A stretch of DNA of 64,000 nt from Halichondria panicea (Eukaryota; Porifera; Demospongiae; Suberitida; Halichondriidae). The notes beneath the pieces were generated by a model. The model was not told where the DNA came from. It saw nothing but the letters and a program-made list of their open reading frames with translations, and did not search any database. Numbering within the stretch: position 1 is the first letter of the stretch; every line of letters starts with the position of its first letter. The stretch is taken from positions 4,791,442 through 4,855,441 of the forward strand of contig NC_087379.1 in NCBI RefSeq assembly GCF_963675165.1, written 5' to 3'. The position numbers and the translations under genes are program-made. This document shows positions 1 to 64,000 of the stretch, piece after piece.

Positions 1-1010
1 CTTGCCAGAATATCTAGACCTATATTATAACTAGTCCAAACTCTACTACTCAGCATGAGACACTCGTTATTGTGCATGCCCTTAAACCGCTAATCAATTA
101 AGCCATGGTCTGTTGGGTGCACGTTTTGAAGAGACTATAGGTTGCAAGTAGTCTAGTACCACCGATTAAAAGTGGCAGGTTTGGAGCTATAATTATATAC
201 TATAGCTACACTGAAACGGATTTATTTACTGTGTTGAGGAGATGGGGGAGCAGCTTCATCGCCTTTATAATATCCCCCTCTCAGGACCATGCATGGTTGA
301 TCTTTGTCTGGTGCCTTGATCAGCTTTAGATGTACGAATTGGCATTCGATAATAACAAGGCATCCACAATGCACGAAATCACGATTGACAGCCTGGAATG
401 TTACTGTTTGATCTATCTCACTTCCATGTATGAGAAAATGATCAGATCATGAAGTTGCATCTACATGTATGGTTGTGCCATTGATTGGGTTGCAATATAA
501 ATTATAAATGCACTAATAAGACGTTCTAAGATTATGTAAATTATAGCTGTTGACATATCGAATTAATTTGGACAAATTAAATCACATGCATGGTCAACAA
601 AAGTAGCACTACAATAAAATGAGTCATATTAGTTATATCTAGCTATTGCCCAATAAAGCAAACCTGTGCAATTGTTATTGTGGGAACACGTATCACACTT
701 CTTCAATGACCATTGAGAAGGCAATCAGGCATAACCTTATACAGGCATCAATAGACTCTTGTTTTACAAAGTCGTAACTGATGTCAGCACACACCTATAC
801 CAGACCCACTGCTTGAATATGTCAACTTGTATTCAGTTGTGACAAATACTTAACCTCCTACTTTGTTCTCGAATAAAACACAGTGCCTATTGAGGTCACG
901 TAGCATCACGTTGTGGTAAGTTAATCTTTATAATTATGACTTGTCAGTACCAATGTGTAGGTGGACACTACAGTACAATTATTATAACTAGGAGCATGCA
1001 GAGCATGTTT
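1..1010. other. Non-coding flank, left end of duplicated unit A
   Basis: AT-rich sequence with no convincing exon on either strand. Positions 1 to about 985 match 45028 to about 46010 almost base for base with small indels, so this is the left visible end of the large duplication. Short frames here lack splice context or domain similarity. Whether the duplication extends left of position 1 cannot be seen. Confidence 0.7.
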
Positions 1011-1821
1011 GGGGCGAGCGAGCAATTTTGTATTTGTTGTACAGTCATTTGGTACAATGTGGTAATTTTAAGTTATATGAAATGAACAGTGATTGTGAAT
1101 AACCGAGTAGTCCATGTAGATACGACTTTCCTGTGCCAGCTGTATACCCGGCCGTGACAATTATTCTGTCAGAGTGGTGTAGGGCTGTTGTCTTTGACTG
1201 TGCATGGTGTAACATGAAGTTGACTTACTAAGAGTGAAACATCTATGAGTGAAAGTTCAGCACGAAAGAGCTGGCTGTACAAACTAAGCAAGGAGATATT
1301 ATCACTTTTTGCTGGACCCAAATTACAAGGCTATAGTATACTGTCAGTGTATAAACAATCCTTAAAGCTACTCTTGACCTGTTGTAAGCGTGCCTGTGTG
1401 GCCTCAGAAGTTTCCATCTGAGCTGCTCTGACCTGTCCTAGTGACTGGCCTCGATCTCTGTTTTGTCCTGTTGAGCTAGCAGGTTTATTATCACAAAAAC
1501 ACAAGACTTGGAAGTGAAACATGGCAAGTATGCTGCTGTGACCTCCTGCAGGCGTGCCTGTGTGATCTTAGGCTCAGAAGGTCCCCATCTGAGCTGCTCT
1601 GACCTGCTGTAGGCGTGCTTGTAGCCTCTGTGTCTTGTCTGAGCCTTCGTTCCTGAGTGTAGCTAGCTCTTGTGCCCATGCACAGCTTCACGTAAAAGTT
1701 GGTAAAGGGTCACGAGTACAAAAAACAAATATCGTGCCGGTCCATGACACACACACACACACACACACACAGACAAAATTGCAACGTTCATCACTAGGAA
1801 GGGACTCGCTTCGCTCGCCCC
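1011..1821 (-). mobile_element. GGGGCGAGCG-ended transposable element, decayed
   Basis: An 811-bp block begins GGGGCGAGCGAGC and ends CGCTTCGCTCGCCCC, so its ends are inverted repeats. Read on the minus strand, its first 130 bases (end sequence, a stretch around AACGTTGCAATTTTGTC, a CA/GT microsatellite, then CATGGACCGGCAC) match the left end of the element at 13239-14198. The interior (1370-1640) contains imperfect repeats whose minus-strand frames carry short motifs such as QARLQQVRAAQMETSE in different frames, which looks like decayed coiled-coil coding sequence. The matching place in unit B (about 46015-46075) lacks the element but is not a clean empty site. Class of element unknown. Confidence 0.55.
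1747..1771. repeat. (CA)n microsatellite
   Basis: About 12 uninterrupted CA units inside the GGGGCGAGCG-ended element. The related element at 13239 has a (TATG)n tract at the same place. Confidence 0.9.
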
Positions 1822-2295
1822 AATTATACAGACACAAAAACATGGTCTGGTTCACACTATGGTTCGGAGGAGTGCCTATAGTGGTCCATTAATTATGTTA
1901 ATACTAAATCAACAGTGAAACATAACATGCATACTGGGTGTGCATGTTCATTTTGAGACACATGCATGCATGCAGAACACCATGGATGCTACATACTCAC
2001 ATGAAGGCTCATACCCTGCCAGTAAAAATTGCATGGAGGCTAAAACATGCAGCACTGTACAACTGGATTCTGAACCATATTAAAAGGATCATGTGAAACT
2101 AAAGTCCCAAATGGAACACATAATAATTATGATTATAGCTAACATGCAGTCTGCATGGTTATTGTTGGCACATTTAATTAGACAAGTATGTGTACATGTA
2201 ATTATACAGCAGTATAACGAATTCGAACATTTTTCGATTCACAGTAAAAAATTATGGATTAAAATACAATGTAAAGATCAATTAAATAGAATCAG
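1822..2295. other. Non-coding 3' flank of gene 1
   Basis: No exon seen. The stretch matches about 46070-46559 in unit B. It contains the 3' flank, and probably the 3' UTR, of the minus-strand gene ending at 2296; no canonical AATAAA was found close to the stop on the minus strand. Confidence 0.6.
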
Positions 2296-5200
2296 TTAAA
2301 TTTGTTTAAATTGTGCATAGAATCCTCTGAACGATCCTGGGGAAGACACCTGCAGAGTCACGGTCAAGATATTTCCTGTCCCTGTGACTGTGTACTCGCC
2401 ACACTTCTCCCCACACATCTTCTCAATCAATGGAGCACTAGTTCCAAATCCATCATACACCGAAACAGAATTAGACGAACATTGCTCACTGCTGGGAATA
2501 TCGAAATAAGTGAACATGACTTTGAATGTTCCAGCACCGAAAATTATCCAATTGCATTCAGGATTTATGGTGCCAGGGAGGATAGGGCCTAAGGGCAAAT
2601 TAGTTGGTCCGAACGTGTCATTAACGTTCATGAATCCACCACAAGCGAACTTTCCCGGAGGGTTGGATGGTAAAACAGGGCAATTCGGAGTGGGTGGTGG
2701 TAGCGTAGTGGGGGCGAGGGTGGTTGGAGGTGTAGTCGTGGTAGGACGAGTGGTAGGTCTAATAGTTGGACCTGGTGTTACCGTGGCTACTGTAGTTGGC
2801 CTGGTGGTGGGCGGGGGAGTGGTTGGATTTGGTGATGTTGTGGCTACTGTAGTTGGCCTGGTGGTGGGTATGGGAGTGGTTGGATATGGTGTTGTTGTGG
2901 ATACTGTAGTTGGCCTGGTGGTGGGCGGGGGAGTGGTTGGACAGACTATCGTGTACTCAATCCTGAATCCCTTACGCTTAGGGCCGTGTATTGGTCCAGC
3001 AAAGAAGTATAGTCTGGTATTGCCTGTTGTAGTGATGGGAGAAGGTCTAGCAAGGTCACAAATGGTGTGATTCAATTTCTCGTATATTTTCAGGTAATCT
3101 TTGGGGCAATTTTGAGAAGATTTTCCTGCTATTCCAAATGCATTAATATCAAAGCTCAATTCAACACTGCAGTCTGTCGATGGTACCTGGATGTCCCATT
3201 GACACTCGAAATTTACAGGGTAGGTCTCGGGCCAGGATGGGGTTTGGATGCTACCAGCGGCAGCAGTTGACAATCCTCCACACAACAAGATAGTTTTAGG
3301 ATCAGTGATGTCTTCTATAGTCTCAGTTACGATCGTTTCAGGCTCAATTACAAACCATCCATCGCTGTTGTCTGCACATGCACTCATCGATATCTGCAGA
3401 CAAACAAAAAGAGTGAACACAAAGCATGTACACGTAGAAGATCTGAAAGCTTGTATAGTATATTTTAGTAATGTGCTTTGCTACAACTACGTAGGAAAAC
3501 TAAACACACCTTCGCAAGTAAGTCCATTATCTGCCAATTTGTATCCCTTGGAACAGTTGCATTCGTACGACCCTGGAACGTTTGTGCACAAATGTTGACA
3601 GCCTCCATTTCTTGTGAGGCACTCGTTCACCTCATCACAAGACACCCTGTCTGATGAGAGGTAGTACCCCTTAGGGCATAAACATCTCGCCGTATCAACG
3701 TCACCAGAGACAACCTCACAGGAATGCTCACAATTGGCAATCAAACAAGGGTCCATGGTATCATCTATGTGAGAAACAATTCTGTCATATAAATATATTA
3801 TAGGTATAACGAACGACTGTTCGACTAACAGTGTGTCTATGAAAACTAAACGCACCTTCGCAAGTAAGTCCATTATCTGCCAATTTGTATCCCTTGGAAC
3901 AGCTGCATTCGTACGACCCTGGAACGTTTGTGCACAAATCTTGACAGCCTCCATTTCTTGTGAGGCACTCATTCACCTCATCACAAGACACCCTGTTAGA
4001 TGAGAGGTCGTACCCCTTAGGGCATAAACATCTCGCCGTATCAACGTCACCAGGGACAACCTCACAGGAATGCTCACAATTGGCAATCAAACAAGGGTCA
4101 ACGGTATCATCAGCGTCTACGTGAGAAACAAGTTATTTCATTATTTCTGCCATTAAATATTATAGGTATAACGACTGTTTGACTAAAAATTCTGTCAGTG
4201 TGTCTATGAAAATTAAAAGCACCTTCACAAGTAAATCCATTATCTGCCAATTTGTACCCCTTGATACAGCTGCATTCGTACGACCCTGGAATATTTGTGC
4301 AGAAATGTTGACAGCCTCCATTTCTTGCGAGGCACTCGTTCTCCTCATCACAAGACACCCTATCTGATGAGAGGTCGTACCCCTTAGGGCATAAACATCT
4401 GGCCGTAAGAACGTCACCAGGGACAACTACACAGGAATGCTCGCATTTGGTAATCAAACAAGGGTCCATGGTTCCATCAGCATCTGAGAAACAATTAATT
4501 TATATCACGACTGTTTGGTTTAGAATCCCTAGCACTAAAGGAATATGTAGAGGAATAAGCTAGCCTTGTGCAAATAATTATGCATACATGTACATACCTA
4601 CAACACATGTTTTCCCATCAGAGAGTAGCCTGTAGCCATCCTCACACACACAGTGGAAAGAGCCGCCTTTATTTATACACTTGTGATCACAGCCCCCTTT
4701 GTCCAGGGCACATTCATTCACATCTACACGGAAGAGAAAAATAAATATAGGTATACATGTATGATTTTGTATCGACATACTTACCAAAACATTGCTTGTG
4801 GTCACTGGATAAGAAGAATCCTTTAGGGCAGTGACATTCGTATGACCCAGGAAAGTTTGTACAGTTGTGAGAACAGTATGCACCATACGCACACTCATCG
4901 AAATCTTCAGACTCAAACGTTAAATTAAATCCTTTCAAGCCAGCCCTCTGATTTGAGCTATCAGTGTGGAATCGAATGTACGCAATATTGGTAGTCGTAT
5001 AGGTGTTAATAATTCGATCCGATGATTGACAATACTTTCCGATACCGTATCCATTTCGGTTAAAGTTCTCGTGAATATGTAAGTAGTCATTTACACAGCC
5101 TTGGCTGTAAAGGGTGAAAATGAATAATCATGAATCACTCTATGTCAATAGTACATAACATCAGCATGAGGGGATAAATACGTAAATGCTATACACCTAT

Positions 5201-6768
5201 ATACTAACATACATCAATTTATTATTCTTACTTGTAGTCCATATCCAGTTCTACTGTGAACCTTATTCGATACCCCTCTTCAACTCTGATTGTCCACTCG
5301 CAGTCAGTATCGTGTGAGTAGACGCCATATTCTGGTGAGCTGAAGGAGCCACTCGAGACACCATCGAAGACACTGCCACATGCAAACTCGTGAGGTGGAA
5401 GGGTTGGCTCGGACACTATCTCATCTGGCACAAAGGTCGTTCTTGGGGGGTGGTCTTCAGTAGAATCTAAGATGGGAATAAGTAACATGATACGTCATTT
5501 TAATCGGTCTATGCATGCAGAAACTTAACTATCATAGCACTAAAAGCATGCATAAAATAACATCTGCTGGCTGTGAAATGGCTTTAAACTGTCATTTTAA
5601 GATCCTTACTTGAGCATTTACAGAAGAGGTTGGCTCTAAGGATATCCAGAGAACTCAAAGTATGGGCTTCTCCAACTGGTATACTTGGATCAAGTGCAAC
5701 TATCGTATCCAGATGAGAACTGTGTGCAAAAGAGTTTTTATTGTAATGCATAATACTGTTGTAGTCGTATCCAACTCCAAGTAAATCCACTTCATCATGA
5801 CTGAGTTTTGTGAACTGTGAGAGTACACTCCTCCCCGGTTTAAGATTATTCTCGATTATATCAATGTACTCGTCTCTGTCAGGCCTGTTGTGTTCGTGGT
5901 AGAATCCGATAACATGTCCAAGCTCATGCACTGCACTACTAAATGAAAAGCAAGACGGGCCAATTGAAACCCTCTGTTGATTGGATGTTCTGCCAACATA
6001 TGATCCACACCTAAACAATACAGATAGAAGTGATAAGCAACCAAATTCATTGTAATTTTGCTGTATCACCATTCAAATACAATCATCTCGCTATTGTTGC
6101 TAATTCACAGTTATAACCAATGTTGAATAGAGATGGTATACCAGTGCATCTATACTATATCTCACCCTGGACCAGGATAGATGAAGATGTAATTATCTTC
6201 AGTTGTCCTCTTCATAAAGCGTACGCAGGTGTGCTCCTCCCAATGCGCCAATGCCTCGGTTACGACACGCTGTTGTTTCTCTGTAATAGGTGTAAAATAT
6301 AATTAAGATTATTCATGGACGTTCGCGACTATAAAAATGTCCACACAATACACAATACCAGGTACAAATACTCACCATAATAGAATTCATCTATAATGTA
6401 AGGAATGACACAGTTGGGCCATTGCCAACTCTTGGGCTTGACAACGGCTCTCTTTTGTTTTCCCTGCGAGGACTCTTTATAACTCAGCTTCTCATTCAAT
6501 AGCTCTCGGTAGTTCTTTGTGAAGTAAGTTATATCTCCAACTTTTATTGTGAAATCTGCGCAGTGGACAGTAACATTGTTAGTGTGTGTGAAACTACTCA
6601 TCCCAATTTCTTGAACTTACCAGTGTCTACAGTTGGGTCATAAACAATTGTCCTTTCTTCAGCAATTTCATTATTTTCTCTTACATCTTCAATTTTAATT
6701 GGTAAGCACTCCACTGCATATGTAGTTGTCAAAGCAAGCAGACACATTAACAAAGCTTGATTCTTCAT
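2296..6768 (-). CDS. Gene 1: secreted astacin metalloprotease with CUB and EGF modules (11 exons)
   Basis: Predicted exons, from the start: 6768-6621, 6555-6376, 6280-6166, 6010-5610, 5466-5232, 5104-4785, 4723-4598, 4483-4223, 4116-3856, 3764-3510, 3371-2296. All have GT-AG borders, phases match throughout, and the sum is 3378 nt (1125 residues). The product starts with a signal peptide ([18 protein letters not shown]), a propeptide with VGDI resembling the family aspartate switch, and a KQKR cleavage site before the mature start. The catalytic domain has [18 protein letters not shown] and the Met-turn NSIMHY, so all zinc ligands are present. A CUB domain split over exons 5-6, eight EGF modules, and two CUB domains around a Thr/Pro-rich linker follow. 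The family comprises zinc endopeptidases acting outside the cell (tolloid/BMP-1-like architecture); substrate unknown. It is divergently paired with gene 2. Confidence 0.9.
2700..2945 (-). repeat. 57-nt minisatellite coding the Thr/Pro linker
   Basis: About three imperfect copies of a 57-nt unit encode a 19-residue Thr/Pro repeat (core [11 protein letters not shown]) between the last two CUB domains of gene 1. The linker resembles O-glycosylated mucin-type spacers. Gene 3 (about 30535-30655), gene 4 (about 36555-36640) and gene 5 (about 42010-42095) carry different copy numbers, so the spacer length varies between paralogues. Confidence 0.8.
3510..4483 (-). repeat. Tandem exon triplication, two EGF modules per exon
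   Basis: Exons 4483-4223 (261 nt), 4116-3856 (261 nt) and 3764-3510 (255 nt) of gene 1 are near copies. Each codes one module beginning DPCLI and ending in SCDE, then one beginning NECL and ending TCEG. The introns between them also share sequence (for example ATTATAGGTATAACGA), so the unit duplicated as genomic DNA. The last two copies are the most alike. All three are phase 1-1, so copy number can change without breaking the frame. Confidence 0.88.
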
Positions 6769-7596
6769 TCTTCTTTTGATCCTTTCTTACTCTTTTTATG
6801 ATGTTGAAAGCACAGTTATACTGACTGCATGAGCTTGCAGCTATTATATAGGAGCAAGAGTTCAAATTCCTGATAGGAGATATCTAGTGTATTCTACTGT
6901 ACACTATAAATAGATACATGTAGCTACTTCCTTAGTCTATACCAGAAATCCAAGAAATGCTTATTGTGTTCAGCTTGGCTTACTGGTTTTGTAACTTGAG
7001 GAGTTGGTTTCCTAGGAGAGGAGATGTGGTGAAAGATCAAGATGTTTGCAAACCACTAATATTAATTTTGTGTCCTATTGTCTATGGCAATTTCATTAGA
7101 CACCATTGTTCTCCATAGAAACCATAAAGTGGATGCTCAAAAACTTGTTTAATATCACTAAGTAGTTATCTCTGCTCTAAAAATTGCGAGCTTGCTTCTT
7201 AACTATTAATATGGTGGCGCTGTACGATTATAATTCAGGTGTCTATAGCCGGCTAAAGAGCAAGTCAGCCAACGGCACCATAAATTTAGTTTTGTAGTCA
7301 AAGTGGGAGTGTATCAGACAAAGTTACCACAGTTTCAACTGCCATGTACTGGATCTGGCTGGCTGCATGTCACTGCAGCAGACCTGCATGCTCACAGCTA
7401 GCTAGCTACATACAGGGGACAGAGTAGAGTTGTTCTGACTTTGGGATACTGTCATTTACTGATCTTGATTTCCGGCTATGAAGCCATAGATACCACCTCA
7501 CTAATTGAGGGAGAACAAAGAGGCAGCACTGTGTTCTATATACGGCCGGACTGCAAGAGGTCTCCCTGACAGCAGAGAGAACCTGGCGCATTAAGG
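6769..7596. promoter_or_regulatory. Divergent promoter region between genes 1 and 2
   Basis: About 830 bp separates the minus-strand start at 6768 from the plus-strand start at 7597, so both genes may share this region. It contains the gene 1 TATA-like box and a TATATA at about 7536-7541, roughly 57 bp before the gene 2 ATG. The counterpart in unit B is 47015-47794. No other elements are claimed. Confidence 0.45.
6842..6850 (-). promoter_or_regulatory. TATA-like box of gene 1
   Basis: Minus-strand CTATATAATAG lies about 75-80 bp upstream of the ATG at 6768 and is preceded by TTGCTCC. Gene 5 has TTGCTCCC just before its TATAAAA, so the two core promoters look related. Confidence 0.5.
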
Positions 7597-7749
7597 ATGT
7601 GTGGGGGATTAACTCTGACTCTTTTGTCCCTGGCTGTGGGTCTGCTTCTCTGTGGACAAAGGACTCTTTGTCAACTCCTTCCTGACCTTTCTGATCCTTG
7701 TGCTAGCTCAGGTATGTTGGAGGATTTGTACCATGGTACATAAGTTATA

Positions 7750-7885
7750 GTTAAACAATGGCCTCGAGTGGTATATTTGATTTACACGCGAGAGTAATCT
7801 GATAAACCACGAGGCGCAGCCGAGTTGGTTTATCTGATTACTCGAGCGTGTAAAGCAAATATACCACGAGAGGCCATAGTTTAAC
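7750..7885. repeat. Palindromic hairpin element in gene 2 intron 1
   Basis: A nearly complete inverted repeat: AGTTAAACAATGGCCTCG on the left is mirrored on the right, with arms of about 60 bp around a short GC-rich centre (GAGGCGCAGCCGAG). Unit B lacks this stretch and everything up to about 8690. It is probably a small non-autonomous element. Confidence 0.7.
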
Positions 7886-8553
7886 TGGCTTGTACTATGT
7901 TTAGAACTGTACTACTATGTTTAGCTACTTCCTGTCATGCTTCTTCAATGAATATGCTTATAACTACTGTTTGACGTCACTGTTGCTATAGCTATGCAAT
8001 GAATTTGCTATCTTTTTAAAAAGCGCGATGGCTGATTCAAGCAAGCGTCTATGATTCAAGCAAGCAATTGTGAAGGCTGTGTTTCTGCATCTTTATAGAA
8101 GGCACTTCAAGAAACTACACTGGTGCTACTTGTCTACAAAGAGTGCAAATGTACCCGAAAATATCATTCCACAAGCCTACTGTACTGGCCCAGTGCAGTG
8201 CTGTCTCTTTAGTCTGAGAAACACTTGGCAGTCTGGACCCTTCTTACTGCTCCTGGTCCCATGCAGCAATGCAATAAGCAGGTTGTGACAACCAATGTTG
8301 AAAGTTGAAAAAAAGCAACACAAACAAACCAGTATCGTTCGGTTCACGGAGTTCTTCCAAATTTGCCTCCTTTTTGGAACTATTCATCGCTCGAACTTGG
8401 CTCTTTTTATGTTGACTAAAACATTAGTAGACCCTTTTTTGTATTGAATTCTCTCTAGCTCTAATATTGATTGAATTGAGTAGATCTAGTGTGTCATTGT
8501 TTTAATTGAAACAGTGTGTCAAAAAACCCAATTTTGTTGCAGCTGTACATGTA

Positions 8554-8628
8554 GTTTGACCACAAGCCACGGTATATGGCTGTTATACACTAGGGTATAA
8601 CAGCCATATACCATGGCTGTGGTCAGAC
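8554..8628. repeat. 75-bp near-perfect hairpin
   Basis: Arms of about 35 bp (core GGTATATGGCTGTTATAC) around a 6-nt loop, with only a few mismatches. Absent from unit B. Its size and symmetry fit a tiny foldback element; it lies in a gene 2 intron and would form a stem in the transcript. Confidence 0.7.
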
Positions 8629-8773
8629 AGGTTGTATAAGTAGTATAAACTACAACTGAAGCCTTTGATCTTTGGTGCAACCATAGTACAATAAAAAAAA
8701 AAACGTTCTCTGCTATGAATACTGAAACTGAACAAAAATGACAGGGTTCATCAGGTATGCACATATTAAATCA

Positions 8774-9253
8774 TAGTCTCATGCATCAGCCGCCCTGGGC
8801 CTGAGATAGTCCGTCTGAGCACTTTAGTCTGAACTTTTTTGGCCAGGTCGGAATTCCGACCTGACCAATCAGATCAAGGATTGATAAAATTAAAGGAAAT
8901 AAAGAATGACAAAAAGCGTATGCGTTCTCTACAGTAGGATGCATTTATAGCTGGCGCTAGTCAGCCTAACTGTGGCTACTGTTAGCCAGTCAAGGAGCTA
9001 TAGTAAGTTGAGTTGACTGCACTAGTGCCGTGCAATCTTTTTCTTGTTCTTTTAGCAACGTTCTTGGAGCAAGTCAAACAAAAATTCATAGCTGCTAGTC
9101 AAGCGTTTGCGGCTGACCTTTTGCATGGGTGGCCGTAATTGAATTATTCTGGTTTTGACACTGCGTAATTACAATTAACATTCCATTGTGGAATGACCTT
9201 TAGACTAAAGTGGTCAGACTGACTCTCCCAAGGCAGGCTGATTCATGAGACTA
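8774..9253. mobile_element. 480-bp TIR element with 9-bp target duplication (MULE-like MITE)
   Basis: The ends are TAGTCTCATGCATCAGCC and, inverted, TAGTCTCATGAATCAGCC. It is flanked on both sides by ATTAAATCA (8765-8773 and 9254-9262). Unit B has a single ATTAAATCA with no insert near 48020, which is the empty site. A 9-bp duplication is typical of Mutator-type elements. No coding capacity is seen. A related palindromic pair is at 34835-34962. Confidence 0.8.
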
Positions 9254-9370
9254 ATTAAATCATTGCTGATTGATAGCGGAAATTAATTTCTGTGTATAGC
9301 CACGAGTTGGTTCGTTGAGTTTTAAAAGAAGAAACTTGGAATTTATTTGTGGGATTTAGATCTATTTCCT

Positions 9371-9408
9371 ACACACGCACACACGCACACACACACACAC
9401 ACACATGC
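9371..9408. repeat. (CA)n microsatellite
   Basis: An interrupted CACACGCACACACAC tract in intron 1 of gene 2, much shorter in unit B near 48140. Confidence 0.85.
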
Positions 9409-9504
9409 AACAGATCTGGGGTTGTGGAATGCAATAATTATAATGTGTCGATCAATTAAGCCATCAAGAGAACTATAAGAATTATTCTCATCATGCTACT
9501 ATTA

Positions 9505-10003
9505 CTGTGCTAGCCTCGTTCCTAGCCTCGTTGTCTCTAAAATAACGCTAGGTCGCCAACTACGCCTGGTATTGATTGTATCTGGGCGTGGTTAGGAACC
9601 AAAAAACAAAAGCAGAGAGATTTTGCAAGAACAAGACACTTTTCGACAAGGGCCGGCAGTGTTGGCCCTACCTACTAGCTTGTATAGTCCATCACAAAGG
9701 GCAGCAATTGATAGCAAAGAGTCTTGCCATACCATGTTGAAAACTAGACAAAGATGTTTCTTCATTCCGAGAGGTGCTTGAGAGCCTGGGCCTATCCTGC
9801 GAGGCCTTCTTGCTTCAGCAAGATAATTTATATGTTAGTCTGAACAACCTTAAACTTGTGTTGCATAGCGAAATTATGACAGGAAACAAAATGTGAAGAA
9901 TCTCTGCTTTTGTTTCCGGTTCCTCAGATACAATCATTACCAGGCCGTATTTTTCAACTTCAGAAAAATTGGCCTGGGACTGAGGCTATAATTCCTGCGC
10001 TGG
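9505..10003. mobile_element. Long-TIR element, shorter copy
   Basis: Left arm (CTGGGCGTGGTTAGGAACC followed by ACAAAAGCAGAGAG) and right arm (TCTCTGCTTTTGTTTCCGG) are inverted copies, with further symmetry towards the ends. The unit B copy at 48246-48862 is longer in the middle and probably closer to the original. No transposase is seen. Confidence 0.55.
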
Positions 10004-10722
10004 AAATCGTACAGGAAAACGGTGCTAGTAAGAGCAACTAGTAATTGCACGGTGCCAAGCCATAATTGGACTGGGTTTTCCGAATAACGCTGCAGCTAAG
10101 AATGCTGCAATGAAAACTGTATCATAAAAAATAATGATCGGCAATATATCCACATAGAGTATGGTCTCTCTCGTGCAATAATAGGATTCAAAACAAGCAC
10201 TGGCATGCATGATACATGGTAAATAACACTAGCTTCCTTGTGCAATCTAGATAACATATGCCATTGCCCATAATTATGGTTACACTCTTAACTTAATTAT
10301 ACTAACAAGCCAAAGTGCATGAAGGAATTATATGTCTAGACAGCAGGCTCACAGTAGTACCATGTTCCTGTTTTCCTCAATGCAGCTACCCAGGTTCATG
10401 ATATTGACGTAGCCTATTTTCCTCCCTCCCTACTCCCCCAAAATGAGTCGCCTAGCGACAGTGGAGGCGAAGACAGGAAGAAAAGGGGAGCTACCAGTGA
10501 GAATCGAAAGCTGTGGCCAAATGGAGTCGTATATTACACCTTTTCAAGCAGATTCAATGGTAACTGTGATCGTGTATTGCGTTATAACTATGCTTAGATC
10601 ATGTTTGCCATTAATACTGCAATCTGATTGGCTAAAGGAAGTGTTCTATCTAACTTAGAAAATAGCAAAAATTAGATAAATCTGATTGGCTAAATACTCA
10701 TGGTTGCTATGATCTAAAATGC

Positions 10723-10854
10723 TTAGACACTGTTTAGGAAGTTTCCACACGATTTAGAAGTCCTCAGGGCTAGTAGAACCCTCACTGCGTTTGGGATACT
10801 ACAACCAGCCCTTGGGCTTCTAAATAATGTAGAAACTTCCTAAACAGTGTCTAA
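10723..10854. repeat. 132-bp palindromic element
   Basis: Starts TTAGACACTGTTTAGGAAGT and ends with the inverse, with additional inner pairing. It lies in a 260-bp stretch (about 10605-10865) present in unit A and missing from unit B, directly after the donor of the gene 2 propeptide exon. Confidence 0.6.
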
Positions 10855-11225
10855 CTATTATTTGTACATTAACAAACCCTAGGGGCTTGTACAGTGTTGT
10901 AGTTGGGAGCATAATCTACTAAGACCATCTCAAGAACGAGTCCAAGGTTCAGTGTATGTATAGTACCTGCCAATGCTCAATTATTTGGGGCAAAGAGCCT
11001 CTCATCCCCTTGGAGTAAGAACTACAAACATGAAGCTCTAGTCTAGTGATTCCAAGAGTTGTTTGTGCCAAAAGCTCAGCTTACACACACATGCATGAAC
11101 AGAAGGAAACATGTGTTGGCTTTATTCTGTGGTTTCTATAACAGCACTTTGTTGTGCTCTTCAAAACCTCCGCTATTTGTGGGTGTAGTAGTGGAAGGAG
11201 TAGAGGTAGTCAACTGGTGAACCAC

Positions 11226-12293
11226 TATGGGGTGTTATCTGTGTCAAAATGACTATGACAATGTACACACGCGTGCATTCATATGCACGTTACAATATGC
11301 ATGTCAATATGCATATGCACGTTACAATATGCATGTCGACATCCAATATGCACGTTACAACATGTATGTCAACATGCATATACACATTTACAGTATTATG
11401 CTGCATGGGATGTCAATAATTATGACCTCCGGCAGCATAATTATATACGCTTACACCCAATAATATGCATATATATGTCCATATAATAATGATTGGTATA
11501 TAAACTGGTTGGCACACACAACATTAATTGTGGATGACTCCTCCACAAGACTCCAATTTGAGCTGGAAAAGACGCCGCAATAATTAGTTTGTTAGTAGGT
11601 GTGACATCAATTATGCATGCGGGGTAAAAATATAAGCCTACTCCACATGTACCGCCACATGTACCGACACGTGGAGAGTGGGCTTCTAAATATAATCTGC
11701 CCTCGTGGGCTACTCTCCAAATCTGGAGGCGAGAAAGATAAGGAAGAAGAAGTACCGACAGTGTATCAGACTCTAGCTAGCTAGTTATAGCTGTGATATA
11801 AATGGCTGACAAGATTACTCGCGCCAACGAGATAATATAATTTATTGTGCTAGTCCTATTATATATAATGAGCACTTGTACTTTGACCCAATGACCACAT
11901 AATCTAGACTCCACCCTTTCTGCCTACAAAATTACAGTGTAATTACTCTCAATAACCGGATACATGCATATTGTGATGTGTACGTAATGTGTAAGTATAC
12001 ATGCACATGCCATAATTATTATTGACTTGATAATTGTGTAATGTGTAGATATATATATGTCAACGTACGTGTATATGCATGTTGTAATGTATATATATAT
12101 TATGTTGACATGCATGTTGCATGCATGCATATTGTAAGGTGCTATGCATGTTGCATGTATATTGTAATGTGCATATGCATTTTGACATGTATATTGTAAC
12201 GTGCATATGCATTTTGACATGTATATTGTATGTGCATATGAATGCACAGTGTGTGCATTGTCATAGTCATTTTGACACAGATAACACCCCATA
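11226..12293. mobile_element. 1.07-kb foldback element with 6-bp target duplication
   Basis: Begins TATGGGGTGTTATCTGTGTC and ends with the inverse. AACCAC flanks both sides (11220-11225, 12294-12299). Inside each arm are tandem copies of a unit around GCATATGCACGTTACAATAT in opposite orientations. Unit B has no insert at the equivalent place (about 49996). Short frames inside come from the repeat, not from genes. Confidence 0.75.
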
Positions 12294-13292
12294 AACCACC
12301 ACTATGCTGTCCATGATTTAATGCTGTTGGGTTGTGACATTTTGTATGATGTAAGTGCATTTTATCTTAAAATAATGAATTTTAAGGATTTGAAGTCAAT
12401 GAAGGCCTGACAGGAAGAATCCTTAAAATATGAACTAAGCGGAAAGATAACAACATTATGTCAGGATAATTCGACCAACTGAGCTCATATGCTGCACCTC
12501 TTGCAATAATTATCTGCAGCTGCTGAGAGGAGACAGATACTGGAGGCAATGAAGCATTGGGAAGACCACACCTGCATTAGATTCAAGCACCGCTCAAACC
12601 AGCCGCACTATGTCAACTTCTTCCCAGGAGCAGGGTAAGAGCTTTGTATGGTTCTCTATTGTGTAAGATTACCATTTATGTGTACTACAGTGGATTGCAG
12701 TGCACTTGCAACAGAAAATTGCCAAACAGCAAAACCACCAGATATGAATTTCATTACCAATAGTAATTCTAAGCTCAGCTTGCACAATTAGCAGAATCTC
12801 ATTGAACATCTGCTTATTCCTAAACATAATTATACAGGTATGAGCAAATTGAATCTACAAACTGGGCCCAGGGGATTAAATTCTTAAAAGGTGCTCAGTC
12901 ATACACCTCCATGCGATTATATAGATATTCTCAGGGCACTCCTATTAGTCTCACTCATAGATACCTACAGAATGGATACTTTATGATAGCACTCTTGAAA
13001 AGCTTAAGTAGACTAGAAATGCATGAAATACATTTCAAGAATGCTTGACTGACTATACAGTGTACAAATGTCATGCATGTAAATTACGTTCTTTGGGGGG
13101 GAGGGGGCATGCCTAGAGAGGTTCAATGAGTGTCTGCTGAAAATTGGTTATTTTCAGTTGGCTCTATGCTTTCTACCTGTAATAAAGTAGTACAGTACTC
13201 TTGGAAAAGTTCAAGTAAGCTCCAGAAAACTGATAATTGGGGCGAGCGAAGCGAGTCCCTACCTAGTCTTCAACGTTGCAATTTTGTCTGTA

Positions 13293-13319
13293 TGTATGTA
13301 TGTATGTATGTATGTATCC
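13293..13319. repeat. (TATG)n microsatellite
   Basis: Six or more TATG units between the terminal block and the CATGGACCGGCAC motif. Confidence 0.9.
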
Positions 13320-13401
13320 ATACGTCATGGACCGGCACAATGATTTGCTTTTGGGACTCATGATCCTTACCGACTTCCACGTCGATGTTAATAAAAATTA
13401 A

Positions 13402-14079
13402 TATTGCATCCATCTTGATGAAGTGTCGAACAAGGAACTGTATGATCGTGTCACAGTGAATGCCAAAGTATTGATGGTTTCACCTAAGGCCCAGATATCA
13501 GATGGGCTCTGGAAACAAGATGTTCATATCGCAGATTCCACGACATCAACTAAGCTAATTCTTTTTGAGAACAAGATTGATTCGCTTGTAAAAGGTGAAA
13601 CATACAAATTTGAAAACATTCTTGTCAATGAGTTCCAGCACGAAAAATATCTTCAAGTACCTCGCAACGGGTCAACAGGGACAAAAATTGAGGAACTGCC
13701 AAATGTTGTGGCCCATGATGATGTCCCAGACACTTTCCCAACTGTACCATCAGCTGAAATTGTAGGTGTTTTATCACTCGACTCGTATATCTCATGTCTC
13801 AACTGCAAAAGTAAGATCACCATCTCAACTGACACTACAGGCAAATGCAACAAATGCTCATTGATTCAAAGTCTTCGTCACTCCACAAAGCAATTGAGAG
13901 CTAAAGTTATCATAAGCACACCAGGTGGAAACTATCTTACATTGGACGTATTTGGCCAAAATGTAGCAGCAATTGCTGAAATAGATGAAGCCGAAGTCAC
14001 TGCTGACAACCTAATCTCTGCACAGCCCTTCTCATGTTCTTATAATGGTACTGTCATGAACTCAGTTACGCGACCTTGA
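13402..14079 (+). CDS. OB-fold / zinc-ribbon protein fragment, RPA1-like (predicted)
   Basis: An open frame of about 225 codons with no in-frame ATG at its start. The first stop upstream is at 13399-13401, so it is either a 3' exon (possible acceptor AG just before 13423) or a 5'-broken gene. Residues from SNKELYDRVTVNAKVLMVSP onward look like a beta-barrel ssDNA-binding fold. Then comes a C-x2-C...C-x2-C zinc ribbon (SCLNCKSK ... GKCNKCS) followed by a second beta-rich part. This order resembles the C-terminal DNA-binding region of replication protein A large subunit and the RPA-like proteins carried by some transposons. It is one uninterrupted frame among decayed elements. No helicase, Rep or transposase is present beside it. 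Absent from unit B. Confidence 0.5.
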   Translation, partial: YCIHLDEVSNKELYDRVTVNAKVLMVSPKAQISDGLWKQDVHIADSTTSTKLILFENKIDSLVKGETYKFENILVNEFQHEKYLQVPRNGSTGTKIEELPNVVAHDDVPDTFPTVPSAEIVGVLSLDSYISCLNCKSKITISTDTTGKCNKCSLIQSLRHSTKQLRAKVIISTPGGNYLTLDVFGQNVAAIAEIDEAEVTADNLISAQPFSCSYNGTVMNSVTRP

Positions 14080-14323
14080 TAACTACCAGTGCGAATGTAA
14101 AATGCTTCTACTACGTATACTAAATTAATAACCTTGAATTTAAATACAACATATTTCTTTTAATTCGTAAAACAAGCATGTTTTCTTACGCTCGCCCCAC
14201 AATGTTCAACATTCTCCTAGTAATAATTTATCTGATTGTGGTTTTGCTGTTGGCAATTCTCTGTTGCTAGTGCAGCAATCCACTGTAGTATGTAAGTATT
14301 GTCATTGACAAACCAACAAATTA

Positions 14324-14933
14324 AGGTTATGGTCAACCGTTTGCTCATTAATTATTCATGAGCTAGATCTAGTGATCTTTTCCAGCTAGAATGAGCTGGA
14401 AGCCCAGCTGAAACGCAGTAGTCATTTCATGGCTCGAATAGACATTTTTACTATAAAGCTTAGGTACAGTCTACTGTAGCTTCACTATATGCAGGGCGGG
14501 TAGAAGAGGTATTTCGAAAAAAGGCTACTGAAAGCTCATAAGAGGCTGTTTCCTTGGCTCTGGCCGCCATTTTAAGTGGAGTTAGTCTACATATTATTAT
14601 TTTGTGAGAGTTTGTTGGCCTGGAAAGAAAAAAACGCTTCTACACGCCCTCCAGAATGATAAGAAGCATCATATAAGACCAAGAACACAGAGCTAGAAGT
14701 GTTTTTGGAAGTTTAAAATGACTACTAGTTTTGTGTTGTTTCTAGTAACTTGATGATCGCTCAGAGCTTCCACTGGAAAATGTTTTGAAGACTGATTACT
14801 TGTCATACAGGATGATACACCGATATATTTATCATGTGTGTGCTTCAAATTTTTATCATGGCATTTATAGTTTCACAAAAATCATTATAAGAAAGTCATG
14901 AATTATTCATGAGCAAACTGTTTACCGCAACCT
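14324..14933. mobile_element. 610-bp PIF/Harbinger-like MITE, TTA target duplication
   Basis: The ends AGGTTATGGTCAACCGTTTG and, inverted, AGGTTGCGGTAAACAGTTTG are flanked by TTA on both sides (14321-14323, 14934-14936). The unit B empty site reads CAAATTAACAAG (near 50435), so the insertion is resolved to the base. A 3-bp TTA target fits PIF/Harbinger. No coding region seen. Confidence 0.8.
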
Positions 14934-15837
14934 TTAACAAGTCTTGGCTGTGTGTATTGTTCAGTACCATATAATTGTGAGATTGTTTTACCCTCAGCTG
15001 GTGTGTCTATGAACCACTCTTAGTAGCAAACAGAAGATGTAATAGTGCACAAAGAGAACAATAAAGGGCCTTCCTGGTGATATAGCTTGGCAACCCTACT
15101 AATTGCACAAGTTGTGTGGGCACTTCCATGTCAGGGGGTACTTTTAAGACTGGGGGGTTGCTGTTTGTCCAAATTCTAGTGGGCCATTTCCAGCCAACTT
15201 CCTGCCTTGTTGGGTTTCCATAATATAGCCAATAAACTTCTTGCGAAGGGAAATACAGCGATCACATTACCTTTCCTCTCACCCAGGATGCTTCCCATGC
15301 ATCCGGGCTCTGTGTTTAAAGGTTTCCTTAATATACCTATCCATTTTTGTGGTGAATATACCAGTGGATGATCGAGTTCTTGTTTCCTTTATCCTGCCAG
15401 TACAATGAACTCACTGGTATTAATTGTCATGTTCTCAGTTGCTGTTCCTATGTTGGGAGAATTGACTATGGCCGTCAACCACAGGGAGTTTCGATTGGTC
15501 GTTTCTGTTTCAACTTTCACCCAATTGTGCACGAGATCAGCCATGTTGTTGGTTTCTGGCACGAGCAGAGCCGACCGGACCGTGACGAATACATCGATAT
15601 CATCGAAGGGAACATAGTCCCTGGTTATGAGACAAATTTCCAAAAGATTCTGTCATGGCGGATTTCCTCAAGGAGTCGGTTACGACTACAACAGTATCAT
15701 GCACTACGATTCCAACTTTTTCTCTAGAAATCCCTCTGTAGACACCCTCAGGGCAAAGGACCCGTCCATCCCAGTGGGAAAGCTCGAGTACTGAGCAAGT
15801 TGGATATCGAACAAACAAATCAATTGTATACGTGTGG

Positions 15838-18800
15838 TGAGTTCTGTAGTGGGCCAGACGTTGGGTCTGGGTGTTTTAATGGTGGTTTAGTTTGTGCTGC
15901 TCAATTTTCAAAACTGTCACTGTCACTTGATATCCCTACTCTGCACTAACTACTGCCCATATGTATGTGTCTGTAATAGCAAATCCAGACCTTTCATTGA
16001 GCTGGTTTCCACCACTTGAAATATGTCTTAATTTAATTGGTGCGTACGTACTGCACGTAATAATATTATGCTATTGTGTGTACGATACCCCATACAGTAC
16101 GAAAAACATGCCCCCGCCCAGTGTGATCCTTCTTCCTCTGCCCACACCCCCTCCATTCCCCACCGTGCCCTACTCCTGTGTCGAGCATTTGACGGCTCTG
16201 AAAGGATCATTCCAGTCTCCTGGCTACCCACTCTATGAGCACAATACGGACTGTGTCTGGATGATCAAGGTTGTCGATGGTTACACAATTCAGCTGATAT
16301 TTGATCCAATTGAATTGGAAAACACGTACGTTGCACATGTTACAGTGTAAGCACTTGTTTTGGCAATTTGGAGCCGGTAGGATCATTGCCAAATAGCATA
16401 AGAGGAATCTGCTGTCCCACTAGAGAGAGAATTTCATATTTACATTATAATGTACATGTACGTAGCAGTTTCCTACGTATGTCATGTACTTATAAAATTA
16501 TGTGCTAGACAAAAGAACGTGTAGTAGTGCATAGCATCTTCTTCCTATAATATTATAGTAATTATCTAATATGCAGTGGCATGCACTTATGAGGTTGTAG
16601 CTAGTGGGAGGAAATTTCTCTAATATGACCTTCAACTCTTTAATTTGTGATATCCTTACCAAGTATCAGTAATTTTCCACTGGCTTCAAGTCTCCTTTGA
16701 AATATAATTACACCACCTGCGTACACAAATTGTTTGTGTGTGTTTATTCAACCTCCCACTTTCCTTTCTGACAATTTGGTGAACCTTACCGCGTCCTTAG
16801 CCATTGCATGGCTTCACGAGTGCATGCACTGCTTATGGTAGATCGACATGTGAGGACATAGTTATTGCATGCTTTCCAATTATTAGCTGGGGATTTGTTT
16901 GGATGTTTTTGAATTCATTACTGCACTAAATATAGTGTAGATACATGTGTACTAGCTGTCATGACATGCGTGTCATTAAATTGGTTTGTGAGTTGGTTTA
17001 ATGCATGCCTGTAATCCTATATGGACAATATTACCAACTCATTGACACCTTTATATATATATTGGAATTACGTAGCAGCTCACAATTTGTTCTGTATAAT
17101 TATCTATACTCCTAATCTGATGACTTGAGCGCTGTAACCCTAACAATCTGTATGACATCACACATCTTGCTTGCTTATCCTATAAACTAACCCTCTCATC
17201 CAGGCACCAGTGCGTCAAGGATTACATCAAAGTGTTTGATAATCTCCATGGAAGCGGGGACGGCCAAGTGATTTGTGCCTATTACAATGTCTACAATTAC
17301 AGACTACAAACAAACACAGCACGGATACATTATCACAGTGACCATGACAACGATCAATCACGCACACTCACACCACTCGTTGGATTCAGGGCCTCTTATA
17401 AAGTCGTAGGTAAGTCAGCAATATGACTTCGTCTACAAGTTAAATGTGCATGTTGTATGTGTACGAGATTGGTTTCGTGGATGCTCTACGTGTTTGTTTC
17501 TTGGTTAACTCCAGTCCTCCATTTTAATCTACATGACTTGTACCTTCGATAATTAAGCGCACACATAGTGTAGTAATTAGTGTTATGTGTTATAGGTATA
17601 CTCCTCAGTCTGTCACACACCCCTTTGCTTGCGCTGAATCCCAGTAGGGAGTTGTTTACAGTTAATACATGTGGTTAATTTGTAATGATGACTGGTGTGT
17701 ATTATGTACACTGTACGTGATCAATCAGCCAGTCCATTGGGACATCCCACTAGGACCTCCCCATGGTAATGTATGCACACTCTGTTGCTAGGCCACGCAC
17801 CCATTCAATTGAGTAGACTTTGAGTACATGTTGGCCACTAAAAGCCAATAAAAAGTGGGTTAAAAGCGAAGCACCCACTTACGGTGCTTCCTAGCTTGTG
17901 GTAAGGAAAACCTTTCTATATATGGTCTGTCTTGTTTTTTATTGTGGACAAACCCATTTGCACTCCCTCACAGTCTGCTCACAGTAATTAGTACCTTTTC
18001 ATATAACGTAAACACAGCACTGATTCCCAGAAGTACATGTATATAGTCATATATGGAAATAGAGCTGTAGGTTTTTCCCATTAATTTTCTCTGGTTCTTT
18101 CACATAGAAATGCCCAGCCGCTGCATGTGTCCTACATCCCAGCTAGTAACCATTAGCACACTAGAGCCACGTACAGCCATAGCAATGATTGTCTAAGAAC
18201 GCTCATTGAAGTATAATATTATACAGTCTGTGTTTTGCTCTGTGCTGCATCCCTCTCACATCAAATAGTCATAGCAATTGTCACTACAAAATTGTGTGGA
18301 ACTGCATTATTCGAGACCCATTTGCAATGTTTCACAATTATGCTGAACTAGTTAACCGTCAGAACAAAAACCGAAGCATGTAAATGTGGTGTGTTTATAG
18401 CTATTTTCTTTATGTGAACTTAAAAGTGCTCTGTCAGGTTCCCAATTTGCAATGCTATGAAAGCATGATCAAAACTCTGAGTACGTATAGGCGGAGAGAA
18501 ACCTAATCTCTTGCATAGATAAAAGTATTACTGCACAAGCAAACTATGACAGCCACAGCTATAAGAGAGACTCAAAGTAGTCATATATGGTTCTGTACAA
18601 AAGGTGAATACGTTTTGGCTTCAGTTTATTTGTGAAAGTGTTTGAAAACTTTCCTTTGATGATATTCGATGTTCAATATTTCAACTTTAATGGTATCTGT
18701 TGCATGCTGTATTTTCAAAGGTGAATATGCTGTAATCAATGATGTAGTCTGAGATATGTCAGGATATGACTTAATACCATTTTGTGTTTGCACAACGAAG

Positions 18801-19288
18801 TGTTCTTATGATCTTATGAAATTACATACCATGTTTCAAATATGATTATTGGTGTGGGCACGTCATATAGTCGAAGAGTTGCTGGGCACTTGCAGTTGCT
18901 ATGAGATACCATATTAGTATCTTTAGTGATTTTAACGACCAGCCAAAAAGTCATATTACCTTGGCTCATTTTCCTTGCACCAGGCAGAAGATCATTCAAC
19001 AGTTCCTTAGTTTCGTGGAAGTGAATACAGTTGTCATGTTTGGCTAATCTTATCATGTATATATTGTCACACCCACCTAAGAGTAACACGATAAGTACAT
19101 GCTATAATTTGTTATCCTAACCAATAGTAACTTTATACATTAGTCAAATTTGTGTTTCTAATTTATACTACCAACGGGTACGGGTTTCCCTGGAAGCTAA
19201 CATGAACACCTTGAATGCACTAATACTGAACTCTCCATGCATTTGATACGTGTCATCGTTACATTCACACTTGCATGCACTCTCTCAG
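15838..19288. other. Gene 2 introns around the CUB exons
   Basis: Apart from the CUB exons and the EGF exon start at 19289, this is AT-rich intron. Unit B keeps 16570-17270, 17890-18230 and 18790-19288 but has lost the blocks between. No RNA gene or extra exon is called. Confidence 0.55.
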
Positions 19289-19909
19289 ATATCGACGAGT
19301 GTGTGTATACACACTGCTCTCACAGCTGTCGCAATCTTCCCGGCTCCTACGAGTGTCGATGCCCTCGGGGCTTCTTCTTATCTGCAGATGGACATAACTG
19401 TTTTGGTGAGCTAGCCGATTCTGTTTTGAGAGCCCTTCTTAATGGCCACCCATATCTATAACTATATGAATTTATAGACTTGTACTGGTTGTTTAGCAGC
19501 ATTGCTAAACTTGATGCATTTGAACTCAAAAGGTGCTTACGTAACTACTAAGTATTCTACCATGCACAACTAGACCCATATAATTATAAAGAACTAGAAT
19601 AGAGACCATCCATTTCTAGGAACCATGACTCATTAATTCTTGCTTACATATTGCCTGCATGCATGAATGCCATTGTGTTCCACTGAGGTAACTGGCATTG
19701 CCGTTACAAAGAATGTTGTGTCCCTTCCATACGTGAGGTGTGTGCATGGGATGTGGTAGCCAGTAGGCTCTGTAATAATAAGTGGGTTATTAGCATCATT
19801 ACAGAGATATTTTCCAAAAAGGAATATCATGTAACAAAACAGTAACTATAATAATTATGCATGTATACATAATTATTGTCGTGTATATACTATATTTATG
19901 ATTAATTGT

Positions 19910-20081
19910 TGTAGGGTTTGATAATAACACCTTGAGTCTTTTATATTAAGAGCAAACAGTGATAGCATAGAATATAGCAACTCGATAGCAACACAACTTT
20001 CTAGATAAGAGCACTAGTTTATCACATGATCTCTAATGATGTCATGCATAGTTCAATAGTCCAGGAGTCCGTGTCCTTACA
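19910..20081 (-). repeat. 3' LTR, copy A
   Basis: 172 bp, plus-strand TGTAGGGTTTGATAATAACA to GTGTCCTTACA. Matches 24317-24487 except for one extra G near the start and one A/G difference (AGATAAGAGC against AGATAGGAGC). Confidence 0.93.
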
Positions 20082-20090
20082 CCTCCCCTG
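20082..20090 (-). other. Polypurine tract, copy A
   Basis: Minus-strand CAGGGGAGG directly before the 3' LTR; the expected plus-strand DNA primer site. Confidence 0.75.
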
Positions 20091-22717
20091 CAAGCTCCTC
20101 AGTGAGTGTACTGACGGAGGAGCTTGACAACCATACAGGGTCAGAGTGAAGGTAGGAGGGGGCCTGCTTCAATCGTGTGGAGCGACGAGCTTGTATCGGG
20201 CGAGGGGCTTGCAGCGATGGGGAAGGAGCTTGCAGCAGTGGGGAAGGAGTTGGTGGAGGGTCAGAAGTTCCTCCAAACACTGAGGCTAGGATTCTCTTGC
20301 GTAGAAATCGTCTGTTCCGTACGAGAACCCGACCACTTTGTGTCTTCACGAAGTACCGCCTGTGGTGTCCTAGGGCAACAACTGTGCCTCCACACCCACA
20401 CACACACACAGCTGATGTACTAGTGTGGCTCACCTGGCCTTATAGATGTCCCACATCTTGGTAGCTGGGTTTTGTATCGCCACTCGGTTTCCGATCGGAA
20501 TTTCTGTCAGTTCCTTGGCGTGCTGATTATAATATAGCTGGTCTTGCGGCCCAACGTCGGTGTGCTCGGGATCGCTTGATTGTTGCCATTCTGGTGCGAA
20601 TGATTTTCGGTGAGCTGGGAGGTGGTCTTGTACTGGTTGACCTAGTAGTTTCTGGGCCGGGGAGAGTCCATCCTTTCGTGAAGGGGTGTTCCTGTACTGC
20701 AAAAGTGATCGAGATAGCACGTTGATGGAGCGTCCTGCCCATGCAGCAGAGATTAGCTTTTTCATCGACTTAACGGTTGCTTCTGCTTTGCCATTGCTTT
20801 GGGGGTAGCGAGGGGATGATGTCTTGTGTGACATCCCCCAATCCTTGAGGAATGCTGCTAGTTTGGATGATGTGAATTGCGGTCCTTCATCGGACCATAT
20901 GACGTCCGGTATGGCTGTTCGACAGAATTGGTTTCTGAGAGCGCCAATGAGCTTTTGTGTAGTGGTGTCTTTCTTCATCTCGATGACGTCAGGCCAGTCT
21001 GTTTTACAATCTACCATGATGAGGAACTGGTCGCCCCCATATGATGCAAAGTCCACTGCCAGTTGCTGAAACGGTCTGTCTGGGGTTGGTTTCGCGATTA
21101 GGGGTTCTTTGGCATGGGGTGGTAAGCGATCTTGGCAGTGACGGCATCCATCGACAAAGTGTTTGATGTCCTGGTCAATGTTGGGCCAATAGATCGTCAG
21201 ACGGGCCCGTGCCTGTGAGCGTGCTATACCCTGGTGGGCTTCATGTAGACGGCTGAGCATCGTTGTACAAAGGCTGATCGGTACGAAGAGACGGCATCCA
21301 TAGACTATAAGGTCATCGTCAATGCTGAGGTGGTGTTTAATTGCCCAAAATTTTTCCATTGATTTTGGCAGGAGGTTTCTTTTGTTCGGGAAACCTGTTT
21401 GAATGATGTTTTTGAGGCCTTGATACTCTGGGTCGTCGTTTGCGTGTCTTCGCAGCTCCTGAAGGTGTAAATTTTCTGACTCCCAAGGGTCTTCGTTAGA
21501 TGCTCTAATCTGTGATAGAGATGGGGCTTCTTCAAAGTGGAGGTCATGCTCTGCGAGGTCGTCTCCTGTGTCTGGCTTGTGACATGGGTGGCGGGACAGG
21601 GCATCTGCTGCAAAATTTTGGGCACCTTTCAACCAACGAGTTGTGAAATTGTAGGCCATTAGGCGAGTTCGAAGATGTTGTAGACGAGGGTTTTCGATTT
21701 CGTCTAGGCGATGGCTGTTGAGGATGGGGACCAATGGGTTGTGGTCTGTAATGACTGTGAAGTGGTCACGTCCAGAGAGGAAAACATGGCATTTTTTGGT
21801 TGCCCAAGCGATTGCGAGGCATTCGAGTTCGATGACAGCGTACCTACTTTCGGTGTTGGTGAGGAAGCGAGATCCTGCCTGTACTGTTTTCCATTCCCCG
21901 TCAGAGCCATCTTGTTTCTGCATGAGTACAAAGCCGATCCCAAGAGTGCTCGCATCTGTGTACAGGTGTGTTTCTTTCTTTTGATCAAAGTAGGCAAGGG
22001 TGGGTGCTGTTACTAACATCTCCTTGGCATGTTGAAATGCTTGGTCGTGATCGGGTGTCCACAGGAAATCGTTGCGAGCGCTCAGTAGAGGACGGAGTGG
22101 TGCTAGTACTTCCGCTATGTTGCTCGTGCTGGCTGCCAACTGGTTCACGAGACCAAAGAAGGACCGTAGGTCTGTTCGACTGCTTGGTGTCGGGAAACGA
22201 GAAATAGCATTGGTAATGTCGTCGCTGATGGTGTATCCGTCAGGTGTTAGGATGAACCCTGCAGACAATGCTGTCGTTTGGCAGAACTTGAATTTTTCTC
22301 GATTGAGGGAGATGCCTTTTTCTTGGCAGCGACGAAGTAACTCCCGTACATGAACGATGTGTTCTTGCTGATTACTGTCGAAGATGATAACGTCGTCAAC
22401 AATTTTGCGGAAGTTTTGCATGCCTGCTAGTGCTTCATCCATGCGTCGGTTATAGTGTTCACTGATGGACAAAATCCCATAGGGGGCTGCAGGTACTTAA
22501 AGCGCCCGAATGGTGTGATGAAGATAGTGAGGTTTTGGCTCTCCTCATCAAGTGGGCACTGATGATATCCCTTGAGTGCATCTAAGACGGTAAAGAGCTT
22601 AGCCTGGGTCTGTGTTATGTCAGCGACAGCTTCTGCTGGTGTTGTGGAGGGATACCGCTCTCGTTTCGATAGGTCTACGCACATGCGTATTTTGTCGGAG
22701 TTCTTCTTTGGTGCCAC
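20082..22717 (-). pseudogene. RT, RNase H and integrase of copy A (frame-broken pol)
   Basis: The reverse transcriptase begins in the frame starting at 22717 (TVLDALKGYHQ, first catalytic Asp). A 1-nt loss near 22487 moves the frame; the frame from 22472 to 20430 is then open for 680 codons. This carries IVDDVIIF (the YVDD-type box), RNase H (LYTDASTLGIGF, TDHNPLV), an HHCC zinc region (HEAHQG ... CRHC) and integrase D,D-35-E residues (AVDFASYGGDQF, WSDEGPQF, PQSNGKAEA). A GPY/F-like tail (GTVVALGHHRRYFVKTQSGR) lies in another frame at 20077-20433, separated by a CA/GT microsatellite. That break, and one just before RT at about 22730, are also in copy B. Confidence 0.88.
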
Positions 22718-24248
22718 AACAATGGGTGCGCACCAGTCAGAGCTATGATTTTTTGATCGACGAGCAAGTCGATCTCAGCTTTCAGTTTCTCTCTGTATGC
22801 CAGTGGGATGGTGCGTGGTGTGCTCACGCAGAACGGTTTAGCGTCGTCAGTGATGGAGATATGGAACTGTTCTTCTGGCATGGTACGAATTTGTTCGTCG
22901 AAGACGGGTGAAAATTCCAACATGAATTGTTCCGCTGTGGGTAGCATAGATGGAACATTCGTAGGTTCAATTGTTTCGACTTTCGTGGATTCGATTGTTT
23001 CGACCTTCGTGGATCCGATTGTTTCGGTAGATTCGATTGTCGTAGATTCGATCGTTTGGACAGAGGGCATCGGGTTAGGGTAACAGTTAGGTAGGATGCC
23101 GAGTTTCTGTGCTGTGGCCCATGATATGATGGTGCCTGAGACTGATTTATAGATGTGAATGTCTGCTTCGGTGTCCTGGCCGTTGATCTGGAATTGGACT
23201 CCGGGTAGCTTTCCTGCTGGATGTAATAGTGAGCCGTTGACTGCTTTTGGTGTGACGTTGGAATCTGCCAGATTATCTATGTCCTCGTTGAGGGCATGTA
23301 CTAAGTCTGGCCCTGCTGCGCAATTGTCTGCTCCCGAGTCAGGAAGGACACTAGTGTAAGTTTCTCCATGGCAGGTAGTCACTTTCATTCGAATCGTCGG
23401 GGCTGGTGTGATGGATCCAGCGTTTGCGTTGGATAGTTGCAGGAATGGGAGTTCCGAAGTGCGCAGTGTGTTGGCCCTCGGGGATATGGCTGGTTTTTTT
23501 CCAGAAGGATGTGGCTGTCTGCAAACCGTACTGAAGTGGCCAACTTTGCCACAGTTGCGGCAAGTTTGTCCCTGGGCTGGGCAATTCTTTCTGCCTCCAT
23601 CGTGTTGATTTTTACCACACCAATGGCATGTACTGGCCGGGGTGGCAGGTTGATGTCGTGTTTGTCGTGTTTGTAGTGCGCAAAGTTCGGTTGCACCCTG
23701 GATCTGTGAGCGGGACTTCTTTACTGCTTCCATACCACGACACTTTGTTACAGCTTGATCTAGCGTGAGGTCACTAGCTCGTAGGAGTTCTTGTATAGTG
23801 TCGCCATCTTGTAGACCTTCGATAATTTGGTCTCTGATTGCTCGTTTGAGGCATTCGTTGTTACAAAAGTTACAAGTTTTTGCAAGGTCACGTAGTGACA
23901 CTAGGAAGTCGTCGAAGGTTTCGCCAGTGAGTTGATGTCGCTGTCGTATAGGTTTCTTCTCTCGATTGTTTCATTGATCTGCCCTTCGACATGTTGCTTC
24001 ATTGCTGCAATTATCAGTGCTTGGTCATTCTTCTGGGCATCAGTTAGTCCTAGATTGTCTACCACAGTGAGGGTCTCTCTTGAGAAACAAAGTTTGAGTG
24101 CTTGTACCTGTTTTGCCGCTGACTCGTTGCCAAGGCCAGATAGTTCTCTATAGGCAAGCCACTGTTGTTGCCAGGCAAGGAAGTCTGTCCCTTTATCTGT
24201 ATCGAAGTCCAGTTTCGGTAGGTCACTGGTACGAAATGTATATGCCAT
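22675..24248 (-). pseudogene. gag-protease of copy A (frame-broken)
   Basis: The minus-strand start ATG is at 24248 (MAYTFRTSDLPKLDFDTDKG). Gag includes two zinc knuckles (CHWCGKNQH and CRNCGKVGHFSTVC). The aspartic protease motif is LPDSGAD. Compared with copy B, copy A has two extra bases at about 23949-23951 (GTCGTATAGG against GTCGTAGG), which shift the frame within gag. The downstream frame runs to 22675, where a lesion shared with copy B separates it from the RT. A TIEST/VETIEST hexapeptide-like repeat lies after the protease (about 22965-23060). Confidence 0.85.
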
Positions 24249-24298
24249 ATTTGCTGATCCTGATTTTATTTCGGTTCTTTCAACGCTATTTATGTAGC

Positions 24299-24316
24299 GG
24301 GTTGTTCACAGCGCCA
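24299..24316 (-). other. tRNA primer-binding site, copy A
   Basis: Minus-strand TGGCGCTGTGAACAACCC starts immediately at the LTR border, as expected for pairing with a tRNA 3' CCA end. The tRNA is not identified. Confidence 0.65.
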
Positions 24317-24487
24317 TGTAGGTTTGATAATAACACCTTGAGTCTTTTATATTAAGAGCAAACAGTGATAGCATAGAATATAGCAACTCGATAGCAACAC
24401 AACTTTCTAGATAGGAGCACTAGTTTATCACATGATCTCTAATGATGTCATGCATAGTTCAATAGTCCAGGAGTCCGTGTCCTTACA
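24317..24487 (-). repeat. 5' LTR, copy A
   Basis: 171 bp, TGTAGGTTTGATAATAACAC to GTGTCCTTACA, then ATTGT. Confidence 0.93.
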
Positions 24488-24599
24488 ATTGTCACAGTAC
24501 ATGAGCTTATCTCTTTACACAGACATGAACGAGTGTGCTCATAAATGTGTCAACACGGGAGGTTCCTTTAGTTGTGGGTGTCGCCCTGGTCGCATCTAA

Positions 24600-24995
24600 T
24601 TGGAGATATAGGACGAGGTTACTCTGCTAGCCTCGATTACAGGCCTCTCAAAATACATTGTTTTGGAATCAAGGCTAGGTGGCTACATTTTTACTAGGAT
24701 ACCACATAATAAAGTCAACGCAACAGTCCCTAATTTTAGAGGTCAGAAAATTGTCTAATTGGAGAATCACTAAAAATACGGTCTGTAACTCTTTCAAGAA
24801 GTAGTTCAAATTCAATCATCTATCAGCACTCTCTGAACAATTTTTGCTAACTCTTAAAAGGTTGCAATGGTATTCCAATTAGTAAGCACAACTCTGTGGC
24901 ATAGCCAAGATTTTTGGAAAATTTGGTTGGGACGTGCTCTCTTAGATTGATGCTAGTGCAATCTGGAGAGTCCATTGTTATAACAATGATAAGTA
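24600..24995. other. Non-coding spacer after gene 2 remnant
   Basis: No exon seen. It contains a short inverted pair TAGCCTCGATTACAGGCC / GGAATCAAGGCTA at about 24628-24682. Same sequence at 58898-59293. Confidence 0.6.
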
Positions 24996-25398
24996 CCGTA
25001 TTTACTTGATTAAACGCCTAGGCGTTTATTTCCTAGCAGCATCTGTAGAGGGGGCGTTTAAACGAGATGGGCGCTTATTCGAAACGGGCATATTGTTTTG
25101 TCTACTTCAAACTCTTGCTCATCAGCAGTTATTACTCTTCTTGGCTGCTGCCACAGCTCTCAGCTTCAATCTCAAGTCGTAGGAGTGATGTTTCTCCCTC
25201 TGTGTCCTCTCTGCCATCATAAATAGTATCTATTTATTCTATGCTGCCCTTGTTTCAGCTGGTTCCACGTGCTAATTCAGCTCCACCCACAGTGCCACGC
25301 CCATACAGGGGTGATTATTTAAGAGGGGCGTTTATTGACAAAAGACAGCTTTACTGTGGGCGTTTAAACGAGATGGGCATTTAATCAAGTAAATACGG
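24996..25398. mobile_element. 403-bp MITE, TA target
   Basis: Ends CCGTATTTACTTGATTAAAC and inverted CCGTATTTACTTGATTAAAT, with TA on each side. Inside are repeated GGGCGTTTAAACGAGATGGG blocks. It fits a Tc1/mariner-type non-autonomous element. Also at 59294-59696. Confidence 0.78.
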
Positions 25399-25650
25399 TA
25401 TGTACTTTGTTAATGAGCAATTACATAATTATTGTACAACAAATTAAGTGGAGTAAACTAATAGTATGACTGATCAGCAAAAAAATAATTGTAGGCGACG
25501 AGGGTGATGGAGCAAACTCATGTGTAACTTTTTGCACTGGAATTTGAACTGTTGGCATCCCTCATGCATTCAGCACCAAGACTCCAAGCTATGCAGCAAT
25601 GTAACTAGAATTCACATACATGATTGTATAGTTATCAGCAGAGAGTAGTA

Positions 25651-25883
25651 CAGTACACCCTCGCTATTCCGGCTCTCTGAAGTATGGCCACCTCGATATA
25701 CCAGCCATTTGGTTTTTGGCACGGATTGCTAGCTAGATGTTTACTGCACATAAAATTAGTCATTAGATTCGAGGTAAGGTCGTTTTTTAGCCGCAGCTAT
25801 TTCTAAAATACAGCCACCTCGCTATTCCAGCCAAGCTGCACTGTCCCAAGGGTGACCGGATTAATTAACGAGAGTCTATACTG
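25651..25883. mobile_element. 233-bp pogo/Tigger-like MITE, TA target
   Basis: Ends CAGTACACCCTCGCTATTCC and inverted CAGTATAGACTCTCGTTAAT, with TA target on both sides. CAGT termini and TA target are typical of pogo-type elements. Also at 59949-60181. Confidence 0.7.
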
Positions 25884-26166
25884 TAGCTGTAGTGTACCAT
25901 AATTATAGGCTCACCTTGACCTTGTTTGTCTCTTGGTGCATGGTATATAGTCTGACAAAAAGGTATCTACAGATTGCAGAAGGGCGATTGGCTTAGTATT
26001 AAACTATCCATAGAATTATCTTTTTAAGTGTGAGGCTCTAGTCATGCACAATAGATCTTACGTGGTCCTATAAAGCCATATGATCCTCCAGATCCTGGCA
26101 ACGATATAATTGGTCCACCCTTGCAATAAACGGTCCCCCCTGAGAAACTATAACCAATGAGAGTCA
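25884..26166. other. Non-coding spacer
   Basis: No supported gene. A minus-strand frame with Gly-rich residues (LPGSGGSYGFIGPRK) crosses 26050-26160, but it has no homologous exon or partner nearby and is not called. Confidence 0.5.
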
Positions 26167-26887
26167 AGGGCGTAGGGAGGGGCAGGCCTTTGGGGGCTGG
26201 AGCCCCCCTTCCTCTGCAAAAACCACACTAAGAGCCCCACCTTCTCTGATGACTGTCTTCAGCCTGGGAATTACTGGTATAGATTAGTGGCAGACAAACA
26301 GCATGTCCAAGAGCTATATAGCTCTATACTATACTAGTAACTTTGATTCTTCAGTGTAACTATTAAAGCTAGCTAGCTATTAGTAGTATAGCATGCACCA
26401 TTTAATTGAAGCATGCGCAGGTGTGCTATTTCTTGCACATGCGTAATGCACTGTGCAACTGATCAATAATCTACCACAGAGGTTGATTGAGAGCAGCAAC
26501 TATGTCGCAGAAACTGGACCATTATTTCTCAAGCGTGAGTCAAGGCCAAGCTCTAGTGCCAGTTTACCAAGCTCTAGTACTGCCAGCCTGAGTACTGATG
26601 AAAAGCCAGCAAAGTAATTGATCAGCTACATTATCATATACATTGTACATGTAGTTAGCACTGTAAATATTAGCATTGTTTCATGCATATTAATTGTTAT
26701 TACAAGTACAACAAAATTGTAACATCATAAATCATTACAAGTACAACCAGACACTCTTGGTACAACAACTATTCTCGGAAATGAGTCATTAATTAGGAGG
26801 TGTGGTTTCCGCTCTCCGCGCCAAGTGGAAGGTGCTTCACACCCTTTCAGCTCAGCCCCCCTTCCTCAAATTCTGCCTACGCCCCTG
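26167..26887 (+). mobile_element. hAT-like deletion derivative
   Basis: Ends CAAGGGCGTAGGGAGGGGCA and inverted CAGGGGCGTAGGCAGAATTT, with AGAGT on both sides. CAGGGGCGTAG termini are common in hAT elements. An ATG at 26502 opens a 29-codon frame beginning MSQKLDHYFSSVSQGQALVP, reminiscent of the start of hAT/ZMYM-type transposases (inference). The rest of a transposase is missing. Also at 60463-61160, where the frame lacks 6 bp and further sequence. Confidence 0.6.
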
Positions 26888-27162
26888 AGAGTAGGCTGTA
26901 GCAAGCTATAGCACGCGCTATAGCTAGGCTGCTTGCATGCACATCAATAAATCTTACGTGGCCCCACCCACATTTCTTTGCAAATATTATGTATGCCTAC
27001 GCCACTGCAACTTGAGAACGAAGCACTACTTTAAAAGTCTTACTTGCACTTCAATACTCATTGAGCAGCTATAGATAGCAGTCTAGACAGACACATACGC
27101 TACACAAACGCACCGTACCGTCTATCTCGCTTGCGCACGTCGATGCATAACTACAAATATTT

Positions 27163-29455
27163 TTCACAAGTGGATTGATACAGTAAAACGGACTTCTATA
27201 CAGGTCACTACTGAAAATGGCAACAAAGAACACATAGGATGTGATCATTTCGTCAATGCTGGTGGACCCTGGGCTTCTCAACTGGCTTTGATGACTGGAA
27301 TTGGAGACCCCACTCACTCTAACAGAGTCATGCGTGCCCCTCTCCCAGTGAAACCACGGCGACGGTATGTGTTTGTCATAAAATGCCCGGATCTCATCAC
27401 TGAAGAATTCCCTATGCTTATTAATATTGATGGCACATATTTACGAAAGGAAGGAGTACAAAACACTTTCATATGTGGAGTGAGGACCCCTGAGGTATGC
27501 ACATGATAATAAAATAATTTCGTACTAGGAAAAGGGTCCAAATGCTAGAATTGTAGTTTGTTCTATCTTCTTTATAGCCCCAGAACATAATTATGCAGGA
27601 GCCATAAATTATATCTGAGACACCAGGCTTCTTAGTAATTCGACTGACAGTACAGTTGGTTTATATCAGCTTTATGCACTTTATGTACATGCATGTAATT
27701 GAAAATAAAGATGTACACATACGTAGAATTTCCACACCGTGTGTAGTGTTTCCCCCAGATGAGGTGCACGTACATTATTTTTCTTGCAGCACCTGGATCA
27801 CGATGACCTTGAGTTAGAAGTGGACTATTCACTGTTTGACGAGTATGCGTGGCCTAGTATTGCACACAGGGTACCGGCATTTGAATCTTTGAAGGTGACA
27901 GTCAACATACTTTGTGTGCTTGTACATTGTATGTAATACAGTGAGTTGAGCCCCTATCTTTGGGAGTAGACCTTCCTTGTCCATATCAGTAAAAAATTGT
28001 CCCCATTTATGAGGTTAAAAATGATGATTACCATTTATATGCAAAAGGGTTCGAGAAGCCTCTTTTGTATAGGATCAGCCTGTGCAGTTACTAATTAATT
28101 AGCAAGCGATCGTATTTATATAATCAGGAGCACATTACAGTCTCGGGAATCGCATCTCATGCAAATTTGCAAAGCATGACCTCATATGCAAAACCGCTAA
28201 GTGGGTGATGATCATCAGCGTGCGTGAGCTGACGGTGCACTTTTACCAAGCATAGGTCAATAAAAATGAAAATCTACAGCTAGCTAGTTAACTATAGGCC
28301 TGGTAGTAAGCTCTCTCTTCTAAGAACCCCAGTAAGACTCCTAGTATGTGTTAGTCTAGGTCTAGCAAACTTTCTCTTTACATGGATATGCTCCTCTTTT
28401 AGAATTTTCTGTACCTCACCAATGACAGTCTCTTCCATGATGTATACCAACATCCATCAAAGACCTAGCTATTCCCTTTAGCTCTTTTTGGCTCAACCTA
28501 GCTCTCCTGCTGCTGCACTACACAAAATCCGTTCATAATGATAATCACATGCAGGCTGACCGCGGTCTGATTTCCACACCCATGTAGAGTTAAACGCTCC
28601 TTCTGTAATGTGCTCCTGGTATAATGAAAGCACTGTGGGTGCTGATGCCTCGGTGGAGCTACATAACATAAAGCATAATTATAGCTTTTATATACACATG
28701 ATGAACATTTTTGCATTAATTTTGCTACATGCATTCTCAAAGAGTGGGTAATGATCAACCATGATTGTTAAACAATCGATGCCAAAAGTTTAAATCTAAA
28801 ACTAATGGCTGCATCAGCAGGCCTTTCAGCTTTCTTCTCACTCTTGCAGCTATACCAATAGCTAGCTAGCGTTCTAATGCAGAGCTATAACTACTAAGTA
28901 GAGTAGCAACACTCGGTAAACAAGTTTGGCTATGTGCTCTTCTGAAAAGGCTGCAATGGCATTCCAAGTAAGAACGAAGCATTATTTTTCAAATCCATGA
29001 ATTAAAATCCAAGAAAATATATGACTAGAAGCCTATAGAAACTCTTACTTGCACTTCATTGATCCTTGAGCAGCTGTAGCAGTCTACACAGACACAGACA
29101 CAAACACAGACACAAACACACTACCGTATACCTCGCTTGCGCATGTACACCGAGGCATAATAATTGATAATTGATAGAGCCTCTCTTTGTCTGTTTGCAG
29201 TTGCAAAGTGCTTGGACTGGTTACTATGATTACAACACTCTGGATCAAAACGCAATTATCGGGAGGCACCCTGTCATTAATAACTTGGTATTTGCCAATG
29301 GCTTTAGTGGCCATGGCATACAACAGTCACCAGCTGTAGGTAGAGCAGTTAGCGAGATTGTTTTAGATGGTTGTTCGCACTCTATTGATCTCAGTAGATT
29401 TTCCTTTGAAAGAGTTGTGAATGGTCAGCCATACAAAGAAAAAAACATTGTGTAA
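27163..29455 (+). CDS. FOXRED1: FOXRED1-like FAD-dependent oxidoreductase, 3' exons only
   Basis: Three exons are seen: about 27163-27494 (first border uncertain, possibly after the AG at 27180), 27790-27894 and 29201-29455, all joined in phase 0. Residues such as HFVNAGGPWASQLAL, LPVKPRRRYVFV, WPSIAHRVPAFESLK, AWTGYYDYNTLDQNAIIGRH and NGFSGHGIQQSPAVGRAVSE match the C-terminal half of FOXRED1, a mitochondrial protein linked to complex I assembly. About 230 residues are present against roughly 480 in the human protein. The N-terminal FAD-binding (GxGxxG) exons are not found before it; that space holds transposon remnants and the end of gene 2. It is probably a 5'-truncated duplicate, yet its exons are open and almost identical to the unit B copy. 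Confidence 0.72.
27895..28644. other. FOXRED1-like intron
   Basis: No exon or RNA gene recognised. Nearly identical to 62171-62920. Confidence 0.6.
28645..29158. mobile_element. ATGCCTCGGTG-ended TIR element in FOXRED1-like intron
   Basis: Starts ATGCCTCGGTG and ends CACCGAGGCAT. It contains GAACGAAGCATTATTTT, TGAGCAGCTGTAGCAGTCTA, a CA-rich microsatellite and ACCTCGCTTGCGCATG. Copies are at 62921-63441 and 52918-53445, the last at a site where unit A has none. A partial copy, about 27000-27150, lies just before the first FOXRED1-like exon. Confidence 0.65.
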
Positions 29456-30078
29456 GAGAGATTTTTTTATACATATTCTTACGTCAAACTTCATTCAGAT
29501 GTGTCTTTAATTTTTGTGTGTAATCTTCACCCTAACGGTTTGAATTGGGAATGGAAGTAGTTGAACAATGCTGAGTGGACATAATTAAAGGATTTCGAAT
29601 GCGAGGCTCTCGAATTGTGACATAATTGTGACATCATTATAGATCGCAAACGAAACACACGCAAAGAGCTATAGTGATGACACACACTGTATCCTTGCTG
29701 TTTACGTGACATGCTATACATAATATATCCCTTTGATGATTTCACTTCCTAGCTAAGTCGCAATTTGCTGCACTAATTATAACAGAAACCTAATATTTGC
29801 TTCCATCCACTCATTCAGCTGCATGTGGGTTCCAACTTAGAGTCCTCGACCATAATGTTATAGAGCTTTGCTTGCATGTCTGTCTCCTGCATGCCTTATA
29901 TATATTATGCATGTACAAACCTTCTCACCCAAAATTGACCTCCCAACTAGGTACATCTACGGCTTACATATTAGTACTATGACACTTTCAGCTTTTATGA
30001 ATAGTATTTATAATCATGCATGCTTCCAGTAATTGTTTGATCAACAAATGTGAATATTGCTACAGACTGAATAAAATG
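29456..30078. other. Intergenic, FOXRED1-like to gene 3
   Basis: Non-coding. The match to unit B ends at the window end (about 29720 against 64000). 29840-30078 also matches 35870-36104, so the 3' flanks of genes 3 and 4 were duplicated together. Confidence 0.6.
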
Positions 30079-31849
30079 TTAGTCCTCTAGCTTTTCAAAT
30101 TGTGCATAAAATCCTCTGAACGATCCTGGGGAAGACACCTCCAGAATCACAGTCAAGATACTTCCTATCCCTGGGACTATGTGATCGGTACACTTCTCTC
30201 CACACATCTTCTCAATCAATTGACCCTCACTTCTAAATCCATCGTACACCGCAACAGAATTAGATGAGTATTGCTCACTGTTGGGAATATCAAAATACTT
30301 GAAACGAACTTGAGCGGAACCGAAGGTAATCCAAGTGCATGAAATTGTACCAGTGATAGGGACTGAGGGAAGATTAGCAGGTCCGAAACGTTGACCCATC
30401 GGCATGACTCCACCGCAAGCAAAGTTTCCTTGAGGGTTGGATAGTAAAACAGGGCAATTTGGAGTGGGTGGTGGTAGTGTAGTTGGGGCAATGGTGGTTG
30501 GAGGTGTAGGGGGTCTAGTATAGTTGGCCTGGTGGTGGGTAGGGGAGTGGTTGGATCTGGTGATGTCGTGGCTACTGTAGTTGGCCTGGTGGTAGGTAGG
30601 GGAGTGGTTGGACCTGGTGATGTCGTGGCTACTGTAGTTGGCCTGGTGGTAGGCGGGGGAGTGCTTGGACAGACTATCGTGTACTCAATCCTGAATCCCG
30701 TACGTTTTGGTCCATGATATGGTCCAGCAAAGAAGTATAGTGTGGTATTGCCAGTTGCAGTGATGAGAGAAGGTCTACCAAGATCACAAATGGTGTGAAT
30801 TAAGCCGGTAGTATCGTGGATCTTCAAATAATCTTTGGGACAGTTTTCAGTTGTTTTTCCAGCTATCCCAAAAGCTAAATCATCAAATGTGAGGCGAACA
30901 TTGCATCCTGGAGAAGGAACTTGGATGTTCCATTCACAGTTAAAATTTAAGGGATAGGTCGTGGGCCAGGCAGGTGTTTGGAAGCTTCCCGAGGCACCTG
31001 TGAAAAGACTTGGCCCACATATAGTAGCAGGTGTGGGGGGCTGTGTGGTCGGTGTTGTCGTGGAAATTGTGGTCGTTCTGGTTGTGGGTGGAGGGACAGT
31101 AGTTGGAGTAGTAGGGGGAGCAACAGTTGGTGGGGCTGTGTATGAAGTAATGTATTAGATCATAATTATAAAAGGATAGAAATGGTTTTTCTAAGGCATC
31201 TGTATAGCTGGTCTTATGTGTATAAAAATAATTTCTGCGAAACACGAACGAATGATCAAATGTGGGATCTCATTTGTTTACCGCCAACATATGCTAAACA
31301 GATCATTGTATAACTTATGTGTTCCCTCTATCCCACACACACCCACACTCATATGCATGGGAAATTGTATATACTAGTGCCCAAACGATCTGAAAACATG
31401 TACATATTTAGTAATGTCCCTAGCTTACATAGTAATGAAAAATACTTGTGGTGACTTACCAGTAGGTGTTATTGTGCAGCTCAGACCATCTGCTTGTAGA
31501 TAGTAGCCAGAATAATTATATTACATTTGCATATATAAGAGCCTCCAGTGTTGTCACAAATATGATCACATCCTCCATTATCGTATGCACACTCATTGAA
31601 ATCTGCACGAAAACAAGCGTTTGTGTACATGATCATGACACTCACATATGCATGTGTTGAGGTAGGCAATTCGAGTTAAATGCTATTATTATAGCCTCTG
31701 AGAACATTGGAGCTGCATTATTGACTTACCAAAGCAAGTACTTGCTGCTGGAGAGTGATAGTATCCATTTTTACATTCACAGCGGTACGATCCATCAAGA
31801 TTTGTGCATGTGTGACATCTGTTTGATTGGCTACGACACTCATTGACGT
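30079..31849 (-). pseudogene. Gene 3: truncated, frame-broken copy of gene 4
   Basis: Exons recognised by alignment to gene 4: 31849-31730 (EGF), 31602-31460 (EGF), 31135-30079 (linker-CUB-linker-CUB). The second EGF exon is 143 nt against 138 in gene 4 because of added AATAATTAT-like sequence near 31505, so its frame is lost. The last exon has two added bases near 30520 in the Thr/Pro linker, which splits the two CUB frames. In the last CUB a conserved Cys is replaced (NSEQYSSNS against NSEQCSSNS in gene 4). No signal, propeptide or protease exons precede it; that place holds a foldback element (31938-32629). Confidence 0.88.
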
Positions 31850-31937
31850 CTGTAGTCAATGATGCACTGCCACATGCATGGTAAGTTAATTATACATGCA
31901 TAAGCATTATATAACTATAGAGAATTATGACTACAGT

Positions 31938-32629
31938 GCATCCAGTCTAGAGAGTAGAATACAAAAATAGGTGAGTAGTTGTACTTAAATGTATCTGAAG
32001 ATTTAACATTTCTAAGAAATTGTGCTGATACCATTGTATATAGGTAAAAGAATAAGCTACAACATGATTCAAAAATATTTCCCCAAAAGTTGTTGTAGTG
32101 GGAAATAATTTTAGATGGGGGTGATCGTAAAAAAAATTTGCGTAACATCAATTATCTCCGAAACTAAAGTATTTCTGGAAAAATTTTTCTTATCAAAAGT
32201 CAGACAATTTATTCAAGCTTACTCCGTTAGACCTTAGCCGTAAGATTTTCTTCAAATCTCTCCCTAACCGAAACGGCACTAAAAACTAGCACGGAAGATG
32301 TGTAGATATTTAAGTAACATTGAATCTTTCTTAAGATAGCCAAACTATCTATAGATGGTGTGACAAAGTTCCAAACCTTAGCTGGAAACCGTTGGCCTTT
32401 TCTCTCCCTAACCGATTACCCACTATAACAATTGGGTACTGTTTTATTAATCACCACAAACCCACCACCTTATGTTGTCATGGAAACAATTTTGGATATG
32501 TTGTAGCTTATTCATTCGCCTACACAATGGTATCAGCAGATTTTCTTTAAAATGTTCCAATCATAAGATATTTACATTTAAGTACAACTACTCACACATT
32601 TTTAGTATTCTACTCTTTAGACTGGATGC
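31938..32629. mobile_element. Foldback element replacing the protease exons of gene 3
   Basis: 692 bp with long inverted arms: GCATCCAGTCTAGAGAGTAG on the left and GCATCCAGTCTAAAGAGTAG inverted on the right, with symmetry for about 150 bp on each side (GTGAGTAGTTGTACTTAAAT in both). Flanking sequence aligns with gene 4 at about 37900 and about 40185, so roughly 2.3 kb with all protease exons is missing exactly at the element. Confidence 0.7.
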
Positions 32630-32723
32630 CATCTCCTTTTTAAAGTATCTATGCATGTTTTTATAATACAGTCATTATGCATTACCTAATTTGGAGAACA
32701 CAGCAGTTTAGCATACCTAGAAC

Positions 32724-33979
32724 CATAGATACTGTACACTCCGTGGATGTGAAACACTTCCGCCCACTACCAAAAGTCCTGAAACACTCATTGCAACGGA
32801 TGACACGGACCGAGTATCCGGAATTCCCTATAGTATACGGAATCTACTGCATGGATACAATAATAACAGTAACTATGTGTGAGTGATAGGATAACTGAAG
32901 CTCCCAGTCCAAGTTCTTCCAGTGCTAACTGATTCTCTGCGCAGGGAGAGCCAAGAGAGATGTTCATGAATGAAAGTGGAAATGCAGAAATCATATTGGA
33001 ACCTGATCTAGCTACATGTACACTGCTGACTTAATTTTTGTGATGACATTGTATATATAGCACAGCATGTATGCACACAGAATATTATATAGGCAGGCAT
33101 CCATGCACGGAGATAGACTTAGTAATAGACAACTAAATGGACAACTAAAACTGATTTAAAGTTGAAGGAGGATTCTTCTTCGTCTTATCGCTACTTGTGC
33201 TCGTACACTTGTTTGTTAGTCTTGCATCAGGGAATAATTATGCTCCTTTCCGCTTCCTTTGGTGATAGAGCATTACCTAAATTAAAAAAGTATGTTAGTA
33301 ATAATAATTTACTCAGGCCGCTGTTGTACGATCATGTATGCATTATCATCATACAGTACATTTGTATGAGTAAACATGTTCACCACAAAAAGACACACTT
33401 TCCTGAAATAACAAAACATTTACTGAGGGTCAAAATAGATTCTCCTGGTATAAGGACATCTATATTATTGAATGACCACATCATTTAAGTGATGGAGCTT
33501 TTTGTTGGCAAGATCGCCTAACCACAAGATAGGTACTGTTGAACACCTATTTTTGACCTATCATTCAGTTTGCTGCTAGCCTTATACATTTCCTTAAGTG
33601 CTGAACACATTCTCCCAGTACTTCACTTTATAGACTAACAGGAAAGCAAAGCGAAATGTTCCAACCATAAACCCAACCAAAGATCGCCTAACCACAAACT
33701 TGTCACCTAGTAAGTTACAGACAAAAATGAGCTCCAAAAGGCTATCCACTAATAATGTAGGCTCAATATACATGCTCTATGATAGACTTACCTCCCACCT
33801 ACGAGTACAGCAAGCCTTCTCCTCAACTGAAGCCACAAGTGCGCAGCTGTGCAAGAAAAACAACACTAAAAGTGTCCATTTCTGCAGCTGGGTGCCGTTG
33901 CAGTGAGTGAACACGAATACTCCGTAATCTACCCGTATACTACCTACGTTTCACATCCACGGAGTGTACAGTATCTATG
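32724..33979. mobile_element. 1.26-kb TIR element upstream of gene 3
   Basis: Ends CATAGATACTGTACACTCCG and its inverse (GTGTACAGTATCTATG), with the repeat continuing through GTGGATGTGAAAC. CTAGAAC is present on both sides (32717-32723, 33980-33986). The gene 4 flank at 40265 reads through without it, giving an empty site. A 7-8-bp target suggests a hAT-type element; no transposase recognised. Confidence 0.7.
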
Positions 33980-34196
33980 CTAGAACTATACTGAAATCTG
34001 AAAGGTGAACACCGCTCATCTGATTTTAAATCTATTTGTTGAGCATAGGTCTTCTCGTCTCCTCCATCCTCTGCCTGATCGATGCCACCTCTTTCACGTT
34101 CATTATTGCTGATCTTGCCAAAATGAAACCATGTGTTAATTTGTGCATGTGCTAATTATTGCATTTTATAATTATGATGTCAAAACTAATTATATA

Positions 34197-34415
34197 CTGT
34201 ATAGCGCGAAATTTTCGTGGAATGGACTCTAAAAGCATTTCCTTAAGCACTAGAATGACTGCTCACTAGAAGCCACGCCTTTAAATCTTTGCCGCGGCAT
34301 GTTATAGCAGATAATTCTAATTAAAGAACAATTTTTGTGGACTTTATTTTCGTGTAGGATTGCTATCCCACGAAATCAGCGAAAATAAGCACCTCGAAAA
34401 TTTTGCATTATACAG
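34197..34415. mobile_element. 219-bp MITE, TA target
   Basis: Ends CTGTATAGCGCGAAATTTTC and inverted CTGTATAATGCAAAATTTTC, with TA on both sides. A right-truncated copy lies at the equivalent place of gene 4 (40462 to about 40646), so this insertion predates the gene 3/gene 4 duplication. Confidence 0.72.
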
Positions 34416-34619
34416 TAGTACATAGGGTCACCAAATACTGAATCGAAATGACTTCAAGGCTAAGTAACTATATCCAGCATTGAATCAAAATAAGGATAAT
34501 GACGCCCTCGATCCCTCATCCGGAAGTGAATCAGTGTGCCGAGAACTATTATCTGATGTGTTTTGAGTCTGTTCAATTGCAATTTCACACTTCCATGTAG
34601 CCTCCTCACAAGGTGTTAT

Positions 34620-34694
34620 AGCATGGAAGTTAGCCTCGATCCCAGGCCTCTCTTCGAGGAAGAGCGGCCTGGGATCGAGGCTAACTTCCATGCT
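34620..34694. repeat. 75-nt nearly perfect palindrome
   Basis: A 29-bp perfect arm (AGCATGGAAGTTAGCCTCGA onward, ending CAGGCC) faces its exact inverse. After one mismatch, the inside pairs again (CTCTTC/GAAGAG) around a 3-nt loop. About 35 of 36 positions pair. Confidence 0.85.
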
Positions 34695-34834
34695 GCTCTG
34701 ACAGGTATATAGATTTATTGCTTTTCTTTTTACAAATGAGCAGTTGTAAACATTATACAAGGTGTTCGTACATGCAGTTCACAGACTCCTATACTGTGGA
34801 AATTGTACGTCAGTTTGAAACCAGTTCTGCTGCA

Positions 34835-34962
34835 TAATCTCATGAATCAGCCTGCCTTGGAGAGTTGGAGAGACTCTCCAAGGTCGGCTGTTTCATGAGA
34901 TTACGCCTGCCTTGGAGAGTTAATTGGAGATACTCTCCAAGGCCGGCTGATTCATGAGACTA
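34835..34962. repeat. Double palindrome related to the 8774-9253 element
   Basis: Three terminus-like blocks: TAATCTCATGAATCAGCC, then GGCTGTTTCATGAGATTA, then GGCTGATTCATGAGACTA, with GCCTTGGAGAGTT/ACTCTCCAAGG pairs between. It looks like one short element followed by a partial second. Confidence 0.65.
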
Positions 34963-35194
34963 CATGGATGGAAACTCACGGCAGTCGTGTGGAGGGACAA
35001 AACAAAAGGCACGGTTTTTTTCCAGGTATGGTTTCCCTTCACTAAATCAATCGGACGTCCTTTGAGACTGTTGTCCTCCAAGCGAAAAATTAATTCGTGT
35101 TGTTCCACAAACATAGCTATGACAATGAATGCTGTGAAACGAATAAACCATTCCGGTCAATAGCCAGTTGGTAGATTGGCATTTACCACTTCGG

Positions 35195-35460
35195 TTTGTA
35201 CGTTACTTAGAAGTGTAGGTATAGTGAGACTAGAGGAAAGTACGGTAGTAGGACGAGAGGTGCATGGGTCTAGGGATGTTGTCGTGGCAACTGTAGTTGG
35301 CCTGGTGATGGATGGGGGAGTAGTTGGACGTAGTGTTGTCGTGGCTACTGCACATGAAGTTGGTCTAGTGTTGGGTGAAGGAGTGTATGATCATACTGCA
35401 TGTCATATGTACTCAAGTCCCTTATACACAGAGGTCCATTCACGAGTTGGTGTCTCGTAA
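35195..35460 (-). pseudogene. Relic of a Thr/Pro linker-CUB exon (5' of gene 4 unit)
   Basis: Plus-strand blocks GTAGTAGGACGAGAGGTGCA, GTGGCAACTGTAGTTGGCCT and TACTCAAGTCCCTTATACAC align with the linker/CUB exon of genes 1 and 5 read on the minus strand. The frame is lost and only the linker and first CUB bases remain. Same relic at 40668-40921. Confidence 0.65.
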
Positions 35461-36104
35461 TAATCCTTGTTTCTGACAACACAGTCATAATAGCTACTGT
35501 GTTGAGCTTTTATCTTGGTGAAGAGGGATTCTAGACAGGCTAGACAAATTATCTAGAGACAGGCTCCTAGCTATAGGCAACAAATAGTTACATAGTTGTT
35601 ACAGACAAATTGACTTCACGGTGTATAACCAGATCGAGAAACAAAAACATCAACTGGCAGGCAAAGTGAAGTAAGGCAAAAAGGTGAATACATGCATGAA
35701 CGGAGGCCCAGAAGCTCGCACAATAACAAATTAAAGGGAGATGGGGAGCATTACAATTAAAAAAGAAAAAGTATGATAATATTTATCCCTATTGAGTATC
35801 TATGATGATATCAACGTCATCAAATTAATTATAAAAAATAATTATAAGGTACTTAGTCTACTAACATAGTCCTCGACCATAATTTTACAGAGCTTTGCTT
35901 GCATGTCTGTCTCCTGCATGCCTTATATATTTATGCATGTACAAACCTTCTCACCCAAAAATTGAGCTCCCAACTAGAAACATATTAGTACTATGACACT
36001 TTCAGTTAATTATTATACGTAATCATGCATACTTTCAGTAATAATAATAATTGTTTGATCAACAAAAAATTAATGTGAATATTGCAATGACAGAATACAG
36101 ACTT
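35461..36104. other. Intergenic before gene 4 3' end
   Basis: Non-coding. 35461-35860 matches 40922-41300 and 35865-36104 matches 29840-30078, which marks the borders of the duplicated gene units. Confidence 0.6.
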
Positions 36105-39100
36105 TTAGTCCACTAGCTTTTCAAATTGTGCATAAAATCCTCTGAACGATCCTGGGGAAGACACCTCCAGAATCACAGTCAAGATACTTCCTATCCCTGG
36201 GACTATGTGATCGGTACACTTCTCTCCACACATCTTCTCAATCAATTGACCCTCACTTCCAAATCCATCGTACACCGCAACAGAATTAGACGAGCATTGC
36301 TCACTGTTGGGAATATCAAAATACTTGAAACGAACTTGGGCAGAACCGAAGGTAATCCAAGTGCATGAAATTGTACCAGTGATAGGGCCTGAGGGCAGAT
36401 TAGCAGGTCCGAAACGTTGACCCATCGGCATGACTCCACCGCAAGCAAAGTTTCCTTGAGGGTTGGATAGTAAAACAGGGCAATTCGGAGTAGGTGGTGG
36501 TAGTGTAGTTGGGGCAATGGTGGTTGGAGGTGTAGGGGGTCTAGTAGTTGGCCTGGTGGTGGGTAGGGGAGTGGTTGGATCTGGTGATGTCGTGGCTACT
36601 GTAGTTGGCCTGGTGGTAGGTAGGGGAGTGGTTGGACAGACTATCGTGTACTCAATCCTGAATCCCGTACGTTTTGGTCCATGATATGGTCCAGCAAAGA
36701 AGTATAGTCTGGTATTGCCAATTGCAGTGATGAGAGAAGGTCTACCAAGATCACAAATGGTGTGAATTAAGCCGGTAGTATCGTGGATCTTCAAATAATC
36801 TTTGGGACAGTTTTCAGTTGTTTTTCCAGCTATCCCAAAAGCTAAATCATCAAATGTGAGGCGAACATTGCATCCTGGAGAAGGAACTTGGATGTTCCAT
36901 TCACAGTTAAAATTTAAGGGGTAGGTCGTGGGCCAGGCAGGTGTTTGGAAGCTTCCAGAGGCACCTGTGAAAAGACTTGGCCCACATATACTAGCAGGTG
37001 TGGGGGGCTGTGTGGTCGGTGTTGTCGTGGAAATTGTGGTCGTTCTGGTTGTGGGTGGAGGGACAGTAGTTGGAGTAGTAGGGAGAGCAACAGTTGGTGG
37101 GGCTGTATATGAAGTAATGTATTAGATCATAATTATAAAAGAATAGAAATGATTTTTCTAAGGCATCTGTATATAGCTGGTCTTATGTGTATAAAAATAA
37201 TTTCTGCGAAACATGAACGAATGATCAAATGTGGGATCTCATTTGTTTACTGCCAACATATGCTAAACAGATCATTGTATAACTTATGTGTTCTCTCTTT
37301 CCAACACACACCCACACTCATATGCATGGGAAATTGTTTTAGTGCCCACACGATCTGAAAACATGTACATATTTAGTAATGTCCCTAGCTCACATAGTAA
37401 TGAAAAATACTTGTGGTGACTTACCAGTAGGTGGTGTTGTTGTGCAGCTCAGACCATCTGCTTGTAGGTAGTAGCCAGGATTACATTTGCATATATAAGA
37501 GCCTCCAGTGTTGTCACAAATATGATCACATCCTCCATTATCGTATGCACACTCATTGAAATCTGCACGAAAACAAGTGTTTGTGTACATGATGATGACA
37601 ATCACAGTTAGTGTTTATGCATGTGTTGAGGTAGGCAATTCGAGTTAAATGCTATTATTATAGCCTCTGAAAACATTAGAGCTGCATTATTCACTTACCA
37701 AAGCAAGTACTTGCTGCTGGAGAGTGATAGTATCCATTTTTACATTCACAGCGGTACGATCCGTCAAGATTTGTGCATGTGTGACATCTGTTTGATTGGC
37801 CACCACACTCATTGATGTCTGTAGTCAATTATGCACATGCATGGTAGGTTAAAATAATGTATACATCATAACTATAGAGAGTATAATTATGACCATGCAG
37901 GCCAGTCTAAATAATTATTGTGGTTTCGAATTCTGATTGTAGAATGCACTTCACTCCGTGCTATAGGATGGTAAATTTATGTTCTACATATCTACGTACA
38001 GTCAAATTGTGTAAACCGCTAGCCAATTAAAGTGCCTACCAATTGTTGAGAAGTCCACCCGAAGTCCCCGCGGTGTACCAGGTCCTGTGTTGCTACTATC
38101 AGTGTGGTAGTAGACAGTTGCTGTGTTGTCATACACATAGTTTGAGGTGTATATCTGGCTAGAGCTGCAAAATTTGCCATCTCTAGCATTTCTTGAAAGA
38201 TATTCACCATCCTCGGGGTTTATAGATCGTCCAGTAAATACTTGGACATAGTCTTTAATGCACCCAGCACTGTAATTGGAGAGTGTATCTGATAAGAGTC
38301 TGAGAACAACTCATACTTGTACATGTTTTGACAAATATTTTGTACTGCTACAAATCCGCCAAAATAACAGAGAAAAATCTGAAAACGCCAAAATTACTAC
38401 CCGTCTATAATAGTTAACATTAAGGTAACTATCCATTCTAGAACTGAAACACTAGATTGTAGTAGTTTGCCAAACCACAAACATACATTAAGGTGTCTGC
38501 TATGTCAATCAAAAGTAAAGGGCGTACAGACAATGGAATCTATGAGTGTATATTATACACAGTAACGACTAATAGTTTTCTGGCAGCGAAGTTACCTCTG
38601 CTCTAGGCGGAGTCCTGGAAAACTCAGGCGAACTCTGTATCCTTCAGGGACCCGAATCACCCATGCACACCTCTGATTCACAATATGGTTGGGATAACTC
38701 GGCGAGTAGAATGTTCCACTTTTACCTTCCATGACTCCACCGCATGTGATTCCGTCCGGAAGGGTCAGGGCTTTAGTACTTTGTGGGTAGGTGCTAATTG
38801 GGGGCCTTGTAGAACCTAATATTATAGTATAAAATATATTACACTTACACTTACTAGTACTATGCAGGCAGGACACTCACCACATCGATAAAGGGCATTT
38901 GCTTTAAGGATATCCAAAGGGCTTAGTTCTTGTGCAGAGCCGAACACAATTCCTTCGTCTTTCGCTACAATAGTCGGATTGCTACGGGACTTTGCAAACG
39001 AAGTACCAGTGTAGTGCATAATGCTGGCATAGTCATAGCCATAACCTAATGTAAGTGTTTGACCAGGTCTAGCTTTCGCAAAATTGCCTGCTTGTCCATT

Positions 39101-39981
39101 ACGGATGTTATTTGTGATTACGTTTACGTACTGATCCCGGTCATGCCGAGTGTGCTCATGATAAAATCCTATTGCATGTCCTATCTCATGAACAGCTGTT
39201 CTCAAATACACACATCCCGGACCCAGAGAGACACCTTGAGGTTGATAATTGCGATGCAGACGTCCAACATAAGAATAGCACCTAGATACATGTAAATAAA
39301 ATGGTGTTATGAACATGCAGTTTGTCTTTTAACATTCAAATTATCAAAAACACAATTCTATAATGAGACAAACTTACCCATCTCCTGAAAGGATATAGAT
39401 AAAGTAGCGTTCTGTTGTGCGAGGAAAAAATCGAAGACAAGTTCTGTCTTCCCAGTGCCTCATTGCCTGCAGGATTACTTCCCTCTCATTGTCTGAATGT
39501 TAGGAAAGAACAGCTGTGTGAGCTTTTGTTAGATACAAAGCAAACTAATCAAATTAATACATCTTTAGAGACACCACATTTGTAATCTAAGTCGCGTCTG
39601 GTAACTACCAGTCTATCACATATAATCTTACCACTAAAGTCAGAAGAAATGGTGTATGGTACTCGTGCATTCGGCCATAGAGCGCTGGAATAAAGTATCG
39701 CATTTCTCCTAGTTCTTGTCTGATCTGTGGACTGATTCTTGCCGTGAGGAACTTCGATGAATGCCATGTCTCCAATGTGCTTTATCATGGCTGCAGATTA
39801 ATTTTATAGATACTGTACTATGACATTGATACAACCACAAACCTGCTTTGGCTGAAGGGTCTGAGAAATGTCCATTAAACTCATCTTTGACCTCCTCTAC
39901 ATTCTTGTCTGTTGATTTCTCATCAGTGGAAGATGCCAGGTGAAATATGAGCAGAAGAGTTATGAAGATTTGCTGTAGCAT
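36105..39981 (-). CDS. Gene 4: secreted astacin metalloprotease with CUB and EGF modules (9 exons)
   Basis: Exons: 39981-39843, 39790-39632, 39492-39378, 39281-38881, 38815-38596, 38269-38040, 37818-37699, 37562-37425, 37102-36105; total 2520 nt (839 residues), GT-AG borders with matching phases. Order: signal peptide (MLQQIFITLLLIFHLASS), propeptide with IGDM aspartate switch, RTRR cleavage site, protease with HEIGHAIGFYHEHTRHDRDQ and ASIMHY, CUB over two exons, EGF (DINECGGQS), EGF ([12 protein letters not shown]), Thr/Pro segment, CUB, short Thr/Pro repeat, CUB ending FYAQFEKLVD. All three zinc His and the Met-turn Tyr are present. Likely an extracellular processing protease; substrate unknown. 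Gene 3 is its broken copy. Confidence 0.92.
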
Positions 39982-40051
39982 TCTGTTTGTCTGTAGTGAG
40001 TTAGTAGTTCAGCTTTCTGGTTATTGGTTGACAGGCCACTAACCTGAGTTA

Positions 40052-40058
40052 TTTTATA
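40052..40058 (-). promoter_or_regulatory. TATA box of gene 4
   Basis: Minus-strand TATAAAA in CCTATAAAATAAC, about 72-77 bp before the ATG at 39981. Confidence 0.55.
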
Positions 40059-40461
40059 GGATGATCCTGGTATTGGAAGTTTGTGGTTTCTAAAGTTTCC
40101 AGCTGCCCACGCATTCTTGAGATCTGACACTGGTGACCTTAGACACAGGAAGAGTTGCTATGAAACCTACACTAACATGATAATAGCCATCTCCTTTTTA
40201 AGTATCTATGCATGTTTTGTCATTATGCATTACCTAATTTGGAGAACACAGCAGTTTAGCATACCTATAGAACTATATAAATCTGAAAGGTGAACACTAA
40301 TCCGATTTTAGCTGAGCATAGGTCTATTAGGATTTTCTCGTCTCCTCCCCTGCCTGATGCCACCTCTTTCATGCAGTATTGCTGATCTTGCCAAAATGAA
40401 GCCATGTGTTAATTTGTGCATGTGTATAAATTATATGCTGTTTATGATGTCAAAACTAATA

Positions 40462-40646
40462 CCGTATAGCGCGAAATTTTCGAGGCACTTCCTCTACATT
40501 GCACACAATGTTCGTAGAATGACTGCTTACCGGAAGCCACGCCTTTAATCTCTTTATACGTTATGTCAGATAAAAGAATAATTTTCGTGGACTCTATTTT
40601 CATGTAGGATTGCTAACCTACAAAATCAGCGAAAATTAAGCGCTAC
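40462..40646. mobile_element. Right-truncated copy of the CTGTATAGCGCG MITE
   Basis: Begins CCGTATAGCGCGAAATTTTC after the same flank (ATGATGTCAAAACTAAT) as the copy at 34197. The right terminus is missing. Confidence 0.6.
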
Positions 40647-40667
40647 GCTTGTACGTTACGGTTACTT

Positions 40668-40921
40668 GGAAGTGGAGGTGTAGTGAGAGGAAGGTACGGT
40701 AGTAGGACGAGAGGTGCATGGGTCTAGTGGTTGGATGTGGTGTTGTCGTGGCAACTGTAGTTTTCCAGGTGATGGATGGGGGAGTAGTTGGACGTGGTGT
40801 TGTCGTGGCTACTGTAGTTGGTATAGTTTTGGGTGAGGGAGTGTATGGTCAGACTGCATGTCATATGTACTCAATCCTGAATCCCTTACACAGAGGTCCA
40901 CGAGTTGGTGTCTCGTATTAA
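40668..40921 (-). pseudogene. Relic of a Thr/Pro linker-CUB exon (5' of gene 5 unit)
   Basis: Aligns with 35195-35460 and with the linker exon of gene 1 (GGACGAG, TGTTGTCGTGGCAACTGTAG, TACTCAATCCTGAATCCCTT). No intact CUB frame. It implies an older, lost member of the array at this place. Confidence 0.65.
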
Positions 40922-41562
40922 TCGTATTGTTTCTGACAAATATTAATTTTCAATATAAAACACAGTCATAGTTACTGTGTTGAGCTCTTATCTAGGTGAA
41001 GAGGAATTCTAGACAGGCTAGACAAATTAGCTAACAGGCTCCTAGCTATAGGCAAAAAAATAGCGGTTACAGCATAGTTGTTACAGACAAATTGACTTCA
41101 CAGTGTAAGCTTAACCAAATTCTTACAAAAACATCAACTGACAGGCAAAGTGAAGTGAGGCAAAAAGGTGAATACATGCATGAACGGAGCCCCAGAGGTT
41201 CGCACAACAACAAATTAAATGGAGATGGAGCATTACAATGAGAATTGTTAAAAGAAAAGAGTATGATATCAACATCATCACATCAAATTAATTATGGTTT
41301 AATTATACTTCGTCTACATAATTTATTAATACACGTGCATTGAGCAAATGAACATATACTGTCTATAAAGCCCAGCCACACACATTGAACAACAAAACAT
41401 GCTGTCTGGTTATGTTGGTGATTTAGTTTTTAACCAATGTAATAATAATAACGAACACGCTATGATTCACAGCAAAATATGGCTTTCAGTGATTAGAATA
41501 AAGTGACAATCAAAATATATTATGTGAAATAATTATGATTTATATAAATGTTGGTTTATCAC

Positions 41563-44500
41563 TTAAATTTGTTGAAATTGTGCATAGAATCCTCTGAACG
41601 ATCCTGGGGAAGACACCCGCAGAGTCACGGTCATGATATTTCCTGTCCCTGTGACTGTGTACTCGCCACACTTCTCCCCACACATCTTCTCAATCAATGG
41701 AGAATTTGAACCAGTTCCAAATCCATCGTGCACCGAAACAGAATTAGACGAACATTGCCTACTGCTGGGAATATCAAAATAATTGAACACGACTTGGAAT
41801 GGTCCAACACCGAAAATTATCCAATTGCATTCAGGATTTGTGGTGCCAAGGAAAGGGCCAAAGGGCAGATTAGTAGGTCCGAAATTTTGTCCTATCTGGA
41901 AGAATCCACCACAACCGAACGTTCCTTGAGGGTTGAATGGTAAAACAGGGCAATTCGGAGCGGGTGGTGGTAGCGTAGTGGGGGCGAGGGTGGTTGTAGT
42001 TGTAGTCGTGGTAGGACGAGTGGTGGGTCTAATAGTTGGACCTGGTGTTACCGTGGCTACTGTAGTTGGCCTGGTGGTGGGCGGGAGAGTGGTTGGACAG
42101 GCTATTGTGTACTCAATCCTGAATCCCGTACGTTTTGGTCCATGATATGGTCCAGCAAAGAAGTATAGTCTGGCATTGCCAGTTGTAGTGATGGGAAAAG
42201 GTCTACCAAGGTCACAAATGGTGCGAATCAAGTGGCCATTATTGTTGTAGATCTTCAAATAATCTTTGGGACAGTTTTGAGTTGTTTTTCCACCTATTCC
42301 AAAGATGGAATGGAATGTGAGGCGAACATTGCAACCTGGAGAAGGCACTTGGATGTTCCATTCACAGTCAAAATTGAAAGGGTAAGTCGCAGGCCAAGAA
42401 GGAGTTTGTAAGCTTCCAAAATCACCTGTTAAATTTCCACCGCATAGGAAAGGAGGAGGGGGTGTCACAGGACATGATGACGGCAATTGTGGTGCAATTG
42501 GCAATGAAGGGAAAGCTGCAATAGAAAAAAATCAGGTAATTTATTGCTATACAGCTACGCTCTGCTAAAGCTGTTGATGATATGGAACTTTACCAGAAAG
42601 CTAATTTTAAGGCACAAAGCAACTTACATTGTCTAGGTCCACAGCTTTTGCCATCCGATTGTACGTACTGACCAGGTGGACACTGACATCTGTAAGAGCC
42701 ACCCATGTTGACACATTTGTATTCACACCCTCCATTCTGGTAGGCACATTCGTTTATATCTGAATACAAGCGTGGAAGACATGATAACGTGGTCATTGTT
42801 GAATAGCACACTAACTGAATCATTTGTAAAACGTATTTACACATACCGTAGCAGGTTGTCGCAGCTTTTGAAAAATAGTAACCTTTATTACAGCTGCACT
42901 CAAATGATCCCTGAGTATTTCTACAGTTGTCACATCTGGCATTTCGACATTCATCATCATCTACGCACATAGAAAAATAATTACCACACGTTTTAATATT
43001 ATGTTAAAATTGATTGTAGAAGTCTGCTAACTTATCAGTTTCTAAGCAAATCCTAACTCTTACCTAAACAGGTGATTTTAATTTGAAGTCCAGTGCTTCC
43101 CCCAGAACTGTCAGTTCGATAATAGACGGTAATAGTGTTGGTACTTGCAAAGAATCTTGTTCGACTGTATCGATTTCCGCAGATCTTTCCATCGCTGAGA
43201 CCACCATATCTAATAAGATCCTGACTGTCCAAGCTCGAACCAAAATAGATTTGAGTATAATCTTTAGTACAACCAGAGCTGGAAAAAAAACAGATCAGCT
43301 CAGCTAGTACATAGTTTTCATAAATTATTCGATTTTCAATACCTTGATTCTAAGTTTATTGATGGAAATTCGATTTGAGGAAGGAAACCACTGGGACATT
43401 GAAACACAAAGGCACACTCTTGATTTGGGAGGTGAGATGGGTACCCAGGGGATCGTACTGTTCTCATCTCACCACCACTCAGAACCTCCACTGTTCCACA
43501 GCGGCTGAGGCTGGGGTTCACAGGAGGTAAGGCCGGTGGAACAACAGTGTTCGGAGGAGAAAGTGGGCAAGCTGGAAAATAACAATACAAAAATAAGCTA
43601 TAAGTCACTGTAATCTGTCCTGATTGACTTACGGCAATTGTAGAGCCTGTTTGCCTTTAATATGTCCAGAGGACTCAGTTCCTCAGCCTCTCCAATTGGG
43701 ATGTTAGGTTGGTTGGCTTGTATGGTTTCACTTCGTCCATCTCTTGAGAATGCTCTGCTAGAGTAGTGCATGATACTGGCATAGTCATAGCCTAGTCCGA
43801 GGGTGTTTCCAGAGCTTATTCCAAACGCTCCAGTGATGCCAGGAAAAACATTATTTTGCAGGATAGTCACATATTCACCCCTGTCACCACGACTATGTTC
43901 ATGGTAGAATCCAATTGCATGGCCAAGCTCGTGGACTGCAGTAGAAAATCGGACACAGTTGGGACCAAGAAACAATGGTTGAGGTCGTATTCTTGTCCGT
44001 CCTAGGTAAGATCGACAGCTGCAAGTAGAGTGAGCTTTGTGATTTTAATGATTCATGCACGGGATAATACAATAGTTATATGGCATGCACTTACTCTCCA
44101 GGTGAACTGGTCACTATTCGAATGGAGTAGGTATCAGAGCCTCTAGGGCGAAAACGAATGCAAGTGTTCTCTTCCCAATGACGCATTGCTTGCAGTATGA
44201 TCCTCCTCTCCTGAGCTGCATGCACAGTTCGAAACAGATAAACGAATGCTCGAAGTATAACTATACTCACCATCAAACTCGGGTGCTATCTCGTAAGGGA
44301 TAATCCCACCAGGCCATAGGTATGACACTGCATTTCTTTTGTTCCGGTACTGTTCACTGTTTTCTTGCTCCATTGAAGAGTCATCGACTTCGAACATCAT
44401 GTCTTCAATTTCTTTGGTGTTTTCTACAGTAAAACATTCATGACAAACAAATTTGACAATAATATTTATGGGGCCAAATATAAGAACCAGGAATACTGAT

Positions 44501-44809
44501 TCATAATTCAGAAGCTCTATCCTGATTCTATAGCCTTGGTATAAGAATCAGGTTCATGGAATGCCGTGCACATGCAGTGGAAATCTATACTATTGCCTCA
44601 CCATAATGTTTTTCGATGACATGCTCCCCATTGGCATTGTATGAAAATCCAAAGACTCCTTTAGCTTGACTTCGAGGTTGGTTGAGGCTATGCAGCTCAG
44701 TAGGGGCATCATCTGTGAGCTGGCTGCTGTGGTCACTAATGGTAGGTAAAGCATTTGCTGCAAGCAAGAGTGCAGCTGTGAATGCAGTGAAAACTGCAAG
44801 TTGTTCCAT
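41563..44809 (-). CDS. Gene 5: secreted astacin metalloprotease with CUB and EGF modules (9 exons)
   Basis: Exons: 44809-44602, 44423-44271, 44215-44095, 44018-43633, 43571-43343, 43278-43064, 42960-42847, 42759-42628, 42515-41563; total 2511 nt (836 residues), phases 1,1,2,1,2,1,1,1. Signal peptide MEQLAVFTAFTAALLLAANA; propeptide; basic site RNKR; protease with HELGHAIGFYHEHSRGDRGE and ASIMHY; CUB; two EGF modules (DDDECRNARC, DINECAYQNGGC); CUB; Thr/Pro linker; CUB ending FYAQFQQI. The last exon is close to that of gene 1, whereas the protease part is more distant, so the C-terminal exon may have been exchanged. The aspartate-switch motif of genes 1 and 4 is not clear here. An RGD tripeptide follows the zinc motif, probably by chance. 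Confidence 0.92.
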
Positions 44810-44890
44810 GGCAGGTTATGACGGTTATTAGTAGAATTGCACAACTTCGTAAGTTTTCTTTTCTGAGAGTTATCACTGCTTAGTGCAAGT

Positions 44891-44897
44891 TTTTATA
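44891..44897 (-). promoter_or_regulatory. TATA box of gene 5
   Basis: Minus-strand TTGCTCCCTATAAAAAC, with TATAAAA about 82-88 bp before the ATG at 44809. Confidence 0.55.
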
Positions 44898-46561
44898 GGG
44901 AGCAAGCTTCCAGAGTTAGAGGGGTTGTAAATATTACACCCCCTCCCCAGATTGGTGACCCCCCAGTATAGGAAGTGAAGAAAGTGTTTTAGGGCTTTGG
45001 GGGTGAACCCATAGGCCTATAACAATTCTTGCCAGAATATCTAGACCTATATTATAACTAGTCCAAACTCTACTACCCAGCATGAGACACTCGTTATTGT
45101 GCATGCCCTTAAACCGCTAATCAAGCCATGGTCTGTTGGGTGCACGTTTTGAAGAGCCTATAGGTTGCAAGTACCGGTAGTCTAGTACCGCCGATTAAAA
45201 GTGGCAGGTTTGGAGCTATAATTATATACTATAGCTACACTGAAACGGATTTATTTACTGTGTTGAGGAGATGGGGGAGCAGCTTCATTCGCCTTTATAA
45301 TATCCCCCTCTCAGGACCATGCATGGTTGATCTTTGTCTGCCTTGCCGGATCAGCTTTAGATGTACGAATTGGCATTCGATAATAACAAGGCATCCACAA
45401 TGCATGAAATCAGGTTGATAGCCTGGAATGTTACTGTTTGATCTCTCTCACTTCCATGTATGAGAAAATGATCAGACCATGAAGTTGCATCTATATGCAT
45501 GGTTGTGCCATTGATTGGATTGCAATATATAAAATTATAAATGCACTAATAAGACGTTCTAAGAATATGTAAATTATAGCTGTTGACATATCGGATTTAT
45601 TGGACAAATTAAATCACATGCATGGTCAACAAAAGTAGCACTACAATAATTTAAAATGAGTCATAATTTAGTTATAGCTATTGCCCAATAAAGCAAACTT
45701 ATGCAATTGTTATTGTGGGAACACGTATCACACTTCTTCAATTACCATTGAGAAGGCAATCAGGCATAACCTTATATACAGACATCAATAGACTCTTGTT
45801 TTACAAAGTCGTAACTGATGTCAGCACACACCTATACAGACCCACTGCTTGAATTTGTCAACTTGTATTCAGTTGTGACAAATACTTAACCTCCTACTTT
45901 GTTCTCGAATAAAACACAGTGCTATTGAGGTCACGTAGCATCATGTTGTGGTAAGTTAATCTTTATAATTATGACTTGTCAGTACCAATGTGTAGGTGGA
46001 CACTACAGTACAAGTCCGTGTCTACAGTGACCATACTATTGAGGCTAACACATTAATAATTATTATAATTATACAGACACAAAAACATGGTCTGTATTTG
46101 TCTGGTTCACACTATATGGTTCGGAGGAGTGCCTATATAGTGGTCCATTAATTATCTAAATCAACAGTGAAACGTAACATGCATACTGGGTGTGCATGTT
46201 CATTTCGAGACACATGCATGCATACAGAACACCATGGATGCTACATACTCACATGAAGGCTCATACCCTGCCAGTAAAAATTGCATGGAGGCTAAAACAT
46301 GCAGCAGTACTGTACAACTGGATTCTGAACCATATTAAAAGGATCATGTGAAACTAAAGTCACAAATTAAATGGAACACATAATAATTATGATTATACCT
46401 AACATGCAGTCTGGTTATTGTTGGCACATTTAATTAGACAAGTATATGTACATGTAATTATACAGCAGTATATATATATAACGAATTCGAAAATGTTTCG
46501 ATTCACAGTAAACAATTATGGATTAAAATACAATGTGAAGATCAATTAAATAGAATCAGTT

Positions 46562-47014
46562 AAATTTGTTTAAATTGTGCATAGAATCCTCTGAACGATC
46601 CTGGGGAAGACACCCGCAGAGTCATGGTCATGATATTTCCTGTCCCTGTGACTGTGTACTCGCCACACTTCTCAATCAATGGAGCACTAGTTCCAAATCC
46701 ATCATACACCGAAACAGAATTAGACGAACATTGCTCACTGCTGTAGCTCTCGGTAGTTCTTTGTGAAGTAAGTTATATCTCCAACTTTTATTGTGAAATC
46801 TGTGCAGTGGACAGTAATATTTTTAGTGTGTGTGAAACTATACTCATCCCAATTTCTTGAACTTACCAGTGTCTACAGTTGGGTCATAAACAATTGTCCT
46901 TTCTTCAGCCATTTCATTACTTTCTCTCACATCTTCAGTTTCAATTGGTAAGCACTCCACTACATATGTAGTTGTTAAAGCAAGCAGACACATTAACAAA
47001 GTTTGATTCTTCAT
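46562..47014 (-). pseudogene. Gene 1 remnant in unit B
   Basis: 47014-46867 is the signal exon ([20 protein letters not shown]), 46744-46801 a piece of the propeptide exon, and 46562-46743 the end of the last CUB exon. The junction at 46743/46744 joins sequence equal to 2494 and 6500, so about 4.0 kb with the protease, EGF and most CUB coding is deleted. The remaining CUB part also lacks about 12 bp (after GAGTACTCGCCACACTTCTC). Confidence 0.88.
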
Positions 47015-48245
47015 TCTTCTTTTGCCTTTCTTTTTATAATGTTGAAAGCAACAGTTCAGTTATACTGACTGCATGAGCTTGCAGCTATTATATATAGATA
47101 TCTAGTGGATGATACTGTACTGTACACTATAAATACCTTAGTCTAACCAGAAATCCAAGAAATGCCATTAATTATTAAGTGTAATATTGTGTCAGCTCAA
47201 GCTCTATACTATGTAACTTGAGGAGTTGGTTTCCTAGGAGATGTGGTGAAAGATCAAAACCATGCACTATTAATTTTGTGTCCAGATTGTTCTCCATAGA
47301 AACCATAAAGTGGATGCTCAAAAAGGGCCAAGGACTAGATCTACATGTAGTTATCGTAATTTCAATGGCATCTTCTAGAGCCCAAAAATTGCGTTCATTC
47401 CGAACTTGCTTCTTAACTTAAATTATGGTGACGCTGTACAATATACAGGTAGTCTAGGTACGTGGCGTGGTAATAAACAGCATGCAAGTCGGCCAATGGC
47501 ACCATACATTTAGTCTAGTCAAAGCGGAGGTGTGTCAGACAAAGTTTACCATACTCAGTTGCAACTGCCATGTACTGGATCTGACTGGCTGTCATTAGCA
47601 CTGTGGCAGCAGACCTGTCAGAGCTCTGGGGACAGTACAGAGTAGAGTTGTTCTGACCTTTATTTCCGGCTATGAAGCCATACAACCTCACTAATTGAGG
47701 GAGAACTAAAGAGGTATATAGCATTGCACTGTGTTCTATATACGGACTCCAAGAGGTCTCCCTGACAGCAGAGAGAACCTGGTGCATTGTGAGGATGTGT
47801 GGGGGATTAACTCTGACTCTTTTGTCCCTGGCTGTGGGTCTGCTTCTCTGTGGACAAAGGACTCTTTGTCAACTTCTTCCTGACCTTTCTGATCCTTGTG
47901 CTAGCTCAGGTATGTTGGAGGATTTGTACCATGGTACATAATAAAAAAATACGTTCTCTGCCATGAATACTGAAACTGAACAAAAATGACAGGGTTCATC
48001 AGGTTTGCACATAATTATTAAATCATCACTGATTGATAGCGGAAATTAATTGATGTGTATAGCCACTGACTTGGTTCGTTGAGTTTTAAAAGAAGAAACT
48101 TGGAATTTATTTGTGGGAGTAGATCTATTTCCTATACACACACATGCAACAGCTCTGGGCTTGTGAAATGCATCCGTGTCCTTCATGGCTAATGAATTAA
48201 GCCATCAAGATAACAATAATAATTATTCTCATCATGTTACTAATA

Positions 48246-48862
48246 CTGCGCTGGCCTCGTTCCCAGCCTCGTTGTCTCTAAAATAACGCTAGGTCGCCAA
48301 CTAGGTCTGGTATATTGATTGTATCTGGGCGTGGTTAGGAACCAAAAAACAAAAGCAGAGAGATTTTCCAAGAACAATACACTTGTCGACAAGGGCCGGC
48401 AGTGTTAGTCCTACCTACTAGCTTGTATAGTCCATCACAAAGGGCAGCAATTGATAGCAAAGAGTCTTGCCATACCATGTTGAAAGATGTTTCTTCATTC
48501 CGAGAGGAACTTGAGAGCCAGGGCCTGTTCTGCAATGAGAGTGCTTTAGCAAGACAATGTTACGTTAGTCTGAAACTTAAACTTGCCGTAGCTATAGCTA
48601 GCTATAGACAATCTATCGCTAGATTTTTACTTGAGAGTATACATACGGAGCTAAATTACGGTATTAAACTTATACGGGGAAATAATGGTAGACTCGCAAG
48701 CCATCACTGTTGCACGGCGAAATTATTACAGGAAACAAAATGTGAAGAACCTCTGCTTTTGTTTCTGGTTCCCAACTACGCCCAGATACAATCATTACCA
48801 GGCCGTATTTTTCAACTTCAGAAAAATCGGCCTGGGGCTGAGGCTATAATTACTGCGCTGGC
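48246..48862. mobile_element. Long-TIR element, fuller copy
   Basis: About 617 bp. Arms of about 120 bp are inverted copies (GATTGTATCTGGGCGTGGTT ... and its inverse near 48770). A 165-codon plus-strand frame (48402-48899) crosses the middle and right arm and is judged non-genic. The unit A copy is shorter. Confidence 0.6.
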
Positions 48863-49086
48863 AATCGTACTGGAAAACGGTGCTAGTAAGAGCAACTAGT
48901 AATTGCGCGGTGTCAAGCCATAATTGGACTGGGTTTTCCGAATAACGCTGCAGCTAAGAATGCTGCAATGAAAACTGTACCATAAAAATAATTCATATGA
49001 GTATGGTCTCTCTCGTGTAATAATAGCACAAGCACTGCCATATATGGTAAATAGCACTAGCTTCCTTGTGCAATCTAGATAACATA

Positions 49087-49293
49087 CCGTATTACTAGAA
49101 TGTTTTGCGAGAATCAAACATTTGCGAATTTGGGAGGGTTGATCAATTTGCAACAATAAAATCCGCAGAACCTAAATTATTACTAGTAAATACACACGAT
49201 CCTTGCCAGAATGCGATCGCAAAGGGTCAAATTTTCTGCTGATTTGGCTCATTCGCAAAGGTTTTTCACCCACAAAATATTCTAGTAATACGG
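49087..49293. mobile_element. 207-bp mariner-type MITE, unit B only
   Basis: Ends CCGTATTACTAGAATGTTTT and inverted CCGTATTACTAGAATATTTT, with TA on each side. Unit A at about 10257 reads AACATATGCC with a single TA, a precise empty site. Inserted after the A/B duplication, or lost cleanly from A. Confidence 0.85.
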
Positions 49294-50998
49294 TATGCCA
49301 TTACCTGGTTAAACTCTTAACTTAATACAACTAACAAGCCGAAGTGCATAAAGAAATTATATGTCTAGACAGCACTTTCACAGTACCATGACCATGTTCC
49401 TGTTTTCCTCAATGCAGCTACCCAGGTTCATGATAACGATATCGCCTATTTTCCTCCCTCCCTGCTCCCTCAAAACGAGTCGCCTAGCAACAGTGGAAGT
49501 GAAGACAGGAAGAAAAGGGGAGCTACCATTGAGAATCGAAAGCTGTGGCCAAATGGAGTCGTATATTACACCTTTTCAAGCAGATTCAATGGTAACTATG
49601 ATCGTATATTGCGTTATAACTATGCTTGTACATTAACAAACCCTAGGGGCTTGTACAGTGTTGTAGTTGGGAGCATAATCTACTAAGATCATCTCAAGAA
49701 CGAGTCCAAGGTTCAGTGTATGTATAGTTCCCCTACCAACGCCTGCCAACTCAATTATTTGGTGCAAAGAGCCTCTCATCCCCTAGCTTGCAGTAAGAAC
49801 TACAAACGTAAAGCTCTAGTCTAGTGACTCCAAGAGTTGTTTGTGCCAAAAGCTTGGCTTACACACACATGAATGAACAGAAGGAAACATGTGTTGGCTC
49901 TATTCTGTGGTTTCTATAACAGCACTTTGTTGTGCTCTTCAAAACCTCCGCTATTTGTGGGTGTAGTAGTGGAAGGAGTAGAGGTAGTCAACTGGTGAAT
50001 CACCATAAATGATTATGCTGTCCATGATTTAATGCTGTTGGGTTGTGACATTTTGTATGATGTATATAAGTGCATTTTATCTTAAAATAATGAATTTTAA
50101 GGATTTGAAGTCAATGAAGGCCTGATAGGAAGAATCCTTAAAATATGAACTAAGCGGAAAGATAACAACATTATGTCAGGATAATTCGACCAACTGAGCT
50201 CACGATGCTGCACCTCTTGCAATAATCAGTGGCATGTATATTCTCTTAATTACCTGCAGCTGCTGAAAGGAGACAGATACTGGAGGCAATGAAGCATTGG
50301 GAAGACCACACCTGCATTAGATTCAAACAACGCTCAAACCAGCCGCACTATGTCAACTTCTTCCCAGGAGCAGGGTAAGAGCTTTCTATTGTAATATAGT
50401 ACTAATATGTAAGTATTGTCATTGACAAACCAACAAATTAACAAGTCTTGGCTGTGTGTATTGTTCAGTACCATATAATTGTGAGATTGTTTTACCCTCA
50501 GCTGGTGTGTCTAGGAATCACTCTTAGTAACAAACAGAAGATGTAATAGTGCACAAAGAGAACAATAAAAAGGCCTTCCTGGCGATATAGCTTGGCAACC
50601 CTAATTGCACAGTTGTGTGGGCACTTTCATGTCAGGGGGGTACTTTTAAGACTGGGGGGTTGCTGTTTGTGTCTAAATTCTAGTGGGCCATGATTTTGAA
50701 CCTTTATATGCAGTGGCATGCACTTATGAGGTTGTAGCTAGTGGGAGGAAATTTCTCTAATATGACCTTCAACTCTTTAATTTGTGATATCCTTACCAAG
50801 TATCGGTAATTTTCCACTGGCTTCAAGTCTCCTTTGAAATATAATTACACCACCTGCATACACCACCTGCGTACACACATTGTTTGCGTGTGTTTATTCA
50901 ACCTCCCACTTTCCTTTCCGATGATTTGGTGAACCTTACCGCGTCCTTAGCCATTGCATGGCTTTACGAGTGCATGCACTGCTTATGGTAGTGAGGAC

Positions 50999-51224
50999 AT
51001 AGTTATTGCTTTCCAATTATTAGCTGGGGATTTGTTTGGATGTTTTTGAATTCATTACTGCACTAAATATAGTGTAGATACATGTGTACTAGCTGTCATG
51101 ACCATGCGTGTCATTATAGTTATTGCTTTCAATTATTAGCTGGGGATTTGTTTGAATTCATTCATTACTGCACTAAATATAGTGTAGATACATGTGTACT
51201 AGCTGTCATGACATGCGTGTCAAT
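50999..51224. repeat. 117-bp tandem duplication in unit B
   Basis: ATAGTTATTGCTTTC to CATGCGTGTCA occurs twice in a row here and once in unit A (16858-16978). Confidence 0.8.
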
Positions 51225-52917
51225 GAATTTGGTTTGTGAGTTGGTTTGCCTGTAATCCACATAATTATATGGACAATATTACCAACTCATTGACACCTTT
51301 ATATAGAATTACGTAGCAGCTCACAACTTGTTCTGTCTATACTCCTAATCTGATGACTTGAGCGCTGTAACCCTAACAATCTGTATGACATCACACATCT
51401 TGCTGGCTCATCCTATAAACTAACCATCTCATCCAGGCACCAGTGCGTCAAGGATTACATCAAAGTGTTTAATAATCTCCATGGAAGCGGGGACGGCCAA
51501 GTGATTTGCGCCTAGCTTGTGGTAAGGAAAACCTTTCTATATATAGTCTGTCTTGTTTTTATTGTGGACAAACCCATTTGCACTCCCTCACAGTCTGCTC
51601 ACAGTAATTAGTACCTCTTCATATAACATAAACACAGCACTGATTCCCAGATGTACATGTATATAGTCATATATGGAAATAGAGCTGTAGGTTTTTCCCA
51701 TTAATTTTCTCTGGTTCTTTCACATAGAAATGCCCAGCCGCTGTATGTGTCCTACATCCCAGCTAGTAACCATTAGCACACTAGAGCCACGTACAGCCAT
51801 AGCAATGATTGTCTAAGAACGCTCATTGAAGTATAATATACAGTCTGTGTTTTGCTCTTATGAAATTACATACCATGTTTCAAATATGATTATTGATGTG
51901 GACACGTCATATAGTCGAAGAGTTGCTGGGCACTTGCAGTTGCTATGAGATACCATATTAGTATCTTTAGTGATTTTAACGACCAGCCAAAAAGTCATAT
52001 TACCTTGGCTCATTTTCCTTGCACCAGGCAGAAGATCATTCAACAGTTCCTTAGTTTCGTGGAAGTGAATACAGTTGTCATGTTTGGCTAATCTTATCAT
52101 GTATATATTGTCACACCCACCTAAGAGTAACACGATAAGTACATGCTATAATGTGTTATCCTAACCAATAGTAACTTTATACATTAGTCAAATTTGTGTT
52201 TCTAATTTATACTACCAACGGGTAAGGGTTTCCCTGGAAGCTAACATGAACACCTTGAATGCACTAATACTGAACTCTCCATGCATTTGATACGTGTCAT
52301 CGTTACATTCACACTTGCATGCACTCTCTCAGATATCGACGAGTGTGTGTATACACACTGCTCTCACAGCTGTCGCAATCTTCCCGGCTCCTACGAGTGT
52401 CGATGCCCTCGGGGCTTCTTCTTGTCTGCAGATGGACACAACTGTTTTGGTGAGCTAGCCGATTCTGTTTTGAGAGCCCTTCTTAATGGCCACCCATATC
52501 TATAACTATATGAATTTATAGACTTGTACTGGTTGTTTAGCAGCATTGCTAAACTTGATGCATTTGAACTCAAAAGGTGCTTACGTAACTACTAAGTATT
52601 CTACCATGCACAACTAGACCTATATAATTATAAAGAACTAGAATAGAGACCATCCATTTCTAGGAAGCATGACTCATTAATTCTTGCTTACATATTGCCT
52701 GCATGCATGAATGCCATTGTGTTCCACTGAGGTAACTGGCATTGCCCTACAAAGAATGTTGTGTCCCTTCCATACGTGAGGTGTGTGCATGGGATGTGGT
52801 AGCCAGTAGGCTCTATAATAATAAGTGGGTTATTAGCGTCATTACAGAGATATTTTCCAAAAAGGAATATCATGTAACAAAACAGTAACTATAATAATGA
52901 AAGCACCACAGGTGCTG

Positions 52918-53445
52918 ATGCCTCGGTGGAGATGCCAAAGCTACATAACATAAAGCTACTAATAGCTTTTACACACAAGGCATGATAAACAATTTGCATG
53001 CAAAAACTCTTAGAGTGGGTAATGATCGACCATGATTGTTGTTAAAAACGATCGATGCCAAAAGTTCATTAATGGCTGCATTAGCAGAGCCTTGCAGCTC
53101 TCTTCTCACTCTTGCAGCTACCAATAGCTAGCGTTCTAGTACAGAGCTAACTACTAAGTAGAGTAGCAACACTCGGTAAACAAGTTTGACTACGTGCTCT
53201 TCTGAAAAGGCTGCAATGGCATTCCAAGTAAGCAAAACTAGGCATAACTCGAGAACGAAGCATTATTTTGCAAATCCACGAATTAAAATCCAAGTAAACA
53301 TGACTAGAAGCCTATAGAAACTCTTACTTGCACTTGATTCATCCTTGAGCAGCTGTAGCAGTCTACACACACACACAGATACACAGACACACAGACACAC
53401 AAACACACTACCGTATACCTCGCTTGCGCATGCGCACCGAGGCAT
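52918..53445. mobile_element. ATGCCTCGGTG-ended TIR element, unit B only
   Basis: Same family as 28645-29158. It lies in the last intron of the gene 2 remnant; unit A at about 19850 reads straight through (CTATAATAATTATGCATGTA), so the insertion is specific to B. CACA/CAGA microsatellite inside. Confidence 0.72.
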
Positions 53446-53504
53446 AATTATGCATGTATACATACCTGAGGCGCGCGTGGGCGGCCACGGGTATAGTAGT
53501 CTGT

Positions 53505-53540
53505 TGGTTTGTTTGTTTGTTTGTTTGTTTGTCTGTTTGT
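53505..53540. repeat. (GTTT)n microsatellite
   Basis: About seven GTTT units followed by GTCTGTTTGTC. Confidence 0.9.
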
Positions 53541-53557
53541 CACGAGTATATCTACTC

Positions 53558-53835
53558 ACCTGGATGCCACAGCACTGCGTTTACAGCATGGATAGCCTTC
53601 ACACAACAATATCTTGGTTTAAATAGTGACAGATTGTGATGTTAAAGCTTCTTTGTCGAGCAAAAGCTAAGAAGCTTGAACAAGCTTGTGACTGGGTCTG
53701 CTTACCTGGATGCTCTAGCACTGCGTTTACAGCATGGGTAGCCTCCACATAACAAGTCAGTACTTCTAATAGTGGCAGCTTTCGGTGTTAAAGCTTCTTT
53801 GTCTAATAAAAGCGAGCAAAATGTAGCTTGAACAG
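53558..53835. repeat. About 146-bp imperfect tandem repeat
   Basis: Two copies starting ACCTGGATGC with CACTGCGTTTACAGCATGG and GTTAAAGCTTCTTTGTC in each. They belong to a unit B-only stretch (about 53450-54185) with no recognised gene. Confidence 0.7.
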
Positions 53836-54208
53836 AACTTGCACATGTGTTACTTATAACTGAAGTGATCCTGTACCAGGTCCAGAAACAATGGAACAGG
53901 GTCACTAAAGTAGAAAGCTTGCTTTAGCTGACTGGGATCCATGCAGGACCTGGAGCCATACTTCTCTGAGACTCCAGGCTTCTTTGCTGTGATCCTAATC
54001 CACAGTGCATATTATCTATAGTACTACTTGTTCTCAAATGTTTCAGCATGCCTCCAGTCTGGTTTAGTTTTATTGCTCCTGAGTTGCTGTGCAAGTCATG
54101 CATGATGATGATAACAACATCACTATATGCACTGCATTATATCAGTCTTTTGGTTTCATGTCACCAGCCGAGGGTTTGCACTTTAGTGCTCTAGTTATGA
54201 TTAATTGT

Positions 54209-54380
54209 TGTAGGGTTTGATAATAATACCTTGAGTCTTTTATATTAAGAGCAAACAGTGATAGCATAGAATATAGCAACTCGATAGCAACACAACTTTC
54301 TAGATAAGAGCACTAGTTTATCACATGATCTCTAATGATGTCATGCATAGTTCAATAGTCCAGGAGTCCGTGTCCTTACA
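54209..54380 (-). repeat. 3' LTR, copy B
   Basis: 172 bp, TGTAGGGTTTGATAATAATA to GTGTCCTTACA; one C/T difference from the copy A 3' LTR near the start. Confidence 0.92.
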
Positions 54381-54389
54381 CCTCCCCTG
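54381..54389 (-). other. Polypurine tract, copy B
   Basis: Minus-strand CAGGGGAGG directly before the 3' LTR, as in copy A. Confidence 0.72.
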
Positions 54390-57017
54390 CAAGCTCCTCA
54401 GTGAGTGTACTGACGGAGGAGCTTGACAACCATACAGGGTCAGAGTGAAGGTAGGAGGGGGCCTGCTTCGATCGTGTGGAGCGACGAGCTTGTATCGGGC
54501 GAGGGGCTTGCAGCGATGGGGAAGGAGCTTGCAGCAGTGGGGAAGGAGTTGGTGGAGGGTCAAAAGTTCCTCCAAACACTGAGGCTAGGATTCTCTTGCG
54601 TAGAAATCGCCTGTTCCGTACGGGAACCCGACCACTTTGTGTCTTCACGAAGTACCGCCTGTGGTGTCCTAGGGCAACAACTGTGCCTCCACACCCACAC
54701 ACACACACAGCTGATGTACTAGTGTGGCTCACCTGGCCTTATAGATGTCCCACATCTTGGTAGCTGGGTTTTGTATCGCCACTCGGTTTCCGATCGGAAT
54801 TTCTGTCAGTTCCTTGGCGTGCTGATTATAATATAGCTGGTCTTGCGGCCCAACGTCAGTGTGCTCGGGATCGCTTGATTGTTGCCATTCTGGTGCGAAT
54901 GATCTTCGGTGAGCTGGGAGGTGGTCTTGTACTGGTTGACCTAGTAGTTTCTGGGCCGGGGAGAGTCCATCCTTTCGTGAAGGGGTGTTCCTGTACTGCA
55001 AAAGTGATCGAGATAGCACGTTGATGGAGCGTCCTGCCCATGCAGCAGAGATTAGCTTTTTCATCGACTTAACGGTTGCTTCTGCTTTGCCATTGCTTTG
55101 GGGGTAGCGAGGGGATGATGTCTTGTGTGACACCCCCCAATCCTTGAGGAATGCTGCTAGTTTGGATGATGTGAATTGCGGTCCTTCATCGGACCATATG
55201 ACGTCCGGTATGGCTGTTCGACAGAATTGGTTTCTGAGAGCGCCAATGAGCTTTTGTGTAGTGGTGTCTTTCTTCATCTCGATGACATCAGGCCAGTCTG
55301 TTTTACAATCTACCATGATGAGGAACTGGTCGCCCCCATATGATGCAAAGTCCACTGCCAGTTGCTGAAACGGTCTGTCTGGGGTTGGTTTCGCGATCAG
55401 GGGTTCTTTGGCATGGGGTGGTAAGCGATCTTGGCAGTGACGGCATCCATCGACAAAGTGTTTGATGTCCTGGTCAATGTTGGGCCAATAGATCGTCAGA
55501 CGGGCCCGTGCCTGTGAGCGTGCTATACCCTGGTGGGCTTCATGTAGACGGCTGAGCATCGTTGTACGAAGGCTGATCGGTACGAAGAGACGGCATCCAT
55601 AGACTATAAGGTCATCGTCAATGCTGAGGTGGTGTTTAATTGCCCAAATTTTTCCATTGATTTCGGCAGGAGGTTTCTTTCGTTCGGGAAACCTGTTTGA
55701 ATGATGTTTTTGAGGCCTTGATACTCTGGGTCGTCGTTTGCGTGTCTTCGCAGCTCCTGAAGGTGTAAATTTTCTGACTCCCAAGGGTCTTCGTTAGATT
55801 CTCTAATCTGTGATAGAGATGGGGCTTCTTCAAAGTGGAGGTCATGCTCTGCGAGGTCGTCTCCTGTGTCTGGCTTGTGACATGGGTGGCGGGACAGGTG
55901 CATCTGCTGCAAAATTTTGGGCACCTTTCAACCAACGAGTTGTGAAATTGTAGGCCATTAGGCGAGTTCGAAGACGTTGTAGACGAGGGTTTTCGATTTC
56001 GTCTAGGCGATGGCTGTTGAGGATGGGGACCAATGGGTTGTGGTCTGTAATGACTGTGAAGTGGTCACGTCCAGAGAGGAAAACATGGCATTTTTTGGTT
56101 GCCCAAGCGATTGCGAGGCATTCGAGTTCGATGACAGCGTACCTACTTTTGGTGTTGGTGAGGAAGCGAGATCCCGCCTGTACTGTTTTCCATTCCCCGT
56201 CAGAGCCATCTTGTTTCTGCATGAGTACAAAGCCGATCCCAAGAGTGCTCGCATCTGTGTACAGGTGTGTTTCTTTCTTTTGATCAAAGTAGGCAAGGGT
56301 GGGTGCTGTTACTAACATCTCCTTGGCATGTTGAAATGCTTGGTCGTGATCGGGTGTCCACAGGAAATCGTTGCGAGCGCTCAGTAGAGGACGGAGTGGT
56401 GCTAGTACTTCCGCTATGTTGCTCGTGCTGGCTGCCAACTGGTTCACGAGACCAAAGAAGGACCGTAGGTCTGTTCGACTGCTTGGTGTCGGGAAACGAG
56501 AAATAGCATTGGTAATGTCGTCGCTGATGGTGTATCCGTCAGGTGTTAGGATGAACCCTGCAAACAATGCTGTCGTTTGGCAGAACTTGAATTTTTCTCG
56601 ATTGAGGGAGATGCCTTTTTCTTGGCAGCGACGAAGTAACTCCCGTACATGAACGATGTGTTCTTGCTGATTACTGTCGAAGATGATAACGTCGTCAACA
56701 ATTTTGCGGAAGTTTTGCATGCCTGCTAGTGCTTCATCCATGCGTTGGTTATAGTGTTCACTGATGGAAAAAATCCCATAGGGGGCTCGCAGGTACTTAA
56801 AGCGCCCGAATGGTGTGATGAAGGTGGTGAGGTTTTGGCTCTCCTCATCAAGTGGGCACTGATGATATCCCTTGAGTGCATCTAAGACGGTAAAGAGCTT
56901 AGCCTGGGTCTGTGTTATGTCAGCGACAGCTTCTGCTGGTGTTGTGGAGGGATACCGCTCTCGTTTCGATAGGTCTACGCACATGCGTATTTTGTCGGAG
57001 TTCTTCTTTGGTGCCAC
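54381..57017 (-). pseudogene. RT, RNase H and integrase of copy B (frame-broken pol)
   Basis: The RT/RNase H frame is open from 57017 to about 55842 (TVLDALKGYHQ, IVDDVIIF, YTDASTLGIGF), where copy A is broken. One extra base near 55899 (ACAGGTGCATC against ACAGGGCATC in A) and one missing base near 55650 then break it ahead of the integrase, which is open from 55784 to 54729. The GPY/F-like tail is again in another frame after a CA/GT microsatellite. Confidence 0.87.
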
Positions 57018-58542
57018 AACAATGGGTGCGCACCAGTCGGAGCTATGATTTTTTGATCGACGAGCAAGTCGATCTCAGCTTTCAGTTTCTCTCTGTATGC
57101 CAGTGGGATGGTGCGTGGTGTGCTCACGCAGAACGGTTTAGCGTCGTCAGTGATGGAGATATGGAACTGTTCTCCTGGCATGGTACGAATTTGTCCGTCG
57201 AAGACGGGTGAAAATTCCAACATGAATTGTTCCGCTGTGGGTAGCATAGATGGAACATTCGTAGATTCGATTGTTTCGACTTTCGTGGATTCGATTGTTT
57301 CGACCTTCGTGGATCCGATTGTTTCGGTAGATTCGATTGTCGTAGATTCGATCGTTTGGACAGAGGGCATCGGGTTAGGGTAACAGTTAGGTAGGATGCC
57401 GAGTTTCTGTGCTGTGGCCCATGATATGATGGTGCCTGAGACTGATTGATAGATGTGAATGTCTGCTTCGGTGTCCTGGCCATTGATCTGGAATTGGACT
57501 CCGGGTAGCTTTCCTGCTGGATGTAATAGTGAGCCGTTGACTGCTTTTGGTGTGACGTTGGAATCTGCCAGATTATCCATGTCCTCGTTGAGGGCATGTA
57601 CTAAGTCTGGCCCTGCTGCGCAAATGTCTGCTCCCGAGTCAGGAAGGACACTAGTGTAAGTTTCTCCATGGCAGGTAGTCACTTTCATTCGAATCGTCGG
57701 GGCTGGTGTGATGGATCCAGCGTTTGCGTTGGATAGTTGCAGGAATGGGAGTTCCGAAGTGCGCAGTGTGTTGGCCCTCGGGGATATGGCTGGTTTTTTT
57801 CCAGAAGGATGTGGCTGTCTGCAAACCGTACTAAAGTGGCCAACTTTGCCACAGTTGCGGCAAGTTTGTCCCTGGGCTGGGCAATTCTTTCTGCCTCCAT
57901 CGTGTTGATTTTTACCGCACCAATGGCATGTACTGGCCGGGGTGGCAGGTTGATGTCGTGTTTGTCGTGTTTGTAGTGCGCAAAGTTCGGTTGCACCCTG
58001 GATCTGTGAGCGGGACTTCTTTACCGCTTCCATACCACGGCACTTTGTTACAGCTTGATCTAGCGTGAGGTCACTAGCTCGGAGGAGTTCTTGTATAGTG
58101 TCGCCATCTTGTAGACCTTCGATAATTTGGTCTCTGATTGCTCGTTTGAGGCATTCGTTGTTACAAAAGTTACAAGTTTTTGCAAGGTCACGTAGTGACA
58201 CTAGGAAGTCGTCGAAGGTTTCGCCAGTGAGTTGATGTCGCTGTCGTAGGTTTCTTCTCTCAATTGTTTCATTGATCTGCCCTTCGACATGTTGCTTCAT
58301 TGCTGCAATTATCAGTGCTTGGTCATTCTTCTGGGCATCAGTTAGTCCTAGATTGTCTACCACAGTGAGGGTCTCTCTTGAGAAACAAAGTTTGAGTGCT
58401 TGTACCTGTTTTGCCGCTGACTCGTTGCCAAGGCCAGATAGTTCTCTATAGGCAAGCCACTGTTGTTACCAGGCAAGGAAGTCTGTCCCTTTATCTGTAT
58501 CGAGGTCCAGTTTCGGTAGGTCACTGGTACGAAATGTATATG
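56975..58542 (-). pseudogene. gag-protease of copy B (premature stop)
   Basis: Gag starts at 58542 as in copy A but has a TAA where copy A has a Gln codon (minus strand CTGGTAACAAC, about 58468-58470). Downstream the frame 58363-56975 is open through the zinc knuckles, the LPDSGAD protease motif and the TIEST repeats to the shared break before RT. Confidence 0.85.
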
Positions 58543-58596
58543 CCATATCTGCTGATCCTGATTTTGTTTCGGTTCTTTCAACGCTATTTATGTAGC

Positions 58597-58614
58597 GGGC
58601 TGTTCACAGCGCCA
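58597..58614 (-). other. tRNA primer-binding site, copy B
   Basis: Minus-strand TGGCGCTGTGAACAGCCC; one base differs from copy A. Confidence 0.62.
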
Positions 58615-58785
58615 TGTAGGTTTGATAATAACACCTTGAGTCTTTTATATTAAGAGCAAACAGTGATAGCATAGAATATAGCAACTCGATAGCAACACAA
58701 CTTTCTAGATAAGAGCACTAGTTTATCACATGATCTCTAATGATGTCATGCATAGTTCAATAGTCCAGGAGTCCGTGTCCTTACA
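58615..58785 (-). repeat. 5' LTR, copy B
   Basis: 171 bp, TGTAGGTTTGATAATAACAC to GTGTCCTTACA, then ATTGT. Confidence 0.92.
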
Positions 58786-59293
58786 ATTGTCACAGTACAT
58801 GAGCTTATCTCTTTACACAGACATGAACGAGTGTGCTCATAAATGTGTCAACACGGGAGGTTCCTTTAGTTGTGGGTGTCGCCCTGGTCGCATCTAATTG
58901 GAGATATAGGACGAGGTTACTCTGCTAGCCTCGATTACAGGCCTTTCAAAATACATTGTTTTGGAATCAAGGCTAGGTGGCTACATTTTTACTAGGATAC
59001 CACATAATAAAGTCAACGCAACAGTCCCTACTTTTAGAGGTCAGAAAATTGTCTAATTGGAGAATCACTAAAAATACGGTCTGTAACTCTTTCAAGAAGT
59101 AGTTCAAATTCAATCATCTATCAGCACTCTCTGAACAATTTTTGCTAACTCTTAAAAGGTTGCAATGGTATTCCAATTAGTAAGCACAACTCTGTGGCAT
59201 AGCCAAGATTTTTGGAAAATTTGGTTGGGACGTGCTCTCTTAGATTGATGCTAGTGCAATCTGGAGAGTCCATTGTTATAACAATGATAAGTA

Positions 59294-59696
59294 CTGTATT
59301 TACTTGATTAAACGCCTAGGCGTTTATTTCCTAGCAGCGTCTGTAGAGGGGGCGTTTAAACGAGATGGGCGCTTATTCGAAACGGGCATATTGTTTTGTC
59401 TACTTCAAACTCTTGCTCATCAGCAGTTATTACTCTTCTTGGCTGCTGCCACAGCTCTCAGCTTCAATCTCAAGTCGTAGGAGTGATGTTTCTCCCTCTG
59501 TGTCCTCTCTGCCATCATAAATAGTATCTATTTATTCTATGCTGCCCTTGTTTCAGCTGGTTCCACGTGCTAATTCAGCTCCACCCACAGTGCCACGCCC
59601 ATACAGGGGCGATTATTTAAGAGGGGCGTTTATTGACAAAAGACAGCTTTACTGTGGGCGTTTAAACGAGATGGGCATTTAATCAAGTAAATACGG
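59294..59696. mobile_element. 403-bp MITE, TA target, unit B copy
   Basis: Collinear with 24996-25398; the left end is CTGTATTTACTTG (one C/T change). Confidence 0.78.
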
Positions 59697-59948
59697 TATG
59701 TACTTTGTTAATGAGCAATTACATAATTATTGTACAACAAATTAAGTGGAGTAAACTAATAGTATGACTGATCAGCAAAAAAATAATTGTAGGCGACGAG
59801 GGTGATGGAGCAAACTCATGTGTAACTTTTTGCACTGGAATTTGAACTGTTGGCATCCCTCATGCATTCAGCACCAAGACTCCAAGCTATGCAGCAATGT
59901 AACTAGAATTCACATACATGATTGTATAGTTATCAGCAGAGAGTAGTA

Positions 59949-60181
59949 CAGTACACCCTCGCTATTCCGGCTCTCTGAAGTATGGCCACCTCGATATACC
60001 GGCCATTTGGTTTTTGGTACGGATTGCTAGCTAGATGTTTACTGCACACAAAATTAGTCATTAGATTCGAGGTAAGGTCGTTTTTTAGCCGCAGCTATTT
60101 CTAAAATACAGCCACCTCGCTATTCCAGCCAAGCTGCACTGTCCCAAGGGTGACCGGATTAATTAACGAGAGTCTATACTG
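59949..60181. mobile_element. Pogo-like MITE, unit B copy
   Basis: Collinear with 25651-25883, same 233-bp length and TA flanks. Confidence 0.7.
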
Positions 60182-60462
60182 TAGCTGTAGTGTACCATAA
60201 TTATAGGCTCACCTTGACCTTGTTTGTCTCTTGGTGCATGGTATATAGTCTGACAAAAAGGTATCTACAGATTGCAGAAGGGCGATTGGCTTAGTATTAA
60301 ACTATCCATAGAATTATCTTTTTAAGTGTGAGGCTCTAGTCATGCACAATAGATCTTACGTGGTCCTATAAAGCCATATGATCCTCCAGATCCTGGCAAC
60401 GATATAATTGGTCCACCCTTGCAATAAACGGTCCCCCCTGAGAAACTATAGCCAATGAGAGT

Positions 60463-61160
60463 CAAGGGCGTAGGGAGGGGCAGGGCTTTGGGGGCTGGAG
60501 CCCCCCCTTCCTCTGCAAAAACCACACTAAGAGCCCCACCTTCTCTGATGACTGTCTTCAGCCTGGGAATTACTGGTATAGATTAGTGGCAGACAAACAG
60601 CATGTCCAAGAGCTATATAGCTCTATACTATACTAGTAACTTTGATTCTTCAGTGTAACTATTAAAGCTAGCTAGCTATTAGTAGTATAGCATGCACCAT
60701 TTAATTGAAGCATGCGCAGGTGTGCTATTTCTTGCACATGCGTAATGCACTGTGCAACTGATCAATAATCTACCACAGAGGTTGATTGAGAGCAGCAACT
60801 ATGTCGCAGAAACATTATTTCTCAAGCGTGAGTCAAGGCCAAGCTCTAGTACTGCCAGCCTGAGTACTGATGAAAAGCCAGCAAAGTAACTGATCAGCTA
60901 CATTATCATATACATTGTACATGTAGTTAGCACTGTAAATATTAGCATTGTTTCATACATATTAATTGTTATTACAAGTACAACAAAATTGTAACATCAT
61001 AAATCATTACAAGTACAACCAGACACTCTTGGTACAACAACTATTCTCGGAAATGAGTCATTAATTAGGAGGTGTGGTTTCCGCTCTCCGCGCCAAGTGG
61101 AAGGTGCTTCACACCCTTTCAGCTCAGCCCCCCTTCCTCAAATTCCTGCCTACGCCCCTG
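60463..61160 (+). mobile_element. hAT-like derivative, unit B copy
   Basis: Collinear with 26167-26887 but shorter: TGGACC and a further block are missing after the ATG at about 60801, so the short frame reads MSQKHYFSSVSQG. AGAGT flanks are kept. Confidence 0.6.
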
Positions 61161-61438
61161 AGAGTAGGCTGTAGCAAGCTATAGCACGCGCTATAGCTAG
61201 GCTGCTTGCATGCACATCAATAAATCTTACGTGGCCCCACCCACATTTCTTTGCAAATATTATGTATGCCTACGCTGCTGCAACTAGAGAACGGAGAACG
61301 AAGCACTACTTTGAAAGTCTTACTTGCACTTCAATACTCATTGAGCAGCTATAGATAGCAGTCTAGACAGACACATACGCTACACAAACGCACCGTACCG
61401 TCTATCTCGCTTGCGCATGTCGAGGCATAACTACAAAT

Positions 61439-63738
61439 ATGTTTCACAAGTGGATTGATACAGTAAAACAGACTTCTATACAGGTCACTACTGAAAATGG
61501 CAACAAAGAACACATAGGATGTGATCATTTCGTTAATGCTGGTGGACCCTGGGCTTCTCAACTGGCTTTGATGGCTGGAATTAGAGACCCCACTCACTCT
61601 AACAGAGTCATGCGTGCCCCCCTCCCAGTGAAACCACGGCGACGGTGTGTGTTTGTCATAAAATGCCCGGATCTCATCACTGAAGAATTCCCTATGCTTA
61701 TTAATATTGATGGCACATATTTACGAAAGGAAGGAGTACAAAACACTTTCATATGTGGAGTGAGGACCCCTGAGGTATGCACATGATAATAAAATAATTT
61801 CGTACTAGGAAAAGGGTCCAAATGCTAGAATTGTAGTTTGTTCTATCTTCTTTATAGCCCCAGAACATAATTATGCAGGAGCCATAATTATATCTAAGAC
61901 TCCAGACTTCTTAGTAATTCGACTGACAGTACAGTATAAAGATTTGGTTTTATGCTTTATGTACATGCATGTAATTGAAAATAAAGATGTACACATACGT
62001 AGAATTTCCACACCGTGTGTAGTGTTCCCCCCAGATGAGGTGCACGTACATTATTTTTCTTGCAGCACCTGGATCACGATGACCTTGAGTTAGAAGTGGA
62101 CTATTCACTGTTTGACGAGTATGCGTGGCCTAGTATTGCACACAGGGTACCGGCATTTGAATCTTTGAAGGTGGCAGTCAACATACTTTGTGTGCTTGTA
62201 CATTGTATGTAATACAGTGAGTTGAGCCCCTATCTTTGGGAGTAGACCTTCCTTGTCCATATCAGTAAAAAATTGTCCCCATTTATGAGGTTAAAAATGA
62301 TGATCACCATTTATATGCAAAAGGGTTCGAGAAGCCTCTTTTGTATAGGATCAGCCTGTGCAGTTACTAATTAATTAGCAAGCGATCGTATTTGTATAAT
62401 CAGGAGCACATTACAGTCTCGGGAATCGCATCTCATGCAAATTTGCAAAGCATGACCTCATATGCAAAACCGCTAAGTGGGTGATGATCATCAGCGTGCG
62501 TGAGCTGACGGTGCACTTTTACCAAGCATAGGTCAATAAAAATGAAAATCTACAGCTAGCTAGTTAACTATAGGCCTGGTAGTAAGCTCTCTCTTCTAAG
62601 AACCCCAGTAAGACTCCTAGTATGTGTTAGTCTAGGTCTAGCAAACTTTCTCTTTACATGGATATGCTCCTCTTTTAGAATTTTCTGTACCTCACCAATG
62701 ACAGTCTCTTCCATGATGTATACCAACATCCATCAAAGACCTAGCTATTCCCTTTAGCTCTTTTTGGCTCAACCTAGCTCTCCTGCTGCTGCACTACACA
62801 AAATCTGTTCATAATGATAATCACATGCAGGCTGACCGCGGTCTGATTTCCACACCCATGTAGAGTTAAAAGCTCCTTCTGTAATGTGCTCCTGGTATAA
62901 TGAAAGCACCGTGGGTGCTGATGCCTCGGTGGAGTTACATAACATAAAGCTAATAGCTTTTATATACACATGATGAACATTTTTGCATTAATTTTGCTAC
63001 ATGCATTCTCAAAGAGTGGGTAATGATCAACCATGATTGTTGTTAAACGATCGATGCCAAAGTTTAAATCTAAAACTAATGGCTGCATCAGCAGGCCTTT
63101 CAGCTTTCTTCTCACTCTTGCAGTTATACCAATAGTTAGCTAGCGTTCTAATGCAGAGCTATAACTACTAAGTAGAGTAGCAACACTCGGTAAACAAGTT
63201 TGGCTACGTGCTCTTCTGAAAAGGCTGCAATAGCATTCCAAGTAAGCAAATAAAGAACGAAGCATTATTTTTCAAATCCACAAATTAAAACCCAAGAAAA
63301 TATATGACTAGAAGCCTATAGAAACTCTTACTTGCACTTCATTGATCCTTGAGCAGCTGTAGCAGTCTACACAAACACACACACAGACACAGACACAAAC
63401 ACACTACCGTATACCTCGCTTGCGCATGTACACTGAGGCATAATAATTGATAATTGATAGAGCCTCTCTTTGTCTGTTTGCAGTTGCAAAGTGCTTGGGC
63501 TGGTTACTATGATTACAACACTCTGGATCAAAACGCAATTATCGGGAGGCACCCTGTCATTAATAACTTGGTATTTGCCAATGGCTTTAGTGGCCATGGC
63601 ATACAACAGTCACCAGCTGTAGGTAGAGCAGTTAGCGAGATTGTTTTAGATGGTTGTTCGCACTCTATTGATCTCAGTAGATTTTCCTTTGAAAGAGTTG
63701 TGAATGGTCAGCCATACAAAGAAAAAAACATTGTGTAA
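61439..63738 (+). CDS. FOXRED1: FOXRED1-like 3' exons, unit B copy
   Basis: Exons about 61439-61774, 62066-62170 and 63484-63738, all open and phase 0. The protein differs from the unit A copy at only a few residues (for example MAGIRDP against MTGIGDP, RRRC against RRRY, AWAGYY against AWTGYY). At each of these the B residue or the A residue can match the human protein (MAG and AWAGYY match in B; RRRY matches in A). The FAD-binding N-terminal exons are absent here too, so the truncation predates the duplication. Function as an oxidoreductase is unlikely without that half, unless an upstream exon is joined in from a distance. Confidence 0.7.
62921..63441. mobile_element. ATGCCTCGGTG-ended TIR element, unit B FOXRED1-like intron
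   Basis: Collinear with 28645-29158; the right end is CACTGAGGCAT (one base changed). Confidence 0.65.
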
Positions 63739-64000
63739 GAGAGATTTTTTTTATACATATTCTTACGCCAAACTTCATTCAGATGTGTCTTTAATTTTTG
63801 TGTGTAATCTTCACCCTAACGGTTTGAATTGGGAATGGAAGTAGTTGAACAATGCTGAGTGGACATAATTAAAGGATTTCGAATGCGAGGCTCTCGAATT
63901 GTGACATGATTGTGACATCATTATAGATCGCAAACGAAACACACGCAAAGAGCTATAGTGATGATACACACTGTATCCTTGCTGTTTACGTGACGTGCTA
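63739..64000. other. 3' flank of FOXRED1-like copy B
   Basis: Non-coding; matches 29456 to about 29720. Homology with unit A continues to the window edge, so the duplication may go further. Confidence 0.65.

Follow-up and report, generated by a model that had tools for sequence, protein, structure and literature searches.

The repeated stretch described here very probably represents two neighbouring units of a genuine segmental array, arranged head to tail and made up of extracellular protease genes, which goes back to one ancestral duplication and was expanded afterwards. The window, i.e. the whole stretch of 64,000 nt that was analysed (C3:4791442-4855441), is part of a 131-Mb genome. It lies wholly within an array of six head-to-tail units (V1-V6, each 34-49 kb) that takes up 245.6 kb of the surrounding contig sequence (C3:4768917-5014474), the unit number and every seam being given as assembled in the contig.

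Units, seams and shared deletions

The window contains the right part of V1 (1-24589; the unit itself begins at C3:4768917, 22,525 bases ahead of window base 1), the complete V2 (24590-58887, 34.3 kb) and the start of V3 (58888-64000, running past the window to relative position 96105), all on the plus strand. Both array edges are at one phase, and the breakpoint 24589/24590 was fixed from these two edges. The inner seams fall on the same base in 5/5 cases, and two of them are inside the window, at 24589|24590 (J12) and 58887|58888 (J23); the position is uncertain by 2 bp because GT is common to both sides. The three other inner seams are at relative positions 96105, 133840 and 183178. The left edge of the array interrupts an intron of an oxidoreductase gene that we take to be FOXRED1-like, and at the right edge the break lies within an EGF exon of a gene for a tolloid-like astacin protease. 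The flank pieces have one full-length match each in the genome, the remaining hits being short repeats and, on the right, a local repeat. Head-to-tail units, a common breakpoint and unduplicated flanks are thus found together, as in a true tandem segmental array. There are no N bases in the 291 kb fetched around the array, although a gapless misjoin can still lack them.

A hybrid exon reading CRPG-RI-stop is present in all five seams. At J12 (24523-24598, plus strand) it joins what is left of the EGF2 exon in the plus-strand tolloid-like gene to FOXRED1-like intron sequence and reads ...CGCRPG-RI-stop, with GT on both sides; the same hybrid is found at J23 (58821-58896, plus strand). Both start coordinates are approximate, that of J12 being derived from a phase-1 acceptor in V6. 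At the right edge of the array the EGF2 exon runs on uninterrupted and is followed by further EGF exons. A Ty3/gypsy-type LTR element (a class presumed from its reading frames) sits next to the hybrid exon at J12 (19910-24487, minus strand; LTRs of 172 and 171 bp, target duplication ATTGT), and sequence comparison places the same insertion at J23 (54209-58785, minus strand). The element occurs in four of the five seams, all of which also lack 21 bp of the remnant exon, while the seam after V3 (J34) and the right edge of the array have an empty site. ATTGT duplications flank it in the three copies inspected.

A first-pass annotation had described two copies of one locus, A from window base 1 to about 29716 and B from 45028 to 64000, at 45-kb spacing and with unequal decay. 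The collinearity of 1-29716 and 45028-64000 is confirmed and is far above chance, with blocks of 9,851 bp at 98.26% (19890-29716 vs 54189-64000), 1,050 bp at 98.7% (18806-19855 vs 51850-52898) and 999 bp at 94.4% (1-978 vs 45028-46013). The number of copies has to be revised, as there are six units and 64000 is simply the edge of the window. The spacing is 45,027 at the left end only and 34,299 over the near-identical part, and the right half is indeed about 98% alike, but this stretch spans a seam with the gypsy-type element; V2 contains the right part of A together with the left part of B. The junction proposed at 45028 is merely the recurrence of the phase of window base 1: the start of B (45028-46013, plus strand) has homologues at 1-978 and in four other places, and a seam there was rejected since the same phase is seen at six places. 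The region 44800-45300 holds no seam.

The left half of B had been said to have lost exons in large blocks, and three block losses, all common to B and V4, do remove protease exons. A deletion of ~4.0 kb (46743-46744) takes out most of the gene g1 including its astacin exon, a sequence present in V1, V3, V5 and V6; a deletion of ~1.4 kb (50691-50703) takes out the catalytic and first CUB exons of g2; and with a loss of ~0.9 kb (51116-51511), at a place where B has a local duplication of a 110-bp unit, the second CUB exon is gone. A remnant of the first astacin exon of g2 is still found in B (50259-50375, plus strand; C3:4841700-4841816). A further loss of ~0.57 kb (51850-51858) is absent from V4. 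Other gaps between A and B are insertions in A, namely a 0.84-kb insertion found in V1 only (979-1821) and two that are found in V1 and V3 only, a foldback-type insertion (11229-12293) and one of ~2.2 kb around the ORF 13402-14076 (12690-14933). The supposed unequal decay combines three things, namely deletions that V4 has in common with B, insertions on the A side and the divergence of two unit lineages. For the left part of B (45028-58887), V4 is the closest unit in 24 of the 26 matched 500-bp tiles (27 tiles in total) and A's unit in none. This pairing is steady, unlike the mosaic of nearest-neighbour partners that tile comparison gives among the units.

Protease and oxidoreductase genes in the units

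The protease genes encode an astacin catalytic domain (Pfam PF01400) with zinc motif and Met-turn, followed downstream by CUB and EGF modules that were assigned exon by exon, some of them by eye. In V1, g1 (2296-6072, minus strand) has a CUB-Thr/Pro-CUB tail (2296-3480), EGF exons (3788-4499), a CUB/EGF region (4717-5127) and an astacin exon (5587-6072). The assignment rests on Pfam for 2296-3477, 4113-4499, 4717-5127 and 5587-6072, and for 3788-4132 on a DNA repeat of the next exon; the zinc-motif pattern search finds its 12-residue motif in this gene. The gene g2 of V1 (10358-19458, plus strand) is cut by the seam and comprises a presumed pro-region exon (10358-10594, no Pfam hit), part of an astacin exon (12516-12635), an interrupted catalytic exon (15356-15724) and an EGF region (19201-19458). 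Three minus-strand genes lie in V2. The first, g3 (30082-31154), is a CUB-Thr/Pro-CUB tail over two frames, recognised by similarity to the scanned tails, and no astacin motif was found between it and g4. The latter (36108-39328) has a CUB tail (36108-37121) and an EGF-like region (37393-37614), assigned by DNA similarity and by eye, and an astacin region (38825-39328) assigned by domain scan and zinc motif. In g5 (41566-44243) a CUB tail (41566-42531) and an EGF-like region seen by eye (42593-43003) accompany two astacin segments (43601-44044 and 44112-44243). A cox1-like nuclear fragment was also observed, and it carries an internal TGA.

The pattern search finds 22 astacin zinc motifs in the array (four in V1, two in V2, four in V3, two in V4 and five each in V5 and V6), and the count of catalytic sites in this one block, 5/22 of them interrupted, bears on the astacin gene count of the genome. 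The other 17 stretches are stop-free when both sides of the motif are counted. Catalytic exons are open in 15/20 of the expected minus-strand copies vs 1/5 of the truncated g2 copies (Fisher p 0.040), a contrast picked post hoc among units that share ancestry; counting only downstream of the motif gives 3/22 broken and 16/20 vs 1/5 open (p 0.023), and we prefer the two-sided recount. V1 and V3 have an interrupted g2 catalytic exon, V2 and V4 have lost it by deletion, and V5 has the only inner copy that is open. In a tree of 29 rows the 21 array rows cluster by their place in the unit rather than by unit. dN/dS over all frames was too noisy to tell kept genes from decaying ones.

One N-terminal exon of the FOXRED1-like gene has a single match in the genome (C3:4767653-4768081), and a C-terminal exon has six, one per unit. 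The left-edge copy has a DAO domain with the N-terminal FAD motif GGGGIMG, which the five inner copies lack, the N-terminal exon being matched once genome-wide. The Pfam score of the C-terminal exon is above the cut-off (39.8 bits) and that of the N-terminal exon is just below it (27.2 vs 27.9); the second exon reaches E 0.003 and the third is without match. The 3' exons are at 27204-29455 in V2 (27204-27494, 27790-27894, 29201-29455) and at 61484-63738 in V3 (61484-61774, 62066-62170, 63484-63738), on the plus strand, and the N-terminal exons are absent from both units. Exons 4-6 are still open in V2, V3 and V6, and the copies in V4 and V5 have frame-breaking gaps and a stop. Decay of the truncated genes is thus only partial, which counts against the array history proposed below. 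The exons carry too few changes for a claim of neutral drift, and decay is read only from V4 and V5, by their frame-breaking gaps and the stop.

Origin of the array and alternative readings

We propose that in one ancestral duplication a point in the EGF exon of the plus-strand tolloid-like astacin gene (right end) was joined to the FOXRED1-like intron (left end). The 2 bp of shared sequence at the joint would be of the kind left by end-joining or template switching. Unequal exchange among homologous units may then have raised their number to about six, and the gypsy-type element would have inserted into one seam and been copied with it. The units contain whole tolloid-like (astacin-CUB-EGF-CUB) protease genes; the two interrupted genes are complete at the array edges alone, once each, and their inner copies are truncated passengers, some already broken. 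If the array brings a benefit, it may be the dosage of the minus-strand proteases.

Other explanations have to be weighed against this one. The first-pass annotation had offered two, a genuine segmental duplication under pruning and an assembler's tandem join of two haplotypes of one locus, so that A and B would be alleles. High identity with many indels can occur between divergent alleles, and false duplications on one scaffold are on record among the cases described in PMC9516828. Nevertheless, we consider the allelic join extremely improbable, and in its main form it was discarded on the unit number (six where a whole-locus copy number of two is not seen), the flank pieces that match full length once and the N- vs C-terminal exon ratio of 1 vs 6; the absence of N and the affinity of the left part of B to V4 instead of A's unit speak against it as well. 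All five seams cut the same two genes at one and the same base, with one base-exact hybrid exon in each, a pattern that would not be expected from a two-haplotype join. As for the duplication, the evidence favours it in the form of a six-unit array with probable exchange between units and not of one pair: a simple two-copy duplication with block loss in B describes the exon-removing blocks well and is hardly credible given the further units on both sides on the same contig, if the contig is right. It is also unlikely, but worth considering, that the array is real and inflated, V3L-V4 (~75 kb) being the second allele of V1L-V2, set in tandem with it, which would leave about four units per chromosome. 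These two stretches are ~97-99.8% alike over much of their length (V2 vs V4 97.1% on average with stretches at 99.8%, V1L vs V3L ~98%), the commonest tile partners are V1-V3 (30/85) and V2-V4 (37/64), as in the pairing of the left part of B with V4, and a dimer duplication and a misjoin give an identical sequence picture. Against inflation, the right halves of V1 and V3 are only ~95% alike where chained, the gypsy-type element is in the seam after V1 and missing from the seam after V3, and partners differ among the remaining tiles.

Returning to the true array with one ancestral duplication, one may ask whether the seams themselves are of use. We think it very unlikely that selection acts on them as new genes, either for a truncated secreted protease or for a fusion, and that the array was amplified on their account. 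The two parent genes share one orientation, a stop is provided by every hybrid exon, and in V5 the catalytic exon upstream of the seam is open, but the g2 catalytic exon is interrupted or deleted in V1-V4 and an in-frame tolloid-FOXRED1 fusion by splicing of EGF1 to FOXRED1-like exon 4 was rejected. In-frame fusion proteins are probably absent, because EGF introns are phase 1, FOXRED1-like introns are phase 0 and a stop follows the junction in each hybrid exon. A related and quite doubtful speculation is that the seam acts as a ready-made terminator: EGF2 ends two codons past the junction, so that a long protease of the astacin-CUB-EGF-string type could become a short secreted one, with the array kept for protease dosage. 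If so, the duplication may itself have created the short isoform as a separate gene, with V5 as the sole inner copy that has an open catalytic exon.

Comparison with known systems

At the level of titles and abstracts, no apparent description of this array was found in the literature on Sdic-like tandems, sponge astacins, FOXRED1 duplication and false duplication. For these astacin-type proteases, the best solved relatives are TLL1 and BMP1, and BMP1/tolloid-like astacins process procollagen or BMP antagonists. In the minus-strand array genes the last two CUB domains are connected by a Thr/Pro-rich linker, and g2 at the right edge continues into a string of EGF modules; canonical BMP1 differs in both respects. 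The catalytic domain with HExxHxxGFxHE and the SIMHY Met-turn, along with the CUB and EGF modules, is shared with the BMP1/tolloid-like astacins as outlined in PMC9848320.

False heterotype duplications also give near-identical neighbouring copies and sometimes chimeric genes, but the cases presented in PMC9516828 show gaps and haploid depth, whereas the sponge array is without N and its breakpoints leave an exon asymmetry of 1 vs 6. A suspected assembly error is in this way replaced by an array history with base-level resolution. The same reasoning offers a cheap, assembly-only test of real vs false tandem duplication, as repeat edges that cut genes leave the cut-off exons single and the rest multiplied.

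The closest parallel is the Sdic cluster of Drosophila melanogaster, where, according to the account in PMC3395120, tandem copies with material of two neighbouring genes are flanked by the intact parents at either end, a retroelement goes with each repeat, and a copy number of four or eight is unsettled, as a higher-order duplication would look alike. The sponge array shares these features. The two systems differ in what a unit is: in Sdic it is a chimeric gene equipped with new testis-specific promoter elements (PMC3395120), while a sponge unit comprises several whole protease genes, its chimera is confined to the seam, and an in-frame fusion product is not expected.

Extent and units of the tandem array

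The first-pass annotation had described two collinear copies, A (1-29720) and B (45028-64000), and self-comparison of the window bears this out. The stretch 19890-29716 matches 54189-64000 with 98.26% identity over 9,851 bp, 18806-19855 matches 51850-52898 with 98.7%, 1-978 matches 45028-46013 with 94.4%, and between these main matches there is a run of smaller blocks with about 76 to 97% identity. The proposed 45-kb spacing is true of the left end only, because the offset changes from 45,027 there to 34,299 in the right part. Nor does copy B end at 64000, which is simply the edge of the window.

The genome searched comprises 131,455,214 bases in 39 contigs, the window being C3:4791442-4855441. 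A probe from the right half gave several further matches in the 4.77-4.98 Mb region of C3, and the best of them (99%, at 4975527) is above copy B (97%). We give positions outside the window relative to its first base (C3 position = relative position + 4791441). The sequence compared, including the window, amounts to 291 kb from C3 and contains no N. In the tiling, the phase of window base 1 recurs at 0, 45.0, 74.5, 116.9, 163.8 and 208.7 kb, and beyond about -22.5 and 223.0 kb the tiles (-50 to -10 and 200 to 241 kb) found short repeats only, of at most 500 bp. Comparison of all seams with both edges placed the array limits at -22524 and 223033, both in phase 24589/24590 and each uncertain by 2 bp because GT is common to both sides. 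The units are, from left to right, V1 (-22524 to 24589, 47.1 kb), V2 (24590 to 58887, 34.3 kb), V3 (58888 to 96105, 37.2 kb), V4 (96106 to 133840, 37.7 kb), V5 (133841 to 183178, 49.3 kb) and V6 (183179 to 223033, 39.9 kb), 245.6 kb in sum. Chained identity in the 15 unit pairs is 90.9 to 97.1% over 20.0 to 36.5 kb. Since all units share the same breakpoint phase, 45028 is no junction; the real junctions in the window are 24589/24590 and 58887/58888.

Genes cut at the edges and the origin of the seams

The plus strand of the unduplicated left flank carries three exons of a FAD-dependent oxidoreductase, the first of them with the FAD motif GGGGIMG; this gene, which we take to be FOXRED1-like, is cut by the left edge. 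The first exon gives DAO with E 3.6e-6, just below the Pfam cut-off, the second gives DAO with E 0.003, and the Pfam search assigned no family to the third; the C-terminal exons lie inside every unit and score above the cut-off (DAO, 5.2e-10). A search of the whole genome finds the second N-terminal exon once and the C-terminal exon six times, once in each unit. The gene broken by the right edge is an astacin-CUB-CUB-EGF gene on the plus strand; the break lies in one of its EGF exons, inside the open frame 222911-223201, and more EGF-like exons are recognisable by eye in the right flank, which is not duplicated. A 2,018-bp query from the left flank found a single match of full length, plus 40 short ones in dispersed repeats (scoring covered 40 of the 1,364 candidates of the first look); a 2,300-bp query from the right flank, taken from about 1 kb outside the edge, found a single full-length match, a local repeat at 76% and six matches shorter than 70 bp. 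The identical hybrid ...CGCRPG-RI-stop is found at all five seams; the intron phases (1 for EGF, 0 for FOXRED1-like) and the stop that follows every seam make fusion proteins unlikely.

These counts bear on the suggestion that the assembler had joined two alleles, A and B, in tandem. Such a join is expected to double both gene ends or neither, but here one gene end has a single copy against six of the other, and the five seams coincide to the base, so this explanation fails in its main form. The tandem array at this locus is genuine and of an ordinary kind, and its breakpoints are well resolved, in line with the alternative reading of a true duplication. The number of units is less firm. V3L-V4 (the left part of V3, with V4) could be an allelic copy of V1L-V2 set in tandem, which would give four units per chromosome, not six: the two are about 97 to 99.8% alike across much of their length and are mutually the commonest partners of 500-bp tiles, the nearest relative being V3 in 30 of 85 matched tiles of V1 and V4 in 37 of 64 of V2 (for the left part of B it is V4 in 24 of 26 tiles). 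The sequence would look the same after duplication of a dimer and after tandem placement of an allelic copy, hence one chromosome may carry four units instead of six.

Returning to the genuine array, the near-identical right half of A and B spans a seam. A 4.6-kb minus-strand element, presumably of Ty3/gypsy type judging from its reading frames, lies about 100 bp ahead of the seam in J12, J23, J45 and J56 (numbered by the units they join), and the site is empty at J34 and at the right edge. ATTGT target duplications flank the three copies examined (J12, J23, J45). The LTR pair has one mismatch and one gap in J12, the same in J23 and one gap in J45; in J56 the 3' LTR is shortened and the match is 86%. 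Because a 21-bp loss in the EGF2 remnant accompanies the element at all four gypsy seams and is absent from the empty J34 and right edge, the element most likely inserted after the first duplication and then multiplied as part of its seam.

Gene losses, insertions and the astacin protease genes

Compared to V1 and V6, B is without about 4.0 kb at 46743/46744 (most of g1, including the astacin exon), about 1.4 kb at 50691/50703 (the catalytic exon of g2 and the first of its CUB exons) and about 0.9 kb at 51116/51511 (the second CUB exon); g1 to g5 are the protease genes, g2 on the plus strand and cut at the seam, the others on the minus strand. All three losses are common to V4, where the alignment with V2 continues across them, and the missing sequence is present in V1, V3, V5 and V6. 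An extra loss of about 0.57 kb at 51850-51858 in B is not found in V1, V3, V4 or V6. The claim that B lost exons in blocks holds for the three exon-removing losses, but some other gaps are gains in A: 979-1821 is present in V1 only, 11229-12293 and about 12690-14933 in V1 and V3 only, so these are most likely insertions in A's lineage. The stretch 11226-12293 is a foldback-type element, found in V1 and V3 only: about 0.8 kb lies between inverted repeats that are about 155 bp long and 89% alike and that each contain 32-bp tandem repeats. A 225-aa open frame (13402-14076, plus strand) inside a V1/V3-only insertion had no match in a Pfam search at 0.001; we take it to resemble an OB-fold/RPA-type protein, perhaps part of a mobile element.

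FOXRED1-like exons 4-6 are intact in V1 and open in V2, V3 and V6; the frame is broken in V4 (a gap of 2 bases in exon 4, a stop in exon 6) and in V5 (a gap of 4 bases in exon 6). The g2 catalytic exon is open in V5 and V6, interrupted in V1 and V3 and deleted in V2 and V4. An open catalytic exon is found in one of five truncated g2 copies, as against 15 of the 20 expected (18 present) for the minus-strand genes that are whole within the unit (Fisher p 0.040), but this contrast is only suggestive, since it was chosen with the data already in view and the units are of common descent.

The proteases encoded in the units are tolloid-like astacins (Astacin, CUB and EGF by Pfam in the scanned exons), whose closest solved-structure relatives are TLL1 and BMP1. 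One CUB exon used as DNA query gave 56 matches, all within C3:4775804-5002424 save one on C2, and the Astacin family search gave 98, with strong ones outside the array on C2, C5, C13 and C15. The HExxHxxGFxHE pattern occurs at 22 array sites (V1 4, V2 2, V3 4, V4 2, V5 5, V6 5). The surrounding stretch has a stop at five of these (-2134 and 15529 in V1, 88272 in V3, 148380 in V5, 191741 in V6); a scan limited to the part downstream of the zinc motif, up to the Met-turn, counts three of 22 as interrupted. In a tree of 29 rows (21 from the array, one broken copy being left out, and 8 chosen from elsewhere; support below 80 on 13 of 26 inner branches) the array copies cluster by position within the unit, not by unit; divergence of the genes thus came before multiplication of the block. 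Because the g4 class groups with a C2 gene, the array genes need not form one clade.

V5 and V6 have a further internal duplication, with two g4-type astacin exons each, separated by 8-10 kb (148380 and 156754 in V5, 191741 and 201650 in V6); in either unit one exon of the pair is interrupted. The V6 copy of g1 (213748) reads NRPDEY at the conserved ExxRxDRD motif, two residues of which are missing. There are 57-bp tandem repeats at 2783-2941, 30521-30670 and 40726-40842, the first two in frames encoding the Thr/Pro-rich linker between CUB domains, so the length of this linker may vary between copies. The CUB tail of g3 (30082-31154, minus strand) is spread across two overlapping frames, therefore this copy is probably broken. 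As a separate observation, a cox1-like nuclear fragment with two in-frame TGA at C1:5280527-5280718, the sole COX1 match of its search, is likely a mitochondrial insertion.

Comparison with known systems

A literature search by words gave nothing that appears to describe the protease array. False assembly duplications are common and can result in chimeric genes, and those published, in the accessible text of PMC9516828, come with gaps and haploid depth. The nearest described case to the H. panicea array, as far as the accessible text of PMC3395120 goes, is the Sdic cluster, which consists of tandem chimeras lying between both intact parent genes, with a retroelement beside each copy and a copy number, four or eight, that is unsettled.
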